Shown here: piece after piece, positions 1 to 64,000 of the stretch
Numbering within the stretch: position 1 is the stretch's first letter
How the letters are laid out: each line of letters opens with the position of its first letter
From: Halobacteriovorax sp.
GTDB taxonomy: Bacteria > Bdellovibrionota > Bacteriovoracia > Bacteriovoracales > Bacteriovoracaceae
DNA length: 64,000 bases
Assembly (NCBI GenBank): GCA_002720865.1
Contig: PBIO01000014.1
Span: 1,301,793 to 1,365,792 of the forward strand
Direction: 5' to 3'
Translations under genes and position numbers: made by a program
The notes under the pieces: model-generated
Told to the model about the DNA's origin: nothing
Databases searched by the model: none
The model's input: only the letters and a program-made list of their open reading frames with translations

Positions 1-219
1 AATTTCTGCAACTCGGTTATTAATTTGATCTTTGCTGTTAATAGAAGTGATCTTTTGATTTACTGCTTCGATTAACTCGGCCTCACTAGAATCCAGGGAA
101 GCTAAACTTCTCGATTCTTTTTTACTCCATGAGGTAGTTGTTTTTCTTTGATCTGGCTTCTTAGTACAAGAAGAAATGAATAGACCGAACACAGTTAGAA
201 AGATAAAAATCTTTTTCAT
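1..219 (-). CDS. Putative lipoprotein, C-terminus outside window
   Basis: The ATG at 219 opens a frame that runs off the left edge; 73 residues are visible. They begin with a lysine-led hydrophobic signal (MKKIFIFLTVFGLFISSC) ending in a lipobox-like ISSC, so the mature protein should be lipid-anchored at Cys18. The remainder is Ser/Lys/Glu-rich and looks like an extended linker. The gene diverges from the exporter gene at 389. No family is recognised. Confidence 0.7.
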   Translation of the reverse strand, partial: MKKIFIFLTVFGLFISSCTKKPDQRKTTTSWSKKESRSLASLDSSEAELIEAVNQKITSINSKDQINNRVAEI

Positions 220-388
220 TTAATTAGGCTCCGTTGAATTTTAAGTCTCACTCCTGAAGAATCTTCAAGACACCATCATTATATGGGATTCTCGTTGTTT
301 TTGGTACAAGGCTTTTTTGCCCCGACAGAGAGTACTTGATGAACTCATTCGGTTTTTAGTTCGAAAAGAAAAGGATAAGATAAAGGAA

Positions 389-2629
389 ATGAATAACTTA
401 GGTAAAAACATACTTAGATACACGGTTATCGCTATAGGAATAGCTATCGTTCTATTTTCTTTTTATCTAGCCGGCCAAACAGTTCCCTTTAAAATCACTT
501 CTCTTTTGAGAGAGGGCCATCCAGTTCGAATTGAATACGAAGAGTACGAAAGAAACTACGATGATGAGAAGTTTGTTTGGCTTATCTTAGAGAAATCAGA
601 TCCATTTACTGAAAATGAAATGAGTAAGTATGGCCGGATGGTTAGAACTTTTTATAGCGGTATGGGGGGAATTGAGTCGGTTGAAGGAATTGAAAATGCT
701 GAATATATAAGCTTTGAAAACAACTACTTCCGATTAAAACCTTTTATGAAAGATAAGAGGCTCTCTTCGGAGGGGCGTGCCGCTCTCAAAGATGAATTTT
801 GGAAAAAGAGTCTTATCAATAAAGATGGAACCTCCTTACTTTTTGGGATCACTCTAACCCCAGACGTAAAAGAAAAAAAGGAAAAAGAGGTTTTAAAAAG
901 AATCGTCGAAAGCAAGGGGGAGTGGGAGGAGAACTTTCCAAACTTAAAAGCACATTTTATAGGAACAAAGGTCGGAAAGTATTATTTTTTAAAAGAGATG
1001 ATTGAGAATCAAAAGAAGGTGACACCGCTTCTTTTTTTATTTCTAGGTTTTTTAATTTGGTTTCTTTTTAGATCTTTTAAAATTGTCTTTTGGTTTTTCT
1101 TTATCATGTTTAGTAGCTACTCATCAGTTCTTCTTATGATTATTTTCTTAGAGAAGGGATTAAATCCCTATAGTGGCTTTGCTCTCTTTTTTGTTCTTAT
1201 TGTTGCAACTTCTGATCTCGTACATTTTTTTAGTGTTTTCTTAAAAAGTAATAATAAAACCTTAAAAGAGAGAATTGATTTCACTATCTCAAAAGTATAC
1301 TGGCCTTGTTTATTAACAACAGTAACCACTTCTATTGGCTTTTTATCACTGCTGTTTAATGAAATGGCTCCAGTTTTTTACTTTGGAATTTACTGTGCTT
1401 TTGGGTCAATCATCTGCTTTGTTTTAACCTTTTACCTACTCCCCTTTATCATTCTTCTTTTTAATATCGACTTCGTTCTTGAAAAGGAGATTCCAAAGTT
1501 TAACCTAGTCAAAACCATCAAATATGTTCAAAAATCGCCTATAGTGGTCCTTGCAACTACAGGCCTTCTCGTAGTTGTTTTAGTTTTTTTTACAACTCAG
1601 TTAAAGATTGACGATGACTTTTATAACAAATTTCAAGACGAGCATGAGTTAAGCCAGTCTATAAAGGCCTTTACTAAAAACTTCAATTTTATAGGTTCAG
1701 TTGATGTTATGGTTTCAAGAAAAGAGGGAGACATTCTTGACGATTCTGCGAGTGGGTTGCTATCTAAACTTGAAAATGAGCTAAAAAATATTTCGGGCGT
1801 AAATCATATTAGATCCTTTCAACAAATAATGGATTATATAAAAAGAAAAGTCGTAGATGGTTCTCAAGGAGAGCTAGGCGACAGTGAGATCCAGGAGAAA
1901 ACTCAGAGTATTTTTCATCTACTTAATGACTATAAAGTGTTCAATTTAACTTATGTTGAAAATTTAAATGAAGTAAAGTTCACATTGTTCATGGAAACCA
2001 CAAGTTCAAACGAGCTAGAAGGACTACTAAAAAAAATTAATCTTTTAGATCAAAAAGAAATCTATAGTGGCTTAAAAATTAGAACCATGGGGTTTTCTTC
2101 AATTAGAACTTTTTTGATGAATAATGTAATCGATAATTTTTTGAAAAGCTTTGCCTTTTCAATGGTCTTAATTTTTATCGTTTTCCTTGTGATTTTTAGA
2201 AAGCTTTCATGGGCCATATTGGCAATGATTCCCAATATTTTACCGCTTATCTTTATTTCCGGTAGTATGGGGATATTGGGCCTTAAAGTAGAGAGTAATC
2301 TGGTTCTTTTAATTTGTATTAGTTTAGGTATAGCCGTAGATGATACAATTCACTTTTTATGGGCGATGAAAAGGTCCCTGTCCCAAGAGCAAAATTTAAA
2401 GTCTTCCGTATTAAAGGCCTTTGAAGAAACGAGCGATGCCCTGCTTGGGACGACTTTGGTATTTGTCCTATCTTTCCCTACTTTCTTTTTGGCTGACTTA
2501 AAGCTGTTTAGACAAATGGGAATCTTTATAATGATGGCCCTCTTGATTGCACTTCTGGCAGACTTCATTATTCTACCAGCCTTATTTAGCTTACTTAGGG
2601 GTGATAGCCGAGGGGCGCGGTCGGGTTAA
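389..2629 (+). CDS. RND/MMPL-superfamily exporter
   Basis: Integral inner-membrane transporter with the duplicated RND/MMPL layout: an N-terminal membrane helix (about residues 7-27), a large periplasmic domain, five helices, a seventh helix, a second periplasmic domain, and a final helix bundle. The second-half helix carries GIAVDDTIHFL, the RND intramembrane acidic motif; the first half has the degenerate VATSDLVHFF at the same place. I chose ATG 389 (746 aa), preceded by AAAGGAA; a TTG at 317 would add 24 charged residues before the first helix and is less likely. Members move lipids or hydrophobic metabolites, some driven by the proton gradient. It sits 120 bp upstream of the oxygenase operon on the same strand, so export of that product is possible but unproven. 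Confidence 0.85.
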   Translation: MNNLGKNILRYTVIAIGIAIVLFSFYLAGQTVPFKITSLLREGHPVRIEYEEYERNYDDEKFVWLILEKSDPFTENEMSKYGRMVRTFYSGMGGIESVEGIENAEYISFENNYFRLKPFMKDKRLSSEGRAALKDEFWKKSLINKDGTSLLFGITLTPDVKEKKEKEVLKRIVESKGEWEENFPNLKAHFIGTKVGKYYFLKEMIENQKKVTPLLFLFLGFLIWFLFRSFKIVFWFFFIMFSSYSSVLLMIIFLEKGLNPYSGFALFFVLIVATSDLVHFFSVFLKSNNKTLKERIDFTISKVYWPCLLTTVTTSIGFLSLLFNEMAPVFYFGIYCAFGSIICFVLTFYLLPFIILLFNIDFVLEKEIPKFNLVKTIKYVQKSPIVVLATTGLLVVVLVFFTTQLKIDDDFYNKFQDEHELSQSIKAFTKNFNFIGSVDVMVSRKEGDILDDSASGLLSKLENELKNISGVNHIRSFQQIMDYIKRKVVDGSQGELGDSEIQEKTQSIFHLLNDYKVFNLTYVENLNEVKFTLFMETTSSNELEGLLKKINLLDQKEIYSGLKIRTMGFSSIRTFLMNNVIDNFLKSFAFSMVLIFIVFLVIFRKLSWAILAMIPNILPLIFISGSMGILGLKVESNLVLLICISLGIAVDDTIHFLWAMKRSLSQEQNLKSSVLKAFEETSDALLGTTLVFVLSFPTFFLADLKLFRQMGIFIMMALLIALLADFIILPALFSLLRGDSRGARSG

Positions 2630-2671
2630 TACCCCAAATTGGTAGATTTTATCAGGTTTCACTCAAGTATT

Positions 2672-2730
2672 TATATGCTAAAATTTCCTGAGCCTGAAAC
2701 TGCCCCTACGGGGTAATTTCTTAGCATATA
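2672..2730 (+). promoter_or_regulatory. Leader of oxygenase operon A: inverted repeat, extended -10, GC hairpin
   Basis: A perfect 10-bp inverted repeat, TATATGCTAA (2672-2681) and TTAGCATATA (2721-2730), brackets 39 nt that contain a small hairpin, CCCC-TAC-GGGG, within TGCCCCTACGGGG (2701-2713). The left arm overlaps TGCTAAAAT, which reads as an extended -10 element (TGnTAAAAT). The Shine-Dalgarno of the first Rieske gene, GGAAGG, follows at 2735-2740. The arrangement fits an operator plus promoter or a structured leader. The 9-mer TGCCCCTAC recurs in the leader of the opposing operon near 17728-17736. Function is inferred from position only. Confidence 0.45.
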
Positions 2731-2748
2731 CCATGGAAGGGTCTGAAT

Positions 2749-3837
2749 ATGTCGTCTTTAGAGGAAACTAAAGTTTTCAATCAAAATGATGCAGTCATTG
2801 AAGGCTGGTATTGGGCGCTCAAATCATCAAAACTAAAGTCAAAAAAACCAGTTCACTTAAATTTTTTAGGTAGAGAACTTGCTCTATATAGAGGAGAAGA
2901 CGGTGTCGCCAGGGCCGTGGACGCTTACTGTCCTCATATGGGTGCCCATCTGGCAGAAGGAAGAGTTGATGGAAAAGGAATCCGTTGCTTTTTTCACGCC
3001 TGGAAGTTTGATGAAGAAGGAAAACTTGTCGATATTCCTTGCCGTAAATCACCAGGGTTAGATTCAAAAATTAAAACTTGGCCTTGCCAAGAAAAATACG
3101 GAATGATTTGGATCTACACAGGTGAAGTCCCAAGACAGCCAGTACCCTTTATTTATGAGTTAGAAAATACTGAAGTCGATGCAAGTTTTGGGAACGAATT
3201 CGTAAAGGAATGTCATCCAAATGTCGTAATGATAAATGCAATTGATGCCCATCACTTTACCTCAGTTCACAATCTTCCCGTAGATGTTAAGTTTGAAACA
3301 ATCGTGCACAATGATTATTGTATCGCTTTTGAAAATCGAACTTTTATTCCACATACTCGTTGGTACTTAAAACTTTTTGATAAATTCTATGAGAAGTATT
3401 TGACCTATAAAATGTGTTACTGGAATGGTTCATCAGGCTCCGTTACCGTTGGCCCCGACTTTCTTCATTGTCATATCATTTTTGCTCTTAGGCCTCTTCA
3501 GAACGGACACACAGAGGGACAAACCATCTTGGTTACCCCTAAACGCTCGGGACTTTTAGGGAAATTTCTTAATCCGATTATTCTCTGGGCCACAAAACAA
3601 GTGGGTAACTACTTTGCTAAGGGTGACACAGAAGTCTTTAAAACAATCAAGTTTAAATTAAAAACACCTATCAAAGAAGATGATTCAATTATCAAATTTC
3701 TCCAGCATACAGAAAAGCAAAAGACTTGCGACTGGGGATTTGGGAAAAAGAAAATTAATAATCCCGAAATACAGGAAAAGGATTTCCAAAATGAAAAACA
3801 AGTTCAAGCTCGTTTCACAAACCACGCCAGTATGTGA
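2749..3837 (+). CDS. Rieske non-heme iron oxygenase (paralog 1)
   Basis: A 362-aa oxygenase alpha-type protein. The N-terminal Rieske domain has CPH (in AYCPHMGAHL) and CFFH, giving the C-x-H / C-x2-H [2Fe-2S] ligands. The C-terminal catalytic domain has IDAHHFTSVH, the D-x2-H-x4-H mononuclear-iron motif, and GDTEVFKTIKF probably supplies the third iron ligand (Asp). Family members hydroxylate, desaturate or N-oxygenate substrates using O2 and electrons from a reductase or ferredoxin. The start ATG 2749 has GGAAGG 8 nt upstream. It is the first gene of an eight-gene operon that contains two further paralogs (6784, 7878) sharing an N-terminal GWY segment and overall length. Substrate unknown; the N-terminal Rieske arrangement resembles sterol- and chlorophyllide-type oxygenases rather than a hexameric ring dioxygenase with a beta subunit. 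Confidence 0.88.
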   Translation: MSSLEETKVFNQNDAVIEGWYWALKSSKLKSKKPVHLNFLGRELALYRGEDGVARAVDAYCPHMGAHLAEGRVDGKGIRCFFHAWKFDEEGKLVDIPCRKSPGLDSKIKTWPCQEKYGMIWIYTGEVPRQPVPFIYELENTEVDASFGNEFVKECHPNVVMINAIDAHHFTSVHNLPVDVKFETIVHNDYCIAFENRTFIPHTRWYLKLFDKFYEKYLTYKMCYWNGSSGSVTVGPDFLHCHIIFALRPLQNGHTEGQTILVTPKRSGLLGKFLNPIILWATKQVGNYFAKGDTEVFKTIKFKLKTPIKEDDSIIKFLQHTEKQKTCDWGFGKKKINNPEIQEKDFQNEKQVQARFTNHASM

Positions 3838-4585
3838 GCTAACAAAATTAGAAACTAAATCAATGTATTTAGTTTTTTCTAAATATTATTTGAACACGAG
3901 TTATGAACAATTCATGACTGATTTAGAAGAAAAAGATGTCGTCTTTTTGCTATTAGACTCCAAGACCAAAGACATCGTTGGCTTTTCAACCTTGGTTAAT
4001 CTATATGTCGACGTAGAGGGACAAGAGCAACGAGGCTGCTTTAGTGGAGATACTATTCTTGAAAAAGAGTACTGGGGACAAGGTACTTTAGGCATAGCAT
4101 TTTTAAAGTATCTTTTTATTCAGAAACTAAAGAATCCATTCAAACCACTTTATTGGTTCTTAATCTCTAAGGGGTACAAAACCTACCTTTTAATGGCTAA
4201 TAATTTTAAGACTCATTATCCAAGGTACGAGCATAGTACACCTAAAAAACAAGGCTCAATCATAAAAGCTTTCTCAGAAACTCTTTATGGAGATTATTTT
4301 AATCAAGAAACAGGTGTTATCAGCTTCTCTAAAGTGAGTAGTAAAGATTGTTTAAAGTCTGAAATCACTCCGATTACAAAAGAGCTTTTGCTAAAGAATA
4401 AAAGAATTAAGTTCTTTGCTCAAAGAAACCCTGGCTGGGAAGAAGGTAATGAGCTGGCTTGTGTGGCTGAAATGACTTTAGGTATGCCTTTTTACTATCA
4501 GGCTAAGATTATCAAGAAACAATGGAAACGCTGGAAAGTTAACTTAGGGCTTACCCCTGCACCTCAAAAGGAAAAAACCGTATGA
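3791..4585 (+). CDS. GNAT-like acyltransferase, putative
   Basis: 264-aa soluble protein. I place the start at ATG 3791, inside the end of the preceding Rieske gene (47-nt overlap), because AGGAAAAGGA lies just upstream; a longer in-frame extension to 3680 is entirely within the Rieske gene. The core has the GNAT layout: a strand around FLLLDSKTKDIVGFSTL, then FSGDTILEKEYWGQGTLGIA, where the Gly-rich turn and helix would hold the acyl-CoA or acyl-ACP pantetheine. GNAT-fold N-acyl amino acid and acyl-homoserine-lactone synthases have similar size, so an acyl-transfer role in the neighbouring pathway is a reasonable inference. The assignment is by fold pattern only; no close family is recognised. 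Confidence 0.5.
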   Translation: MKNKFKLVSQTTPVCELTKLETKSMYLVFSKYYLNTSYEQFMTDLEEKDVVFLLLDSKTKDIVGFSTLVNLYVDVEGQEQRGCFSGDTILEKEYWGQGTLGIAFLKYLFIQKLKNPFKPLYWFLISKGYKTYLLMANNFKTHYPRYEHSTPKKQGSIIKAFSETLYGDYFNQETGVISFSKVSSKDCLKSEITPITKELLLKNKRIKFFAQRNPGWEEGNELACVAEMTLGMPFYYQAKIIKKQWKRWKVNLGLTPAPQKEKTV

Positions 4586-5433
4586 AGACTATTTTAATTA
4601 CAGGTTCTTCCTCCGGATTTGGACTTGAGATGGTTCATGATTTTACGGAGCTTGGTTATCACGTCATCGCTAGTTTACGAAGCGCTGAAGAGAGAAAAGC
4701 TCTTTTTGATTCAGTTTCCGATAAATCGAAATTAACTATTTTAAATTTAGATGTCAGCTCTAAAGACGATATTCGTCATGCCGCTGAACATATTAAACAA
4801 GCTCATAATGGTGAGCTTGATGTTCTCATCAATAACGCTGGCTACGGACTTTATGGAGCTCTTGAAGATGTTAGTGAAGAGCAAATCAGGCATCAAATGG
4901 AAGTTAACTTTTTTGGCGCAGCACTTTTAACTCAGGCTCTACTTCCGGCCCTTAGAAAAACTAAAGGCAAAGTCATCAATATTTCTTCTGTCATGGGAAG
5001 ATTCTCTTTGCCTCTAGGATCGGTCTATTCGGCATCTAAGTTTGCTCTAGAGGGACTTAGTGAAGGACTATATTACGAGCTTAAACCTTTTGGAGTTCAG
5101 GTATGTGCCGTTCAACCTGGTGCTCACCGAACGGGCTTTGTCAAGGCCATGATTTGGGGAGATAAAAGTCTCGAAGAGAATTCACCGTACTCAAATCAAA
5201 CCAAAGGACTTTTAAAAAATGTTGAGCTGATGACTTCTAAGCCCAAAGCGACGGGAAGTGATAATGTAAGTAAAATAGTCGTTGGGTTAGTAAGAAAAAA
5301 GAAAATGCCTCGAAGAGTCTTGGCAGGAAAAGACGCCGTGGCAACGGGAATAGCACAAAAGTTTCTTCCTGAGGCTCTTTATCATGAAATTCTTCATCGT
5401 AGTTATGAAAAAGTTTTTGGGAGTGAAGTGTGA
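4582..5433 (+). CDS. Short-chain dehydrogenase/reductase (SDR)
   Basis: 283-aa classical SDR. The Rossmann dinucleotide motif TGSSSGFG is at residues 7-14, the NNAG motif follows, and the catalytic Ser and Tyr-x3-Lys are in the ISS...YSASKFALEG stretch; PGAHRTGF follows as in classical members. It would oxidise an alcohol or reduce a ketone using NAD(P)H. ATG 4582 overlaps the previous stop by 4 nt, indicating translational coupling. In this operon it could process a hydroxyl introduced by the Rieske or diiron enzymes. Confidence 0.9.
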   Translation: MKTILITGSSSGFGLEMVHDFTELGYHVIASLRSAEERKALFDSVSDKSKLTILNLDVSSKDDIRHAAEHIKQAHNGELDVLINNAGYGLYGALEDVSEEQIRHQMEVNFFGAALLTQALLPALRKTKGKVINISSVMGRFSLPLGSVYSASKFALEGLSEGLYYELKPFGVQVCAVQPGAHRTGFVKAMIWGDKSLEENSPYSNQTKGLLKNVELMTSKPKATGSDNVSKIVVGLVRKKKMPRRVLAGKDAVATGIAQKFLPEALYHEILHRSYEKVFGSEV

Positions 5434-6338
5434 GCTCGGATAACTTAATCGTAGATGTTGACGTTAAAGATTCTGGTCCATCTGAAATAACAAATCTCCT
5501 ATATCGAAAAATTGGTCAACCTCCTAAACCGGACATCACAGAGCTGAGTGGACTCTGGGGAGCAGACTCCTATGACTTAGAAAATGTCGATATCTTTAAA
5601 GAATCAAGCCTGTCTGAAAAATTATTAGTTCTAGAGGATTGCGCTCGGGGGAGACTTGAAGAAGCTTATCATATCGAAAAATCTGGTATGGCCTTTACTT
5701 CTAAAATGACTCTTCTTGCAGATACCCTTGAGGAAAGAAAACTATATTGCCAATTTAGTGCTGATGAGGCCAATCACCTCGAAGCCATCACTAGTTTTCT
5801 ACCCAATATAAGTGATAATCATAAGGATAATCCCTTTATTCAACTTCTTGCGGATATTATTAATACAGGAGCAAGAAGGCCTTTAATTTTTATCATTCAG
5901 GTACTCCTTGAAGGCTGGGGAATAGATCATTATCAAGGAATGTTTAATAGCTGCCGCTCTATTGCATTGGGTGAGGTACTCTCAAAAATTATTAAAGATG
6001 AAGCTGGTCACCATGGCTCAGGCCTAATGCTTTTTAATGAGAACGAAATGACACCTACTGAAATGAACTATGTGGTCGACACCTTAAAGATTTTTTTCCA
6101 AATGGTACAAGTCGGGTCAGTTGGGACCGTTTCCAGTATAGAAAAAGTAAAGGGACACCTAAGCTCTAGTCAGAAAATTGGTTTACTTCATCAATTGCAA
6201 AGTCGAGAGAATGCTCAAAGAAAATTAAACGTCCTCAAAAAGTTAATGCATAAGGCAGAAAGTAATAAAATCATTGAAGCCTTAGAGAAAAATAATTGTT
6301 TTAGAGCTTTTGATTACCAAACTGTAATGAACTTATGA
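5430..6338 (+). CDS. Ferritin-like diiron oxygenase, putative
   Basis: 302-aa mostly helical protein. The metal-ligand pattern of the ferritin-like diiron fold is visible: a helix Glu in GRLEEAYHIE, then DEANH (E-x2-H), a Glu in LLEGWGIDHY and DEAGHH (E-x2-H). Such proteins activate O2 to hydroxylate or N-oxygenate small molecules or tRNA; spacing resembles MiaE-type and related bacterial hydroxylases but no exact family is claimed. GTG 5430 forms a GTGA overlap with the SDR stop. It is not an obvious copy of the AurF-like protein encoded at 16403, so the locus holds two different diiron enzymes. Confidence 0.65.
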   Translation: MSSDNLIVDVDVKDSGPSEITNLLYRKIGQPPKPDITELSGLWGADSYDLENVDIFKESSLSEKLLVLEDCARGRLEEAYHIEKSGMAFTSKMTLLADTLEERKLYCQFSADEANHLEAITSFLPNISDNHKDNPFIQLLADIINTGARRPLIFIIQVLLEGWGIDHYQGMFNSCRSIALGEVLSKIIKDEAGHHGSGLMLFNENEMTPTEMNYVVDTLKIFFQMVQVGSVGTVSSIEKVKGHLSSSQKIGLLHQLQSRENAQRKLNVLKKLMHKAESNKIIEALEKNNCFRAFDYQTVMNL

Positions 6339-6787
6339 TTTATAAACCTCGAAATAGTAAATGGATTGTAGATTCAAAAACTCGCTCTGTTAATTTGGCG
6401 AGGGTTGATAAGTACGGTCCTGAACATTTTGAGAATTACCAAGATTATTTTTTCTTTGTCCATATCGATCCAATTCAAAGGTTCTGGCATTCAGTAGGGA
6501 TGATCATAGGTACTTATTTTTTCTTTATGCTTTTCTACAGTTGGAGTACTTTGAGCATTCTATATTACTTTTTAGGGGTTTTCTTTTTTTATGGCTTTGG
6601 AGTTATAAGTCATGCTTACTATGATGGTCATTCTGGTAGAAGTGAGGCCAAGTATTTTCATCTAACAACACCTACCGTTATAAAGATTAATCTCCTGACC
6701 CTAACGGGAACCTACCAAAAATATTTAAATAAATTTATTCAAAAATACCCTTTTACTGTTGATGCCTTTGATATGGAGGTTAAGTGA
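6335..6787 (+). CDS. Mpo1/DUF962-like membrane protein
   Basis: 150 aa with two hydrophobic segments (about residues 52-70 and 73-92). Before the first lies HIDPIQRFWHSVG and after the second ISHAYYDGHSG. A His-Pro-x2-R-x2-H-x2-G block followed by a second His cluster is the layout of DUF962/YGL010w proteins, whose yeast member Mpo1 is an Fe(II) dioxygenase that shortens 2-hydroxy fatty acids by one carbon. If the assignment holds, this is another iron-dependent oxygenase in the operon, acting on a lipid at the membrane. ATG 6335 overlaps the preceding stop (ATGA). Assignment rests on this motif layout alone. Confidence 0.5.
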   Translation: MIYKPRNSKWIVDSKTRSVNLARVDKYGPEHFENYQDYFFFVHIDPIQRFWHSVGMIIGTYFFFMLFYSWSTLSILYYFLGVFFFYGFGVISHAYYDGHSGRSEAKYFHLTTPTVIKINLLTLTGTYQKYLNKFIQKYPFTVDAFDMEVK

Positions 6788-7881
6788 AAATTAATCCTCA
6801 AAATCAAAATAATTTAACTCAACCTAGACCTAGTTATAAGATTTTCAACAAGTGGGAGGTTGTAACAAATGGGTGGTATGAGGCTCTTGATTCAAAAAAG
6901 CTTGGACCTGGGAAGGCCCTTGGAGTTGATGTAGCTGGACAGCATTTGGTTCTCTTTAGAGGAGAGTCTGGGAAAGTTTACGCCCTTGATGGGTTTTGCC
7001 CACATATGGGAGTTGACTTAGGAATTGGTAAAGTTATTGGTGAAGAAATAAGGTGCTTTTTCCATCATTGGAAATTTGACGGTAAGGGACAGTGCCGCGA
7101 AATTCCTTGTTTAAGTGAAAAAAAACTAGAAGTTAAAACGGCAACCTATAAGGTACAAGAGAAATATGGAAGAATTTGGGTTTATCCTAAATCAGAGGCT
7201 CCTTATGACGTTCTCGAAGTTCCAGAATTAGAAGGTCAAAAAGTTAGTTATAGTTTCGGAAAAAGTTATAAGAGAAGATGTCACTTCCATGTAACGATGA
7301 TTAATGGAATAGATCCTCAACATCTTTCTACTGTTCATAATATTAATATGAATATGGATGTTTCAATCGATTATTCTGAAAAGGATACGATTGATATAAA
7401 TCTCGAGGGGGAAACACCTAATTCTAGGTTTAGCGAAAAATTGGTAAAAAAGCTTTTAGGTGATCGATATGCCTACTCAATGAAATATCAAGGAGGCTGT
7501 TTAGCCGCTCTTAGTGTGATGAAAGGGGTAAAGCTCTTCAATAAATGGGAAATACTTCCAACCTTGCATATGCTTTTTGCCTATCAGTCCCACCGTGAAG
7601 GCGAAACAATTGTTCAGCCTATCTTTTTAACTAAAAAAAGAAATTTTCTTATCGACAGGATACTTCTTCTTTTCACTAAGCTAGCTTTTAAAATGCTTCA
7701 GGGTGAAGATGGGGAAGTTTATGAGAATATTAGATTTAACACACAAAACCTTTTACCTATTGATGCACCAGTAACGAAATATATCAAATATATAAATGGT
7801 CTAACTCCCTCTCTTTGGTCAAGGCAAATTCCTACTGAGCCAAAACCAAGTATTCGAAAGAAACGAGAGGTTAGAGTATGA
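6784..7881 (+). CDS. Rieske non-heme iron oxygenase (paralog 2)
   Basis: 365 aa. Rieske ligands are in FCPHMGVDLG and CFFHHW; the catalytic domain has IDPQHLSTVH (D-x2-H-x4-H) and GEDGEVYENIRF for the distal Asp ligand. GTG 6784 overlaps the preceding TGA. It closely parallels the proteins encoded at 2749 and 7878 in domain order, the N-terminal NGWYEALDSKKL-type segment and the C-terminal ligand region, so the three arose by duplication. No reductase is encoded in this operon; the ferredoxin at 16201 is the nearest candidate electron donor. Confidence 0.88.
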   Translation: MKINPQNQNNLTQPRPSYKIFNKWEVVTNGWYEALDSKKLGPGKALGVDVAGQHLVLFRGESGKVYALDGFCPHMGVDLGIGKVIGEEIRCFFHHWKFDGKGQCREIPCLSEKKLEVKTATYKVQEKYGRIWVYPKSEAPYDVLEVPELEGQKVSYSFGKSYKRRCHFHVTMINGIDPQHLSTVHNINMNMDVSIDYSEKDTIDINLEGETPNSRFSEKLVKKLLGDRYAYSMKYQGGCLAALSVMKGVKLFNKWEILPTLHMLFAYQSHREGETIVQPIFLTKKRNFLIDRILLLFTKLAFKMLQGEDGEVYENIRFNTQNLLPIDAPVTKYIKYINGLTPSLWSRQIPTEPKPSIRKKREVRV

Positions 7882-8999
7882 GAGACTGGAAGAAAGCTCC
7901 ACGAGATGGAGCAAGCCGAAATGAAAATAAACTTAGTCAGCCTCTAAAAGAGCATAAAGTTTTTAATAACCATAAGGTTCTATCGCAAGGCTGGTATCCA
8001 CTAGTTAGTTCTAATAAACTAAAAAAGGGGCAGGCTCAAAGCTTCAAACTTTTGGATCAGAGACTTGCCTTATATAGAGGGCAAGATAATAAAGTCCGGG
8101 CCATGGATGCCTTCTGCCCCCATATGGGCGCAGATTTAGGTAATGGTGAGGTCATTGATAATAAACTTAGGTGTTATTTTCACCAGTGGGAGTTTAACGG
8201 CGATGGAAAAGTTCATAAAGTTCCAGCACTTGAAAAGCCTCCCTGCGGCGTAGAAGTTCAAAGTTATCCGGTTGAAGAAAAGTATGGACAGGTTTGGGTC
8301 TTTTCGGGTCCAGAGGCGGATCACGATGTACCAGTGGCACCTGGGCTTGAAGAAGCTGATGCAGATGCCCTTTATGTAAAAGAGATCACTTTATTTGCCC
8401 ATCATCATGTACTAATGGCGGGAGGAATTGACCTGAATCACTTTGCAACCGTACATAACTTAGATATGGAATTTAATTTTGATGTGGTTGAAGATGGCTC
8501 AGAGTTTATTTGGGAGCTAGAGGGTGATCTACCAGATAGTGGTTTTAAAGCAAAACTTGGGAAGTGGTTTTTAGGTTCAAAGTTTAGATACCAAATGAAA
8601 TTTTCAGGTGGTTCCGTTACCGCTATTACCTATGGGTATAATCAAAGATTTAAGGGAGTAGGAAGGCTTCTTCCGTCCTTACATATATTATGGGGAGCTA
8701 TTCCACAGGAATCTGGAGTAAGTAAGGTAAAAATATTTCTTCTTACCAAAAAAAGAAGTGGACTTCTGGGAAAGCTAAAAAACTTTGCCCTCTACCTTTC
8801 AACCTTTGGGTTATTGACGATTCTTAGAGATGAAGATGCAAAGGCTTTTCCTAATATGCGCTTTCAAACAGGTCATTTGGTTAAAGGAGATGAGTCTGTT
8901 GCCAGACTAGTCCAATGCATAAATAAGCTTCCAGTATCACCATGGTATAAAGAAAATGATTCTAAGAAAGACCAAAAACAAGTCGAGGTCTGGAATTGA
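7878..8999 (+). CDS. Rieske non-heme iron oxygenase (paralog 3)
   Basis: 373 aa. Rieske ligands are in FCPHMGADLG and CYFHQW, the mononuclear iron motif in IDLNHFATVH, and the likely distal Asp in RDEDAKAFPNMRF. ATG 7878 overlaps the stop of paralog 2 by 4 nt. Its N-terminal SQGWYPLVSSNKLKKG segment matches the equivalent region of the other two paralogs. All predicted metal ligands are intact in all three copies, which argues for sequential oxidations or different substrates rather than decay of redundant copies. Confidence 0.88.
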   Translation: MRDWKKAPRDGASRNENKLSQPLKEHKVFNNHKVLSQGWYPLVSSNKLKKGQAQSFKLLDQRLALYRGQDNKVRAMDAFCPHMGADLGNGEVIDNKLRCYFHQWEFNGDGKVHKVPALEKPPCGVEVQSYPVEEKYGQVWVFSGPEADHDVPVAPGLEEADADALYVKEITLFAHHHVLMAGGIDLNHFATVHNLDMEFNFDVVEDGSEFIWELEGDLPDSGFKAKLGKWFLGSKFRYQMKFSGGSVTAITYGYNQRFKGVGRLLPSLHILWGAIPQESGVSKVKIFLLTKKRSGLLGKLKNFALYLSTFGLLTILRDEDAKAFPNMRFQTGHLVKGDESVARLVQCINKLPVSPWYKENDSKKDQKQVEVWN

Positions 9000-9769
9000 G
9001 TGTTAGAAAAGCAAGTCTAGAAGAATGGTTTCTTATTTATCAATTAGAAAAAATAAAAAAAGGTCACTTCCATTTACCTTTTTATATGACTGTTAATATT
9101 TCTAAACTGGCAAAGTTTTATGCTGAAAAAGAAAAAAAGATTCCTTTGACCGCCCTTATGATAAAGGCTGCGGGATTACTCGCAAAGAAACATCCGGAAG
9201 TAAACAGAATCGTCTTTAAAACCTTTTACGGTCTTAGAATTTTTGATCCTAATTATATTTCAGTAAACCTCCCCATAATGATAGACGTGGAGGGGCAAAG
9301 GTTTTTAGCAGCAACTGTAATAGAGAATGTAGATAAAGCCACTATTTCAAAAATAAATGAAGAAATTAAAATGGCCTTGAGCCAAAGGCTTAGTGATTTA
9401 AAAATTGGAAAATATGTTTATAAGAAAAGGAATAATTTTATCAATAGAAGTCGACTTAAACTTATCCATTTTTTGATCAATAATTTCCCTAAAGTTTATG
9501 AAAACTTTGGAGGAGGAGCTTTAGCTGTTAGCTCTTTAATGAATCATAATCATGAGGACTTTGACATGTCTATGATGGCCTATGGCCCAACGGCCTTTAC
9601 GATTTGTTCTTGTAACCATATAAAAAAGAAAGATGAGGACTTCCTTAAGATTGGGATTGCCTATGATCACTTCGCCTTTTCAGGTGAAAAGGCCATTGAA
9701 GCAAGTCAGTATCTTAGCCATATATTGACAGGAAAAAATGAGGGGGATTTCTCCAGTCTCGTGGAGTAA
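8996..9769 (+). CDS. 2-oxoacid dehydrogenase E2-type acyltransferase domain protein
   Basis: 257 aa corresponding to the catalytic (chloramphenicol-acetyltransferase-like) domain of dihydrolipoamide acyltransferases, with no lipoyl or E1/E3-binding domain. Family features include ALMIKAAGLLAKKHPEVN, PIMIDVEGQ and the C-terminal IGIAYDHFAFSGEKA. In canonical E2 the last motif is H-x3-D-G; here it is HFAFSG, so the catalytic His remains but the Asp is Ser. A stand-alone CAT-like domain could move an acyl group from CoA or a carrier to an alcohol or amine. TTG 8996 overlaps the stop of paralog 3 (TTGA). It closes the operon; 71 bp follow before the next gene. Confidence 0.75.
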   Translation: MSVRKASLEEWFLIYQLEKIKKGHFHLPFYMTVNISKLAKFYAEKEKKIPLTALMIKAAGLLAKKHPEVNRIVFKTFYGLRIFDPNYISVNLPIMIDVEGQRFLAATVIENVDKATISKINEEIKMALSQRLSDLKIGKYVYKKRNNFINRSRLKLIHFLINNFPKVYENFGGGALAVSSLMNHNHEDFDMSMMAYGPTAFTICSCNHIKKKDEDFLKIGIAYDHFAFSGEKAIEASQYLSHILTGKNEGDFSSLVE

Positions 9770-9840
9770 GTACCCGTAATTACGAGTTTCTCCCCCTATA
9801 TTAGATTCATCATTATCCTATAGATTCCGATAAGTTAGCT

Positions 9841-10242
9841 GTGAGAGCTCTAATCATTTTGACTTTTTTTTTATGTCAATTCCCTTCCTTATATTCAAAG
9901 GAAAAAGAAGTTTTAGAGTTTAGCTCAAAGAACTATTTTTTTCAGACCAGTATAGAGAATAACACTATCGAAATTATTTGGAATAAGAGTGGTTTTAAAA
10001 ATAAGCTGTCTAAAAAAATGGCAGTCTGTTTCGAAAAAAGTATAAGAAAAGAGATCGATCAGCTTGGCAAAAGCCTACTTTCATCTCGTGGAAAACATAA
10101 TTTTGGGATCGAAGCGGCAGTTAAGTGGAAAAGTTGGAAGGATAGAAGAAAACTCTACCCAAGGGAAATGGACAAGTTAGATAAGCGCTTCTCCTATATT
10201 TTTACCATTGCAAATAAGTCGGAGAGTAAATGTATAAAATAG
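9841..10242 (+). CDS. Secreted hypothetical protein
   Basis: 133 aa beginning at GTG 9841 with a signal peptide (RALIILTFFLCQFPSLYS, cleavage near residue 20). The mature part is basic (many Lys) and carries two Cys (in MAVCFEKSI and ESKCIK), compatible with one disulfide. It overlaps the metallopeptidase gene by 13 nt and is probably co-transcribed with it; a role as chaperone, inhibitor or partner of that protease is conceivable but not shown. No family recognised. Confidence 0.65.
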   Translation: MRALIILTFFLCQFPSLYSKEKEVLEFSSKNYFFQTSIENNTIEIIWNKSGFKNKLSKKMAVCFEKSIRKEIDQLGKSLLSSRGKHNFGIEAAVKWKSWKDRRKLYPREMDKLDKRFSYIFTIANKSESKCIK

Positions 10243-12245
10243 CTTTTGCTTTTATATTTTTTATAACCTCGACGGTTAGCGCTTTAACGATTCCAATGAA
10301 TGAGTTTTTTAACTTTGTTGAATCTGGCCAGAATGATTTTATGTCTCCTAAATTTACCAGCGCAGCTTGTCTTCAAAAGGAGCCTGGTGTCGGTGGGTTT
10401 GACGCTAAAAAATGTGCTGATGAAATTTGTAAAAAGGGTTTTGTTTTACCTGAACTTGAAGGAGGAGACTTTAATCAAGTCGTCGCTTGTGTATCAGGAG
10501 GGGATAATAGAATCATTGCTGAAAAAATCTGTAGTGGCACAGGCTTTGAAGAATATTTACCAAAAATTGAAAGCGTTGCGATGAAGCTAAAAGAATTTTA
10601 TGGAACTGAGCTTAAGCTAACTGGCTATCGAATTAAAGCAGCTATAGATTTCTTAGAGAAAGGTCATAACCTAAGCTCAAGCTTTGATAATTTTAATACG
10701 AATATCGGCGATTTAATGGCCTTTGTTGTAGAGAACAAAGACCTATTTGAAATCAAACTCAAAGGGGACAAGGGGTTTCAGTTCCGAATTCTTAGTAAAA
10801 GAAAGGCCAAGAGCAGGTTAGGGAAATTCTTTAATTTAAACAATAGTGAGAAAAAATCAGCTCTAAAAGCAATTGAAGCACTCTATTCAGATTCGAACTC
10901 ACTTTTGGCCCTCGAAATACTAGGTCCTGAATTTGTCATAAAAGATTTTATGAAAAAACAACCAGAGGGCGTTTCGCCGATTGATGCCCTAAGGGTTGTT
11001 AAGTTTAAAGCGGTGGAGCATTTTAAGGATGTGCTCGGGACCGGAACAATTGATCCTGAGTTTATACAAGGAAGTGAAGAGGAAGCCTCAATAGATCTGA
11101 ACACAATATTACAGGATGCCTTGCTTTTAAACTCATTAAAGAAAGGATTAAGTAAAAAAGATTTTAGACGATTATCTAAACCTAATTTTACTAAGACCGG
11201 TTTTTATAATCGAGAAAGATTCGACCGAGATTGGTCCCAACCACATAAAGATTTATACCGTTCAACCTTAAGTTACTTAAAAGAATTGCAAAAAATCTAT
11301 GTCGGTGATGCTGAGACAGTCAAACCTTTTGACCTCTACCCTCACGTGAGTGCAATCTTACAGGGGATTGAAACGCTACCCTCAGATAAAACAAAAGAAG
11401 ACGTTAAGAAGAAAGTGCCTGGATTTATTGATGGATTTTTCAAAAAGTTTGGAGAGATCTTTTCAAAACGTTCGACCTCAATAATCCAATCAAAGATGAA
11501 TAAGCTACATATTAAGTTTCCTGATAGTAAGAATCAATATCTGGAGAAAATTGAGAAGTGGCTTGCTCATAAACAATCCCTGGCCGATAGCAGCTTAAAG
11601 CTTCTCAGAGACTCAAAAAATATCCAGGCCCCCTCATATTTTGGAAGGCAGTACCTACAAAAACTTTTATCTGGGCAAAGCGAGATCGGAGGCTTAAATG
11701 AATTGGCCCCCCTCGTTGGGGTTAATCCAATCCCTGATTTATATATTGGAACTTATAATGGTATCAAAATGGGGCCTTATGCGGTCAAAGAGTTTGATGG
11801 ACCTGGGAAACAAGTATTGGCCCATGAACTCGGACACCATATTGGACACTTTATGGAGTCCCATCCTCTTTCCCAAGATACAACTTATACCTTCGCAAGA
11901 GTTAGGCAATGTCTTGCTACAACTCATAGCGAAGTAAAATCTGAAGATCAGATGGAAGTGAGATCTTTGGGAAAAAAGAAGTATTTATGGAAAGAGAATC
12001 TCTATACGGAGGAAGATTTTGCGGATTGGATTGCAGCGAAAACTTCAGATAAGAATATGGCCTGTTTCTTTATTCAAAATGAGATTTTAGATCAGAGTAT
12101 AGAAGGCTTATTAGTTAATCCAAATATTAAAGACACTCATTCAAGCGGATTTTATAGGCTACTTAATATTGAAATGCAGCAAAAAGGAAAACTTCCAAAA
12201 AGTTGTAAAAATGATGTGATTAAAACTTGTCCCTCTTCTAATTAA
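10230..12245 (+). CDS. Secreted zinc metallopeptidase, putative
   Basis: 671 aa with a clear signal peptide (KIAFAFIFFITSTVSA). The C-terminal third has HELGHHIGHF at residues 532-541, an H-E-x2-H zinc site; EEDFADWIA about 60 residues later could supply the third (Glu) ligand, the gluzincin spacing. Six or so Cys cluster near residues 45-95, suggesting disulfides after export. The start ATG 10230 has GGAG nearby and overlaps the previous gene. The N-terminal two thirds match no family I know. It lies between the two oxygenase operons and overlaps the end of the GH3 gene by 8 nt in convergent orientation. An exported protease fits a predatory lifestyle; a link to the oxygenase pathway is not evident. 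Confidence 0.7.
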   Translation: MYKIAFAFIFFITSTVSALTIPMNEFFNFVESGQNDFMSPKFTSAACLQKEPGVGGFDAKKCADEICKKGFVLPELEGGDFNQVVACVSGGDNRIIAEKICSGTGFEEYLPKIESVAMKLKEFYGTELKLTGYRIKAAIDFLEKGHNLSSSFDNFNTNIGDLMAFVVENKDLFEIKLKGDKGFQFRILSKRKAKSRLGKFFNLNNSEKKSALKAIEALYSDSNSLLALEILGPEFVIKDFMKKQPEGVSPIDALRVVKFKAVEHFKDVLGTGTIDPEFIQGSEEEASIDLNTILQDALLLNSLKKGLSKKDFRRLSKPNFTKTGFYNRERFDRDWSQPHKDLYRSTLSYLKELQKIYVGDAETVKPFDLYPHVSAILQGIETLPSDKTKEDVKKKVPGFIDGFFKKFGEIFSKRSTSIIQSKMNKLHIKFPDSKNQYLEKIEKWLAHKQSLADSSLKLLRDSKNIQAPSYFGRQYLQKLLSGQSEIGGLNELAPLVGVNPIPDLYIGTYNGIKMGPYAVKEFDGPGKQVLAHELGHHIGHFMESHPLSQDTTYTFARVRQCLATTHSEVKSEDQMEVRSLGKKKYLWKENLYTEEDFADWIAAKTSDKNMACFFIQNEILDQSIEGLLVNPNIKDTHSSGFYRLLNIEMQQKGKLPKSCKNDVIKTCPSSN

Positions 12246-13776
12246 GATATTTTAAATCAAACTCTTTTAATAAGAGAGAAGGTTTGATATCTCCAAGCTT
12301 CATTCCTTTTTCAGATTGTAAGTAATTTAAAACTCTTTCATTCATATCTTTCTTACAGATGACCTCAAGAGGTTTTAAGGTCCCCAAGTTTCTCGCTACT
12401 TTATAATGAAAACCTTTCATCAATTCTTTTTCCACTGCAGAGCTTAAGCTTTTGTCCTCATTGTTTGTAAGTAATGTATAGTACCCGTGGTTTTCATCGA
12501 TTCGATTTGGAATAAAAAGGTAGTACTGATCACTTTTTAAATTCTTAACAATATTGTTTAAAAAACTAAGGTTAATTTTTTCACCAAAAAGATCTGAAGT
12601 TTCAGGTCCACGGCCCTCAAACTCCAAACAGGGAGTTTCCTTATAAAACCTAGGTACACTAACCCGATCACCAATAGAGTAGCGATAGAGTCCACCAGGT
12701 GTACTAATGATGAGTTTATAGACCTCACCCCCAACAATTTCATGGAGTCTTAATATTTCTCCATTTTTATTTTCAAACTCGTAAAAAATTGAATCAATTA
12801 GGGGAACAAATCCCTTTGCTTTAATTAAGGGGATCGTAATAGGTGCCTCTGTGGCCAAAAGGCCTTTGGCTTGAATAAATGCGTTTGGAAAAATCTTTTT
12901 GAGCTTATTAAAACCAAGTTCCGCCTCTTTTGATCCCCAGCTACTTACAAGCTTTAATTTTGGCCAGATCTCGGAGAAAGGCTTTTCCTTTATGATGGCG
13001 ACTCGCTTTGGACTTGGTTTTGCGAATTTAAAGGTAATGCCTTCTTGTCTTATAAAACCTTTTTCTAGGTCTATTAAAAGTTCCTTTCTATTGGAATCGA
13101 TAAACTCAAGCAAGACAGCGAAAGTCGAGGGGTTCCAGACACTGATGATTTCTAAATTCTTCTGTGCTAACAAATGAAGGGCGAGGACCTTTTTAAATCC
13201 ATGAGGGTCCTTAAGTCTTTTGATCTTTTTAGGTGTCGTAAAGAAAGACTTTAAAAACCAAGAGAAAAACCCTTCAAGGTATTCAGCGTCGTCTTCTAAT
13301 CCCTCATTATCGTCTTTGAACTGGGGGCTGACTGAGAAATAGAGCTTCCCGTATTTAAACTTAGGACCGTTTACCAATAGATCTCTGGCCCACAAGGAAA
13401 ACATTTTGGAAAAGCTAGATTTTAAGGCCCAAGTGTAAGGGATTAGCTTTTTGTTTCCACTAGAACCACTTGTTGGCTCATAAAAGATGACCGGACCAGG
13501 AGAAAAATAGTTTTCCTTTGATACTCTCATACTCTCAATTTTTTCTTCAATCGATTCATAATTAATCAGAGGTGCATTTTGTATGAACTCCTGATAATCA
13601 GAAGCTTTTCCTTTTTCAATTCCATAGGAAGAGGAATTATATAAGGTTAAAATCTTTTTTAACGTTTTCTCTTGGCTTTCAAGTGGACGAGTCAGGGCCT
13701 GTTCAAATCTTTTTGAAGTTCGACTTAATATTAGTCTTAAAAAACCGCGAATAATTGGAGAGAAGTATTTAATCAA
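12238..13776 (-). CDS. GH3-family acyl-acid amido synthetase
   Basis: 512 aa. The GH3 branch of the adenylating superfamily is shown by EPTSGSSGNKKLIPY (phosphate-binding loop), KLVSSWGSKEAELG, and the hallmark GGLYRYSIGDRV. GH3 enzymes activate a carboxylic acid as acyl-AMP and couple it to an amino acid or amine; plant members conjugate auxin and jasmonate. Bacterial members occur in metabolite operons. TTG 13776 overlaps the preceding gene by 8 nt. It is the last gene of the minus-strand operon and the best candidate for the bond-forming step of a carrier-free amide synthesis. The acyl and amine substrates cannot be read from sequence. Confidence 0.88.
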   Translation of the reverse strand: MIKYFSPIIRGFLRLILSRTSKRFEQALTRPLESQEKTLKKILTLYNSSSYGIEKGKASDYQEFIQNAPLINYESIEEKIESMRVSKENYFSPGPVIFYEPTSGSSGNKKLIPYTWALKSSFSKMFSLWARDLLVNGPKFKYGKLYFSVSPQFKDDNEGLEDDAEYLEGFFSWFLKSFFTTPKKIKRLKDPHGFKKVLALHLLAQKNLEIISVWNPSTFAVLLEFIDSNRKELLIDLEKGFIRQEGITFKFAKPSPKRVAIIKEKPFSEIWPKLKLVSSWGSKEAELGFNKLKKIFPNAFIQAKGLLATEAPITIPLIKAKGFVPLIDSIFYEFENKNGEILRLHEIVGGEVYKLIISTPGGLYRYSIGDRVSVPRFYKETPCLEFEGRGPETSDLFGEKINLSFLNNIVKNLKSDQYYLFIPNRIDENHGYYTLLTNNEDKSLSSAVEKELMKGFHYKVARNLGTLKPLEVICKKDMNERVLNYLQSEKGMKLGDIKPSLLLKEFDLKYLN

Positions 13777-14455
13777 ACTTTTGATCCTGGTAGTCTTCTT
13801 TCTTTTTTATCGGCCATCTAGGATGCTTATATTTTAGGTCATGCTTTTTAGGAATAAATTCATCAATATAAATATCAGATAGTACTGGAAGAAAACAGCC
13901 CTTATCGATTTCGGCTCCTGGACCAAGTCTAGAGCCAGCCCCTATAAAAGCGCCATCGCCAATTATGATGTTTTTTGAATACAGTGAAAAAACACCTTTT
14001 TTACCACCGACAACATGGCTTACAAGTTCTACTTTATGACCAAAGAGAACATGGTCTCCAATTTCAACCATAGACCTATCATCGATTTCAACATTTGGTG
14101 TCCAGTAAACACCTTTTCCAACTTTACTTCCCCAAAGCCTAAGCCAAAGGCTAAAGGCACCTGGTATCACTCTAAGTAAGGCCTCAAAAGAAGGAACCAC
14201 GTAAAATAATAATTGAATTTGATGTCCGCCCCACCAAGGGGAGTACTTATCTTTTGATAAGTCAGACTTTCCTTCTTTGATAGGATAAAAAAGACCCATT
14301 AATCGAAAGCTTAGCAAAGGAAAAAGGTAAACAGCCGAAGGTATAAGAATAATGCTTTTGAAACTTGGCTCTTTAGCAAAACAAAAAAGTGCCAGAACAA
14401 TAAGACAAAAGTGTAGGACCGGGAAAAGGGCCATTAGTTTACTTAATAAGGTCAT
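13769..14455 (-). CDS. Membrane-linked hexapeptide (LbH) acyltransferase
   Basis: 228 aa. Two N-terminal hydrophobic segments (about residues 8-26 and 34-54) precede a left-handed beta-helix with hexapeptide turns: VEIGDHVLFGHKVEL and IIIGDGAFIGAGSRLGPGAEI. LbH enzymes transfer acetyl or acyl groups from CoA or ACP to hydroxyl or amino acceptors; the membrane anchor suggests a lipophilic acceptor. ATG 14455 overlaps the preceding stop (ATGA). Sits between the hydroxylase and GH3 genes, so it could acylate the hydroxyl made by the hydroxylase (inference). Confidence 0.75.
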   Translation of the reverse strand: MTLLSKLMALFPVLHFCLIVLALFCFAKEPSFKSIILIPSAVYLFPLLSFRLMGLFYPIKEGKSDLSKDKYSPWWGGHQIQLLFYVVPSFEALLRVIPGAFSLWLRLWGSKVGKGVYWTPNVEIDDRSMVEIGDHVLFGHKVELVSHVVGGKKGVFSLYSKNIIIGDGAFIGAGSRLGPGAEIDKGCFLPVLSDIYIDEFIPKKHDLKYKHPRWPIKKKEDYQDQKFD

Positions 14456-15177
14456 GTTTGCTTACCTTTAAAAGGAAATAGTAACGCTTTCCATAGGGGA
14501 AGCTGAGTAGGGATTCCAAGCTTACTTGGTTTTTCTAACTCTTTTCTATAAGTACCGTGAACTTTATCCCATAGGTTTAAATTAGCGCCAAAGTTTGAGT
14601 TAGGTTGATTGGAATGATGCCATTGATGATCAATAGGTGTCGCAATAAAAAGTTTATCGCTTAAAAAGTGTGACGCTGGAAAGTTTGAGTGCTTCCATAA
14701 ATCAAGGGCCGCACTTAGTCCTGCTGCTACAACATAGAAAGTAGGGTCCTTTAGAAGATAGATCATTATGGCATTGACCCAAACATAAAGAATCAAAAAA
14801 GAAGTCCAAAGGGTATTTCTACTAGTAGCAAATACGTCCATATCTTCAGCAGAGTGATGCACCCTATGTAGGTTCCATAATCCATTAAAATGTAGGATAC
14901 GATGGTTCCAATAATAAAAATAATCAACGACTATAAAGTTTAGTAAGAAGCAAACGATAGGATGTAAGTCCAAGATCCCCTGGAGCTGAGGAAAAAAATT
15001 AGAAAATAGGCCATAGAGAATAATCGTCTGAAGGATTGGGATTAGTATGCCCTGAATAGGTAAGTTCAAGAGGTCCAAAACCCAGCCGTCAAAAGATTTT
15101 TTGAGCATAATTCCCCGTCTCTTATTAGAGGCAAGGGTAAAAATAATTAATATGATAAAAGCTATTGTTGAGATCAT
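14452..15177 (-). CDS. Fatty acid hydroxylase / sterol desaturase family protein
   Basis: 241 aa, four or more hydrophobic segments, with the family's His clusters: HRILH, HRVHH (in LHRVHHSAEDMD) and HQWHH (in PIDHQWHHSNQ), plus a His in LWKHSNFPASH. These ligands hold a membrane diiron centre used for hydroxylation or desaturation of fatty acyl, sterol or carotenoid substrates. I chose ATG 15177, which overlaps the Rieske stop as ATGA; a TTG two codons earlier is possible. It follows the Rieske gene and precedes the LbH acyltransferase in the same operon. Confidence 0.88.
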   Translation of the reverse strand: MISTIAFIILIIFTLASNKRRGIMLKKSFDGWVLDLLNLPIQGILIPILQTIILYGLFSNFFPQLQGILDLHPIVCFLLNFIVVDYFYYWNHRILHFNGLWNLHRVHHSAEDMDVFATSRNTLWTSFLILYVWVNAIMIYLLKDPTFYVVAAGLSAALDLWKHSNFPASHFLSDKLFIATPIDHQWHHSNQPNSNFGANLNLWDKVHGTYRKELEKPSKLGIPTQLPLWKALLFPFKGKQT

Positions 15178-16211
15178 ACCCAAAACTCAAATTCTTGTGT
15201 TCTTGATTTTAGAAGCCTTGGGTCTCGGCCCTTTTCAATTTCTTCGCGAATTGACTCAATAAAGACATGAACAATATCGGCCTTAGAATTATTAAAATCC
15301 GCACCGTATTTCTTAATGACTTCCATTTGATTATTAAGGACCACTATATCTTGATCTATAACTGATTGACCTTGGTACTTAACAATGGGGGCACCTAAAA
15401 AATTCCAAATTGATCCGAACTTAAAAGTTAAATCTGTATAAACCCAAGTGAGCTCATTGTTTATAGGTACAGACTGACTCGTAATATAAAACTCTTTACC
15501 CGGGGAAAAGATGTACTCCACGGATGTAACATTTGGCATATGAAAGTAATCTTTATGAACAATAGGTGTTCCCTTGGGATTTAAAAACCAGCTGAACCAT
15601 CCTAAGTTGTCTGTCTCATTTCTATAGTCGATCTCAACGGAGCCATTATCTCTCTTACAAGTTGCTTCAACTTTTTCTTGTTTACTTACCCTAAATATTT
15701 CATCGTGAACAAAAACGGTATGGGGAACATCGACATAGTTCTCTGCACAGTTCGTAACATCATTTTTAAAAATATTAAAAAGTCGAACTGTCTTATAACC
15801 TTTTTCTTTGTAGTGGGGCATTTTAAAAGGCTTAACATCTATGTCGGGATGATTTTCTAAGCGAATAAAAATAAAGTCATCTTGTTCAACACACTCAAAA
15901 CTTATGGCTTTTCTAGAGGGTAAGCTTTTTTGATCTGGTCCCTCTGCTGGAATATTGACCACTTGCCCTTCGCCGTTAAAGGTCCACCCATGGTAAGGGC
16001 ATCGAATACAACCGTCTTTTACGGCCCCCTTAGAAAGTTGATAATTTCTATGGATGCAGCGATCTTGAAATGCCTTAGGATTACCTTCCTTATCTCTAAA
16101 GAGAACCAACCATTCTCCAAGAATCGTTCGGGCCAAAGGCTTTTCTTTTGTTAGCTCTTTAGATTGACAGGCGATATACCAAAAGTTTTTAAAGTTCACT
16201 TTATTTTCCAA
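15174..16211 (-). CDS. Rieske non-heme iron oxygenase (type distinct from paralogs 1-3)
   Basis: 345 aa. Rieske ligands are in RCIHRNYQL and RCPYHGWTF (C-x-H, C-x2-H); the catalytic motif is NYVDVPHTVFVH (D-x2-H-x4-H), and IDQDIVVLNNQ probably gives the distal Asp. The CPYHGW signature is the classical phthalate/vanillate-demethylase type, unlike the CFFH/CYFH form of the plus-strand trio, so it was recruited independently. TTG 16211 overlaps the ferredoxin gene; GTG 16199, just after that gene's stop with GGAA upstream, is an equally plausible start (341 aa). Electrons are probably supplied by the adjacent ferredoxin. Confidence 0.88.
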   Translation of the reverse strand: MENKVNFKNFWYIACQSKELTKEKPLARTILGEWLVLFRDKEGNPKAFQDRCIHRNYQLSKGAVKDGCIRCPYHGWTFNGEGQVVNIPAEGPDQKSLPSRKAISFECVEQDDFIFIRLENHPDIDVKPFKMPHYKEKGYKTVRLFNIFKNDVTNCAENYVDVPHTVFVHDEIFRVSKQEKVEATCKRDNGSVEIDYRNETDNLGWFSWFLNPKGTPIVHKDYFHMPNVTSVEYIFSPGKEFYITSQSVPINNELTWVYTDLTFKFGSIWNFLGAPIVKYQGQSVIDQDIVVLNNQMEVIKKYGADFNNSKADIVHVFIESIREEIEKGRDPRLLKSRTQEFEFWV

Positions 16212-16500
16212 TGTAATTGAACTCCGTATCTTCTTCTATGGTAAATTGGCAGGATAGTCTTGCTAGCTTGTTATCGGGAGCTAAAACTTCTAAAAGTTCA
16301 CGCTCCGCTGCTCCAGCAGGCTCAATGCTCTCACCGCCGTTGGTGATTTCAACTAAACAGGTTCCGCAAACGCCGGTTCTACATCCAAAAAGAACTGGGC
16401 TATTAGAGCTGTTGAGTGTTTCGCTGGGATTGCACCCTTTCTCCACTGATAGGGGAGGATGCTGTTCGTTTTTGAATGAAATGGTGCAGGTACCGCTCAC
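16201..16500 (-). CDS. Plant-type [2Fe-2S] ferredoxin
   Basis: 99 aa with the four cluster cysteines in FGCRTGVCGTC (C-x4-C-x2-C) and, about 30 residues later, LSCQ. It is a soluble one-electron carrier, here sandwiched between a diiron oxygenase and a Rieske oxygenase and most likely serving both. The GTG start at 16500 has GAGG six nt upstream. The first 98 nt lie within the 3' end of the diiron oxygenase gene in another frame, an unusually long overlap, so the two should be translationally coupled. No ferredoxin reductase is encoded nearby. Confidence 0.88.
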   Translation of the reverse strand: MSGTCTISFKNEQHPPLSVEKGCNPSETLNSSNSPVLFGCRTGVCGTCLVEITNGGESIEPAGAAERELLEVLAPDNKLARLSCQFTIEEDTEFNYIGK

Positions 16501-17683
16501 TCTCTACCTCAAATTTTTTAAATGCTTGTTTATTAGTTCTAATATATTTTTCAATGGTTGTTTTTTTCATAAGCTTCATCTCACGATTTGACTTACTTAT
16601 ATAAGGTAAGCCATCCACATATTGCTGATAGGACTTAGAGGCCACACAGTGTGTATCGTAAGCTAAATGCATGGCCTGGTTTTCCCTAAGAAAACATTTT
16701 TCCATCATTTGTAGAGCGCCCACATGATCAAATTCAAAATAAGGGCTTCTTAAAACCCTATAAATTACGGGAAAGAGAGCCGGCTCGTACCAGAAAATTC
16801 CATTGACCGAAATATTGAAGTGCTGATGATCTTTTTGACATCCCTTGATACCCATATTGGCAATATGAGACTCAAATTTTGTTGGCCCCTTTAAAGTATG
16901 AATAACATCATGTCCGATTATAGAACTTGAATTAAAATGATAACTTTCATCTAAAAAGTGATGATAGGAAATCTTACTTGGGATCGGTGCATTTATTTTA
17001 TCGGGATGCTTATCATAGTACTGACCAAGTTCATGCTGAACGATTTTACCTTTCAAGGTACGAAGACCTCGAACTGTAAAGTATTGGCAGGCAATAAAAG
17101 CATTATTAGAAGAAAGAAAGCTAAAGGCATTCAATTGCATCCATTTCCAAAATTCTTTTACTCTATTAGTGTTTTGGAAAATCATTGTTTCTGTCGCAAA
17201 ATTCTTCATGGGGTAAGTAAATAGTCTTTCCCCAAAAAGTTTTTCTTCAACTTGCTCTGAAATAGTTTTAAAGGCATTTATATGACCGCGCTCTTGCATG
17301 GATTCTAAATCTAGAGTGTCGCAAACGAGTCTAAAATCCTCTAGTGAGTATAGACCTGCAGCAGAAGTTTGATTTAAAAAGATCGTGGCTATTTCGGCAG
17401 AAATAATTTGGCTATAATAGGCCACCCAATAGAGCTGATTTAAAAGAATTTTTTGAGAGGGACTAGACTCATGCCAAAGTGGGGTAGCGTATAAAAGAGA
17501 ATATTTTTCGGGATTCCAAAGTTCATCTCGGCAATCTTCAAAGACGAAGTCTCGGGCCAATTTGTCGAGCTCATCTCCATTATCTTGTTCGCGGTTACGC
17601 CTAAGATTTATCTCTAGCTTTTTAGTCGTGATCTTATCATCGAGAAGCGACTTTTCCTGCTTTTGATAGAGGTTTTGATTCAC
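16403..17683 (-). CDS. AurF-like diiron oxygenase
   Basis: 426-aa helical protein. Ligand candidates in order: AEIATIF (Glu), MQERGH (E-x2-H), QHELGQ (Glu), and HFLDESYH. The last reads H-x3-E-x2-H, the extra-histidine pattern that distinguishes AurF/CmlI arylamine N-oxygenases from simple ferritin-like enzymes. Such enzymes oxidise an amine to hydroxylamine or nitro, or hydroxylate carbon. I prefer GTG 17683, preceded by AAGGAAGG with 5-nt spacing; ATG 17701 and TTG 17710 are in-frame alternatives that would add 6 or 9 residues. First gene of the minus-strand operon; its 3' end overlaps the ferredoxin gene. AurF-like identity is from motif spacing and needs structural comparison. Confidence 0.7.
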   Translation of the reverse strand: MNQNLYQKQEKSLLDDKITTKKLEINLRRNREQDNGDELDKLARDFVFEDCRDELWNPEKYSLLYATPLWHESSPSQKILLNQLYWVAYYSQIISAEIATIFLNQTSAAGLYSLEDFRLVCDTLDLESMQERGHINAFKTISEQVEEKLFGERLFTYPMKNFATETMIFQNTNRVKEFWKWMQLNAFSFLSSNNAFIACQYFTVRGLRTLKGKIVQHELGQYYDKHPDKINAPIPSKISYHHFLDESYHFNSSSIIGHDVIHTLKGPTKFESHIANMGIKGCQKDHQHFNISVNGIFWYEPALFPVIYRVLRSPYFEFDHVGALQMMEKCFLRENQAMHLAYDTHCVASKSYQQYVDGLPYISKSNREMKLMKKTTIEKYIRTNKQAFKKFEVESERYLHHFIQKRTASSPISGERVQSQRNTQQL

Positions 17684-17711
17684 TGACGCCTTCCTTAGCA
17701 TTACTCTCAAG

Positions 17712-17736
17712 TGCCCCTATCATGTCTGTAGGGGCA
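17712..17736 (-). promoter_or_regulatory. Hairpin in leader of oxygenase operon B
   Basis: Perfect 8-bp arms, TGCCCCTA (17712-17719) and TAGGGGCA (17729-17736), separated by 9 nt. Read on the minus strand it begins TGCCCCTAC, the same 9-mer found in the leader hairpin of the plus-strand oxygenase operon at 2701-2709. It lies between a TATAAT-like box (minus strand, 17746-17751) and the first start codon, so it would be in the 5' untranslated RNA. The arms and GC content stand out from the AT-rich surroundings. Confidence 0.45.
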
Positions 17737-17786
17737 AGCCTCATTATTATACATAATTTATAGGTCAATTGGAGGTAAAAACTTGA

Positions 17787-17809
17787 TACCCGAGTGGGGG
17801 TGTCGGGTA
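17787..17809. promoter_or_regulatory. 23-nt inverted repeat in divergent promoter region
   Basis: TACCCGA (17787-17793) and TCGGGTA (17803-17809) form perfect 7-bp arms with a 9-nt spacer, gtgggggtg. The 9-nt spacer equals that of the hairpin at 17712-17736. It lies 60 bp upstream of the SelO-like gene and 104 bp from the minus operon start, a position suited to an operator shared by both directions. No regulator gene is adjacent. Confidence 0.35.
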
Positions 17810-17869
17810 CTGGCACTATATTCCACCATGCGAAGCAAAAACGTGTTAAAATGTACAATATAAACCGTT

Positions 17870-19696
17870 ATGACGAAACTAAAACGAAAGAACGATTTAG
17901 AAGTAAACTACGACTACGAAAAGTTTTCCACTATCAATGGAGAGCATCCGTTAAAAAAGGCCTGTGATGAGGCCTTTATTGAGTACGGTGCTAGAGTTCG
18001 AAAAGGTGGAAAGGTCGCAGCTTTTAATTTTGCCCTAGGCAAAGAGATGGGTCTTATTCCTAAAGGCCATCCTGACAAGATGACTCCCGAATTAGAAAAG
18101 AAAATTCTAGAAACTTTTGGGATTGTTATTATCAATGAATATGACGAGATAAATAATATCAAGTTCCCTGAAAAAGAAATTCTTCCCCATAAGTACATGG
18201 CCACAAGATACCTTCAACTTCAACATCCTAATAAACAGGGTAAAACCTCAGGTGACGGAAGGAGTATTTGGAATGGAGTGGTTAAGCATAAAGGAAAGGC
18301 CTGGGATATAAGCTCTTGCGGAACAGGTGCTACGGCCCTTTCTCCGGCGACAGCAATCAAGAAAAAGTTTTTCCAAAGTGGGGACCCATCTATCAGTTAT
18401 GGATGTGGATATTCAGAACTAGATGAAGGAATGTCGACTCTATTTTTTAGTGAAATTTTTCATAAGAATGGTATTGATACTGAAAGAGTTTTAGCTGTAA
18501 TTGATTTTGGAAATAATATTTCAATCAATGTTCGCGCTCATCAAAACCTTTTAAGGCCGAGCCATCTTTTTAATCATTTAAAACAAGGAAATTATGAGGC
18601 GTTAGAGAGCCTTGTTAATTACTATATTGATCGCCAAGAAAAAAATGGTGTTTGGAAAGAGGTTCCTAGTTCAAGAACTGCTAGGCTTCAATTTTTCTTA
18701 AAAAAGGAAGTTGAAGTCTTCGCCAAAATGGCAGCAAAGCTTGAGGATGAGTATATTTTCTGTTGGCTGGACTGGGATGGGGATAATGTCTTGATGGACG
18801 GGTCCATGATTGATTTTGGTTCAATCAGACAATTTGGTCTCTTTCATAGTGAGTACCGCTATGATGACGACGATCGTTTTTCAACTTCCATACCAGAACA
18901 AAAAGACAAAGCTCGCTACACAGTACAAACCTTTGCTCAACTTGTTGATTTTTTAATTACGAAAGAAAAGAAGAATGTAAAAAGCTTTAAAGACTCTAAA
19001 GCAACTCAGAGTTTTGATAAATACTTTATTAAAAATAAAAGAAAAAACCTTCTCTATAAATTAGGGTTTAAGCCTGAAACTCAAGAGGCTCTTTTAAAAC
19101 CGGCCAAAAAAGAAATAGATGCCCTGCTTGATAGCTTTTCTTATTTTGAAAGAGCGAAAAGTAAGGCAGGTCTACATAAGGTTCCAGATGGAATCAATTG
19201 GAATGCTATTTTTTGTATGCGAGATATTTTAAGGGAACTTCCTCAGCTTTATCTTTCAAGAAATACAAATATTCAAAGAAGCGAATTTTTAGAAATAATA
19301 AAAAGTTATTACTGTACTGAAGAAGATTTAGCTCCAAATTCATATAGAGATAAAAAAATAGATGATTTTCAAGAGTTCTATTGGAAACTTGTTCGAAAAG
19401 CCGCTAAGTTTAATAATGAAGATGAGCAAACAGTTCTCTTAAATATGACCATGAGATCTTCCATTATTAATAAAATGGACCGAGTTACCGGTGACTCTAT
19501 CTCTGAAATTGTTCATAAGGTAATGCACGCGAAACCTAAGATTAAGCCGACGAAGCTTTTTGAACTTTTAAGTGAGTTTGTGGATTATCAAGACTTAAAG
19601 CCAGAATCAAAAATGGCTAATGCCGATAAAGAATCTCAATCTAACTTGGTTAAGGGCATGTTAAAGATTGTTCGGGAGTATAGGGAAGGGTTGTGA
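17870..19696 (+). CDS. SelO-like protein (pseudokinase AMP-transferase fold), divergent
   Basis: 608 aa. Segments parallel SelO/YdiU: a GDGRSIW motif, a Gly-rich CGTGATALS loop where SelO has its nucleotide loop, VRAHQNLLRPSHLFNHLKQG matching the SelO region after the ATP site, and DGDNVLMDGSMIDFGSIRQF, where the Asn and the DFG-like Asp correspond to the metal-binding pair. SelO transfers AMP from ATP to Ser/Thr/Tyr of proteins. Similarity is patchy and the protein is longer than a minimal SelO alignment, so this is a distant member. It diverges from the oxygenase operon across 186 bp and is coupled to the S51 peptidase gene by a GTGA overlap. Confidence 0.55.
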   Translation: MTKLKRKNDLEVNYDYEKFSTINGEHPLKKACDEAFIEYGARVRKGGKVAAFNFALGKEMGLIPKGHPDKMTPELEKKILETFGIVIINEYDEINNIKFPEKEILPHKYMATRYLQLQHPNKQGKTSGDGRSIWNGVVKHKGKAWDISSCGTGATALSPATAIKKKFFQSGDPSISYGCGYSELDEGMSTLFFSEIFHKNGIDTERVLAVIDFGNNISINVRAHQNLLRPSHLFNHLKQGNYEALESLVNYYIDRQEKNGVWKEVPSSRTARLQFFLKKEVEVFAKMAAKLEDEYIFCWLDWDGDNVLMDGSMIDFGSIRQFGLFHSEYRYDDDDRFSTSIPEQKDKARYTVQTFAQLVDFLITKEKKNVKSFKDSKATQSFDKYFIKNKRKNLLYKLGFKPETQEALLKPAKKEIDALLDSFSYFERAKSKAGLHKVPDGINWNAIFCMRDILRELPQLYLSRNTNIQRSEFLEIIKSYYCTEEDLAPNSYRDKKIDDFQEFYWKLVRKAAKFNNEDEQTVLLNMTMRSSIINKMDRVTGDSISEIVHKVMHAKPKIKPTKLFELLSEFVDYQDLKPESKMANADKESQSNLVKGMLKIVREYREGL

Positions 19697-20373
19697 AATT
19701 AGTTCTTTATGGTGGGGGACATGAGGAAGAGAATCTTCACTTGGATGCCGAGGCAATTAAGCTAACAAATGTTTCAGACCCCCGTGTCACATATATCCCA
19801 TCTTGCTCCTATGATTCCGAAGTTGATTTTATCGCTTTTGTTCAAAATTACCGAAAGTTAGGACTTACAAGATTTATTCATTTTCCCATAGATGTTCCCT
19901 TTGATCAGGTCTTATTATCTGAGGCTATGAGTAGTGATATTATTCATCTTTCTGGTGGGAATACTTATTATTTTTTAAAGTATCTAAGAAAAACGGGAAT
20001 ACTCTCAAGACTTAAGGCCTTTGTTAAAAATGGCGGGGTCCTCACTGGAATGTCAGCCGGGGCCATATTGATGACTCCAGATATTAAGACGGCCGGTTAC
20101 CCGAAATTTGATTGTGATGATAATGATGAAAAAGTAAAAAATTTAAAGGCCATGAATATTGTGCCCTTTGAGTTTTTTCCTCATTATAAGAACTCCACTC
20201 GTTATGAAAAAGAGCTTGTGATGCAATCAAAGAAAGTTAGCACCCCAGTTTATGCAGTTCCGGATCATTCGGGAATTGTTGTTGATGGAAATAGCATGAA
20301 GTTTGTCGGAAAAACGGTTTGCTTTCACAAAGGAAAAAAAGTTCCCTTATCTAGTCACCTGAAACTTGTGTAG
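19693..20373 (+). CDS. Peptidase S51 (dipeptidase E / cyanophycinase-like)
   Basis: 226 aa. HLSGGNTYYFL and the nucleophile elbow GMSAGA (Ser near residue 120) are diagnostic of the S51 family, which cleaves Asp-X dipeptides or beta-aspartyl peptides. A downstream PDHSG probably holds the catalytic His. No signal peptide is visible, so it is cytoplasmic. GTG 19693 overlaps the stop of the SelO-like gene and has GGGAAGGG upstream. Its 3' end overlaps the convergent YbaN-like gene by 23 nt. Confidence 0.85.
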   Translation: MKLVLYGGGHEEENLHLDAEAIKLTNVSDPRVTYIPSCSYDSEVDFIAFVQNYRKLGLTRFIHFPIDVPFDQVLLSEAMSSDIIHLSGGNTYYFLKYLRKTGILSRLKAFVKNGGVLTGMSAGAILMTPDIKTAGYPKFDCDDNDEKVKNLKAMNIVPFEFFPHYKNSTRYEKELVMQSKKVSTPVYAVPDHSGIVVDGNSMKFVGKTVCFHKGKKVPLSSHLKLV

Positions 20374-20731
20374 AAGGTAGGCTAGGTCTAGTCCAAATAA
20401 AAGCTAAGACGAGAATTCCAGAAAGACTTACAATAGCTTTTATCCAAAGAGCTACCTTTACAAAAATTAAGGTATACCCAAAAAGTAAAAAGATCATTCC
20501 TGTTGAAAGCCTTTTAACGGGAAGTCTAATGACACCATAAGCTTCCCAATCTTTGATAAGAGGACCAAATAATTTAGAGCTTAATAGCCACTCGTAAAGA
20601 GTATCTGAGCCTTTTGAAAAACAAAAGGCCGCGAGTAAGGCAAAGGGAGTAGTGGGGAGTAGAGGTAGGAATACCCCGATAAATCCCGCTATCAAACAAA
20701 GAATACCTAAGAAGATCCAAAGAGCTTTCAC
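20351..20731 (-). CDS. YbaN/DUF454-family small membrane protein
   Basis: 126 aa. The N-terminal segment (ILCLIAGFIGVFLPLLPTTP) with the invariant LPLLPTTPF and following FCFSKGSD are the DUF454 signature; two further helices are near residues 78-112. Function is unknown in the family. GTG 20731 overlaps the cmoB stop (GTGA), so both are translated together. Confidence 0.85.
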   Translation of the reverse strand: MKALWIFLGILCLIAGFIGVFLPLLPTTPFALLAAFCFSKGSDTLYEWLLSSKLFGPLIKDWEAYGVIRLPVKRLSTGMIFLLFGYTLIFVKVALWIKAIVSLSGILVLAFIWTRPSLPSTQVSGD

Positions 20732-21627
20732 GGTTTGCGAGTTCCTTTGATTAAAAACCTTCTTGGAGCTGGATGTCCTTCAATTGTTTTACTTGGGTCA
20801 TTCGGATCAAGAGAATCCTTAAGGGTCTTAAAATTTTCAGGATTCCACTTGGTGCTTCTTTGCTCTTCTTCGGTCATATCGGTATCGGCAATGACTTCTA
20901 TATTGATAAATTTAGCCTTCTTCATCCAGTTGACCGTGCAGCTTAAGGTTGGAATAAAATAAATATTTTTCATTCCCGCGTATCTATCTTCTGGAAAAAG
21001 AGCATAGGATTCTTCTCCAGGAATTCCGATTGTTTCAAGGATGATTTCTCCCCCTGGAGTTAGAGCCTCTCTTAAATCTATCAGCTGCTCAAGAGGATGA
21101 CGGTGATGATAAATTATTCCCATGAAGAGGATAAGATCAAACATGGAGTGAAAATGCTTACAGTGCTCCACTCCTAAAAGTTCAAACCTAAGGGCATCTT
21201 CTTTAAAAACTTTATTAAGTAATTTAAATTGAGCCTGACATCTTGGAATGGGGTCAATTCCTAGAACGAGCTTTGGGTTTAACTTGGCCATTTCGAACAT
21301 AAAGTAACCATTATTACAGCCCACATCCAAAACTGTTTTTCCTTCTAAGTTACCTAGATGCTCTTTAAATCGATTCCACTTAAAGTCACTTCTCCATTCA
21401 GCATCTAGTGTGCCTGACTCAAACTCAAAAGGTCCTTTTTTCCAGGGAATAAGTTTTTCTATGGATGACCAAAGTTGTTCGGGAGAACTTAAGTCAGCCT
21501 CAAGAGCTTCCTTATATTCAAGGGAGCCCTTATGCTCCCAATGCCCCTCTCTTTGGGAGACTAGGGCCTTAAGTTGCTCCAAGTCACAGTTCTTTGCAAA
21601 AGGGATCAGATAGTCGAGGTGGTTCAT
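20728..21627 (-). CDS. cmoB: tRNA U34 carboxymethyltransferase CmoB
   Basis: 299 aa, close to the usual CmoB size (about 320). It has PWKKGPFEF, EWRSDFKWNR, the SAM loop DVGCNNGYFMFEM, and the C-terminal DPNDPSKTIEGHPAPRR, all conserved in CmoB. CmoB uses carboxy-SAM to turn 5-hydroxyuridine into cmo5U at the wobble position of tRNA. The partner cmoA (carboxy-SAM synthase) is not in this window. ATG 21627 is the only sensible start. Confidence 0.93.
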   Translation of the reverse strand: MNHLDYLIPFAKNCDLEQLKALVSQREGHWEHKGSLEYKEALEADLSSPEQLWSSIEKLIPWKKGPFEFESGTLDAEWRSDFKWNRFKEHLGNLEGKTVLDVGCNNGYFMFEMAKLNPKLVLGIDPIPRCQAQFKLLNKVFKEDALRFELLGVEHCKHFHSMFDLILFMGIIYHHRHPLEQLIDLREALTPGGEIILETIGIPGEESYALFPEDRYAGMKNIYFIPTLSCTVNWMKKAKFINIEVIADTDMTEEEQRSTKWNPENFKTLKDSLDPNDPSKTIEGHPAPRRFLIKGTRKP

Positions 21628-21710
21628 AGCGTTATGTATTACGCAACGAATACCAAAAAGTCACGTCTCACCTATTCACATATTTTCTGTTTAGTCTTAG
21701 ACTATAGGAC

Positions 21711-22379
21711 ATGAGTGTAGAAGATAACCCAAATATTATTTGGATCCTTGAAAGTGATAGGGGACAACAGATTCTTTATGAGCAAGTTCTTGAGGGAGTT
21801 TGCACCACGAGATTCTTTGATACCATCGCAGAATTCATTGAATTCTTCACCTTAAATAGGGACGAAACTCCTTTTATGATGATCAGTGAATTAAACCTAA
21901 CTGACGGAAGTCTGTTAAATTTTTTAAATGCTGATAGAAGAGGTCTTCAAAGATCTTTCCCATTCTTTGTCATTTCAGGAACTGACGATATGGACAGCAT
22001 GCGCCTATGTCAGGAAGAAGGTGCCCTTGATTATTTAGTAAAGCCTGTGAATAAAAATGAATTAACCTTTAAAATTGAAAACGTTTTAAAAAGCGCAAAA
22101 AGAATTAAGAAAAAAATACGTCCTACTGTAAGACTAGATGGACAAGAGATTGCTGGCTTAACCTCAAAGCAGATTCAGCTCTTAAGTCTTTTTATTGATT
22201 CTCAGGAAAGAAAAATTAGCCGCGGCGATATTCTAGAGAGAGTTTGGGATAGTAATAATGTTCATCCAAAAACCATCGATGTTCATCTTTACAACCTGCG
22301 CCGTAAGCTGCACCCCTTTGGCTATATAATCCGCTCAGAAGGTGGAGGCGCTTGGTCACTTATTTCAGACCGCAAGTAG
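21711..22379 (+). CDS. OmpR-type response regulator with Glu at the phosphorylation site
   Basis: 222 aa: an N-terminal receiver domain (about 1-125) and a C-terminal winged-helix DNA-binding domain (about 135-220, with [31 protein letters not shown]). The receiver keeps Ser (VISGTDD) and Lys (YLVKPV), but the segment that normally reads D-x2-L-P-D has SELNLTD, so the phospho-acceptor Asp appears to be Glu. A fixed Glu can mimic phosphorylation. No kinase gene is adjacent. It lies directly upstream of aconitase on the same strand with a 74-nt gap. Confidence 0.82.
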
Positions 22380-22453
22380 TTCCCTTAAAAGACAGACCCT
22401 TCTTTATAGTATATAATCCCCACAATTCAGATTATCTTTCAACGAGGTGCAAA

Positions 22454-25108
22454 ATGAGTAAAGTGAAAACCACTTTAAAGGCCGGTTCTAAAACCTATGA
22501 CATCTATTCACTAGCAAAAGCAAAAGCTGAAGGGCTAGGGGATATCGATAAACTTCCAAAAAGTTTAAAAGTTCTTTTAGAGAACTTACTACGCCATGAA
22601 AACGGTAGCACCGTAACTTGGCAAGATATAGAGGCCTTAAATAAGTGGGCCACTGATAAAAAATCAGACCGTGAAATTGCTTATCATCCGGCAAGAGTTG
22701 TTATGCAAGACTTTACCGGCGTACCAGCAGTCGTTGATTTAGCGGCTATGCGTGAGGCTATGGAAACTCTTGGTGGTTCAGCCTCTAAAATTAATCCTTT
22801 AACTCCAGTTGATCTTGTTATTGATCACTCAGTTCAGGTAGAGCATTTTGGTGATAAAGACGCCTTTGAAAAAAACGTTGAAATTGAATACGAAAGAAAT
22901 GCTGAAAGATATAATTTTCTTAAGTGGGGACAGGGAGCATTTGAAAACTTTCGCGTAGTTCCTCCAGGAACGGGAATTATTCACCAAGTAAATCTTGAGT
23001 ACCTTGCTGATGTTGTATGGACTAATAATGGCGTGGCTTACCCAGATACTTGTGTTGGTACTGACTCACATACCACAATGATCAATGGCCTTGCGGTTCT
23101 TGGTTGGGGTGTTGGTGGTATTGAAGCAGAAGCTGCCATGTTAGGTCAGCCTGTAACAATGCTTATTCCTGAAGTGGTTGGCTTTAAGCTAACGGGTAAA
23201 TTAGGAGAAGGTCTCACGGCAACTGACCTCGTTCTCAATGTTGTTCAAAAACTTAGAGAGCATGGAGTTGTTGGAAAATTCGTAGAATTTTACGGACCGG
23301 GAATGAGTGATCTTTCCCTTGCGGATAGAGCGACTCTTGCGAATATGGCACCTGAGTACGGCGCTACTTGTGGGTTCTTTCCAATTGATGACAAAACAAT
23401 CGATTATTTAAAGTTCACTGGACGTGATGATGAGACTGTGGCCTTAGTTGAAGCTTATGCTAAAGAGCAGGGGCTTTGGACAAACCCAGGGGATCCAGAT
23501 CCAGTTTTCACTTCATCTGTTGAGCTAGACATGGGAACAGTTCTTCCTTGTATTTCTGGACCAAAGAGACCTCAAGATAAAATTGAGCTTACTCAAGGTG
23601 TAGAGGCCTTCACAAAGCATATGGCAGATGTTTATAAAGCATCCCCAGATGATCTTGCTAAAGAATTTGATGTAGACGGACAAGACTATAAAATGAAGCA
23701 CGGGAATGTTGTGGTTGCGGCCATTACTTCTTGTACTAATACTTCAAATCCATCTGTTCTAATGGCGGCGGGATTAGTTGCGAAAAAGGCCGTGGCAAGA
23801 GGCATGAAAGTAAAGCCATGGGTTAAGACTTCACTTGCACCAGGATCAAAAGTTGTTACTGACTACTTAGTTGAGTCAGGACTTCAGCAAGACCTTGATG
23901 CTCTTGGGTTTAACTTAGTTGGTTATGGTTGTACAACTTGTATTGGAAACACTGGACCTCTTCCAGCGCCAATATCAAAATGTATTAACGAGAATGACCT
24001 CGTGGCAACTTCAGTTCTTTCTGGAAACAGAAACTTTGAAGGACGAATCTCACCAGACGTTAAAGCTAATTACCTAGCATCACCTCCACTCGTTGTTTGT
24101 TATGCTCTTGCTGGTTCAATCCTTGATAACGTAGCAACGGATTCACTTGGAAAAGATAAAGACGGAAATGATGTATACCTAAAAGACTTATGGCCAAGCA
24201 ATGCTGAGATTGCAGAAGTTATTAAAGATCATTTAACTTCTGAGATGTTTAAAAAACGTTACGCCAATGTTTTTGAAGGTGATGATAAATGGAAAGCGGT
24301 AAACGCTCCTACTGGAGAAAAGTTTGCTTGGGATCCTAAATCTACCTATATAAGAAACCCAACTTTCTTTGATAATATCAAAGAAGGAGTGGTTGATAGC
24401 TTCAATGTAGAGAACGCTTCAATCCTTGCTCTTATGGGGGACTCAGTAACAACCGATCATATTTCTCCTGCTGGAGCTATCAAGCTTGATAGCCCAGGTG
24501 GTAAATACCTAACAGATAACGGTGTAAAGCAGCACGATTTTAACTCTTATGGATCACGCCGTGGAAACCATGAAGTTATGATGCGTGGAACTTTCGCCAA
24601 TATCAGAATTAAAAACGAAATGGTTCCCGGTGTTGAAGGTGGATACACCAAGCATATTCCTACAGGGGAGCAAATGAGTATTTACGATGCGGCTATGAAA
24701 TATATCAGCGAGGGAACTCCTCTTGTTGTTATTGGCGGTAAAGAATATGGAACAGGCTCTTCTAGAGACTGGGCCGCTAAAGGCACAAACCTTCAGGGCG
24801 TAAAGGCCGTTGTGGTTGAATCTTTTGAAAGAATTCACCGCTCAAACTTAATTGGAATGGGTGTTATGCCTCTTCAGTTTAAGGCCGGTGAATCAAGAAA
24901 AACTCTTGGGCTAGACGGATCCGAAAAAATCTCTCTAAAACAAGTAGGGGATCTAAAACCACAGATGGAATTTGAGTTAACTGTTACTAAAGCAGATGGT
25001 TCAACTGTTTCAACCAATGTTGTTTCAAGAGTTGATACGGAAGATGAGCTTAACTACTTTAGAAATGGTGGGATTCTTCACTACGTTCTTAGAAGATTAA
25101 ACTCATAG
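22454..25108 (+). CDS. acnA: Aconitate hydratase, AcnA type
   Basis: 884 aa, matching AcnA/IRP-type aconitases (about 890). It has [20 protein letters not shown], the [4Fe-4S] cysteines in SCTNTSNPS and [12 protein letters not shown], and the C-terminal swivel domain with [10 protein letters not shown]. It interconverts citrate and isocitrate in the TCA cycle. I chose ATG 22454, which has GAGG at ideal spacing; the frame is open further upstream to 22352 but that part lies in the response-regulator gene. A hairpin terminator follows at 25157. Confidence 0.96.
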
Positions 25109-25156
25109 TTTTAAATCAGTTTTTGTCGCTAAATCAACTTTCACATCTGAAATAAA

Positions 25157-25180
25157 AAAGCCCTCCATGCGGAGGGCTTT
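25157..25180. terminator. Bidirectional rho-independent terminator
   Basis: AAAGCCCTCC-ATGC-GGAGGGCTTT: a perfect 10-bp stem with a 4-nt loop between convergent genes. On the minus strand the stem is followed by a run of T (GGGCTTTTTTATTT), on the plus strand by GTATTT, so it works best for the minus-strand gene and probably also stops acnA. Confidence 0.85.
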
Positions 25181-25211
25181 GTATTTGCAGGTAAAATTTA
25201 AAAACTTCTTC

Positions 25212-28200
25212 TTATTCTTTAACTTCGTTTTTGGCAGACTTTTTAGAAATCATCTGACGATGCATCATGATCTCAAGTCTTTCAAAACGCTCTTTCATCT
25301 TTTTGTTTTCAGCCTTAATACTCGCAATTTCTCGGTTTTGTAATTGAGATAGCTTTTCTTTAAGAGCAATTATTTCGGCATCCTGCTTTTTAATTTTCTC
25401 TTTAAGGGCATCCGTCTCATTGATTTGCTCTACTAAACCTTTCATAACGTAAAATTGAAGATGGTTATACTTAACTTTAAAATATCCTTCATCGTCTGTT
25501 TCTACTAATTCAGGAAAGAGTGCCGCAAGTTCTTGAGCGATTACACCAACATTTCTACTGGAACCATATCTTCGATCTGGAAACTGATCTTTTCTCCAAA
25601 CCCATTCTACAGCTCTTACTTTTTTAAATCTTTCACTTACTTTCTCAAGAGTCTTGATGTCCTTCTTTAATCTTTTATCTGAAGAACAGGTACCTGTAAT
25701 TGTTCCGCCACTAAAGTCTTTAAGACAACCATCAGTACCGGCCTGACCAACTCTAATATCCCCACTTACGGTTAATTTATCAGCTGGAGTCGTAACTCCA
25801 ATACCAACATTCCCGCCAGTATCAATTCTTACCGCTTCTGTACCTGCAGTGGTAATACCAATTTCATCTGCTGCTGGAAAAAATAGACCTGAGTTATTAT
25901 CTGAAGTAGGGAAGATTACAGGTGAGGCAGCAGAGCCACCAACAGTTGTAACAAAATTTGTACCATTAATAACAGCTCCGTTGATATCGCCACTTACATC
26001 AAGTTTGTACCCTGGAGACGTAGTTCCAATCCCAATATCTCCTGATGTAAGATCTCCAAATATGGCACTACCAATATGTAGTTCATTAGAGGCAGTAGAA
26101 ATTGTTTTTTGAACATTATAACCAATCAAGATATTGTTATTTCCTGCAGCTGCCGTATCACCTGCTCTTGAGCCAAGGAATACGTTTTGATTACCGGTAG
26201 ATGAAGTACCTGCAGAATGTCCGACGGCAACATTATCTGATTCTGCCGTTGCGGATGCCAGAGCACTTCTACCGATGGCAATATTTTTTGTACCAGTGGT
26301 TAAAAAGTCTAGTGACCTCCAACCAACGGCGACATTATCAAGGGCGGCCGTAGCAGAAGAAAGAGCTTGGTAACCGACGGCAGTATTACTTGAACCTGTC
26401 GTTACAGAATTAAGAGCATCTTTACCAATACCAACATTTCTTCTTGAGGAAGCATCATCATTATCCCCGGCACCTTCACCGAAGTAAGTCGATTCTCCAA
26501 TTCCAGTTTGATAAACTAAACCATTAACATGTAATTGTGCCGCTGGAGCAATTGTTCCGATTCCAACTTCACCAGAGTTTTTAATATAGAACTTATCCGT
26601 GTTATTGGTTTTAATTTTAAAATCAAAGTTATCATTGGTACCAATTGCCATGGTCGCAGCAAAGGAGTTCCCGCCATCTTGAACATCACCGGTTGCCCAT
26701 CCTGCAGAAATATCCTGGCAGTTTGTACCTGATTCGTCGCAAATATCAGTGGCGCGAATTGTTCCGTTAACATCTAACTCACTAGCAGGAGCTGTAATTC
26801 CGATACCAACGTTACCTAGGTTATCAATTCTAACTCTTTCCATTGGAGTTGTTGAGCCGTCAGGAGTCGTATGAAAAACTAGTCGCCCTGGCATATCACT
26901 AACACCAGGAGTTCCGTCAACTTCTGCTTGAATATAAGCAGCGGTTCTAGGTGTCACACCGTCATGACCTTTAAATTCGACAGCTCCAAGCTCATCATCG
27001 GCAATGACAGAGGCCGCGGATCTTGATTTTTCAAATGTAAGTCCTGTGGCGATAGCGTCATTTGAATTTGATTCAAAAAGTGGCCACCCACCAATAACAT
27101 GGAGAATATCAACAGGGTTTTCAGTACCAATACCAACATACCCATTGTTAACCGTCATTGTTGCGGAACCAGAGGTGGCAAAAGACATGGAGCCTGGGCC
27201 ACTATTATAGATACCAACATCGGGGTATCCTAAAAAGCTTAAGGCCGGAGCTGATGCTGAGCCGGATGAAGGTAGCACAATACCTTGGGCCGTGAAAGCG
27301 GCACTTTCAACGCCATCGACATTTAAATGAAGTGTGGCTGAACCCGAAACCATCGAGTGACCAAAACCTGTATCATAATCACCTGCAAAACTTAGAATTG
27401 TCGAAGGTGAACCTGAAGGAGGTGTTCCGCTAATACTTAATTGTTCTAATCCATTAGCTGAAATTGATAGTCTATCTGGAGATGGGCTATAAATACCTGT
27501 GTCTGTATCGCCATCAAAAGTTAGAGCTGGTCCGCCGGCACTTGGTGACACATTAGATAATCTAAGTGAACCTGTCATAGGAAGCGAGCCATCACTAAAA
27601 CTTCCACTCGGTCCTCCACCTGCGGAATCCATCCAAACAGAACCATTATAAGTATGAAGAGACTGGGTTGTGGTATCCCAAACAATAAGACCTTCCACTG
27701 GGGCACCAATTCCCGTTCTTTGACCAGAAGTCATTCTTGGAAGAAGAAGACCTTGAGTCGTTGAATTGATTTCTAGAGCAGCACTTGAGGCTGAACCAGA
27801 AGCAATTCCAGAAGGAGTTATTTGTAGGGAGCCATTTCCTCGTAGTCTTACTCTTTCAATATTATTTGTGGCAAAACCTAATTCGCCATAACCGTAACTA
27901 CTCATTCCTGAATCATGATCCGAAATAAAGGAGTAGTGAGGGCCAGCGTTTGAACTTGAAACGGCGATACCTTGATGAGAGAACTCGGCAATAAGTTGGT
28001 TACTCACAATTAAGTCTATTGAAGCAGAAGGGGAAACAGAGGTTGTAAAACCTGTTCCGTAGTCACCTTTAAAAGTTAGAACTGGATTATTAGCTCCTGA
28101 CACTGCTGAGATCGCTACTTCTTGAAGACCATTTACTGAAAAGCCAATTTTATTTGGTGAAGGAGAAAACATACCTGTATCAGTATCTCCGTCAAATGAG

Positions 28201-30281
28201 ATCGCAGGAGAAGCTGAGCCACTAGAAGCTGCTGCTCTAAACTGACCTGTCATAGGAAGAGAGCCGTCTCCATTAAAACTTCCACTTGGGCCACCGGCAG
28301 CTGAGTCCTGCCAAATTGTACCATTATACATATGCATTGAAGTTGTATCTGTATCCCATACCATAAGACCTTCAACCGGTGCACCGATTCCAGATCTTTG
28401 AGCAGAAGTCATTCTTGGCATTAAAAAACCTCTCGTGGTTGAATTCATTTCCACAAGAGCACTGGCGCTAGGGGCTGCAGTACCGATTCCCAATTGACCA
28501 TTTGTATTCATTCTAAGCCCTTCTGTTCCACCAACTGTGAAACCAAGTTCATTGGCAGCAGGGTGAAAAACACCCGTATCAGTGTCAGAAGTAAAGGTAT
28601 AGCTTGGAGTTGCGGCAGCGCCGGCTCCTACGTTTATTATCCCCACGTTTTGAATATTATTTGAGCCCAACTGAAAATTTCCTGTTAGGGCAACGGTTCC
28701 GTCAGCGGGAAGATAAGTATTCGCTAGGTCGGCATTCGTTATTGAACCGTCAACAATCTTAGCTGAGTTTACAGCGTTGTTTGCTAAGTCGATAGTTGCG
28801 ACACTTCCGTCTAAAATTTCAGCTGAACCAACAGCACTAACGGCTAGGTCAGCGGTGGTGATCGAATTATCCTGTATTAAGGTAGAGTTTATTGAACCAC
28901 TAACGATATCGGCGGACGTAATGGTATTGTCCATAATAAGGTTAGAGGTGATTGAACTACTGGCAATATGAGAAGTTGTTACTCCGCCTGGAGCGATACT
29001 TAATGTTGCTGAACCAGAAACAGCTCCCCCAGATAGACCTGTACCTGCAACGACGTCAGTGATATCTCCACTACCACCAGCAGGTGAACTCCACGAAAGG
29101 TTTCCTGCTCCGTCAGTTGTTAAAACTTGAGAAGAAGTCCCGTCTCCACTAGGGAGGATAAAACTAACAGAAGTTGAAACTGTTGCTGGGGCCTGAAAGC
29201 CGATAAATTCGCCTCCGGCCGTATCTTGTAGTCTTAATTGTCCGGCAGCACTTACGGTAAAACTTCCAGATACAATTGGGTTAGTGTCAGGAAGAACTGT
29301 AATTGCTAAATCAGCAGCACCAATTGTTCCGTCTAAAATTTCATTTGTTGTCACTGAGCCGATTGCTAAATCCGCGGCCGTAATACTTGCATCCTGTATA
29401 ATGACCGAAGTGATTGAACCTGATGCAAAATCGTTTGAAGTTAGGGTACCATCTTGAATAATAACGGATGTAACAGATGATGAAGCGTAGTCAGCAGTGG
29501 AAATAGATCCGTCCACAATACTGGCACTGGCGATTGCTCCTGCTGCAAAATCAGCGGCAGTAATAGTTCCATCAGCAATTTCAGCACTTGTAATAGCACC
29601 GGCCGCAATGTCCGCTGTTGTAATGGTGCCATCCACAATTTCAGCCGCAGTTATTGAGTTAACCGCCATATCAGCGTTGGCAATAGTTCCATCGAGAATA
29701 GCGGCAGAGTCCACGGCTCCCGCTGAAAAATCAGCTGTTGCGATAGTTCCATCTAAGATTGAAGCGGATGTAACTCCGTTTGCGACGATGGTGTTTGCTT
29801 GAGTTGCCTCTTTAGCATAAACCGCGGCCGGTAATAAGGAGATATCAATTTGAGTAGCAAAAGTTTCAACACCTACGCCGGCTGAAAGTGGGTCTAGAGT
29901 GACATCCATCTTTCTTCCAAGTGAGGCTGTTGGGTTATAGGCACAAGCGGCAAAACCAGTAATTGGATTACTGGCATTAGAAAAAATATTTTCAGAAAAA
30001 GCTGGTGAACCACCGGTAGGAGTACCAGTACCTATCTCAACAGAAACAAAACCATTGGTGCCCGTTATATCGACATTATGATCTTCTTCGTAAAGCTTAC
30101 AAGTTGACCCGGTATCATCCCAAATACTAAATCTGATGACGGTTGTACCGCCACTCATATGAGTTGTGACGGGAGTATCACCACTGTCAGTGATCTGTCC
30201 TTCCCAGGTTACACCAAAGGCGAACCCAAGAGATGGGAGAAAGAAGAGGAGGGTTAGTAGTGTCAGCTTTTTCATGGCCAT
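25212..30281 (-). CDS. Giant secreted repeat protein with trimeric head repeats and S74 tail-fibre chaperone domain
   Basis: 1689 aa. Signal peptide (about 1-21); a Thr/Gly-rich N-terminal domain; eight consecutive 20-residue repeats at residues 171-330 of the type TSAEILDGTITAADFAAGAI; a second shorter block near residues 440-530; two long duplicated modules containing LPRMTS-QR-GIGAPVEGL-VWDT; repeated GFDGDTDTG-type beta modules; YadA-like head repeats (NVGIGKDALN, NTAVGYQALS, NVAVGHSAG); and from Ser1534 a peptidase S74 domain starting SDKRLKKDI, followed by a coiled coil (about 1620-1675). S74 domains trimerise the fibre and then cut themselves off using the Ser/Lys pair seen here. It is likely a trimeric surface fibre or adhesin. 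ATG 30281 or the ATG two codons later can start it. Transcribed with the lipoprotein gene upstream. Confidence 0.85.
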   Translation of the reverse strand: MAMKKLTLLTLLFFLPSLGFAFGVTWEGQITDSGDTPVTTHMSGGTTVIRFSIWDDTGSTCKLYEEDHNVDITGTNGFVSVEIGTGTPTGGSPAFSENIFSNASNPITGFAACAYNPTASLGRKMDVTLDPLSAGVGVETFATQIDISLLPAAVYAKEATQANTIVANGVTSASILDGTIATADFSAGAVDSAAILDGTIANADMAVNSITAAEIVDGTITTADIAAGAITSAEIADGTITAADFAAGAIASASIVDGSISTADYASSSVTSVIIQDGTLTSNDFASGSITSVIIQDASITAADLAIGSVTTNEILDGTIGAADLAITVLPDTNPIVSGSFTVSAAGQLRLQDTAGGEFIGFQAPATVSTSVSFILPSGDGTSSQVLTTDGAGNLSWSSPAGGSGDITDVVAGTGLSGGAVSGSATLSIAPGGVTTSHIASSSITSNLIMDNTITSADIVSGSINSTLIQDNSITTADLAVSAVGSAEILDGSVATIDLANNAVNSAKIVDGSITNADLANTYLPADGTVALTGNFQLGSNNIQNVGIINVGAGAAATPSYTFTSDTDTGVFHPAANELGFTVGGTEGLRMNTNGQLGIGTAAPSASALVEMNSTTRGFLMPRMTSAQRSGIGAPVEGLMVWDTDTTSMHMYNGTIWQDSAAGGPSGSFNGDGSLPMTGQFRAAASSGSASPAISFDGDTDTGMFSPSPNKIGFSVNGLQEVAISAVSGANNPVLTFKGDYGTGFTTSVSPSASIDLIVSNQLIAEFSHQGIAVSSSNAGPHYSFISDHDSGMSSYGYGELGFATNNIERVRLRGNGSLQITPSGIASGSASSAALEINSTTQGLLLPRMTSGQRTGIGAPVEGLIVWDTTTQSLHTYNGSVWMDSAGGGPSGSFSDGSLPMTGSLRLSNVSPSAGGPALTFDGDTDTGIYSPSPDRLSISANGLEQLSISGTPPSGSPSTILSFAGDYDTGFGHSMVSGSATLHLNVDGVESAAFTAQGIVLPSSGSASAPALSFLGYPDVGIYNSGPGSMSFATSGSATMTVNNGYVGIGTENPVDILHVIGGWPLFESNSNDAIATGLTFEKSRSAASVIADDELGAVEFKGHDGVTPRTAAYIQAEVDGTPGVSDMPGRLVFHTTPDGSTTPMERVRIDNLGNVGIGITAPASELDVNGTIRATDICDESGTNCQDISAGWATGDVQDGGNSFAATMAIGTNDNFDFKIKTNNTDKFYIKNSGEVGIGTIAPAAQLHVNGLVYQTGIGESTYFGEGAGDNDDASSRRNVGIGKDALNSVTTGSSNTAVGYQALSSATAALDNVAVGWRSLDFLTTGTKNIAIGRSALASATAESDNVAVGHSAGTSSTGNQNVFLGSRAGDTAAAGNNNILIGYNVQKTISTASNELHIGSAIFGDLTSGDIGIGTTSPGYKLDVSGDINGAVINGTNFVTTVGGSAASPVIFPTSDNNSGLFFPAADEIGITTAGTEAVRIDTGGNVGIGVTTPADKLTVSGDIRVGQAGTDGCLKDFSGGTITGTCSSDKRLKKDIKTLEKVSERFKKVRAVEWVWRKDQFPDRRYGSSRNVGVIAQELAALFPELVETDDEGYFKVKYNHLQFYVMKGLVEQINETDALKEKIKKQDAEIIALKEKLSQLQNREIASIKAENKKMKERFERLEIMMHRQMISKKSAKNEVKE
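29292..29771 (-). repeat. Eight tandem 60-bp coding repeats
   Basis: Eight in-register 60-bp units encode residues 171-330 of the giant fibre protein. Each unit gives a 20-residue motif with hydrophobic residues at fixed steps (S-A-x-I-x-D-G-T-I-x-x-A-D-F/L/I-A-x-G-x-I/V). Units differ at the DNA level, so the array is old or diversified rather than a recent expansion. The pattern suggests a regular beta-solenoid or trimeric stalk. Confidence 0.8.
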
Positions 30282-30290
30282 TACCTAGTT

Positions 30291-31307
30291 TTATTTTGTA
30301 CCAACATGAAGTTTATAATTGGTACTTGTTGCTTCTGAAAATTTGGGTTTTGTTACAACTGCTTTTCTATTTGATTTAACTTTATAATTAGCATTAGTGA
30401 TATCCTGCTTTTTCATAACAAGACCCACACCAACACTTTTTAATTTATAAGTTCCATTTGTTACTTCTCTAACATGATTGGATGAAGGATTATTCGAAAT
30501 CCCTGGAACAACAATTGTGGCCGGAGCATCTAAGAAGACCACTGAATGACCCGCGTCCGGATGAAGAACCGAATCTGGGTGGCCCCCTTCAAGACCTGAA
30601 TCAAAAAAGAATTCTTTAGAAGGACTTCCGGCACATCCCGTTTGTCTAAAGGTGGCAATTCGAACGGTTAAAAAATTGGCAAAGAATCCACCGGTGGGAA
30701 GATTTAAGGTTGTATTGGTATTGCCTCCAACATTACCAGCATCATCAACACAATCAGCCTCTAGGGGAGGGCTTCCAACTTCTCCAAAGGTTTCATAAGA
30801 AATTTGATAGGACATTGTTGAAGAGATAAGGCCATTACAATCGGAAGTTCCGTTAACGACCCCTGTGATATCTGTACAATGAACAAGCCTTAGAGGTCTA
30901 AATTGATTACCTGTTTTATAGGTTGTGGCCCCATAATTTCCGTTAGCACAATTGGCGTCTGAAAGAGTAAAGCTTACAACGGCGTCTCCGCCATCTAGGT
31001 TTGCAGAAGTGTCGCCGCAGCGAATATTTCCAGTTAGGGGAGTTGCTCCGTCCCAACCGACAGCGTAAAAATCCCAAGACCCATTAGGAATGGGAAAGGA
31101 AAGTGAATCACTGGTGACATTAATGGCAAAGTTCTGTCCGTCGGCGGCCCGACCATAGACCATCACACCACCGCTTAAGTTAGGATCGCTTACGGCCCCA
31201 ACTAAGATTTGAAAGGTTGCTGAGGTATCTAATTTTTTAGACTTCTTTCCACCACAGGAAACTAAGAGCGTACCTAATACAATAAATAAAAATAATCTTC
31301 TCACCAT
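30291..31307 (-). CDS. Putative lipoprotein
   Basis: 338 aa from ATG 31307 (GAAGAG upstream); a TTG seven codons earlier is less likely. The signal peptide ends in LLVSCGG, a lipobox with Cys18, followed by a Lys/Ser linker. The body is beta-rich with paired cysteines (IRCGD, ANCANG, VHCTDI, SDCNG, ADCVDD, TGCAG). Nine nt separate it from the giant fibre gene, so the two form an operon and it may be an outer-membrane partner of the fibre. No family recognised. Confidence 0.72.
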   Translation of the reverse strand: MVRRLFLFIVLGTLLVSCGGKKSKKLDTSATFQILVGAVSDPNLSGGVMVYGRAADGQNFAINVTSDSLSFPIPNGSWDFYAVGWDGATPLTGNIRCGDTSANLDGGDAVVSFTLSDANCANGNYGATTYKTGNQFRPLRLVHCTDITGVVNGTSDCNGLISSTMSYQISYETFGEVGSPPLEADCVDDAGNVGGNTNTTLNLPTGGFFANFLTVRIATFRQTGCAGSPSKEFFFDSGLEGGHPDSVLHPDAGHSVVFLDAPATIVVPGISNNPSSNHVREVTNGTYKLKSVGVGLVMKKQDITNANYKVKSNRKAVVTKPKFSEATSTNYKLHVGTK

Positions 31308-31450
31308 CGATAGCTCTTCGGTTTTCAAACAAATTTAATTAGAGCTATGATTGTAGTTGAGTATTATTTTTGGTCATAATAACAGTGCTTTAGCTTGAGG
31401 GACTTCGTATATTCCTTGTGCTAAATTCACAGATATAAGGCAGTTAAATT

Positions 31451-32248
31451 ATGGGAAATCCGAGTCTAGTAAGTTGCTTAAAAGAGGTAGAACTTAAGCT
31501 TAAAAAATTTACCAGAAGACCAAAAAAATCAGCAGCCACGGCGGCCACTCCAGAAATATATAATACAAAACTTGAAGTATGGTTTTTAGCTACGCCTAAA
31601 CAGCGGAAAATACATAAAGAAGGATTTAGCTTTTCTAATCAGCCCCATCATATTCAAAAAAAGATTTGGAAATTTATTTGGGATAAATCCAATGTTTTTG
31701 AAGTAAAGACCCAGTCACTTTTTTATTATCAAAGCAGAAGGTCTAATGAAGACTTTGAAAGGTATTGGAGCGAGCTTAAAACTTATGTCGGGGGTATTGA
31801 GAACTGGGCCCATTCTGATGTTTACTCGGACTGTCTTTCAAGGATCCTAGAAGCAAATCCTTCAAAGGTTTTACCGACTTTAGAAAAGTGGAATAAGTCC
31901 ACAAATCCATGGAAGAGAAGACAATCATTGGTCAGTCTTTTTTACTATCAGTCCATGAGAAAAAAATATCCTCCTAAAACAAAGGTTTTAAAATTTGTTA
32001 AAAATCTTTTAGAGGACGAGCATTATTATGTTCAAAAGGGAGTGGGTTGGAGTTTAAGGGAGGCAATTCAAGTTTACCCGAAAGAAACTTATAGTTTTAT
32101 TGATAAAAACTTAGAAAAGTTAAGCAGTATTGCTTTTACTACCGTGATGGAAAAAGTTCCGACCAAAAGAAAAGAATTATATAAAAAACAAAGAGCTCAC
32201 GCCCGCGCTTTCGCGCGGAGCGGCTCTACTCGAACGGTAAAAATTTAA
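31451..32248 (+). CDS. AlkD-like DNA alkylation repair protein
   Basis: 265 aa of HEAT-like helical repeats. ENWAHSDVYSD, NPWKRRQSLVSLF and DEHYYVQKGVGWSLRE are the conserved elements of the AlkC/AlkD glycosylase family (the Trp/Asp pair and the conserved Arg-containing helices), which removes N3- and N7-alkylated bases. The last 18 codons, reading RAHARAFARSGSTRTVKI, are unlike the rest and are encoded by a GC-rich hairpin (32192-32227). Its 3' end overlaps the convergent tricorn gene by 4 nt. Confidence 0.82.
   Translation: MGNPSLVSCLKEVELKLKKFTRRPKKSAATAATPEIYNTKLEVWFLATPKQRKIHKEGFSFSNQPHHIQKKIWKFIWDKSNVFEVKTQSLFYYQSRRSNEDFERYWSELKTYVGGIENWAHSDVYSDCLSRILEANPSKVLPTLEKWNKSTNPWKRRQSLVSLFYYQSMRKKYPPKTKVLKFVKNLLEDEHYYVQKGVGWSLREAIQVYPKETYSFIDKNLEKLSSIAFTTVMEKVPTKRKELYKKQRAHARAFARSGSTRTVKI
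32192..32227. repeat. GC-rich palindromic element in AlkD-like 3' coding end
   Basis: CCGCGC-TTTC-GCGCGG (32203-32218) is a perfect 6-bp GC stem, with outer arms AGAGC (32192-32196) and GCTCT (32223-32227). It stands out from AT-rich DNA and is translated as an Arg/Ala tail. It resembles a REP-type palindrome inserted into the gene end. Only one copy was noticed in this window. Confidence 0.4.
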
Positions 32249-35200
32249 GTTTTTGGAAGCTTAGGAAGCTTTAGATCCGGGTAAGTTTTAAAGTTTGGTT
32301 TTAAGTCAGGATTCTTTTTTATTTCCTGAAGTCCAACTTGGATGGCCTTATCAAGCTGAGCGTCTTTTCCAACTGAGAAGTCCTTTGGAGTATTATCGAT
32401 CTCAATATCTGGCTTCGTTCCAAAGTTCTCTACTCCAAAACCAACATCTTTAAACCAAAAACTAAATTCCGGTTGAGTGGTATAGGCTCCATCATTAAGC
32501 CCAACTCGAGGCCAGATGCCGATAACGCCGCCCCAAGTTCTTTTCCCGACAAGTTTTCCAAGCTTCATTAGCTTAAAGCTATGAGGAAAAATATCTCCAT
32601 CACTTCCGGCGTGCTCGTTAGTTAGACAAACAAGCGCTCCAGGGGCGTACATCGGATAAGGCTCAACTCCAAAGTATCTTGTGGTATCAAAGCCGACTTT
32701 CTTTTGAGCAAGAATCTTTAAGAGATGCTGACTAACATGACCGCCGCCATTATAACGGATATCAATCACTAAACCTTCGTGATTAACTTCAGTTAAGAAA
32801 TTTCTATAAAATTCACTAAAGCCCCAAGGTCCCATATTCGGTACATGGATATAACCTAGCTTTCCACCAGACTTTTTATGAACATACTCTTTGTTTTTAT
32901 CAACCCACTGACGATAAAGCATCATATGCTCATCAACTAAGGTGGTTACGACGACAAACTCTTGGTCCTCATAACCGCTTTTTGTTTTCTTTCGGGCCAC
33001 GGTTAGGTTGACCTTTGAGCCGGCCTTTCCAATTAAGGCTTCATCAAGAGAGTTGGCATTTTTAAACTTCTGCCCGTCAACTCCGTAGATGAGATCCTTT
33101 TTCTTAAGACCAACTGAAGGAGCATTTAGGGGAGAGTCGGCACCAGGAATCCAAGAGTCCCCGGAGTGAATCTCTTGAACCTCAAAGGCCTTTTCTTTTT
33201 CAATCCATTTAAACTTTCCGCCGAGGTATCCATTTCTAGAAGGATAGACTTCTCTATGATAGTCGCCCATTCCTTCATAGGCATGAGAGGTTCCAAGCTC
33301 CCCTTGCATTTCCCACATAAGATCACTTAGTTCAAATCTCGTGTGGACCTTATCTAGAAGGGGCAAGTACCTTTTATAGACCTGCTGCCAATTAATCTTA
33401 GACATATTCTTGGTCCAAAAATGCTCTCTTTGAAGAATCCAGGCTTCTTTATACATTTGGAGCCATTCAGTCTTTGGGTCAACTCGGGTCTTGATTCTTT
33501 TTAGATCGATAAATCCATCTTTTCTATTATAACCATCTTCTTCTGTTGGCCTTTGATCTGTTTTAATAATCCGAAGGTCATCTCCCTCATCATACATCAT
33601 ATATTTTTTGCAGCGAGAGGTTCGCATGGTCCAAACACCATTATCAATATGAAATGGTTTTCTTACCTTAAAGTCATAGCCACCTAGCTCATGACCAGTA
33701 TCTCCTCCCCAGCTATCTCCATGGGGATTGATTCCCTTTACCGGCTCTTTAAGCCAATAAATTTTATCTTTAACCACCATCACGTGGCGGTAGCCACCAA
33801 GAGGAATGGGAAGGGGAACGATTCGGTTATCAATTCCATCAAAATCAATTTCAACTTTTAATTTCTCTTCCTCTTCTTTTTTCTTCTTTTCTTTTTCTAA
33901 CTCTGCTTTTGTTTTTTTCTTTTTTCCTTTCTCTTCTTTATTCTCCTCTTCATCATCTTCCGAACCAGAATCTTCTGATTCAAAATCTAAGTGAAGCTCA
34001 AGAGGGCTAATTCCATCTTTCTTTAATACGATGGCATAAATTCGAGAGGAGAATGGAAAGCCAAGATCAAAATGGGTCTCATTATAAACCGGGTGAAATT
34101 CTCTATTCCCAACAAAGTAGAGATATTCCCCAGTGGGATCAAAATGAGGAGAGCCATCATAAGAGATTGGCGTAATAAGCATTTGGGATTTTTTAGTTTT
34201 GGTGTCGTAAACTTTAATTCCAGTTTTTTCAAAACCAATTTTACATTCGTAGGCCAGGAATCTTCCATCTGGAGACCAGTTAAGACCGGAAAAGAAAAAC
34301 TTTTTATTAGTATCTATCTTTGTGACAGTTCCTGTTTTGGTGATAATAAAAAGTTCACAGCGGTTATTCGCTATGGCGATCTTCTTTCCATCAGGGGAGG
34401 CAACTGTTTGATAGATTTTTCCCCAATCGGTTTTTCCACCAATCTTCTTTTTCTCTAGGCTATCCATATCAAAAAGAAAGACTTCTTCTTCACCTTCGGG
34501 TTCCATACCTACGGCCAGGAGATGAAGCTCATCACCTTTTTCATCGTAAATATATGATGGCTTTTTATATCGAACCCCTTCATCTCCTAATCTCATAGGA
34601 GCTCCACTCCAAGGGGGCATTGAAAATATTTGTCCTCTTACAATACAAGTTAGCTCTTCAGCATCTTCTGCTAGGACATAGTCATGTAGGTCTTCAACTG
34701 GGGAGACGGCCCTTGGAATACTTTGGTCAAAGGAGCTAGGTACATTAATAATAAGTTTTTCCCCATTTCCTTTTCCTAAGTCTTTTTTCCAAAGCTCAGC
34801 GGCGCATTGATAAACCAGCTCTTCACCATCAATATTAAAAGAGCGAACGTAGTACTCTTCTTGATCTGTATGTCTTTTTATTCCTTTTCCATTTTCATCG
34901 CAGCTATATATATTTCCCACTCCTTGATGGTCTGAAATAAAATAGATTCTTTTACCTACCCATTCTGGATTACAGATATTTGTTTTTAAATTGGTTAGAA
35001 TTTGCTTAAAATTATTTTTACCGGTTTTATCAACCCAGAGAGTACCGGCCGTTCCGCCGCGGTATCTTTTCCATCTCGCAGGATTCCCAAGGTTACGCCC
35101 AAGAACTCTTAATTTTCCAGGTCCATTTTTTAATTCAGATGCATGACCAAGACCAAGAGGTTTGATGACTTTAGTTTTGGTATTGATTTCAAAGAGGACT

Positions 35201-35538
35201 CTTTCTCTCATATTAAAAGTGCCATGACTTGATTGAAAAATAATTTTCTCATCCGAAGTCCAGCCGGAAACCAAGACGTCTCCGTGATAGGTCATTCGCT
35301 CTGGAATTCCTCCATGCTCAGAAATAATATAGAGATCTCTTTGACCTGAGACACTGCTAGTGTAGGCAATTCTTTTTCCGTCAGGAGAAAAGTGGGGGTC
35401 GTTAGCAATTCCCTTTCCAGAGGTAAGTCTTACGGCCGTTTTGCAATCACTTGGAAGTTTCCAAAGATCGTCATCAGTGGCAAAGCAAATTTGGCCTTTA
35501 GAGATTGAGGGGTATTTAAGATAAGCGTTATTTTTCAT
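32245..35538 (-). CDS. Tricorn-type protease (S41)
   Basis: 1097 aa, the size of tricorn proteases. N-terminal beta-propeller blades (DPHFSPDGKRIAYTSS and similar) lead to a charged Glu/Lys stretch near residues 530-570, then a C1 helical bundle with GTSHAY (catalytic His), a PDZ domain (KKDLIYGVDGQ), and the C2 hydrolase domain with the nucleophile in NEHAGSDGDIF (Ser979) and GVENFGTKPD (Glu). Tricorn complexes chop proteasome or protease products to short peptides in the cytoplasm; no signal peptide is present here. The Lys/Glu insertion is longer than a simple linker and looks like a coiled coil. ATG 35538 has AGGATCC just upstream. Confidence 0.92.
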   Translation of the reverse strand: MKNNAYLKYPSISKGQICFATDDDLWKLPSDCKTAVRLTSGKGIANDPHFSPDGKRIAYTSSVSGQRDLYIISEHGGIPERMTYHGDVLVSGWTSDEKIIFQSSHGTFNMRERVLFEINTKTKVIKPLGLGHASELKNGPGKLRVLGRNLGNPARWKRYRGGTAGTLWVDKTGKNNFKQILTNLKTNICNPEWVGKRIYFISDHQGVGNIYSCDENGKGIKRHTDQEEYYVRSFNIDGEELVYQCAAELWKKDLGKGNGEKLIINVPSSFDQSIPRAVSPVEDLHDYVLAEDAEELTCIVRGQIFSMPPWSGAPMRLGDEGVRYKKPSYIYDEKGDELHLLAVGMEPEGEEEVFLFDMDSLEKKKIGGKTDWGKIYQTVASPDGKKIAIANNRCELFIITKTGTVTKIDTNKKFFFSGLNWSPDGRFLAYECKIGFEKTGIKVYDTKTKKSQMLITPISYDGSPHFDPTGEYLYFVGNREFHPVYNETHFDLGFPFSSRIYAIVLKKDGISPLELHLDFESEDSGSEDDEEENKEEKGKKKKTKAELEKEKKKKEEEEKLKVEIDFDGIDNRIVPLPIPLGGYRHVMVVKDKIYWLKEPVKGINPHGDSWGGDTGHELGGYDFKVRKPFHIDNGVWTMRTSRCKKYMMYDEGDDLRIIKTDQRPTEEDGYNRKDGFIDLKRIKTRVDPKTEWLQMYKEAWILQREHFWTKNMSKINWQQVYKRYLPLLDKVHTRFELSDLMWEMQGELGTSHAYEGMGDYHREVYPSRNGYLGGKFKWIEKEKAFEVQEIHSGDSWIPGADSPLNAPSVGLKKKDLIYGVDGQKFKNANSLDEALIGKAGSKVNLTVARKKTKSGYEDQEFVVVTTLVDEHMMLYRQWVDKNKEYVHKKSGGKLGYIHVPNMGPWGFSEFYRNFLTEVNHEGLVIDIRYNGGGHVSQHLLKILAQKKVGFDTTRYFGVEPYPMYAPGALVCLTNEHAGSDGDIFPHSFKLMKLGKLVGKRTWGGVIGIWPRVGLNDGAYTTQPEFSFWFKDVGFGVENFGTKPDIEIDNTPKDFSVGKDAQLDKAIQVGLQEIKKNPDLKPNFKTYPDLKLPKLPKT

Positions 35539-35650
35539 AGGGATCCTTTAAATAATTTTGTTCTATTTTATGGACAGATTTTGGGCTTGCAACCTTAATC
35601 GCTATAAAGATGTGATTGACAAGTCTAGTCATATGGGAGAATTAAGCTTC

Positions 35651-36796
35651 ATGCTTTATTTTGACCATGCAGCCTCTTCTCCATTGTGCCCTGAAGCACT
35701 AAAAACCCTCCAATCCACCATGGAGAGGGACTTTTATAATCCTTCTGCGGCCCATAAATGGGGGAAGGAATTAAATAAGAAAACTGGGGAAATTAGAGAT
35801 AATTTTAAAGCCGCTTTAAAAGCACCTAAAGACTCTCGCTTTGTTTTTACTTCTTCTGCTAGTGAGTCCAATAACTCTCTTATTAAAGGCCTTGGTCTTT
35901 CAAAAGAAGACTCCCTATATGTCTCCTTTGGGGATCACGCTAGTCTTGTAAAGCCGGCCTTTGCTCTAAGTGAAGAGATTAAAAATGTGCTTGAGTTACC
36001 ACTTGATGACGTGGGAGTGCCTTGCTGTTCTCTACTACCGAGTGCTCTAGATAAAAATCTAAAGCTTGTTCTTGTGAGTACTGTTAACTCTCAAAGCGGC
36101 GGTCTTCTTGATGTTCAAAAATTCGCGGCCGAGCTAAAAGAAAAAGCTCCCTGGGTTCACTTGCATTTAGATGCGGTACAATCTTTTGGAAAATATGAAA
36201 TTGATTTAAGCAGTGGACTCATAGATAGCATGACTGTTTCGGCCCATAAAATGGGAGGCCCCAAAGGTGTAGGGGCTCTATGGCTAAAAAAAGGATTGGG
36301 TTTAAATCCTCTTCTTCATGGTGGAAATCAAGAGACAGATTATAGGTCCTCCACCATTGCTTATCCCTTAATAGCCAGTTTTTATTCAGCCTTTGAAGTG
36401 GCCCAGAAAAATTATCAAAATGATTTTGAAAGAGTATTAAGTCTTCGGGATAAACTTGTGAGCTCCTTAAAAGAAATCTCAAGTGATTTAGAATTTCCTT
36501 TTGATCCTAACCGTTGCTCTCCCTATATCATCTCAATGATGTGGAAAGGTATTAGCTCCGATATTGTCCTAAGGACACTTGAGCAAAAAGAAGTGGCCAT
36601 CGCTAGCACTTCCGCTTGTAGTTCAAAAATAAAAGGGGAGAATCCCACCATGAAGGCCTTAGGGCTTCCAACTTCTGTGCATAAGTTTGTTCTTAGAATT
36701 TCTCTAGGGAAAATGAGCACCGAAGAGGAAGTGGATGCCTTTATTTCAATTTTTAAAGAAGTTTATAGTGAGCTTCAAATGTTTGTGAAGAGGTAA
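35651..36796 (+). CDS. Cysteine desulfurase (NifS/IscS-like)
   Basis: 381 aa from ATG 35651, which places YFDHAASSPL at the N-terminus as in the family; the open frame back to 35558 has no homologous content. The PLP lysine is in VSAHKMGGPKG and the persulfide cysteine in STSACSSK. It takes sulfur from cysteine as a bound persulfide. ThiI starts 3 nt downstream, so the likely acceptor is ThiI for tRNA 4-thiouridine. No iscU, iscA or suf genes are adjacent. Confidence 0.88.
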   Translation: MLYFDHAASSPLCPEALKTLQSTMERDFYNPSAAHKWGKELNKKTGEIRDNFKAALKAPKDSRFVFTSSASESNNSLIKGLGLSKEDSLYVSFGDHASLVKPAFALSEEIKNVLELPLDDVGVPCCSLLPSALDKNLKLVLVSTVNSQSGGLLDVQKFAAELKEKAPWVHLHLDAVQSFGKYEIDLSSGLIDSMTVSAHKMGGPKGVGALWLKKGLGLNPLLHGGNQETDYRSSTIAYPLIASFYSAFEVAQKNYQNDFERVLSLRDKLVSSLKEISSDLEFPFDPNRCSPYIISMMWKGISSDIVLRTLEQKEVAIASTSACSSKIKGENPTMKALGLPTSVHKFVLRISLGKMSTEEEVDAFISIFKEVYSELQMFVKR

Positions 36797-36798
36797 TT

Positions 36799-38001
36799 TT
36801 GGCAAAGAATTCCATATTAATCAACGTAGATGAACTTTGGCTAAAAGGGGGAAATCGCTCCCGTCTTATGAAAGTTTTAAAAGAACATGTAAAAGATCTA
36901 TTTAAAGCTTTTAATACCTCTTCAAAATTTGAAAACTCAAATCAACGTTTTCTTGTCACAATAAATGACGAGCTTTCTGAAGAAACTTTAGAGGCCCTAA
37001 AAAAAGTTCCTGGAATTTATTCTATAATCCCGGCTTCTCTTATGGAAAAAGATAATGAGCTAAGTGCTATTTGGCCCGCAGTGGATAAAGAAGTCGAGTC
37101 TTGGGGAGAGGACTTTACAACTTTTAAAGTAGAAGGGCATAGAACGGATAAACAGTTTCCAAAAAATAGCATGGAAATTGAAAGACTTGTTGGTGCCTAT
37201 GTTCTCAAAAAATATGATGGAAAACTAAAGGTCGATGTTCATAAACCAAAACAGAGATTAGATATAAAAGTCCTAAGAGACGAGATTGCTGTTTCTTCAA
37301 GAAAAGAAATTGCAGTTGGCGGTCTTCCTTGGGGAACAAGTGGTCATCTTATCACCATGCTCTCTGGTGGTTTTGACTCACCCGTGGCCTCTTACCTCAT
37401 GTCAAAAAGAGGTTGTAAGCAAAGCTTTATCTTCTTTTATGCCTACCCATTTGTAGGGGATGAAGTAAAAGATAAAATCTTCGAGCTAACAAAAGTACTA
37501 GGTCAGTATCAGGCCTTTAGTAAGCTCTATATTGTTCCTTTTGGAGAAGTTCAGAAAAAAGTCTCTGGCATTTGCGAAGAAAAATATCGCACTATTCTTT
37601 TTAGAAAAATGATGGTGGAAACTTCTAATCTTTTAGCCGATCGAGTTAGGGCCCAGGCCATCTTAACTGGGGATGCCCTTGGTCAAGTATCTAGTCAAAC
37701 AATAGGTAATATTAGTTTGATTGACGATGCTTCAAAGCGTCCAATTTTTAGACCTCTAATGGGAATGAATAAAAGAGATATTATTAAATTGTCCGAGGAA
37801 ATTGGTACCCACGATATCTCAACTATTCCTCACGATGACGCTTGTAGTTTATTCGCACCTAAGAACCCCATTATTAAACCTGACAAAAGATATTGGCACC
37901 GATTTGAAGAAGAAAATGACCTAACGCCCATTCTGACCGAGGCCTTGGACCAAGCCGAGGTGTATCAAGTCAATGTTCGCGGTGAGTTGACCAAAGCCTG
38001 A
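36799..38001 (+). CDS. thiI: tRNA 4-thiouridine synthase ThiI (no rhodanese domain)
   Basis: 400 aa. N-terminal ferredoxin-like and THUMP region (about 1-165), then the PP-loop ATPase with SGGFDSPVASYLM and the family motif DDACSLFAPKNP. E. coli ThiI (482 aa) carries a C-terminal rhodanese domain that relays sulfur; it is absent here, as in Gram-positive forms that use a dedicated NifS partner, and that partner is the gene directly upstream. The start is TTG 36799 with GAGG upstream. Confidence 0.92.
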   Translation: MAKNSILINVDELWLKGGNRSRLMKVLKEHVKDLFKAFNTSSKFENSNQRFLVTINDELSEETLEALKKVPGIYSIIPASLMEKDNELSAIWPAVDKEVESWGEDFTTFKVEGHRTDKQFPKNSMEIERLVGAYVLKKYDGKLKVDVHKPKQRLDIKVLRDEIAVSSRKEIAVGGLPWGTSGHLITMLSGGFDSPVASYLMSKRGCKQSFIFFYAYPFVGDEVKDKIFELTKVLGQYQAFSKLYIVPFGEVQKKVSGICEEKYRTILFRKMMVETSNLLADRVRAQAILTGDALGQVSSQTIGNISLIDDASKRPIFRPLMGMNKRDIIKLSEEIGTHDISTIPHDDACSLFAPKNPIIKPDKRYWHRFEEENDLTPILTEALDQAEVYQVNVRGELTKA

Positions 38002-38119
38002 CAAAATTCTACCAGAAAATCACAAGTACCTATTAATTCACCCTTTTGTAGGTTCCGTAGAGGTATTACAATAGAGAGGTTCTCTAAATTGGAGAACAGT
38101 TACCCCTTTGGAGAATCGA

Positions 38120-40357
38120 ATGAAATTTACCAGCCTAATTTTAGTAAACCTACTCTTTCTAAGTGCAGCTTTTGCTTCCGGAACTGAGACTGTCAAAGTT
38201 GATAAGCGTGAACGCTTGATCGGAAACATTGTTAAGAACGCACTAGAAACTTATCACTACAAAGATCTTAAGATTGATGACAAGCTTTCTAAAAAAGCCT
38301 TTAAGGAATTTTTAAAGAAGCTCGATTATTCAAAGCAGTTTCTTTTAAAGTCGGATGTTAAAGAACTTAAGAAGCATCACCTTGATCTTGATGATGAGAT
38401 GATCTCCGGAAATCATGTTCTTTTAAATAAATCTATTAAGATCATTCAAAAGAGAATCAAAGAAGCTGATAAATTAAGGAAGAAACATTTTAAAGGTCAG
38501 TTCACTTTTACTGAAGACGAAGAGCTTGAGTATGATCCTGAAAAACGCGACTGGATGACCAGCCAAAAAGAATTCGAAGACTACTGGAGAAAGATTTATA
38601 AGCAGCAAGTATTAAGCCGTTATTCTCAGTACCTTGAAACAAAAAGAGACGCAAACGATCCAAAGAAAATCGCTGAAAAGAAAAAGGCTGAAGCAGAAGC
38701 GGCTAAGTTAGGGGTAAAGAAAAAGAAAGCGAAGAAATCTAAAGAGAAGCCCATCGAGAAGATGACTGATAAAGAACTTCGCGCTAAGGCCCATGCTAAG
38801 GTAGATAAAAAATATAAAAGATATTTTGCAAGAATTTTAAAAGAAGATAGAAATGATCATTTAGAAAAATTCTTTAATGCCATTACCGTGGTTTATGATC
38901 CCCATACCAACTACCTTCCACCTAAAAGAAAAGAAGATTTTGATATCGATATCTCTGGTCAGCTCGAGGGAATTGGAGCTGTTCTTCAAGAAGATGGTCC
39001 TTATATCAAAGTTGTTAAGATTGTTCCTGGAGGTGCCGCTTGGAGACAAAAGGGTCTTGAAGTTGATGATATTATCCTTGGAGTTGCCCAAGGGGACGGA
39101 GAAGTTGTGGATCTCGTTGATATGAGAGTAGACGACGCCGTTAGGTATATCAGAGGGAAAAAGGGAACGGAAGTTCGTCTCTCAGTTAAAAAGCCAGACA
39201 CAACACTTAAAGTAATTCCAATCATTAGAGATAAAGTTGAAATTGGGGCCTCTTATGCCAAAGGTTCAGTGATCAAGCATAAAGACCTTGATTTTAAAGT
39301 TGGTTATATCCACCTTCCAAAATTTTATAGAGACTTTGGAAGCAGTGATAAAGATAGAAACTGTACAGAAGACGTTAGAAAAGAGCTAATTCGTTTAAAG
39401 AAATCTAAAGTCGATGCGGTTATTCTTGATTTAAGAAATAACGGTGGCGGGGCCTTAGAAGACGCTAGAAAAATGTCAGGTCTCTTTATAAAGACAGGAC
39501 CGATTGTTCAGATTAAGAACCATACGGGCTCAATTGATACCCTAAAAGATGATGATCCTGAAGTTGAGTACGGTGGACCACTTGTGGTTTTAACAAACCG
39601 CTTTAGTGCATCAGCCTCTGAGATTTTAGCCGGGGCCATGCAAGATTATGGTCGGGCGGTTATTGTGGGCGGCGAGTATAGCCACGGAAAGGGAACTGTT
39701 CAGGCAGTTCTAGACCTAAACCGAGGTCCGCTTGTTTCTATGTTTGGAAAAAGTATGGGGGCCTTAAAAGTAACCATTCAAAAATTCTACCGTGTAACTG
39801 GAGCGTCTACTCAATTTAAAGGAGTAACTCCAGATATCTTTCTTCCCGATCCAATGGCCTACTCAAAATCTCGTGAGCAAGATCTTGAAAACGCTCTTCC
39901 TTGGGATCAGGTAGCTCCAATGAAGTACACACCTTGGAAAAAAGATTTTAATATTCCTCTACTTAAAAAGAGAAGCGCTAAAAGAGTTAAGAACGACAAG
40001 CGTTTTAAGAAAATCAATGAAAGTGTGGCCTATTACTCAAAAAGGCGTGAAGACACTAAAGTTACCCTTAATCTTAAAAAGCTTCTTAAAGAAGACGAAG
40101 AAAGCGAAAAGATTATGGAAAAGTTAAAGCTTGATGACAGAAACGAGAAAATCCTTGTGACTGAATTTGAAGCTTCTCTTAAGGCCCACCAAAAAGTCCT
40201 TAAGGGAGAGGAAGCTCAGTGGAAAAAAGACTTTGAGCAAAGAAAAGAAGAATGGGTAAAAGGTCTACAAATGGACCCAGGTCTTGAAGAAAGCTTATAT
40301 ATTATCGATGATATGCTAAGAGCTAAGGCCGGAAAGAAATTAAGTATGGTAAAATAA
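38120..40357 (+). CDS. prc: C-terminal processing periplasmic protease (Prc/Tsp)
   Basis: 745 aa from ATG 38120 (GGAG six nt upstream). Signal peptide (KFTSLILVNLLFLSAAFA); N-terminal helical domain; PDZ domain around DIDISGQLEGIGAVLQEDG; S41 protease core with NRFSASASEILAGAMQDYG (nucleophile Ser) and SHGKGTVQ (general-base Lys), the Tsp dyad. It degrades or trims periplasmic and lipoproteins from the C-terminus, including cell-wall hydrolases in other bacteria. A Lys/Glu insertion (about residues 190-215) precedes the PDZ domain. Confidence 0.92.
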   Translation: MKFTSLILVNLLFLSAAFASGTETVKVDKRERLIGNIVKNALETYHYKDLKIDDKLSKKAFKEFLKKLDYSKQFLLKSDVKELKKHHLDLDDEMISGNHVLLNKSIKIIQKRIKEADKLRKKHFKGQFTFTEDEELEYDPEKRDWMTSQKEFEDYWRKIYKQQVLSRYSQYLETKRDANDPKKIAEKKKAEAEAAKLGVKKKKAKKSKEKPIEKMTDKELRAKAHAKVDKKYKRYFARILKEDRNDHLEKFFNAITVVYDPHTNYLPPKRKEDFDIDISGQLEGIGAVLQEDGPYIKVVKIVPGGAAWRQKGLEVDDIILGVAQGDGEVVDLVDMRVDDAVRYIRGKKGTEVRLSVKKPDTTLKVIPIIRDKVEIGASYAKGSVIKHKDLDFKVGYIHLPKFYRDFGSSDKDRNCTEDVRKELIRLKKSKVDAVILDLRNNGGGALEDARKMSGLFIKTGPIVQIKNHTGSIDTLKDDDPEVEYGGPLVVLTNRFSASASEILAGAMQDYGRAVIVGGEYSHGKGTVQAVLDLNRGPLVSMFGKSMGALKVTIQKFYRVTGASTQFKGVTPDIFLPDPMAYSKSREQDLENALPWDQVAPMKYTPWKKDFNIPLLKKRSAKRVKNDKRFKKINESVAYYSKRREDTKVTLNLKKLLKEDEESEKIMEKLKLDDRNEKILVTEFEASLKAHQKVLKGEEAQWKKDFEQRKEEWVKGLQMDPGLEESLYIIDDMLRAKAGKKLSMVK

Positions 40358-40361
40358 TTGT

Positions 40362-40604
40362 ATGAAAGATTTAAAAGACCTAATTGATAATTCTGATATG
40401 CAGGAGGTTCTCGACAAGCTTGAGAACCTAGAAGATGAGCAGCTGGCCACGGAACTTTTAAGAGAGTTCAATGATAGAAGTGCTATCCTTGGAAAGCTGA
40501 TTATGAACCTTGATAAGGAATTATCTGATGAAGAGTGGAAAAGCAGATGTGATGAAGCTAAAAAGTCTGTAGATGAAACGCTACAGAAGATAAAGGATTT
40601 ATAA
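40362..40604 (+). CDS. Small acidic helical protein
   Basis: 80 aa, predicted all-helical with heptad-like Leu spacing (DLIDNSDMQEVLDKLENLEDEQ region), no membrane segment or signal. It starts 4 nt after prc and shares the TAATG junction with the RDD gene, so it is a real operon member. No Shine-Dalgarno is visible, which fits translation by coupling to prc. Function unknown. Confidence 0.65.
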   Translation: MKDLKDLIDNSDMQEVLDKLENLEDEQLATELLREFNDRSAILGKLIMNLDKELSDEEWKSRCDEAKKSVDETLQKIKDL

Positions 40605-41338
40605 TGTCTGATGAGCAAGAAAAAGATGAGACCCAGTGGAACTTTGAAGTTGAAGGTGTAAAAACTGAAGGCGAAAATGTCGAACGAAAAGCAAGAAAAG
40701 AAAGACTTGCCCAAAAGCTAGGTCAAAAAGAAGAAAAAAGAGATGCTAAGAAAGATCTTATGGACGGACAGCCTAAGAGAATGAAACTTGATGCGGCTCC
40801 TACTTCTGGTCGAAAATCTCGCTCAAAACTAGCTGAAGAAATGCGCCAAGCGGAGATCCCTGACTTTAACGACCTAATGGCAAGCCCCGTAAAGCGCGCC
40901 ATTGCTGGCATCATAGACGCAGCCATTTTTCTAGGACTTCTTTATGTGGCCAATACCTTCTGGCCCACCATCGAAGAAAAAATTCTTATTTACCTAAGAG
41001 AAAATTCTATCAACCAACCCCTTGATCCAGGTACATTTAAAAACCTTGTCATGGGAATAATCGCCGTGACCATTTACTACGTGGTCATCGCCATACCAGC
41101 TTGCTTCACCAGACAAAGCTGGGGAAAATCTTTTACCAGTTTATCGATTCACTCGGCAGACGAAGAAAAAGAACTAGGCTTCTTCACCATTCTCTTTCGC
41201 GAACTTATCGCCAAACCTATCTCCATCGCCATCGTCTTCGGACCACTGCTTATGCTCTTCAACGACGAAAAGCGCTCCCTCCACGACATGGTCTCAGGCA
41301 CCGTCGTCATGGACGATAAAATTGAAGCGAAGTCGTAG
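40604..41338 (+). CDS. RDD-family membrane protein
   Basis: 244 aa. A charged cytoplasmic N-terminus (about 95 residues) precedes the RDD domain: SPVKRAIAGIIDAAIF (the Arg/Asp signature), a second helix near residues 145-165, and a third near 200-215, with QSWGKSFTSL and RSLHDMVSGTVV. RDD proteins are proposed ion or proton antiporters. AAGGA precedes ATG 40604. The last 33 nt of the gene are repeated exactly at 44515-44547, where they are followed by a hairpin that may have been the original terminator. Confidence 0.85.
   Translation: MSDEQEKDETQWNFEVEGVKTEGENVERKARKERLAQKLGQKEEKRDAKKDLMDGQPKRMKLDAAPTSGRKSRSKLAEEMRQAEIPDFNDLMASPVKRAIAGIIDAAIFLGLLYVANTFWPTIEEKILIYLRENSINQPLDPGTFKNLVMGIIAVTIYYVVIAIPACFTRQSWGKSFTSLSIHSADEEKELGFFTILFRELIAKPISIAIVFGPLLMLFNDEKRSLHDMVSGTVVMDDKIEAKS
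41306..41338 (+). repeat. 33-bp direct repeat, left copy (end of RDD gene)
   Basis: The last 33 nt of the RDD gene, starting gtcatggacg and ending with the stop codon (agtcgtag), recur identically at 44515-44547. Flanks differ at both ends (c/g before, a/t after). The copies bracket about 3.2 kb with three genes, the arrangement left by integration into the 3' end of a gene with restoration of the coding sequence. Confidence 0.85.
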
Positions 41339-41365
41339 ATTGAAAGATGTGATAAAAAACTTATG

Positions 41366-43195
41366 TTAGAAAGCTAAGGATAGGTTTGATTTAAGGACCT
41401 GACTATTTTTCATTAAGTTTCTTTGATAAGAAGTCCCAATAGTGAAATTAGTTGATACGAGTAAGTTTAATTCTGAGCTTAAATTAAGTGATTTTTGAAG
41501 AGGCATATGCTTGGCAATTGATAGCTGATACTGAATGTCTGTCTTGAATATAAAATTGTTTGGAGAGTATATAAAACCAGCTTCTACGGCAGGTAAAGTT
41601 TGGTTATTGAAATCTAAATTTCCAGTCTTTAAGTTTATATTTAAAGTTGAGTAAATTAAAAGATGATTTATTTTGGTGTTTGAGCCGATTCCCCAAAATG
41701 CTTTTAAATCAAAATGATAGCAGTTGAAACATTTTTCTAAGTAAGAGTTCAAAACTTTCAAGCCTGAGCCCCAACTAAAATCTGTGGTATAAATATTAAA
41801 GTCAACCCACTTAGAGAGATTTAATAATTCTAATTCGTCTAAGATGAGCTTTTTATCATGTTGAAGGTAATTAATCTTAGTATTAAGAAAAACAATTCTA
41901 GAATACTTTAAATATCCATTGATTCGATCATTTAGATCATGCAAGCCTGCCCTATATTCAAAATTTAAAAATTCTTGCTCTTTATTTCTAATCCCGTAAC
42001 CGAAGGACATCCTTCGTGGTGAGGAGGAAAGATGAGGAGGAAAGGATGCTGGGGGGGGTGTTTTTGAGGCTGTATCGACTCCTGACCTAAATTTAAGAGC
42101 CCTCATGAAAGACACTCTCTGCTTCTTAGTTAATTCACCTTGTTGTTTTTGTTTTAAATAATTTAGTCGATCGATATGAAAATCCAAAATGTCAGCGGAA
42201 TGGTGTTCATTTGGGATAAAAGAACCCTCAATTATGTTTTTAAGTTCCTCACGTTCTTTTGCATTGTTTACCGTGTTAGCTAACTGTAGAAGTTTACTTG
42301 TTAGAGAGGGGTGATAATTGACTTTTGTGATTAGGTCTTTTTTTTGAAGTACTTTAATCGTTTCAATAGGTAGAACATAGGAGCCAAGAGTAGAAGCAAT
42401 TTCTTTTTGAAAATTGAGTTCTAGAATATTGACTAACATTTCAGAGCAATTCTTTGAGATAAAAAAATAATCGCCATCGGCAAAATTTGTTAATTCGTAT
42501 AAATAGGAAAGGAAAAAACTGAGTTGCTCCTCATTTATCCTTAAATCATATTCCCATAAATCTCTTTGTTCCATTTGTAAGTATTCATGAAACTTTAAGT
42601 AAAGAGGGCCTAATCCAAAGTATCCTTTAAATCCCCCAGTGAGACCCTTCCATATATATTCCATCGATCCCGTATCCTCGGGAACTCTTGCTGAAAAACT
42701 TAAAACTTTATTTAGATAAAATGTCCTAGAACTAGATTTAATCCTTAGGAAAGTATGACCAAAGGCACTGGCGGGATTTCCTAAAAATTGGCTAGCGTAT
42801 ATAAGACTAAGCCCATCTGCCTCAAAGCTATCTTTCCATGTTAAAAAGTCTCCACATGAAGTCTTGATGTTCAAATTAAGCCTAGAGTTTAGGAAGGAAA
42901 ACCGAGCAGGAAATCGACATGCGAAATTATTGCTCTTATCACTTTTAATAATTTCTACACTCGTCACGAGCTCTTCATATAAAGAAAACTTTCCGTTCTC
43001 GCTAACAAAGAAGTTCTTGTTTGAAACTCTGCTGGAGCCATTTTCAAACAAGAGAAGCTTTTTCCAGGTCATGCTTTTAGAGAGCGATTGTAATGATGGT
43101 TGACTCGCTGGTAATTTTACAGAGAAACAGAGCGTGAAGCTCAGGAATAAGATTCTCTTAAATGAAATTAAATTAGTGATATGATAAATTAACAT
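41366..43195 (-). CDS. DUF4105 (Lnb N-terminal-like) secreted protein
   Basis: 609 aa with an N-terminal signal (ILFLSFTLCFSVKLPA). SAFGHTFLRI and, about 100 residues later, ISKNCSEML are the His and Cys elements of the DUF4105 domain, which in Gram-positive Lnb works as a Cys/His lipoprotein acyltransferase. The C-terminal 200 residues look like beta strands of an outer-membrane barrel, ending in SNLSLAF. It lies inside the 33-bp repeat-flanked segment, divergent from the next two genes. Confidence 0.75.
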   Translation of the reverse strand: MLIYHITNLISFKRILFLSFTLCFSVKLPASQPSLQSLSKSMTWKKLLLFENGSSRVSNKNFFVSENGKFSLYEELVTSVEIIKSDKSNNFACRFPARFSFLNSRLNLNIKTSCGDFLTWKDSFEADGLSLIYASQFLGNPASAFGHTFLRIKSSSRTFYLNKVLSFSARVPEDTGSMEYIWKGLTGGFKGYFGLGPLYLKFHEYLQMEQRDLWEYDLRINEEQLSFFLSYLYELTNFADGDYFFISKNCSEMLVNILELNFQKEIASTLGSYVLPIETIKVLQKKDLITKVNYHPSLTSKLLQLANTVNNAKEREELKNIIEGSFIPNEHHSADILDFHIDRLNYLKQKQQGELTKKQRVSFMRALKFRSGVDTASKTPPPASFPPHLSSSPRRMSFGYGIRNKEQEFLNFEYRAGLHDLNDRINGYLKYSRIVFLNTKINYLQHDKKLILDELELLNLSKWVDFNIYTTDFSWGSGLKVLNSYLEKCFNCYHFDLKAFWGIGSNTKINHLLIYSTLNINLKTGNLDFNNQTLPAVEAGFIYSPNNFIFKTDIQYQLSIAKHMPLQKSLNLSSELNLLVSTNFTIGTSYQRNLMKNSQVLKSNLSLAF

Positions 43196-43220
43196 ATGAC
43201 TCTATTTTACAGGTGAAGTT

Positions 43221-43802
43221 ATGAAATACCCAATTCTGATATTAATTAGTTCATTGTTCTTTAACATTGCTTTTGCGATTGATTCGAATAAGTGCAGTGA
43301 TATGTTAAATAAAGGACTCTATAAGACCTATAAGTACGGAGGGATTGGAGAAGCCTATTGGAATGCATGTACAAAAGGATCTAAAGAAGATGGACCAGTT
43401 ACAGCTTCCTCTGATGCGACAACTGAGGGGAGTACCGCATTGCTCGATCCAAAATATTACTCTAATGTTTCTACCTCTCAAACCCAGTCGACTTCAAGTT
43501 GGGGAGACTGTTCGGCCTTTGCAATGAAAGTTCATTTTAACGAACAGAGAAAGCAGTATATAGCCCAAAATCTTGATGAAATTCTTATCGAGATTGCTAG
43601 GGGGGAAGGTGAGCATCTAAAGACGGTAACTTTTTATAGCATGTGTAAAAAGTCAACTTATCCATCAATTGCAAAGGGATTAAAAAGATCTTTTTCGGTT
43701 ACTAAGGGGAGCTTTGGACCTAGAGAAATCACAAGCGGCATAGATTCCCTTATGATCGCTGACAGTGATATTGGATCGAACTGTTATCAAAATATACAAT
43801 GA
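43221..43802 (+). CDS. DUF3015-like secreted protein
   Basis: 193 aa with a signal peptide (ILILISSLFFNIAFA). The SWGDCSAF segment followed by ENLDEIL-type QNLDEILIEIARGEGEHL matches the core of the DUF3015 family; cysteines at CSDM, ACTK, DCSA, MCKK and NCYQ suggest disulfides. Function unknown. GGTGAAGTT precedes ATG 43221, and the stop overlaps the next gene by 4 nt. Confidence 0.65.
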   Translation: MKYPILILISSLFFNIAFAIDSNKCSDMLNKGLYKTYKYGGIGEAYWNACTKGSKEDGPVTASSDATTEGSTALLDPKYYSNVSTSQTQSTSSWGDCSAFAMKVHFNEQRKQYIAQNLDEILIEIARGEGEHLKTVTFYSMCKKSTYPSIAKGLKRSFSVTKGSFGPREITSGIDSLMIADSDIGSNCYQNIQ

Positions 43803-44464
43803 AACTTTTTCTCATTACTTTATTTAGCTTAACAAATTTATACGCTTCGGACTTTAGTCTCGCAGGAGGTGGTGGCGTACATTTAGCGAAAGGTTTTACG
43901 AGTAAAACTCTAAATGAAGGAACCTCAAGACCTGCAATTAAAATAAACGAAGGTTTTGGATTACATATTTATGGAGAAAATAGGTTTTCTTCTTTATCAC
44001 TGTTTACTCACTTAAGGTATAGTGCTCATAGCTCTCGAGCTGAATATAGTTATATCGACACCGATAATCCTTTGGTTTCAGGTAGCGCTTCAAACCTAGA
44101 TTCTCAAACCTACTTTTATGAAGTTGATGGTGGATTTAAATGGTATTTTTTCAATCTGAGTAATTTTTATCTTTTTGTCTCTGGTGGAATTTCAATTGGA
44201 TTCGCCACAATTCGATACATGGAAGAAGACTATATTCTTAAGACAGGAGGAAGAGAGGGGCTTATCAAAGGTGGCTCCGATGTTGCCGGTCTGTTCGGAT
44301 ATATCGGAGAGGCTGGTTTTCAAATAAATGGTTCTGAATTTGGAACAATATTTGGCGTTCGAGCCTCCCAACAACAAACAGGTACTTTTGACACTTTAGG
44401 GGGCAAGCGCTTCAAAAGAGACGAAAGATCAGCTTACTTTACTTTTTTTAGAGTTTTTAATTAA
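43799..44464 (+). CDS. Putative outer-membrane beta-barrel protein
   Basis: 221 aa with a signal peptide (LFLITLFSLTNLYA). The rest alternates short amphipathic strands (GLHIYGENRFSSLSLFTHL, YFYEVDGGFKWYFF, FYLFVSGGISIGFATI) and ends in a strand with terminal aromatic residues (AYFTFFRVFN), as in small 8-strand barrels. ATG 43799 overlaps the DUF3015-like gene, so both are co-translated. Last gene of the repeat-flanked segment. Confidence 0.6.
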   Translation: MKLFLITLFSLTNLYASDFSLAGGGGVHLAKGFTSKTLNEGTSRPAIKINEGFGLHIYGENRFSSLSLFTHLRYSAHSSRAEYSYIDTDNPLVSGSASNLDSQTYFYEVDGGFKWYFFNLSNFYLFVSGGISIGFATIRYMEEDYILKTGGREGLIKGGSDVAGLFGYIGEAGFQINGSEFGTIFGVRASQQQTGTFDTLGGKRFKRDERSAYFTFFRVFN

Positions 44465-44514
44465 GTACCTAAGTTTGGGATAAAATTCTTCCCTATTTCT
44501 AAAAAATTAAGAAG

Positions 44515-44547
44515 GTCATGGACGATAAAATTGAAGCGAAGTCGTAG
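44515..44547 (+). repeat. 33-bp direct repeat, right copy
   Basis: Identical to 41306-41338. Its last 12 nt form the left arm of a hairpin with the following DNA, whereas the left copy has no such continuation. The DNA to the right of this copy is therefore probably the original downstream flank of the RDD gene. Confidence 0.85.
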
Positions 44548-44561
44548 TTTGGCGACTTCGC
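44536..44561 (+). terminator. Hairpin, probable displaced terminator of the RDD gene
   Basis: GCGAAGTCG (44536-44544) and CGACTTCGC (44553-44561) make a perfect 9-bp stem with an 8-nt loop. The left arm includes the last codons of the RDD repeat. No strong U-tract follows (CCTTGG), so factor-independent termination is only moderately supported. Confidence 0.45.
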
Positions 44562-44651
44562 CCTTGGCATAATTCATATCTGAAAAATCTGAAAGTCCAG
44601 ACAACCTAAATATTGGATAAAAATCCGTTCCTGTTATTATCGCCTCGAGTT

Positions 44652-44669
44652 ATTACAAGTGTGTGTAAT
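44652..44669. promoter_or_regulatory. Inverted repeat upstream of toxin-antitoxin-like pair
   Basis: ATTACA (44652-44657) and TGTAAT (44664-44669) form perfect arms around 6 nt, 70 bp upstream of the DUF4160 gene. A second small palindrome, GTACC-TTGTGT-GGTAC (44737-44752), overlaps the start codon. Type II antitoxins with a helix-turn-helix usually bind such sites for autoregulation; that role is inferred. Confidence 0.3.
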
Positions 44670-44741
44670 CAGTAGAGGTCTTATGATTTGGTTTAAAAAT
44701 TTACGAATGAAAGTTTTTCCATTTTTGATTAAAGATGTACC

Positions 44742-44954
44742 TTGTGTGGTACGATAAGTTTGGGAAAGTTAAAGAAATCAGGCTATATTTTTATAACTTG
44801 GATAGGTGATCATGACCCTTATCATGTTCATATTTTTAAGGATGGTAAAGAGATAGCTAAATACAACTTAGAAGATAATGTTGTGATTAAAGGAAAAATA
44901 AACAACAAAATTTTAAAAGCAATTGCGGAGCTTAGAAAAGAGAAGAGATTATGA
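44742..44954 (+). CDS. DUF4160 protein, candidate toxin
   Basis: 70 aa. WIGDHDPYHVHIF matches the DUF4160 core (DH-x-P-P-H-x-H-V), and the TTG start at 44742 places TIS near the N-terminus as in other members. DUF4160 genes are regularly paired with DUF2442 genes and listed as putative toxin-antitoxin modules. The next gene overlaps by 4 nt (ATGA). No clear Shine-Dalgarno. Confidence 0.65.
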   Translation: MCGTISLGKLKKSGYIFITWIGDHDPYHVHIFKDGKEIAKYNLEDNVVIKGKINNKILKAIAELRKEKRL

Positions 44955-45418
44955 AAATTCGTAGTGTGGAAAATAATAATAGGTCTAAAAGGATCATCAT
45001 CTCAACAAAGAATGGAGAATATTTTTTACCTTACGTAAAGCTACGACTAGTTCCGAGTAAAGAAAATAGAGTTTCTGATATTTATGTAGATCGAGAGTTA
45101 GATAAAAGGGCGATTACCTACGTGTTAGAAGATGGGCAAGAAGACTCAATCCACTTAGACGCTTTTTTAGAATTCGAACAGGAACCAGACCACACCAGAG
45201 ATATGATTTTACATAAGCTTACTTTGGAAGCCGTTGAAAAATATCAAAGATCAAATTTTACAAAAAGTGATATGGCAAGAATGCTAAAAACTTCAAGATC
45301 GCAGATCGATAGACTTCTCGATCCTTCCAACTACGAAAAATCCCTAGATGAAGTTATCAGACTGATTGGGGCGTTAGGATTTGAAATAAAATTCAAAACT
45401 AAAAAGAAAGTGGCTTGA
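44951..45418 (+). CDS. DUF2442-like protein with C-terminal helix-turn-helix, candidate antitoxin
   Basis: 155 aa. The N-terminal half (STKNGEYFLPYVKLRLVPS...) has the DUF2442 strand pattern; the C-terminal half (FTKSDMARMLKTSRSQIDRLL) is a helix-turn-helix, giving the two-part layout of an autoregulating antitoxin. It overlaps the DUF4160 gene by 4 nt. Its TGA stop is followed at once, in the same frame, by RHS-repeat coding sequence, so this gene may have been fused to the RHS fragment during rearrangement. Confidence 0.65.
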   Translation: MKIRSVENNNRSKRIIISTKNGEYFLPYVKLRLVPSKENRVSDIYVDRELDKRAITYVLEDGQEDSIHLDAFLEFEQEPDHTRDMILHKLTLEAVEKYQRSNFTKSDMARMLKTSRSQIDRLLDPSNYEKSLDEVIRLIGALGFEIKFKTKKKVA

Positions 45419-47656
45419 GGTAACCTGTTAAGTCAAACTGACCCAGAAGGAAATGAAACTCTTTTCACCAGAGATGCTGCCGGTAATGTTACAAAAGTTA
45501 AAAATGCTAATGGGCAGGAGACTGTTAATACTTATGATGCCTTTAACCGTTTAACTTCGGTTTTAACTCCTAAGGGAGAGCTGACTAGGTATGAATACCT
45601 ACCTACTGGGGAGCTATCTAAAATAATTGATCCTCTTAATAATACAACTCTTTTTGAATATGATGTTTTAGGGAGGTTAACTAAGAAGACGGATAGTTTA
45701 GGGAAAATTACACAGCTTTCATACGATGATAATGGAAATGTTACAGAAGAAATTGATCCAAATGGTAATACTAAGACCTTTGAGTATGACAATCTAGATC
45801 AACTCACAAAAAGAACTCTTCCAGATAATACCTACGAGTTTGCCTACGATGTTCGAGGTAATGTAACTCAAATTAAAAATGGTTTTTCTCAGATTGACTT
45901 TATCTATGAAAGGAATGAAGCAGGGGACTTAGTCGATGCGGTTCAAACTCAAGGGCTAGGAGCACATTCTGATTTACCAGTTTTTGAAGTTGAGTATGAC
46001 TATGATGTTTCAGGAAATAGAACTAGCATGCAAACGGATATTGGTAATTTTTCGTATTCCTACGATACTGGAAATAGATTAACCTCACTTACAAATCATA
46101 AATCTGAATCATTTGGATTTTCTTATGATACTGGAAACCGCCTGACTGGAGTCTCAAGACCTGGATCAGACACGGCCTTCAATTTTGATGATACCAACTT
46201 TTTAACCAGCATTATTCATCAAAAGACTTCTGGAACCAATATTAATACCTTCTCATACACGAAAGACTTAATCGGTAACAGAAAAACGGCAAGTTCATCA
46301 GCAGGCACAGCAAACTATGATTATGACGATAATAATCAACTAACTCAAGGAACCAATCCAGAATCTCTAACAGAAAATTTTACTTATGACTCAAATGGAA
46401 ACCGCCTCACCGATGACTTTGGAAGTTATAATTATGATGCGAACTCTCAAAGATTAACTGAAGACTATCGTTACCTTTATTTTTATGATGAAAATGGAAA
46501 CTTATCTTCTAAGAACTCAAAAACCGATTCAAAAGTTATCAACTATGTTCATAACTCTGAAAATCAGTTGGTTGGTATTGATTACTTTGAAGGAGCGACG
46601 CCAACAAAAGAGATTACTTATGTCTACGACGCTCTTGGAAGAAGAGTTAAAAAACAAGTTACTGACTTAGTGACTCCAGCAAATTCATTCACTAGAAAAT
46701 ATGTCTATGACGGTAATGAAATCCTAGCTGAGTTTGACATCGACAATAAACTCCTAGCGACCTATACCCACTCAACTCTTAGAACGGATGATGTCTTATC
46801 TGTCGATGTAACAACAGACGGAGTAGCAAAAGGAACAGCACAAGCCGCACAATCTTATTTCTACATAAAAGACGGCCAAGGAACAATTGTTGATATTGTT
46901 GATGGTGCTGGGTCTAAAGTGCAGCATCATATTTATTCTGCGTTTGGAGAGCTGGTTAACACAACGGATGCCAGTGGTAATGTGATTAGTGGGAATGAAG
47001 TACTTGCTCCGTTCTTTACTTACACGAATCGTGAGTATGATAAGGAGTCGGGGTTATATCATTACAGAGCGAGAAATTATGATGCAAGTATAGGTAGATT
47101 TTTGGAAGAGGATCCATTTAGAGGGGAGCTGGATAGACCGGTCACAATTAATAATAAGTATGTATACGTTTTAAATAAGCCAACAGGTTTCGTTGATCCT
47201 TCAGGGAAATTTTTAGAGGCACTTGTTGTTGGCGCGATAGTAGGAGCTATTGTAGGAGGTATTGTTGCTACTATTGAAGATCCTGGTAATTTGGATCATG
47301 CCTTTGAAGGAATACTTGAGGGGGCAATCGTAGGAGCAATATATGGGGGATTGGCATTTGCATCCCCTACAGCAACTTTCCTGTCAATTGGATTAGCTGT
47401 TTTTACGGGATTTTTAACCAGAGGGAATGTGGCAGTTAATATTAAGAATAATTTGACTCAGAGTACATCTTTAAGAGTTGGAGCTCATGGCAGTGTTAGT
47501 TTTGGAGAATATCTTTTTGGAAAAGATAGTCCTTTCTTGGGAGGGGCAAGTATTTTTCTAGGCATCGTTTTCGCATATAAGGATATACAGGATACTTCCT
47601 GCAATAGAGAGACAGCAACAAAGTTTGCACGAGATAATATATGTTCAAAAAATTAG
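45419..47656 (+). pseudogene. 5'-truncated RHS/YD-repeat protein gene with variable C-terminal tip
   Basis: The frame is open from immediately after the antitoxin TGA to 47656 (745 codons). From the first codon it reads RHS/YD repeats (NLLSQTDPEGNET, YDVLGRLTKKTD, YDDNGNVTEEIDPNGN). The first ATG is at 46028, well inside the repeats, and I see no in-frame GTG or TTG before it, so the secretion/N-terminal part is missing. The conserved RHS core end is intact: YHYRARNYDASIGRFLEEDP, NKYVYVLNKPTGFVDPSG. Beyond it a 145-residue tip is Gly/Ala-rich with zipper-like helices (VVGAIVGAIVGGIVAT) and an unrecognised end. RHS tips are often toxins. The fragment could still be expressed from 46028 (542 aa). 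Confidence 0.8.
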
Positions 47657-48033
47657 TATTGAATTCAATTTTTGCTTTGCTGTTTAATATGTTCGGCTGT
47701 GGGACTGTCCCTCGAATATTTGGAAAGAAGTACTTACAAATACCTGAAAATCTCAGGAGATACAATTTTCCTAAGTCGAGCTCGGTACATTCAGCGAATG
47801 AAATGTCTAAGGACTTCCGCAGACTTTATTTTTATAAAGTCACATTGAGTGAAAAATTCATGTATAATCAGTATACATTTGGTGAAGGGACAAAAATAAT
47901 ATTTTTTAAAAATGGAAAGCCTTATAAGTTAAAAATAAATGTTCCTCACATCATTCAAGGGAAAAAAATTGAAAAAGGAACCTATTGTTTTATAAAAAAC
48001 AAAATAGAATTGGAGAGTTCATGTCAGTTGTAA
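47641..48033 (+). CDS. Small lipoprotein-like protein after RHS tip
   Basis: 130 aa. A signal peptide (KKLVLNSIFALLFNMFGC) ends in a lipobox-like FGC. ATG 47641 overlaps the RHS end by 16 nt. Basic, Tyr/Phe-rich mature part with strands such as GTKIIFFKNGKPYKLKI. Location directly behind an RHS tip is where an immunity gene would lie, but no family is recognised. Confidence 0.5.
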   Translation: MFKKLVLNSIFALLFNMFGCGTVPRIFGKKYLQIPENLRRYNFPKSSSVHSANEMSKDFRRLYFYKVTLSEKFMYNQYTFGEGTKIIFFKNGKPYKLKINVPHIIQGKKIEKGTYCFIKNKIELESSCQL

Positions 48034-48434
48034 AGATGACGTTTATTATATTCGCCTTAGTGATTACATCATGTAGTACCGTAAAGTATTCGACCTATAT
48101 ACCTAAAGAGAGAAAAACAGAAGATGGTTTTGGGAAAATATTTATTGCGAAAAAAACTTTTCAAAAAGTGACCAGCCATACGAAGATTTATGTAAATGAA
48201 GTAAACGAAAAGAAGAGAATTGGAAAAGTTTCTAAGTTTGATCCGTTGGTGATAGAGCTTCCTCCAGGGGAATATGTTATTTTTGCAAAAGAAAGTAAAG
48301 CTAATAGTATTAAAGTTAATATTAGAAAAGGAGAAGAGGTATTTTTGGAGCTTGTTTATGTAGATGGGGTATACTTCCCAGATCCTAGTTTGAAGTTAGT
48401 AGAAAGGAGTGACTTAATTTCAAGCTTTGAATGA
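48021..48434 (+). CDS. Small lipoprotein
   Basis: 137 aa from ATG 48021, which has GGAG at good spacing; overlaps the preceding gene by 13 nt. Signal peptide with lipobox VITSCST. The mature part (DGFGKIFIAKKT, KTKIYVNE-type strands, ELPPGEYVIFAKE) has the beta-sandwich pattern of small DUF2846-like lipoproteins. It may be a second immunity or envelope protein of the RHS segment. Confidence 0.6.
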   Translation: MSVVKMTFIIFALVITSCSTVKYSTYIPKERKTEDGFGKIFIAKKTFQKVTSHTKIYVNEVNEKKRIGKVSKFDPLVIELPPGEYVIFAKESKANSIKVNIRKGEEVFLELVYVDGVYFPDPSLKLVERSDLISSFE

Positions 48435-48515
48435 GTTTACCTATTGGAAAAAAGACCAAAGAATCTAATTTTTTTGACTAACCCAAAACACCAAGGCCCG
48501 CTCATTTTCCCTGCG

Positions 48516-48569
48516 TTAAGGCCTGCCAAAATACCTCTTCGTGTACTCAATATTCTTATGCCCCTGTCC
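48516..48569 (-). pseudogene. Tyrosine recombinase C-terminal remnant
   Basis: Seventeen codons before a stop read GQGHKNIEYTKRYFGRP, matching the end of tyrosine recombinases (GH-x-N-I-x-x-T-x-x-Y, where the Tyr is the nucleophile). The frame is broken one codon upstream by a stop, and no other part of the domain is recognisable. It is too short for certainty but sits in a clearly rearranged region. Confidence 0.4.
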
Positions 48570-48673
48570 CTACCGAAAACTCCATAGTATTTGAAATTAC
48601 GGGAATAAAAAACAATTTACTCAATCATTTTGAATTGTGGTCGGTGAGTAAATATATTTAAAAAAATAAGAAA

Positions 48674-48730
48674 ATGGCAAAAACAAATGGATGGGGAGCG
48701 CCTAGGGTTCAAGGGGAGGTTTCTTTCTAA
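48674..48730 (+). pseudogene. Integrase-core transposase fragment
   Basis: MAKTNGWGAPRVQGEVSF followed by a stop resembles the segment MA-x-x-N-x-x-WGAPRI-x-GEL just before the catalytic core of IS3/IS481-type transposases. Nothing else of the element is visible, so it is a scrap left by deletion. Confidence 0.4.
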
Positions 48731-48761
48731 GAAGCTCTAGTTGGTCTTTATCAAACATTTA

Positions 48762-49139
48762 CTAGAGATGGATCCGATAAGCTAAATAAGCTTGAGATAG
48801 CGCAATAATGGTGAAGCCAAAGCCGATACTCCACTGAAGGGTTTTGAATTTATAATCCATTTTCTTTTCTAAGGCTTCGAATCTTGCATCAATTGAAGCT
48901 TCTAATTCTATAAATCTTTGTTCTACAAGATTAAATCTTTCAATTGTATATTGTTTAAAATCTAATAGCTCTTCTGAAGTAGCGAAATTCTTTTCCATTT
49001 TTGTGATTTTAGAATATTGATCTTTAATTAGAAATGGCAATGCGTTTTGCTGATTCAAGTTTCCACCTCGCTCGATTTCCTCTAAGGCCTCTTTCGTAAG
49101 CCTGTCTAAAAAGCCATGTAAAATATTTGATTCAATCAT
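48762..49139 (-). CDS. Coiled-coil protein with C-terminal membrane helix
   Basis: 125 aa. A helical N-terminus is followed by a coiled coil (about residues 50-100, heptads in RFIELEASIDARFEALEKKM) and a membrane segment at the end (SIGFGFTIIALSQAYLAY). The layout is that of DUF1640/CCDC90-like proteins. AAGGAGAC precedes the ATG. Function unknown. Confidence 0.65.
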   Translation of the reverse strand: MIESNILHGFLDRLTKEALEEIERGGNLNQQNALPFLIKDQYSKITKMEKNFATSEELLDFKQYTIERFNLVEQRFIELEASIDARFEALEKKMDYKFKTLQWSIGFGFTIIALSQAYLAYRIHL

Positions 49140-49237
49140 TAAGTCTCCTTGAAAAAGTTAAGGAGTTCATAACAAATGTCTATTGCATTATTTTACAGAA
49201 AAATTAATTTTAGAGTGAAGTTTTTCACTTCTGAAAA

Positions 49238-50326
49238 CTAATCAACAATAAGGGCTTGCATAAAGTCGGACTCTGAGGCGACAGCGCCAAGGGCCGTTTC
49301 TTTTGTGATGCGGCCATTTTGGTAGAGTTCCATAATGCATTGATCGAAGGATTGGGAGCCATTGCCACCTTTGCCGCGACCTTCTCGAATGATTTGCTGG
49401 ATTCGGTTAATGCTCTCTTCGCCTTTGATACATTCTTTGATACCGGGACTGGTGACCATGATTTCTTGGGCCACTTCGACGCCGGTATTATCAGCGTTTT
49501 TAAGCATACGCTGGCTTATGGTAGCGTAGAGATTTTCTGCTAAACGTTTTCTCACTTCCTCCTGTTCCTCCGGTGGGAACATGGAGATAAGACGGCCCAC
49601 TGAAGTGATGGCGTCAGTGGTGTGAACGGTGGAGAAAACTATATGGCCAGTTTCTGCGGCCTTCAAAGCAATTTGAACTGTTTCCGGGTCTCGCATCTCA
49701 CCGATAAGGATAACATCGGGATCTTGTCTTAGGGCCCCTCTTAGGGCGCTGGCAAAATCTTTGGTGTCTTTACCAATTTCTCTTTGGCTAAGACGAGCGG
49801 TTTTTTGCGGATGAAGATATTCCACTGGATCTTCAATGGTCACAATATGGCAGGGACGATTTTCATTTATATAATCAATCATGGCGGCCAGGGTAGTGGA
49901 CTTACCAGAACCAGTGGCCCCAGTGACAAGGACGAGGCCTCGCTGCTGACTTGCTATATTTTTTAAAACTTTTGGAAGGTTTAAGGATTCAAGGGTTGGA
50001 ATATTTTCTTTTACGATACGAAGGATCAATCCAATCTTTCTATTGAATCTAAAAAAGTTATAACGGATTCGGCATAGACCAGGAATGGCAAAGCCTCCAT
50101 CGTGTTCAGTTAAGGTTCCAAGTTTGTCGATAAGATCTTTTCGGTGAAGGATGATCTTAGAAACTTCTTTCATATCTTCAGCGCTTAAGACATTTGTTTT
50201 AACTGGGACGAGATCGCCGCGAATTCGAAGACAGGGAACTTCCCCAGAGCGAATATGAATATCACTGGCCCCATGTTGAACAGCCAATTGGATTAAGTTG
50301 ATTAAATGATTTTTTGAAAAGGGCAT
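49238..50326 (-). CDS. pilT: Type IV pilus retraction ATPase PilT
   Basis: 362 aa. Walker A GATGSGKST, Asp box (TIEDPVEYLH), Walker B VILIGEMRDPET and His box GHIVFSTVHT identify the PilT/PilU branch of secretion ATPases; length fits PilT (about 345). It depolymerises pilins to retract the pilus, needed for twitching and, in Bdellovibrio-type predators, implicated in prey entry. AAGG precedes the ATG. No other pil gene is next to it. Confidence 0.93.
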   Translation of the reverse strand: MPFSKNHLINLIQLAVQHGASDIHIRSGEVPCLRIRGDLVPVKTNVLSAEDMKEVSKIILHRKDLIDKLGTLTEHDGGFAIPGLCRIRYNFFRFNRKIGLILRIVKENIPTLESLNLPKVLKNIASQQRGLVLVTGATGSGKSTTLAAMIDYINENRPCHIVTIEDPVEYLHPQKTARLSQREIGKDTKDFASALRGALRQDPDVILIGEMRDPETVQIALKAAETGHIVFSTVHTTDAITSVGRLISMFPPEEQEEVRKRLAENLYATISQRMLKNADNTGVEVAQEIMVTSPGIKECIKGEESINRIQQIIREGRGKGGNGSQSFDQCIMELYQNGRITKETALGAVASESDFMQALIVD

Positions 50327-50346
50327 CCTTGTCCTCGTTTTATAAT

Positions 50347-51675
50347 TTATTTAATTTTAGCACTTTTTAAGGCCATGAAGGCATTCTTTATACGGTGTTG
50401 ACGCACCCAGCGTTCAGTTAAGCAGCTATAACCACCTTGGCCCCAACCTTCTCCCCAGCTATTGGCCGCTAAAAAGCAGAGCTTTCCTTCCCCGCGTTTT
50501 TGTAGCTCTGATGGAAGTTTAATATACCCTATGAGGAGGATGGCATGTCCTCCCGCATGTTCGTTCATAAGTCCACCGGATTTTGAGTTTAGGTAAGTGA
50601 CCAGTCCATTATTTTTATAAAAATTTGGAGTGAGCTTAAAACCGGCCACGACAGGTTGATTACTTTTTAGTGAGCCAACAATTTCATCGAGGGTCTCAAT
50701 TCTTTGATAATCTTTAACTTGAACAGAGCCTTGCCGGCATCCCATCCCAAGGGGGATATGAGTTTGATTGCTTGGGCGATCAAATTTTGAATAAGGACAA
50801 GCCTTTTCTAGGGGAATATCTGGGTAAGTATTTCTCGAGGAATTTTTAAAAGGCTTAGAAACCCAAGAGCCTCGATTAGAGCAAGGTGAAGTTTGGCAAT
50901 CTGGTTTGGCCGACCAGTAAAGGTATTGCTCGGATAAATCTTTTTGATTTCCATGGGCGGAAAGTAGAGTTTCAACGGCCCTGACTCCAGCAAAGGCAGC
51001 GCAGGTGGGACGCTTCCCTTGGTTTTTAATGCTTATATCAAAGGCCCCAGGAATTACATGAAATTTTGATTTAATAGGTGTGACCAAGGGCTTTTTTAAT
51101 TTAGAAGGACCCACGGGAACTCCGGCCGATTCAAAATTGAAGGTGGCCTTTTTAAAGTCGTTTAGCTGACTTAAAAATTCTTTTTGCTTTTTCTTCCAAT
51201 GCTTTAAGGTTTGATCTCTTTTTGACTGCCAATCTGAAAGGGTGCTTTGATTCTTTCTTTTTAAAGCATCCAGGTTTTTAAGGTGCTGCTCTTTTAAGGA
51301 GAGCTTTTTCTCTGGCACTCGACTAGGCTTTTGAGTTTTATGCTTTAAGCGCTCGCGGTTCTTTTTTAGCATATCTTGAATGGCCTGTTGGCCCTTAGAT
51401 AATTTTTTAGGAGTAGGCTTTGGAGTTGGGTCAGGCTTAATAACAGGAGCCGGTGTTGGTTTAGGAATTGGGGTTGGCTTCACTACAACTTTTGGAGTTG
51501 GGGCAGGCTTTGGTTCAAACTTAGGAGACATCTTGGCGGGCCAACCTAGGTTTTGCCAAATGCTTCCCACCACTATATTTCCGTGGTCAGATAATGGGGC
51601 TACTCTAACATCGTCAGAGTAAAAGGTTCTCGCCTGGAGGGCCGAGCAAAGTAGTAGGGGGAGGAGCCATTTCAT
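50347..51675 (-). CDS. Secreted papain-family (C1) cysteine protease with Pro-rich linker
   Basis: 442 aa. Signal peptide (about 1-15), then a Pro/Lys/Thr-rich stretch (about residues 55-92, PTPxPKPTP-type repeats), a Lys/Leu-rich coiled region, and a C1 catalytic domain: NQGKRPTCAAFAG (nucleophile Cys), GGHAILLIGY (His), and AANSWGEGWGQGG (Asn). The Pro-rich part may span the wall or bind it. It ends 20 nt before pilT and probably shares its transcript. No Shine-Dalgarno is visible. Confidence 0.9.
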   Translation of the reverse strand: MKWLLPLLLCSALQARTFYSDDVRVAPLSDHGNIVVGSIWQNLGWPAKMSPKFEPKPAPTPKVVVKPTPIPKPTPAPVIKPDPTPKPTPKKLSKGQQAIQDMLKKNRERLKHKTQKPSRVPEKKLSLKEQHLKNLDALKRKNQSTLSDWQSKRDQTLKHWKKKQKEFLSQLNDFKKATFNFESAGVPVGPSKLKKPLVTPIKSKFHVIPGAFDISIKNQGKRPTCAAFAGVRAVETLLSAHGNQKDLSEQYLYWSAKPDCQTSPCSNRGSWVSKPFKNSSRNTYPDIPLEKACPYSKFDRPSNQTHIPLGMGCRQGSVQVKDYQRIETLDEIVGSLKSNQPVVAGFKLTPNFYKNNGLVTYLNSKSGGLMNEHAGGHAILLIGYIKLPSELQKRGEGKLCFLAANSWGEGWGQGGYSCLTERWVRQHRIKNAFMALKSAKIK

Positions 51676-51729
51676 AGGAGTATTCTATCCAATTGCCACC
51701 CAATTTGAGAACTTGTAGTCTAGTAGTAG

Positions 51730-52707
51730 ATGAAAAATAAAGTGCTTATAATCAGACTTTCTAGCTTTGGGGACATTGTTCAGTGCATGAGTGTTCTTGA
51801 CTCTCTTACTGGGGAATCTTTTGATGCAGAGGTTCATTGGCTGGTTAGATCTGATCTTTTGGATGTGCCAGGCCTTTCAAAGAAAGTAAGCAAGGTTTGG
51901 GCCTTTGATAGGAAGGACGGGCTTTTAGGATTAATTAAGCTTGGTCTAAGGCTTCGTGGGCAAGGATTTACCCATATTTATGATGCTCATTCATCTATGC
52001 GCTCTCGAATTCTTTGTTCGCTTTTAAGACCATTATGCTTAGGACCAAAACTTGCTCGCAGAAGTAAGGAGCGCTTTAAGAGGTTCTTACTTTTTAGTCT
52101 CGGAATAAATAAATTTCCAAAACCATTTAAGGGAATGCTTAGTTATCACCGTCCCATTGAAAAATGGGGAATAGGACCTAGGGAGAGCTTTTCAGATAGC
52201 TGGAGTTTTTCTGGAGGCAAAGAGTTTGAAGGAATTGCACTAGCTCCTTCAGCTGCTTGGGAGATGAAGCGCTGGCCATTAGAGCACTGGAAAAATTTAA
52301 TTAGAGAACTTCCTGAACAAAAATTTGTGGTTCTCGGAGGTCCTGGGGATAGTTTTTGCAAGGAGCTTGAAGAAGTGGATTCAAGTCGAGTGAAAAATCT
52401 GGCCGGAAAATTAAGCTTGGCCGAGTCCTGTGAGCTTGTTTCTAAAGCGCCGCTGTTAGTGTCGGCCGATACAGGTCTTATTCATGTGGCAGATTTATTG
52501 GGAAAAAAGGGAATCTCTTTAATGGGACCCACGGCCTTTGGCTTTGCTACTAATAAAAATATAAAAACTCTTGAATTAGACCTTGAATGCAGACCTTGTA
52601 CAAAGGATGGCAGGGGAAATTGCTCGCAAGAGGTTTATCAAAAATGCATGGTAGAGTTAACCCCAGAGTTTGTAGCAAGGGCCGTTAGGGAGCAATTGGA
52701 AATTTAG
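51730..52707 (+). CDS. Glycosyltransferase family 9 (heptosyltransferase-like)
   Basis: 325 aa. LIIRLSSFGDIVQCMSVLD at the N-terminus, LAPSAAWEMKRWP, and the sugar-nucleotide region SADTGLIHVADLLGKKGISLMGPT are typical of GT9 enzymes that add heptose to the LPS inner core from ADP-heptose. The next gene starts at the base after its stop. Confidence 0.88.
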   Translation: MKNKVLIIRLSSFGDIVQCMSVLDSLTGESFDAEVHWLVRSDLLDVPGLSKKVSKVWAFDRKDGLLGLIKLGLRLRGQGFTHIYDAHSSMRSRILCSLLRPLCLGPKLARRSKERFKRFLLFSLGINKFPKPFKGMLSYHRPIEKWGIGPRESFSDSWSFSGGKEFEGIALAPSAAWEMKRWPLEHWKNLIRELPEQKFVVLGGPGDSFCKELEEVDSSRVKNLAGKLSLAESCELVSKAPLLVSADTGLIHVADLLGKKGISLMGPTAFGFATNKNIKTLELDLECRPCTKDGRGNCSQEVYQKCMVELTPEFVARAVREQLEI

Positions 52708-53862
52708 ATGAAGCTTTTAAGTAAATACTTCGGAAAAAACAAAAATCTTTCTAAGATAAAAATTTCTCCAGAAACTTATTTTAATGTTTTTGATAATAGT
52801 CTTATTGGAATTGGCATTTGCTCAATTGATGGAACATTCATCAAGGCCAATGAAAAATTCTGTACTTTACTTGGATATTCTCAAAATGAGTTGATTGGCA
52901 TGTCCTTTGAGGATATTACTCACCCCGATGATATTGAAAGAAATGTAAGAGAGGATATTAATCTTGTTGATTCTCGTCAAAAATCCTTTCAAATTGAAAA
53001 ACGCTATATAAAAAAGAATGGAGATATTTTGTGGGTGATTCTTAATGTCTTCTTAAACACAGATCCTGATTCAGGGGAGAAGTACTTTGTAGGGCAGGTT
53101 CAAGATATTACTTCGCTAAAAGAGACCATTCAAAACCTTCAAAACGAAAAAGAAAAAAATATTCATGCGGCCAGATTATCTGACTTAGGTGAAATGGCCG
53201 GGGGAATGGCCCATGAAATTAATAACCCCTTGCAGATTATTTTAAGCTCGACGAATTTATTAGAAAAAAAACTAGAGGGTATGGAACTTCAGGATGAATC
53301 GATACCAAAGTATTTAGAAAAAACAAAAACTTCAGTTTTAAGGATGAATAAAATCATTAAGTCTATGTTGGTTTTTTCAAAGTCCAATAAAAAACTAGAC
53401 TTTAGTCCCATTCTTTTTTCTGATATTTTGAGTGAAACTCTTGTCTTTTGTGAGGAAAGATTTAAGTTTCAAAATGTTAATATCCAAAAAGACTTAGGAG
53501 CTGACGTTAAGATCAATTGCCATCATGTTGAGCTTTCTCAGGTACTCTTAAATCTGTTTAATAATTCTTTTGATTCTGTTGATAAAGAAGCTGATGAGTC
53601 CAAAAAATGGATTAGGGTAAAAACATTTAAAGAAAAAGACTATTTTTATATTCTTGTCTTTGATGGGGGTGGAGGTGTACCTAAAGAAATAAGAAGTGAA
53701 ATCTTTAAACCTTTTTACACCACGAAGAATTCAGGTAAAGGGGCCGGACTTGGTCTAAGCATTTGCACAGGGATTATTGAATCTCACGGTGGCACCATTT
53801 CCTACGATAGCTTTGAAGGGGAGAATTGCTTTAAAATTATTCTTCCCGTGGCTAAGAGCTAA
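52708..53862 (+). CDS. PAS-domain sensor histidine kinase
   Basis: 384 aa, no membrane segment. PAS domain at about residues 24-140 (SIDGTFIKANEKFCTLLGYS), then the HisKA helix GEMAGGMAHEINNPLQ with the phospho-acceptor His, and a HATPase domain (NLFNNSFDSV, VFDGGGGVP, GAGLGLSI). It lacks its own receiver and no response regulator is adjacent. Immediately follows the GT9 gene. Its 3' end overlaps the convergent deaminase-like gene by 11 nt. Confidence 0.9.
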   Translation: MKLLSKYFGKNKNLSKIKISPETYFNVFDNSLIGIGICSIDGTFIKANEKFCTLLGYSQNELIGMSFEDITHPDDIERNVREDINLVDSRQKSFQIEKRYIKKNGDILWVILNVFLNTDPDSGEKYFVGQVQDITSLKETIQNLQNEKEKNIHAARLSDLGEMAGGMAHEINNPLQIILSSTNLLEKKLEGMELQDESIPKYLEKTKTSVLRMNKIIKSMLVFSKSNKKLDFSPILFSDILSETLVFCEERFKFQNVNIQKDLGADVKINCHHVELSQVLLNLFNNSFDSVDKEADESKKWIRVKTFKEKDYFYILVFDGGGGVPKEIRSEIFKPFYTTKNSGKGAGLGLSICTGIIESHGGTISYDSFEGENCFKIILPVAKS

Positions 53863-55489
53863 CTTCTTTTCGCATCTTCCAAAGCAAATGACTAATAAAT
53901 GGTCTTCTATCTTCCCTTGTCGCCACCATAAGCAGCTTTGTTATCTTTAGGTTTTCAGGGTCAGAATAAAGTAGGATCAGAAGCTCGTTAATATAGTCTG
54001 TGCTAAGGGTAATATAATTATCTGTTCCAATCCCTAACTTTACTCCTTTTTTCTCCCACCAAGAAAAAGGATGATCTTTATAATCTGGAAACATTCCCGT
54101 TAGCTTAAGGTTAGAAGAGGGAAGGGCCACAAGAGAAACTTTCTTATGAATCATTCTATTAAGAACATCATGTTGGTAGTGCTCAATTTCTCTGGCCGTA
54201 TGAAACTTCGATTTAATAAAACTAGTTTCTTCATCTTCCGTAAGTTTTTTACCCGCAAAGATTTTCTTTTTAACTTTTTCATCATGCCAATCTAAATCTT
54301 TAAGCTCGTCGTAGAGCTGGCTTCCTTCATCAGGAGCTTTTTCTGCACGGTTTAGATCCATGGCTTTTTGGTAGAGTCTATGAAAATAGTAGTTAGGATT
54401 AACCCCAAGGCTTAAACCATGCTCAAGGGTATCGATATGCCAGATGTTCATGGCATTATCTACGGATTGAACACCTTTTCTAAGCACCTTCCAGGTTTCA
54501 CCGTGGTGGGAGCGAATCTTAAAGCCAGCGTATTGAAGTTTTCTAAGACCCGCTTTCATTTCTTCAAAATGGGCCTTTCTATAGAGCTCTTTTTCATCAC
54601 CAACCGTATCTACTTCCTTGAGATGTCCTTTTAGCTCAGGAAACTTCTCAAGCAGCGTCATGATTGAGTTGACCTGCTGGTTAAAATGCTCTTTTTTAGT
54701 TTCAAAGTTTTCAGTATCAAAGAAGTCAGCTTCTTTTCTAAAACTAGGACTTAAAATAAAGTTAAATTTTGGTACTTCCTTTTGAAATTTTTTAAAGCCT
54801 TCGTAAAGACCCATGACAACTTCCTCTTCCGAGACGTCTCCGATTCCTGGAATCTGTTCCGTGCTAATACCGGAGCTTCTTGAAAGAGTGAATTTAAGCC
54901 TGATTTTTCCAACGTTATAGTTTTTGTAAAGCTCCGAGGCCATATGATAGGCGGCATCGATATGAGCCTGTTTATCTACAAGAATTAATTTAGGAAGGAA
55001 TAAAATCTTTAGATATGTCTTAAACTGCTCTCCTTCTTTGAGTCTAATAAGGCGGTCCACATCTTGTACCGTTTCAATTGGCCAAGAGTCTTCACCATAA
55101 ACTTCTACTATTTTTTCTTTGTAAATCTCTTCATTAGGCCCTTCTATCAATTTTTTTAATCTAGGAAAAATGAACTCAGCACTAAGAGAGCCTGTTAGAT
55201 GTATATGCTCTTCGTGGTAGGGAAGTGGAAAGGCCTTGAAAAACATTTTAAAGGCCATGGAGAGGGGATGGTCTAATAGCTTTTCAATAGGCACTTCATC
55301 TATATGAAATTGAGCCAGCAAATGAATAAACTCATCAACGATTTTTAGAACCTGTGGATTTCTTCTTGAAAGGGGACTAAAGGTGAGGAGCTCCAAGGTG
55401 TTCGATAAACTGATACCATTGGTTTCAGAGATTATATGGACAAGCTCTCTTTCCATATCACTTACTAATTCTTCTTCTGATTTGGGCAT
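53852..55489 (-). CDS. Adenosine-deaminase-like metal hydrolase
   Basis: 545 aa, longer than standard adenosine deaminase (about 340). Zinc-site motifs of the family appear in order: EEHIHLTGSL (H-x-H), FKIRSHHGETW (His/Glu), TLEHGLSLG, and GIGTDNYITLS. Canonical enzymes have two Asp in GTDD; the second is Asn here. The extra length is N-terminal and central. It could deaminate a nucleoside or another amino-purine. AAGGA precedes ATG 55489, inside the stop of the J-domain gene upstream. Confidence 0.78.
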   Translation of the reverse strand: MPKSEEELVSDMERELVHIISETNGISLSNTLELLTFSPLSRRNPQVLKIVDEFIHLLAQFHIDEVPIEKLLDHPLSMAFKMFFKAFPLPYHEEHIHLTGSLSAEFIFPRLKKLIEGPNEEIYKEKIVEVYGEDSWPIETVQDVDRLIRLKEGEQFKTYLKILFLPKLILVDKQAHIDAAYHMASELYKNYNVGKIRLKFTLSRSSGISTEQIPGIGDVSEEEVVMGLYEGFKKFQKEVPKFNFILSPSFRKEADFFDTENFETKKEHFNQQVNSIMTLLEKFPELKGHLKEVDTVGDEKELYRKAHFEEMKAGLRKLQYAGFKIRSHHGETWKVLRKGVQSVDNAMNIWHIDTLEHGLSLGVNPNYYFHRLYQKAMDLNRAEKAPDEGSQLYDELKDLDWHDEKVKKKIFAGKKLTEDEETSFIKSKFHTAREIEHYQHDVLNRMIHKKVSLVALPSSNLKLTGMFPDYKDHPFSWWEKKGVKLGIGTDNYITLSTDYINELLILLYSDPENLKITKLLMVATREDRRPFISHLLWKMRKEVSS

Positions 55490-55494
55490 TTTTT

Positions 55495-56601
55495 CTAGTC
55501 CTTATTTTTTAGTATATCGTAGGCCGCTTGAATTTGAGTAAAATTATCATTGGCCACTTCTTCAAAGGATTTTGGAATTCCTTTACTGGCCAGCCGATCT
55601 GGATGTTTTAACATCGATAGTTTCTTATAAGTTTTTTTAATTTCTTCCGCGCTGGCTTCTTCCGTTAATCCAAAAATTTTTAAGGCCCCTGGGATATCAT
55701 TTTTTCCGTTTAGTGGGGGAAGCGGAGAGAGGGTATGAAATAGATGGGCTTCAGCCGTGATAGATTCAATAAGATCTTTGATAGAAACAAAGTATTTCTT
55801 GTCTTCAGTGATAAGTGCTTTGTTAACTAATTTTTCTCGGCTAGGGAGATCCCAAGCGGAAAAGGGGTTCTTTGCCTCTACTATTGTTTTATAAATCTTT
55901 TGTTCATTTTGTCCTTCAACTTTGGCAAGAAATGCTGCTACGGCTTTTAGGATAGAGGCCATTGAAATTCTCAATTTTCTACTTACGGCCTTGGCCAGCT
56001 CTTTTGAGAAATCATCCTCTCCACAAAAACCTTGAAGGAAAGTCTTGGTAATTAGTAGGTCTGTAATCTCGTTATATTGGGGTAAGTTTTTTGTTGAGCG
56101 AGAAAGAGGAACTTCTCTTTTTAAAAGGTTTTTTAAATTATTAATAAATGTTCTTTGGGTTGGAGCAGCGGAGAATTTCTTATTAAACTTGGTTCTAACT
56201 TCAGAGATGGCCTGTCCTTCTCCCCACTGAAGACTTTCAAATAGGGCCAAGGTTTTTTGCACATCTTCAAGAAGCTCTTCATTTCCGACCTTATTAAGTT
56301 CGTCTGAATAGTCTAGGTAGCGAATTTCGACTTCGGATTTTCCCGCCCGCTTATTCTTTATTCCTGCCTCTAGTGCGTCATTGTTAACAAGCGAACTATT
56401 TTTGGAGTTCTCACCCTTTCTAAGCATCGCTTCTTTATGGGCAATCATTGCCTCAAGATTCGCCCCACCTTTTTTGGGTTTGTTCTTGCTAAAGAGATCA
56501 TTAAAAAGAGAAAAAACCACAGGAGCAAAGAGTTTTGCTAAAAAGATGGCGCATAAACCAATCACAATTGCATTTATAATTTGCTCTTTAGGAAAGCTCA
56601 T
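55495..56601 (-). CDS. Membrane-anchored J-domain protein (DjlA-like layout)
   Basis: 368 aa. An N-terminal membrane helix (about residues 10-33), a helical middle domain (about 110-240), and a C-terminal J domain containing LKHPDRLA, with the HPD motif that stimulates DnaK. The order (anchor, helical TerB-type region, C-terminal J domain) resembles DjlA, though the middle is not confidently TerB. Divergent from the epimerase gene. Confidence 0.8.
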   Translation of the reverse strand: MSFPKEQIINAIVIGLCAIFLAKLFAPVVFSLFNDLFSKNKPKKGGANLEAMIAHKEAMLRKGENSKNSSLVNNDALEAGIKNKRAGKSEVEIRYLDYSDELNKVGNEELLEDVQKTLALFESLQWGEGQAISEVRTKFNKKFSAAPTQRTFINNLKNLLKREVPLSRSTKNLPQYNEITDLLITKTFLQGFCGEDDFSKELAKAVSRKLRISMASILKAVAAFLAKVEGQNEQKIYKTIVEAKNPFSAWDLPSREKLVNKALITEDKKYFVSIKDLIESITAEAHLFHTLSPLPPLNGKNDIPGALKIFGLTEEASAEEIKKTYKKLSMLKHPDRLASKGIPKSFEEVANDNFTQIQAAYDILKNKD

Positions 56602-56667
56602 TTCTTTTCACGTAGATTAGAGGTAAAATATAGATATATTCTAACAATTTATTTTCAAAGAAAGAAC

Positions 56668-57669
56668 ATGCTTAATTGGACTATAGAAAAAATTGATTTA
56701 CCTCTTCGCTATACTTGGAAAATTGCCCACGGTAGTACCAATACGAAGACTCAGTATTTTGTCACGGTAGAATGTGACGGCCTCTCTGGAAAAGGGGAAG
56801 TTGCCCTTAGTACCCGACTTCAAGAGTCGGACAGTTTGGTAGAGAATGGATTTAAAAAATTCATGGAAGCAGATCCTTCAAAATTTACAACTCTTGAAGA
56901 GTTACTAAAAGTTGTAGGCTCAATTGATCTACCTAATAGCCTAAAGTTCGGGATTGAATCGGCCTTCGTGCATTATCTAGCAAACTTAAGTGAGCAAAGC
57001 GTTCATCAGGTTCTAGGTCTTAATACTTTAAACACAGTAAACACCGGATACTCCCTTCCTATTCTAGAAACCGGGGAAATTTCAGAATTTGTAAAAAAAC
57101 ATAATTTAGATCGCTTTCACGCTCTGAAGATTAAGGTGGATCAAAACAACGCTGTGGAAAAAGTTAAAGAGTTAGCAAAAGTCTTTAGAGGAAACCTAAG
57201 AATTGATGCCAATGAAAGCTTTGAGAATGCAGACCAAGTGATAAAGTTTATCGAGGACCTTGGTCCAAATATGCCAATTGAATTCTTAGAGCAGCCAATG
57301 CCCGCAGATAAACACGAAGATTACCTCTACCTTTTTGATAAATCTGAAGTGGATATCATGGGGGATGAATCGGTAACGAGTACCGATATCACTGAGTATC
57401 ATGCAGAAAGATTTCATGCCGTAAATATCAAACTTCAAAAGGCCGGAGGTTATCTAAAGGCCATGAAGCAGATTAGAGAAGCAAGAGAGCTAGGAATAAA
57501 GACCATGCTCGGTTGTATGGTAGAAACGTCACTTGGAATTTCTTGTGCCTTAAATTTAGCTTTTGGGGTAGATTATTTTGATTTGGACTCTTTTCTCTTT
57601 TTAGAAAAAGATCCTTTTGAACTAGTGACAGAAGAAAAGGGGCGCCTTTTCTATAGTCATTTTCACTAA
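56668..57669 (+). CDS. Dipeptide epimerase (enolase superfamily)
   Basis: 333 aa from ATG 56668; the frame extends upstream to 56581 through the neighbouring gene's start region. Muconate-lactonizing-type motifs are present: ALKIKVD (catalytic Lys), RIDANESF (Asp ligand), IEFLEQPMP (Glu ligand), DIMGDESV (Asp ligand) and NIKLQKAGG (second Lys). In bacteria this subgroup usually epimerises L-Ala-D/L-Glu from murein peptides. For a predator such peptides would come from prey walls. Substrate not certain. Confidence 0.85.
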   Translation: MLNWTIEKIDLPLRYTWKIAHGSTNTKTQYFVTVECDGLSGKGEVALSTRLQESDSLVENGFKKFMEADPSKFTTLEELLKVVGSIDLPNSLKFGIESAFVHYLANLSEQSVHQVLGLNTLNTVNTGYSLPILETGEISEFVKKHNLDRFHALKIKVDQNNAVEKVKELAKVFRGNLRIDANESFENADQVIKFIEDLGPNMPIEFLEQPMPADKHEDYLYLFDKSEVDIMGDESVTSTDITEYHAERFHAVNIKLQKAGGYLKAMKQIREARELGIKTMLGCMVETSLGISCALNLAFGVDYFDLDSFLFLEKDPFELVTEEKGRLFYSHFH

Positions 57670-58898
57670 AAGAACAATCTAAACTTTAAATTATAGCGAG
57701 TATAAGAAGGGGAATTGATCCCTTTGACGATTCGCTGAACACTTGGACTTAATGAAACGGGAGCAAAGAATTTTCCCCGTTTGAATAAGTTTACTGTTGA
57801 GAACTCCATTCCCCCTAGAAAGGTATGAGTTTCTACCATCGTATTTAATGCAAGAGCGTTATTGGCGTATTCATTATCAGAGTAGTACTTACTTTGATCT
57901 TTGTGATTATAAATATAGCCACCAAAAATTGTTAGCCAATCATTTGGAAAAATACTTCCCTGGATATTTAGGTCAAACATATTTCCAAGTTTTTCTTTAA
58001 AGCTTCCTTTTGAAAGACCAATGGGAATTCCTGGTTGATCTGGAATTCGAAGGGTCTTTTCCGTGGGCATCTGATAGGTGTAGCGAACAAAAGCGTCTAG
58101 TCCAAAATATAGTTTTGGAATTACAAAGCCGCCACCAAACTCAGCGAACACATCTGTTTGTCCATCCCCAAAACCAAAGTCTTGGATAATATCAGGATCG
58201 TCTTCTCTTCCTGTGGGAAGATTTAAACCACCAACCATTAGAAGTCCGGCGTAATCCCATTCAGCGATTCGGTACATAAGGCCAACTTCAGTATCCCCCA
58301 TGCCTTTGGCCTGCCAGCTCCCCACCGGTTTGTAGCCGTACATATTGACCATGACACCTTGAAGAAGCTCGCCGGTTGCATCGGGAAGTTGACCTGTAAT
58401 TTGCCCAAGAATTCTTCCCGACTCAGACTCACCGGCGTCTCGCTCAAGAATATTGGCAACCTGTGCGTGGTTGTTCCCTGAGGTTCTTCGAATATCGAGA
58501 TTTACTTGAGCGTCGTAAATTGGAAAACCAAAATAGGCCGTAAGCCTATCGGTGATACCTACGCCTCCCCCCATCACTTGAACATCTACATTGGCATTTC
58601 CCTCAGCTTGGTATTCACCAAAACTGAATGCATTGTAGGCTTCTGGAGAGAGGGCCTTTAGTTCATTGAAATAAACTTTAGTAGCCTCATTAAGCGTTTC
58701 CAAAATCTTTGCGTTAAGATTTTCTTTGAAATAAATATCTTCTTTGACCCCCTGATTATTATAAAGGGCCCCAATATCACTTGTGAAAATATGGCGAAAT
58801 TCAAAGGCACGAACGCCCTTTGGGAGAGTTGAATAATACCCTGCCTGCACGGATGCCGAGAGTATTATAAAAATAAAGAAAATTATAGAATTACGCAC
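57666..58898 (-). CDS. Outer-membrane beta-barrel protein
   Basis: 410 aa, GTG start at 58898, signal peptide (SIIFFIFIILSASVQA). Alternating strands (VGLMYRIAEWDYAGLLMVGGLNLP, FAEFGGGFVIPKLYFGLDAFVRYTY) and a C-terminal strand ending in Phe (NLKFRLFF) point to BAM-assembled barrel. It resembles transporter/porin-like proteins that many Bdellovibrionota encode, but no defined family is claimed. Overlaps the epimerase end by 4 nt in convergent orientation. Confidence 0.75.
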   Translation of the reverse strand: MRNSIIFFIFIILSASVQAGYYSTLPKGVRAFEFRHIFTSDIGALYNNQGVKEDIYFKENLNAKILETLNEATKVYFNELKALSPEAYNAFSFGEYQAEGNANVDVQVMGGGVGITDRLTAYFGFPIYDAQVNLDIRRTSGNNHAQVANILERDAGESESGRILGQITGQLPDATGELLQGVMVNMYGYKPVGSWQAKGMGDTEVGLMYRIAEWDYAGLLMVGGLNLPTGREDDPDIIQDFGFGDGQTDVFAEFGGGFVIPKLYFGLDAFVRYTYQMPTEKTLRIPDQPGIPIGLSKGSFKEKLGNMFDLNIQGSIFPNDWLTIFGGYIYNHKDQSKYYSDNEYANNALALNTMVETHTFLGGMEFSTVNLFKRGKFFAPVSLSPSVQRIVKGINSPSYTRYNLKFRLFF

Positions 58899-59136
58899 GG
58901 CGATAATATGCCTTATGCTGGGACTTTTATAAACCCCAAGTTTCGTCTTCGGAAGAATTTACATGGGCCTTGGGCCTAGGTCAGGAAAAGAAATGTAAAA
59001 CTATTGTAACTATCTGAAATAACGCAAAAAAACTCTTTTATATGAGATTTTCAGCACTTAGATTTAGATCAATTTTCTTTAGAAATCTTTTCAAACTGCG
59101 TAGCGTTATTGAAATGCTTTTAGTATAAGGATTAAA

Positions 59137-60015
59137 ATGAAAAACCGCCTGGCTTTGCTATCTCTATTGTTCTTAATTTTGAGCTGCTCCGAAGAGAGTA
59201 TAAAGCCTGCTTTTGAACCAAAAACCTTCCAAGAACAGCAAAGATCACAGCAAGGGACAGATGCCATTCAGCTTTCACTAAATATGGAAGACCTTGAGGT
59301 TGATGAGTTTGGAGGTGAAATCGGTGATGTTCCCGTTGTGGGCTCTGTCTTTCAAAGACTAGCTGGAATGTTTGCAGATATTTCGATTGATGATGAAAAC
59401 GGAACAGAAGTTGTTATCGAGCCTACCTATTTTGAATTTCCAGAACTTGAAGAAGTTGATTTTGAATATATTAAAGGGGTTGTTCTAGATAAGGTTCATC
59501 TTCGTGTGGCCAATGATGATGTTGACGGAGCCTCCCTTTCATTTATTAAGAGAATCGAAGTTTATTTAAACGTAGATCCAGAACTTCCAGAAGAGTCAGA
59601 CGAGACAAGTGAAGATGAAGAAGAAAGCGAAGAAGTTGAAGAAGAAACAGAACTTCCTATTGAAGAGCCCGAAGAGCAAGAGCTTATCGTAGAGATTATT
59701 GAAAATGCTCTTCATGGTAGTAATGATCATAAAGACCTTGGGAATTTAACATCAAACAAAGAAGATGAAGAAGAAACGGAAGACTCTTTTAGAGATAGTA
59801 TCCTACTACTTACCTACGATAAAGATAGGGACACGCTTGGATGCCTGAGTAAATGCCTCGATATGAGAGTACAAAAAGTTAATTGGCGTAAAATTTTAAT
59901 GAAGGCGAGAAGCTTTTCAATTGAAACTAAACTTGTTGTAGACTCCGTTCCAAAGGCTAAGTTAGAGCTTGGTGGGGAAATTAAATTCAGTGTTCTTGTT
60001 AATCCTGGGTTCTAG
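59137..60015 (+). CDS. Acidic lipoprotein
   Basis: 292 aa. Signal peptide ends in LILSCSE (lipobox, Cys17). A strongly acidic stretch (EESDETSEDEEESEEVEEETE-like, near residues 150-180) is followed by basic C-terminal strands. AAGGATT precedes the ATG at ideal spacing. Function unknown; acidic runs may bind Ca2+. Confidence 0.78.
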   Translation: MKNRLALLSLLFLILSCSEESIKPAFEPKTFQEQQRSQQGTDAIQLSLNMEDLEVDEFGGEIGDVPVVGSVFQRLAGMFADISIDDENGTEVVIEPTYFEFPELEEVDFEYIKGVVLDKVHLRVANDDVDGASLSFIKRIEVYLNVDPELPEESDETSEDEEESEEVEEETELPIEEPEEQELIVEIIENALHGSNDHKDLGNLTSNKEDEEETEDSFRDSILLLTYDKDRDTLGCLSKCLDMRVQKVNWRKILMKARSFSIETKLVVDSVPKAKLELGGEIKFSVLVNPGF

Positions 60016-60133
60016 TATTTCCGTAATGATTCCAATAAATTATCTTTAAAAAAAGCGGGTTTTTTTACCCCCTTTCGCCCCCCTGTCAGACCAGTAAACT
60101 AGAATAGTTAGCTAAACAAGACAGGAGTCTCAG

Positions 60134-61546
60134 TTGAGTAAATTAATCAGTATTTTAGGTTTTCTTCTTTTAATAAATGGATGTGCTTCGATCTCTCCTA
60201 TCACTAAAAAGAATCCTCTGGTTCTTCCGGAACTATCAAAAGCGGATATGGTGATCGAGGAAAATGGAAAGAAACGTCCGAAAACAAGAATTGAAATCCT
60301 AACGACTGCCAGAAAAATACCAGCCCCTACAGTTACTTTAAAACCAGTTCCAATTAAAGAACAAATTCCCGTTCCAACTACCCCTATAACTAGAGAGTCG
60401 GAAAATTTTGAGCTTGATTACTCTAAAAAGCTCTATAAGTTTTGGATGAACTATTATCTAAAAAGAGATCGCAAACGTTTTCAAAGACATATGAACCGCG
60501 GGCATAAAGTTGAAACTATTGTTAGAGAAACATTCAAGAAACATCATCTTCCTGAAGACCTCTTTTTTGTTGGTCTTATTGAATCGGGTTATAACGAAAG
60601 AATTAGCTCTCACGCAAATGCTGTAGGCCCTTGGCAATTTATAAAAGGAACCGCCACGAGGTATGGTCTTAGAGTTGATCGATACATAGATGAAAGATTT
60701 AATATCGTTAAGGCCTCTGAAGCATCAGCTCAGTATTTTAAAGATCTATATAATATCTTTGGTTCTTGGGAGCTGGCTCTATGTGCTTATAACGCCGGCG
60801 AGTATAGAATTATTAATGCAATTAGAAGAGGAAATACGAGGGACTATAGGGAACTCGTTAGAAAAAAGCTTCTTCCAAAAGAAACAATCTATTATGTCCC
60901 AAAGGTAATGGCAGCCAGAACAATTTACGAATCTCGTAAAAATTATGGCTTTAGAAAACCGGCCAGTGCCTCAAATCCTTTTAAGAACGCTAGCACTTCA
61001 ACTTTTAAATCTTCGTTTAGTTTAAATAAGGTTGCGAAAAAAATTGGAGTTAGCTATCACCGCCTTAAAAAGATGAACCCGGATATTAAGACTGGATGGG
61101 TTCATATAAAAAGAGGAAGATCACACGAGTTACTTGTTCCAAGCTCGAAAGAAAATACGGCCGTTAAAATTGCAAAGTCTTATAGAGAAAAAGCAAGAAA
61201 ACCAGAGGCTAAAAGACTGGCCAAGCTTCGCTCAAAAATAAAGGCTAAGATCGCCGCTTATAAAGTTCAAAAAGGTGATAACCTCACTAGAATTGCTCGA
61301 ATGTTCAACACCAATATTAGGACGATAAAAAAGGCTAATAAGCTTAAAACTTCTAACGTATATATTGGTCAAAGAATTAAGATTCCAGGGCTTAGATCAA
61401 AGGTTTATACGGTTAGACGAGGGGATAACTTAGGGCAGATAGCCAGAAAGTTTAGAACCACAATTGCCAGTATTAAAGGCCTCAACGGGCTTAGAAACTC
61501 AAGAATTTATCCTAAACAAAAAATACAGATTCCAGTAAAGTCCTAA
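60134..61546 (+). CDS. Membrane-bound lytic transglycosylase, MltD-like, with LysM repeats
   Basis: 470 aa, TTG start at 60134 with AGGAG upstream. Lipobox LINGCAS; transglycosylase domain (about 130-280) with GLIESGYNE (catalytic Glu), AVGPWQFI and LALCAYNAGE; then a weak LysM (SLNKVAKKIGVSYHRLKKMN) and two clear LysM domains near residues 375-420 and 427-470 (YKVQKGDNLTRIARMF, YTVRRGDNLGQIARKF). It cleaves glycan strands of peptidoglycan to anhydro-muropeptides at the outer membrane inner face. Confidence 0.92.
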   Translation: MSKLISILGFLLLINGCASISPITKKNPLVLPELSKADMVIEENGKKRPKTRIEILTTARKIPAPTVTLKPVPIKEQIPVPTTPITRESENFELDYSKKLYKFWMNYYLKRDRKRFQRHMNRGHKVETIVRETFKKHHLPEDLFFVGLIESGYNERISSHANAVGPWQFIKGTATRYGLRVDRYIDERFNIVKASEASAQYFKDLYNIFGSWELALCAYNAGEYRIINAIRRGNTRDYRELVRKKLLPKETIYYVPKVMAARTIYESRKNYGFRKPASASNPFKNASTSTFKSSFSLNKVAKKIGVSYHRLKKMNPDIKTGWVHIKRGRSHELLVPSSKENTAVKIAKSYREKARKPEAKRLAKLRSKIKAKIAAYKVQKGDNLTRIARMFNTNIRTIKKANKLKTSNVYIGQRIKIPGLRSKVYTVRRGDNLGQIARKFRTTIASIKGLNGLRNSRIYPKQKIQIPVKS

Positions 61547-61585
61547 GCTTTCCTGATAGGCCTTAATATGTAAGTATTAAGGCTT

Positions 61586-62725
61586 ATGAGATTAGGATTT
61601 GATGCCAAGCGTATCTTTCACAATAACCGCGGACTCGGAAATTACTCAAGGACTCTTGTGGAGAGTTTATTGCGTTATTATCCGGAAAATGAATTCTTTT
61701 TATATACTCCGCCATTAAAAGATTCGGTGGGGCTTGAATATTCCAAACGTTTTAGCCGGCTTAAAATACGAACTCCCGAGAGTGTGGCCTCAAAAAAGCT
61801 ATCTAGCCTATGGCGCTCACTCTTTCTTTCAAGTGTTTTAAAAGAAGATAAATTAGATATCTATCACGGGCTCTCCCATGAGCTTCCGCCTGGAATAGAA
61901 AAGCTTGGTATTAAAACGATCGTAACTATTCATGATCTTATTTTTCTTAGATACCCGGAGCAGTTCCCTTGGGTCGATAGGCAGGTTTACTTAAGTAAGT
62001 TTAAACATGCCTGTAAAGTTGCCGATGTTATTATTGCCATATGTGAACAAACAAAATCAGATCTTATGGAATTTTTACAAATTCCAGAATCTAAAATTCG
62101 TGTGGTTTATCAAGCCTGTCATCCAAGTTTTTATGAAACTTGGAACGAGGATAAAAAGCAAAAAGTTCTAGATAAATTCTCTCTTCCTAAAAAATATATA
62201 TTAAATGTTGGTGCCATTGAAGAGCGAAAAAATGTTTTAGTTTTAGTAAAGGCCTTTAGCCGAATTGCTAAAGATTTTCCTGAGCATCATCTAGTTTTAG
62301 TAGGTAGGGGAAAAGAATATAAAGACAAAGTTTCAAAGGCCATAATCGAATACGGAATGTCGGATAGAGTTCATATTTTAGAAAATGTTCCCTATGAAGA
62401 ACTACCGGCCTTATACCAAGGCTGCCAATTATTTGCTTTTCCTTCGGTCTTTGAAGGCTTTGGTATTCCAATCGTTGAGGCCATGTTTTCTGAAGTGCCC
62501 GTTTTAACTTCCACTGGTTCTTGTTTCCCTGAGACAGGAGGAAGTGCAGCTAAGTATCTTGATCCCCATTCAATTGAAGATTGGGCCAGGGGCTTAAGCG
62601 AAGTTTTATCAGATGATGAAAAGGCCCAGACTATGGCCAGAAACGGACGGGCCCATGTAGAGAAGTTCCACTGGCAAAATACCAGTAAAGAACTTCATCA
62701 ACTATATTCCAAATTGAGAGAATAA
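61586..62725 (+). CDS. Glycosyltransferase family 4
   Basis: 379 aa. The two Rossmann-like halves are seen; the C-terminal one has NVGAIEERKNVLVLVKAF and the donor-site FPSVFEGFGIPIVEAM with the E-x7-E pair of retaining GT4 enzymes. N-terminal GLGNYSRTL is the acceptor loop. Likely transfers mannose or another hexose to a lipid-linked sugar of LPS or a polysaccharide. Ends in a convergent terminator. Confidence 0.88.
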   Translation: MRLGFDAKRIFHNNRGLGNYSRTLVESLLRYYPENEFFLYTPPLKDSVGLEYSKRFSRLKIRTPESVASKKLSSLWRSLFLSSVLKEDKLDIYHGLSHELPPGIEKLGIKTIVTIHDLIFLRYPEQFPWVDRQVYLSKFKHACKVADVIIAICEQTKSDLMEFLQIPESKIRVVYQACHPSFYETWNEDKKQKVLDKFSLPKKYILNVGAIEERKNVLVLVKAFSRIAKDFPEHHLVLVGRGKEYKDKVSKAIIEYGMSDRVHILENVPYEELPALYQGCQLFAFPSVFEGFGIPIVEAMFSEVPVLTSTGSCFPETGGSAAKYLDPHSIEDWARGLSEVLSDDEKAQTMARNGRAHVEKFHWQNTSKELHQLYSKLRE

Positions 62726-62758
62726 TCCTCGCGGATAGAATAATCCTCGCGGATTATT
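62721..62758. terminator. Bidirectional terminator hairpin with duplicated left half
   Basis: AATAATCC-TCGC-GGATTATT (62739-62758) is a perfect 8-bp stem with 4-nt loop between convergent genes. An 18-nt unit, aataatcctcgcggatag, at 62721-62738 is a tandem copy of the left half and loop. The hairpin overlaps the stop codon of exbD. Confidence 0.7.
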
Positions 62759-63143
62759 TATCAGTGATCAAAGATAGATTAGTTAGCTCGTACTCTTTAA
62801 GAGCGTCTAGAAGAGAGACCACTCGGTCGTACTTAACTTCTTTGTCGATTCTAACTTCAATGGGCATGGTTTTATCTTTAACTGCTGCAAATGCACCTTT
62901 GGCATCTTCGATGGCAAGCTTCTTACCGTCGACTGCTAGCTCCTCAATAGAGAGCTCGATGGTCATTTTAGTTTTTGGTTGAACCTTAGATTCACCGTGA
63001 GCCATTTTAGGAAGATTTAAAAGAAGAGCGACTTCATCTTTTTTAAAAACCGTTGAGACCATAAAAAAGATCAGGAGTAAAAAGACCACATCAATAAGTG
63101 GCGTAATATCTGGAGCGCTTAATTCTCTAGAGCGTCTTTTCAT
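62754..63143 (-). CDS. ExbD/TolR-family biopolymer transport protein
   Basis: 129 aa. N-terminal DITPLIDVVFLLLIFFMV is the ExbD/TolR transmembrane segment with the essential Asp; the rest is the periplasmic domain (TIELSIEELAVDGKKL). With the neighbouring ExbB/TolQ protein it forms a proton-driven motor that energises TonB or Tol systems. ATG 63143 overlaps the ExbB-like stop by 4 nt. Confidence 0.92.
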   Translation of the reverse strand: MKRRSRELSAPDITPLIDVVFLLLIFFMVSTVFKKDEVALLLNLPKMAHGESKVQPKTKMTIELSIEELAVDGKKLAIEDAKGAFAAVKDKTMPIEVRIDKEVKYDRVVSLLDALKEYELTNLSLITDK

Positions 63144-63652
63144 AAAACTTTTCCAACGAGAGTTTTCTCTAGTTCAATTTCAACACGATCTAATATTCCC
63201 ATTAAATAGGAGTGACCAATATAATGAGGAATCGCCACCATCATACCGCCAACGGTTGTGATTAAGGCCATGGAAATCCCCTGGGCAAAAGAGGCTGGAT
63301 TATTTAGACCAGTTTGTGACATTACTCTAAAGGCAACAAGAACACCGATTACCGTACCAAGTAGTCCTAGTAGGGGAGAGATGGTTGCAATAATTCTAAC
63401 TGTGTTAAGTCCTTTTTCAAGGCCTCCGATATAAAGACTTAATTCTTGTTTTGCTAGTTCTAAAATTGAGTTGGCGTCTTTACCGGATTTTTCAATTCGT
63501 CCACTTAACTCATTTGCGGCGTCTTCAATTCGCCCAGTTTCCTTATTAAAAGAAATAAATTTTGAAATCATTATGGCAAAACCACAAATATTAAGAAGAA
63601 GGAGGATGTACATGATAGGTCCACCCTGAGTAATGTATTCAATAATTCGCAT
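63140..63652 (-). CDS. ExbB/TolQ-family proton channel protein
   Basis: 170 aa from ATG 63652 (a TTG four codons upstream is possible). The N-terminal helix GGPIMYILLLLNICGFAIMI, then LLGTVIGVLVAF and ISMALITTVGGMMVAIPHYIG are the MotA/TolQ/ExbB signature helices. Partner of ExbD directly downstream. No tonB is visible in the window. Confidence 0.92.
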   Translation of the reverse strand: MRIIEYITQGGPIMYILLLLNICGFAIMISKFISFNKETGRIEDAANELSGRIEKSGKDANSILELAKQELSLYIGGLEKGLNTVRIIATISPLLGLLGTVIGVLVAFRVMSQTGLNNPASFAQGISMALITTVGGMMVAIPHYIGHSYLMGILDRVEIELEKTLVGKVL

Positions 63653-63678
63653 GATAAAATCCAAGTAACAAGTTGCTA

Positions 63679-64000
63679 CTATTGTGAAAGGAAATGCAGA
63701 AGATGTGAAGCCAATTTACCTTCGAATTCGTCGCGGGAAACCTTTTGGTCAAGTACTTCTTCAAGACTCGTCATTATATCTGCATCAAAGCCGCAAGGAT
63801 TGATTCCGCGAAAGGCCATGGGATCTTTAAAAAGATTAAGGGCAAGTCCGTGGTAAGTTACCCAACGACGACAAGCAATACCAATGGAAGCAATCTTTCT
63901 TCCATCTACCCAAATGCCGGTTCCATCGGGGTTTCCTCGATTGGGATTTCCATTTGACTCAACACCGTATTCTTTAAGTGTGTTGATCATGGCCTTTTCA
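63679..64000 (-). CDS. lipB: Octanoyltransferase LipB, N-terminal part outside window
   Basis: 107 residues are visible, the frame running off the right edge. GTGIWVDGRKIASIGIACRRWVTYHG holds the catalytic Lys and INPCGFDADIMTSL the catalytic Cys of LipB, which transfers octanoyl from ACP to lipoyl domains. The gene precedes the ExbB-like gene by 26 nt on the same strand. Confidence 0.9.
   Translation of the reverse strand, partial: EKAMINTLKEYGVESNGNPNRGNPDGTGIWVDGRKIASIGIACRRWVTYHGLALNLFKDPMAFRGINPCGFDADIMTSLEEVLDQKVSRDEFEGKLASHLLHFLSQ

Follow-up and report, generated by a model that had tools for sequence, protein, structure and literature searches.

The window, a 64,000-nucleotide stretch of Halobacteriovorax sp. 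DNA, carries two converging operons, with genes A1–A8 of operon A on the forward strand (2749-9769) and genes B1–B6 of operon B on the reverse strand (12238-17683). An RND/MMPL-type transporter gene (317..2629, forward strand; Pfam MMPL, 1.9e-17) lies upstream of operon A. All open reading frames of both operons were found where a preliminary description of this DNA had placed them, and the enzyme families named there were borne out, with intact metal motifs, by Pfam, motif, and fold checks. Overlaps of 1-4 nt had been reported for nearly all junctions; this holds for 6/7 in operon A and one in operon B (4 nt each), whereas A1 and A2 overlap by 47 nt, the start of A2 being placed at ATG 3791 inside A1, and the other operon B junctions span 8-98 nt. 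Two genes between the operons (9841-12245) lie outside the conserved set, and were rejected as pathway members because a comparison of relatives' loci found them beside the cluster only within the same genus. Pfam scans across 0.3-22 kb returned no PP-binding, AMP-binding, PKS, or NRPS match and no ketosynthase, condensation, or carrier domain. The unit has iron oxygenases and acyl-transfer/ligase enzymes and no PKS, NRPS, or ACP gene, as had been proposed, and B6 is its sole adenylating enzyme over that interval.

Four proteins are Rieske oxygenases, each with the motifs CxH-x(17)-CxxH and D-xx-H-xxxx-H. A1 (2749..3837; PF00355, 3.4e-23) is a core gene and forms a single ortholog group across phyla (tree clade 98/96), A6 (6784..7881; PF00355, 3.5e-22) likewise forms an ortholog group in the tree, and the core gene B3 (15174..16211, reverse strand; PF00355, 8.1e-27) represents a separate lineage. 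A7 (7878..8999; PF00355, 2.9e-23; tree clade 99/100) is accessory and pairs with A8, the two being adjacent in L032, L037, L039, L044, L075, and L133.

Proteins of operon A left unresolved by Pfam (A2, A5, and A8) were assigned via fold, relatives, and profile or motif comparison. The core protein A2 (3791..4585) is a GNAT-fold acyltransferase, for which the AlphaFold model (pLDDT 90) matched GNAT N-acetyltransferases in Foldseek (E 3e-6), and its homologs share invariant residues including SGDT. A5 (6335..6787), a recurrent accessory and probably DUF962/Mpo1-like protein, had no Pfam match itself and was assigned through a relative beside another cluster copy (L075; 47% identity), which scored 26.4 bits against the PF06127 cut-off of 24; His 43, 52, and 93 of A5 are invariant and align with its relatives. 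Mpo1-like proteins were found in 35/94 loci and are fused in 7 of these to long Amidohydro_3-type proteins, as assigned by a Pfam scan of one fusion. The accessory protein A8 (8996..9769; PF00198, 3.6e-6) weakly resembles 2-oxoacid E2 transferases (E2/CAT-like; 6e-7 in a profile comparison with lipoamide acyltransferases). D224-H225 is invariant, but the D-G normally seen in the catalytic motif is missing, a gap in the E2 motif that may leave A8 inactive. The remaining forward-strand genes encode an accessory short-chain dehydrogenase/reductase (SDR), A3 (4582..5433; PF00106, 1e-48; TGxxxGxG and YxxxK), whose family occurs in 27/94 loci and is rare in cyanobacterial copies, and a core ferritin-like diiron protein, A4 (5430..6338), with a weak Ferritin_2/DUF455 Pfam match and ExxH motifs, in which E78, E113, H116, E161, E191, and H194 are invariant (16 homologs).

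All six genes of operon B are core and on the reverse strand. B6 (12238..13776; PF03321, 7.4e-37) is a GH3-type acyl-adenylating amide synthetase, matching plant GH3/JAR1 structures (E 1e-24 to 1e-27) and carrying TSGSSG and YRYxxGD. B5 (13769..14455; PF00132) is a hexapeptide (LbH) acyltransferase with a hydrophobic N-terminus that resembles galactoside/maltose O-acetyltransferases, and H147 is invariant in its homologs. B4 (14452..15183; PF04116, 7.8e-26) belongs to the fatty-acid hydroxylase/sterol-desaturase superfamily and has three His boxes; its closest named model is OlsE, at 70 bits against a 475-bit cut-off. B2 (16201..16500; PF00111, 2.3e-7; CxxxxCxxC...C) is a 2Fe-2S plant-type ferredoxin and the likely electron donor. 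B1 (16403..17683) is a homolog of CylC-type dimetal-carboxylate (diiron) halogenases.

Conservation of the gene set

The operons had been proposed to form a single biosynthetic unit, and their homologs are not scattered: of 22 relatives sampled from the same class, 19 have A1, A2, A4, A6, and B1–B6 all within ~16 kb. Judging by this gene content, operons A and B are one inherited unit. The same core recurs in Cyanobacteria (including Nostoc, Calothrix, Planktothrix, and Okeania), Myxococcota, Acidobacteriota, Elusimicrobiota, Pseudomonadota, and Planctomycetota. Among the Nostoc copies is one in N. punctiforme NIES-2108 (L126). Within the class, B1 was detected in 23/129 genomes, all of them among the 53/129 with A2, and this co-occurrence far exceeds chance (naive P about 4e-11, with phylogeny uncorrected). 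The cluster is acquired or kept patchily in Bacteriovoracia.

RND/MMPL homologs adjoin the cluster in several relatives (L037, L181, L182, and L039) and are absent from some copies. The transporter gene probably belongs to the conserved set, and its product is the probable exporter of whatever the cluster makes. We also identified, by gene content, a simpler, halogenase-free sister cluster, new in this analysis, that shares GH3, GNAT, Rieske, and RND genes; an RND/MMPL homolog lies alongside in 10/14 of these loci, and a relative of B3 also occurs there.

The halogenase family of B1

Sequence profiles of B1 and A2 against the PDB gave nothing useful, so folds were used for both proteins. The AlphaFold model of B1 (pLDDT 82) has the AurF fold (Z 18.9 over 290 residues; Z 16.5-18.9 across AurF/CmlI folds), while its score against Pfam AurF (PF11583) is 15.4 bits, below the 29.6 cut-off. 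All residues of ExxQExxH and HxxDExxH are invariant in 92/92 B1 homologs, and the same two motifs are found in carrier-linked CylC homologs (e.g., L184; 28-31% identity to B1). E97 is common to B1 and the canonical dimetal-carboxylate halogenases. The Gln of ExxQExxH is said to tell halogenases from AurF, from which the motif is reported absent (PMC12871659). On its motifs and modelled fold, B1 belongs to the CylC-type diiron halogenase family, a placement missed by the earlier label of AurF-like oxygenase. The genome has one B1, 57% identical to a homolog in a Nostoc cluster, and a tree separates the B1 clade from that of the carrier-linked CylC homologs (support 100/100).

B1 does not have Glu at the ninth active-site residue (the position of NocO E252). 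This residue is Gln216, and Gln is found in 92/92 homologs versus Glu in 4/4 canonical homologs. The NocO E252A mutant is inactive, and a small Gln-bearing subset exists inside the halogenase family and is counted in the halogenase subfamily (PMC12101540). Gln216 appears compatible with CylC-family membership but weakens the claim that B1 is active, and halogenation may be altered or lost because it replaces a Glu essential in NocO. The open-access literature yielded no assay of any Rieske-clade B1 homolog and no paper on Bacteriovoracia halogenases.

Proposed route and alternative explanations

On balance, operons A and B with the RND gene are probably one copy of the orphan Rieske-containing CylC cluster, encoding a carrier-free route to an exported, oxidized, possibly chlorinated acyl amide. 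The acyl chain, either free or part of a lipid, would be supplied by ordinary fatty-acid metabolism. B1 (through chlorination, which may be cryptic), A4, B4, and the Rieske enzymes could functionalize its C-H bonds, B2 and host reductases providing the electrons. A5 may remove one carbon by alpha-oxidation, as its family resemblance suggests, and A3 may interconvert alcohol and ketone. B6 would adenylate the acid and couple it to an amine, by analogy with OlsH for N-acyl ornithine (PMC12493201), A2 and B5 (and A8 where present) may attach further acyl groups, and the RND/MMPL protein would export the lipid-like product. An acyl amide or ester, the product suggested in the preliminary description, is plausible through B6, and we infer substrate, product, and halogenation alike from sequence. 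More tentatively, Rieske-clade CylC homologs with the Glu-to-Gln change could be diiron enzymes that need no carrier protein to chlorinate or otherwise functionalize free or lipid-bound acyl chains, and the cluster would yield an undescribed class of exported, multiply oxidized, halogenated or cryptically halogenated acyl amides common to cyanobacteria, Bacteriovoracia, and several other phyla.

The main alternative, which we regard as possible though somewhat doubtful, is that the B1 clade has diiron oxygenase or desaturase activity and is a halogenase no longer, giving an amino lipid that is free of halogen and heavily hydroxylated or desaturated. The clade-wide Q216 where NocO needs Glu (PMC12101540) would fit, as would the other diiron and Rieske oxygenases of the cluster, but both halogenase motifs, including the Gln that distinguishes them from AurF (PMC12871659), are invariant (92/92), and Gln variants are placed in the halogenase subfamily (PMC12101540).

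Modification of a sphingolipid or ceramide-like lipid, with A3 as a 3-ketodihydrosphingosine reductase (KdsR), a GNAT N-acyltransferase, a fatty-acid hydroxylase, and Mpo1-like alpha-oxidation, appears improbable. A3 matches KdsR at 1.7e-55 (188 bits), below the 400-bit cut-off and outscored by generic SDR models. Mpo1 works in yeast phytosphingosine breakdown, Bacteriovorax sphingolipids are known, and A2 has the GNAT fold; against this, most cyanobacterial copies are without A3, making the SDR non-core, the cluster has no serine palmitoyltransferase gene, and GH3 has no role in a sphingolipid route. It is very improbable that the cluster tailors sterols, hopanoids, or carotenoids, with SdmA-like Rieske enzymes, a sterol-desaturase-family protein, and an MMPL transporter. 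The FA_hydroxylase superfamily takes in C4-methylsterol oxidases, and SdmA is the top NCBIfam match for all four Rieske proteins, but at about 74-85 bits versus a 600-bit cut-off. The genome has no squalene-hopene or oxidosqualene cyclase (present in 5/129 class genomes) and no squalene/phytoene synthase; this largely refutes tailoring of endogenous isoprenoids (a scavenged substrate would be required), makes a triterpenoid or C30/C40 carotenoid product unlikely, and is why we favor a fatty-acyl over an isoprenoid scaffold. Least probable of all is a catabolic or detoxification island in which Rieske ring-hydroxylating oxygenases break down a foreign compound. Such oxygenases are frequently catabolic and the patchy spread (23/129) suits an accessory function, but the core GH3, GNAT, and LbH enzymes form bonds at ATP or acyl cost, and the Pfam scans of the cluster revealed no genes for ring cleavage, beta-oxidation, or a reductase.

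These findings connect a sporadic cluster of a Bacteriovoracia lineage with an orphan halogenase cluster type that is among the commonest in cyanobacteria, and they provide the Rieske-containing CylC class with core genes defined across phyla. New here are the Bacteriovoracia membership and full gene content of this cluster, along with, as read from the homologs compared, the clade-wide active-site Glu-to-Gln change and the recurrent, sometimes amidohydrolase-fused Mpo1-like proteins. The Gln216 signature, the GH3, GNAT, and RND core of the sister cluster, and the Mpo1-amidohydrolase fusions are testable handles on the product. Should B1 prove to act carrier-free, it would have value as a biocatalyst for C-H halogenation, a potential already noted for a carrier-protein-free halogenase by Eusebio et al. 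(PMC8406957).

Relation to known systems

The preliminary description knew of no described pathway with this set of enzymes. In fact the class has had a name since 2021, when such gene clusters of cyanobacteria were described as "Rieske-containing" CylC orphans with no product (Eusebio et al. 2021, PMC8406957), although product and chemistry are indeed undescribed there. Searches of the open-access literature for a product of the class or a GH3 and Rieske pathway gave only this report as directly relevant and no later product assignment, and publication elsewhere is possible. Class members contain 2-4 Rieske proteins, one CylC homolog, and in most cases a protein of the sterol desaturase family; non-cyanobacterial homologs fall in the same network cluster (PMC8406957). 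The present locus matches with four Rieske proteins (A1, A6, A7, and B3), B1 as its one CylC homolog, from the Rieske/PriA clade, a sterol desaturase/fatty-acid hydroxylase family protein (B4, PF04116), and, apart from GH3, no carrier protein, FAAL, or activation enzyme nearby (Pfam, 0.3-22 kb). It differs in its host, a member of Bdellovibrionota (Bacteriovoracia), and in its two converging operons, SDR A3, the A7/A8 pair, and the adjoining RND transporter; GH3 does not appear in the text of PMC8406957.

B1 shares the AurF fold, E97, ExxQExxH, and HxxDExxH with canonical halogenases (CylC, NocO, and carrier-linked homologs such as L184), which differ in sequence (28-31% identity), in having Glu in place of Gln216, and in their FAAL/ACP/PKS neighbors; the nostochloroside work (PMC10849952) likewise concerns a PKS-linked CylC type of a different clade. 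AurF and CmlI N-oxygenases resemble B1 in fold and in the HxxDExxH region, but AurF reportedly lacks ExxQExxH (PMC12871659) and B1 falls short of Pfam AurF. The OlsH/OlsI ornithine-lipid pathway (PMC12493201) also combines a GH3-type enzyme with a second acyltransferase, in a logic of N-acylation then O-acylation. The acyltransferases here are of LbH and GNAT type rather than alpha/beta-hydrolases, many extra oxygenases are present, and B6 scores 30.6 bits against the 620-bit cut-off of NF052613. Because such resemblance is far below cut-offs (30 vs 620 bits for OlsH; 70 vs 475 bits for OlsE), neither protein is a guide to the amine used by B6.

Layout and enzymes of the locus

The locus is real, conserved and biosynthetically rich. 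Operon A (2749-9769, + strand) holds eight genes, A1-A8, and converges on the six genes of operon B, B1-B6 (12238-17683, - strand). ORF listing and Pfam/NCBIfam scans confirmed nearly every enzyme family named in the preliminary description; its statement that nearly all junctions are 1-4 nt overlaps held for operon A, where six of seven overlaps are 4 nt, but A1/A2 measures 47 nt and operon B 4-98 nt. Motif checks found the cluster ligands and D-xx-H-xxxx-H iron site intact in all four Rieske proteins (A1, A6, A7 and B3), as were the three His boxes of the fatty-acid hydroxylase B4, the four cysteines of the ferredoxin B2, the nucleotide motifs of the GH3 protein B6, the SDR motifs of A3 and, also by homolog comparison, the ExxH ligands of the ferritin-like diiron site of A4.

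Three proteins were harder to assign. A2 had no significant match in the Pfam scan; its AlphaFold model, built from 20 homologs (pLDDT 90), matched GNAT acetyltransferases in a structure search, and by this predicted structure A2 is a GNAT-fold acyltransferase. A8 is weakly E2-like, with its catalytic motif in part missing. The A5 protein of the window gave no match in the Pfam scan, and a relative adjoining another cluster copy scored above the Mpo1-like cut-off. Mpo1-like proteins occur in 35 of 94 neighbourhoods, and in seven of these the Mpo1-like part belongs to a longer protein of 700-780 aa; the one long protein scanned with Pfam (L080, 4844-7054) is an Amidohydro_3-Mpo1 fusion, and similar long proteins lie inside the cluster at L068, L069, L074, L082, L104 and L129. 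This recurrence, together with the long fused forms, argues that an Mpo1-like function belongs to the pathway.

Between the operons lie two unrelated genes (9841-12245), encoding a 133 aa secreted protein and a 671 aa protein that has no Pfam match and contains the HExxH-like motif HELGHH. Their occurrence at this position is confined to the genus (in G038, at 37-38% identity), so they appear to be a lineage-specific insertion. A 608-aa divergent SelO-like protein and an S51 peptidase (17870-20373), oriented divergently from operon B, adjoin B1 only in G037, G038 and G056 and are outside the conserved set. Elsewhere, the window encodes a 1689-aa protein of fibre/adhesin type (25212-30281) that has, close to its end, a Peptidase_S74 (chaperone of endosialidase) domain, and an RHS-repeat protein (46028-47656).

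Conservation and distribution of the cluster

B1 was detected in 23 of 129 Bacteriovoracia genomes. Of the 22 neighbourhoods fetched from this class, 19 contain A1, A2, A4, A6 and B1-B6 within ~16 kb; the gene order is rearranged, but B1-B6 stay together in every case. The remaining three are truncated, either at contig ends or at the limits of the fetched stretch, and for two of them most missing genes were located on an adjoining region or on a second contig. Scanning GTDB species genomes yielded 148 loci, of which 80 were kept, and the same core recurs in Cyanobacteria, Myxococcota, Acidobacteriota, Elusimicrobiota, Pseudomonadota (including Accumulibacter), Planctomycetota and Sericytochromatia/Melainabacteria MAGs. 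The two operons, proposed in the preliminary description as one pathway, are therefore conserved as a unit.

In the Rieske tree, A1, A6 and A7 are each a single ortholog group that spans the phyla, and the B3 sequences fall into one clade, two divergent extra copies excepted. Phyla are intermixed in the B1 tree, where the Bacteriovoracia sequences do not cluster as one group. Together with the patchy presence, this suggests that the cluster was transferred horizontally, with the caveat that many of the genomes are MAGs and may be mis-binned. In MAGs labelled Candidatus Sericytochromatia (L059 and L060), the B1 and B3 sequences nest among Bacteriovoracia, reflecting either recent transfer or mis-binned contigs.

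In many class genomes lacking B1, A2 adjoins GH3. Across 14 such neighbourhoods we found GH3 in 13, A2 in 13, a B3-like Rieske protein in 10 and an RND transporter in 10, along with unknown proteins of ~500 aa and 374 aa. Because this set recurs without B1, GH3, GNAT, Rieske and RND look like a common chemistry and export core, of which the halogenase-type cluster looks like an elaboration; the transporter's recurrence argues that the window RND gene (317-2629) is part of the system. These sister clusters (L166-L180, ~14 Bacteriovoracia genomes), whose transporter is of RND/MMPL type, also carry a 930-aa (FG-GAP/UnbV_ASPIC) protein.

The halogenase-family protein B1

B1 had been described as an AurF-like oxygenase. 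Its predicted model does have an AurF-like fold (Z 18.9), but it carries both ExxQExxH and HxxDExxH, the published diagnostic motifs of dimetal-carboxylate (CylC-type) halogenases, the former reported absent from AurF (PMC12871659; PMC12101540). These motifs, invariant in all 92 B1 homologs of the neighbourhoods studied, place B1 in the halogenase family. Some cyanobacterial genomes carry a more distant paralog besides the B1 homolog, and one such paralog has the canonical CylC surroundings, lying between an AMP-binding enzyme, a carrier protein and a PKS; B1 and this paralog have the metal motifs in common at 28-31% identity. Gln216 is clade-wide in B1 homologs, with Glu at the same position in all four canonical homologs. 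Judged by spacing to HxxDExxH, this position is that of NocO E252, where substitution by alanine abolished chlorination and where Gln is reported in a small minority of sequences (PMC12101540). On family membership, halogenation by B1 is therefore likely.

Possible route and relation to published clusters

Beyond the established gene content, motifs, conservation as a unit, B1 family and lack of carrier, PKS and NRPS genes in the cluster, we propose a route in which an ordinary, fatty-acid-derived chain would undergo C-H functionalisation by B1, A4, B4 and the Rieske enzymes, possibly with one-carbon trimming by A5. GH3 (B6) would make an amide, A2, B5 and A8 could acylate further, and the RND transporter would export the product. 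The cell itself is unlikely to make an isoprenoid product, as its genome lacks a squalene-hopene cyclase and a squalene/phytoene synthase. Both what the cluster makes and whether the Gln216 halogenase clade is active can be tested directly.

For B6, the best guide by analogy is the GH3-type OlsH, which makes N-acyl ornithine in planctomycetes, and the bacterial GH3 homologs for which other N-acyl amino acids were suggested as products (PMC12493201). The preliminary description knew of no pathway with this gene set; the class had in fact been published by Eusebio et al. 2021 (PMC8406957) as 36 'Rieske-containing' cyanobacterial BGCs, and no product reported since then was found in the open-access literature. 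Those clusters encode 2-4 Rieske proteins and, in most cases, a single CylC homolog plus a sterol desaturase family protein; they have no carrier protein and no known product, and non-cyanobacterial homologs fall in the same similarity-network cluster. The window locus shares every one of these features; it is a further case of a cluster class that is known, though unsolved, and not a set that nobody had described.
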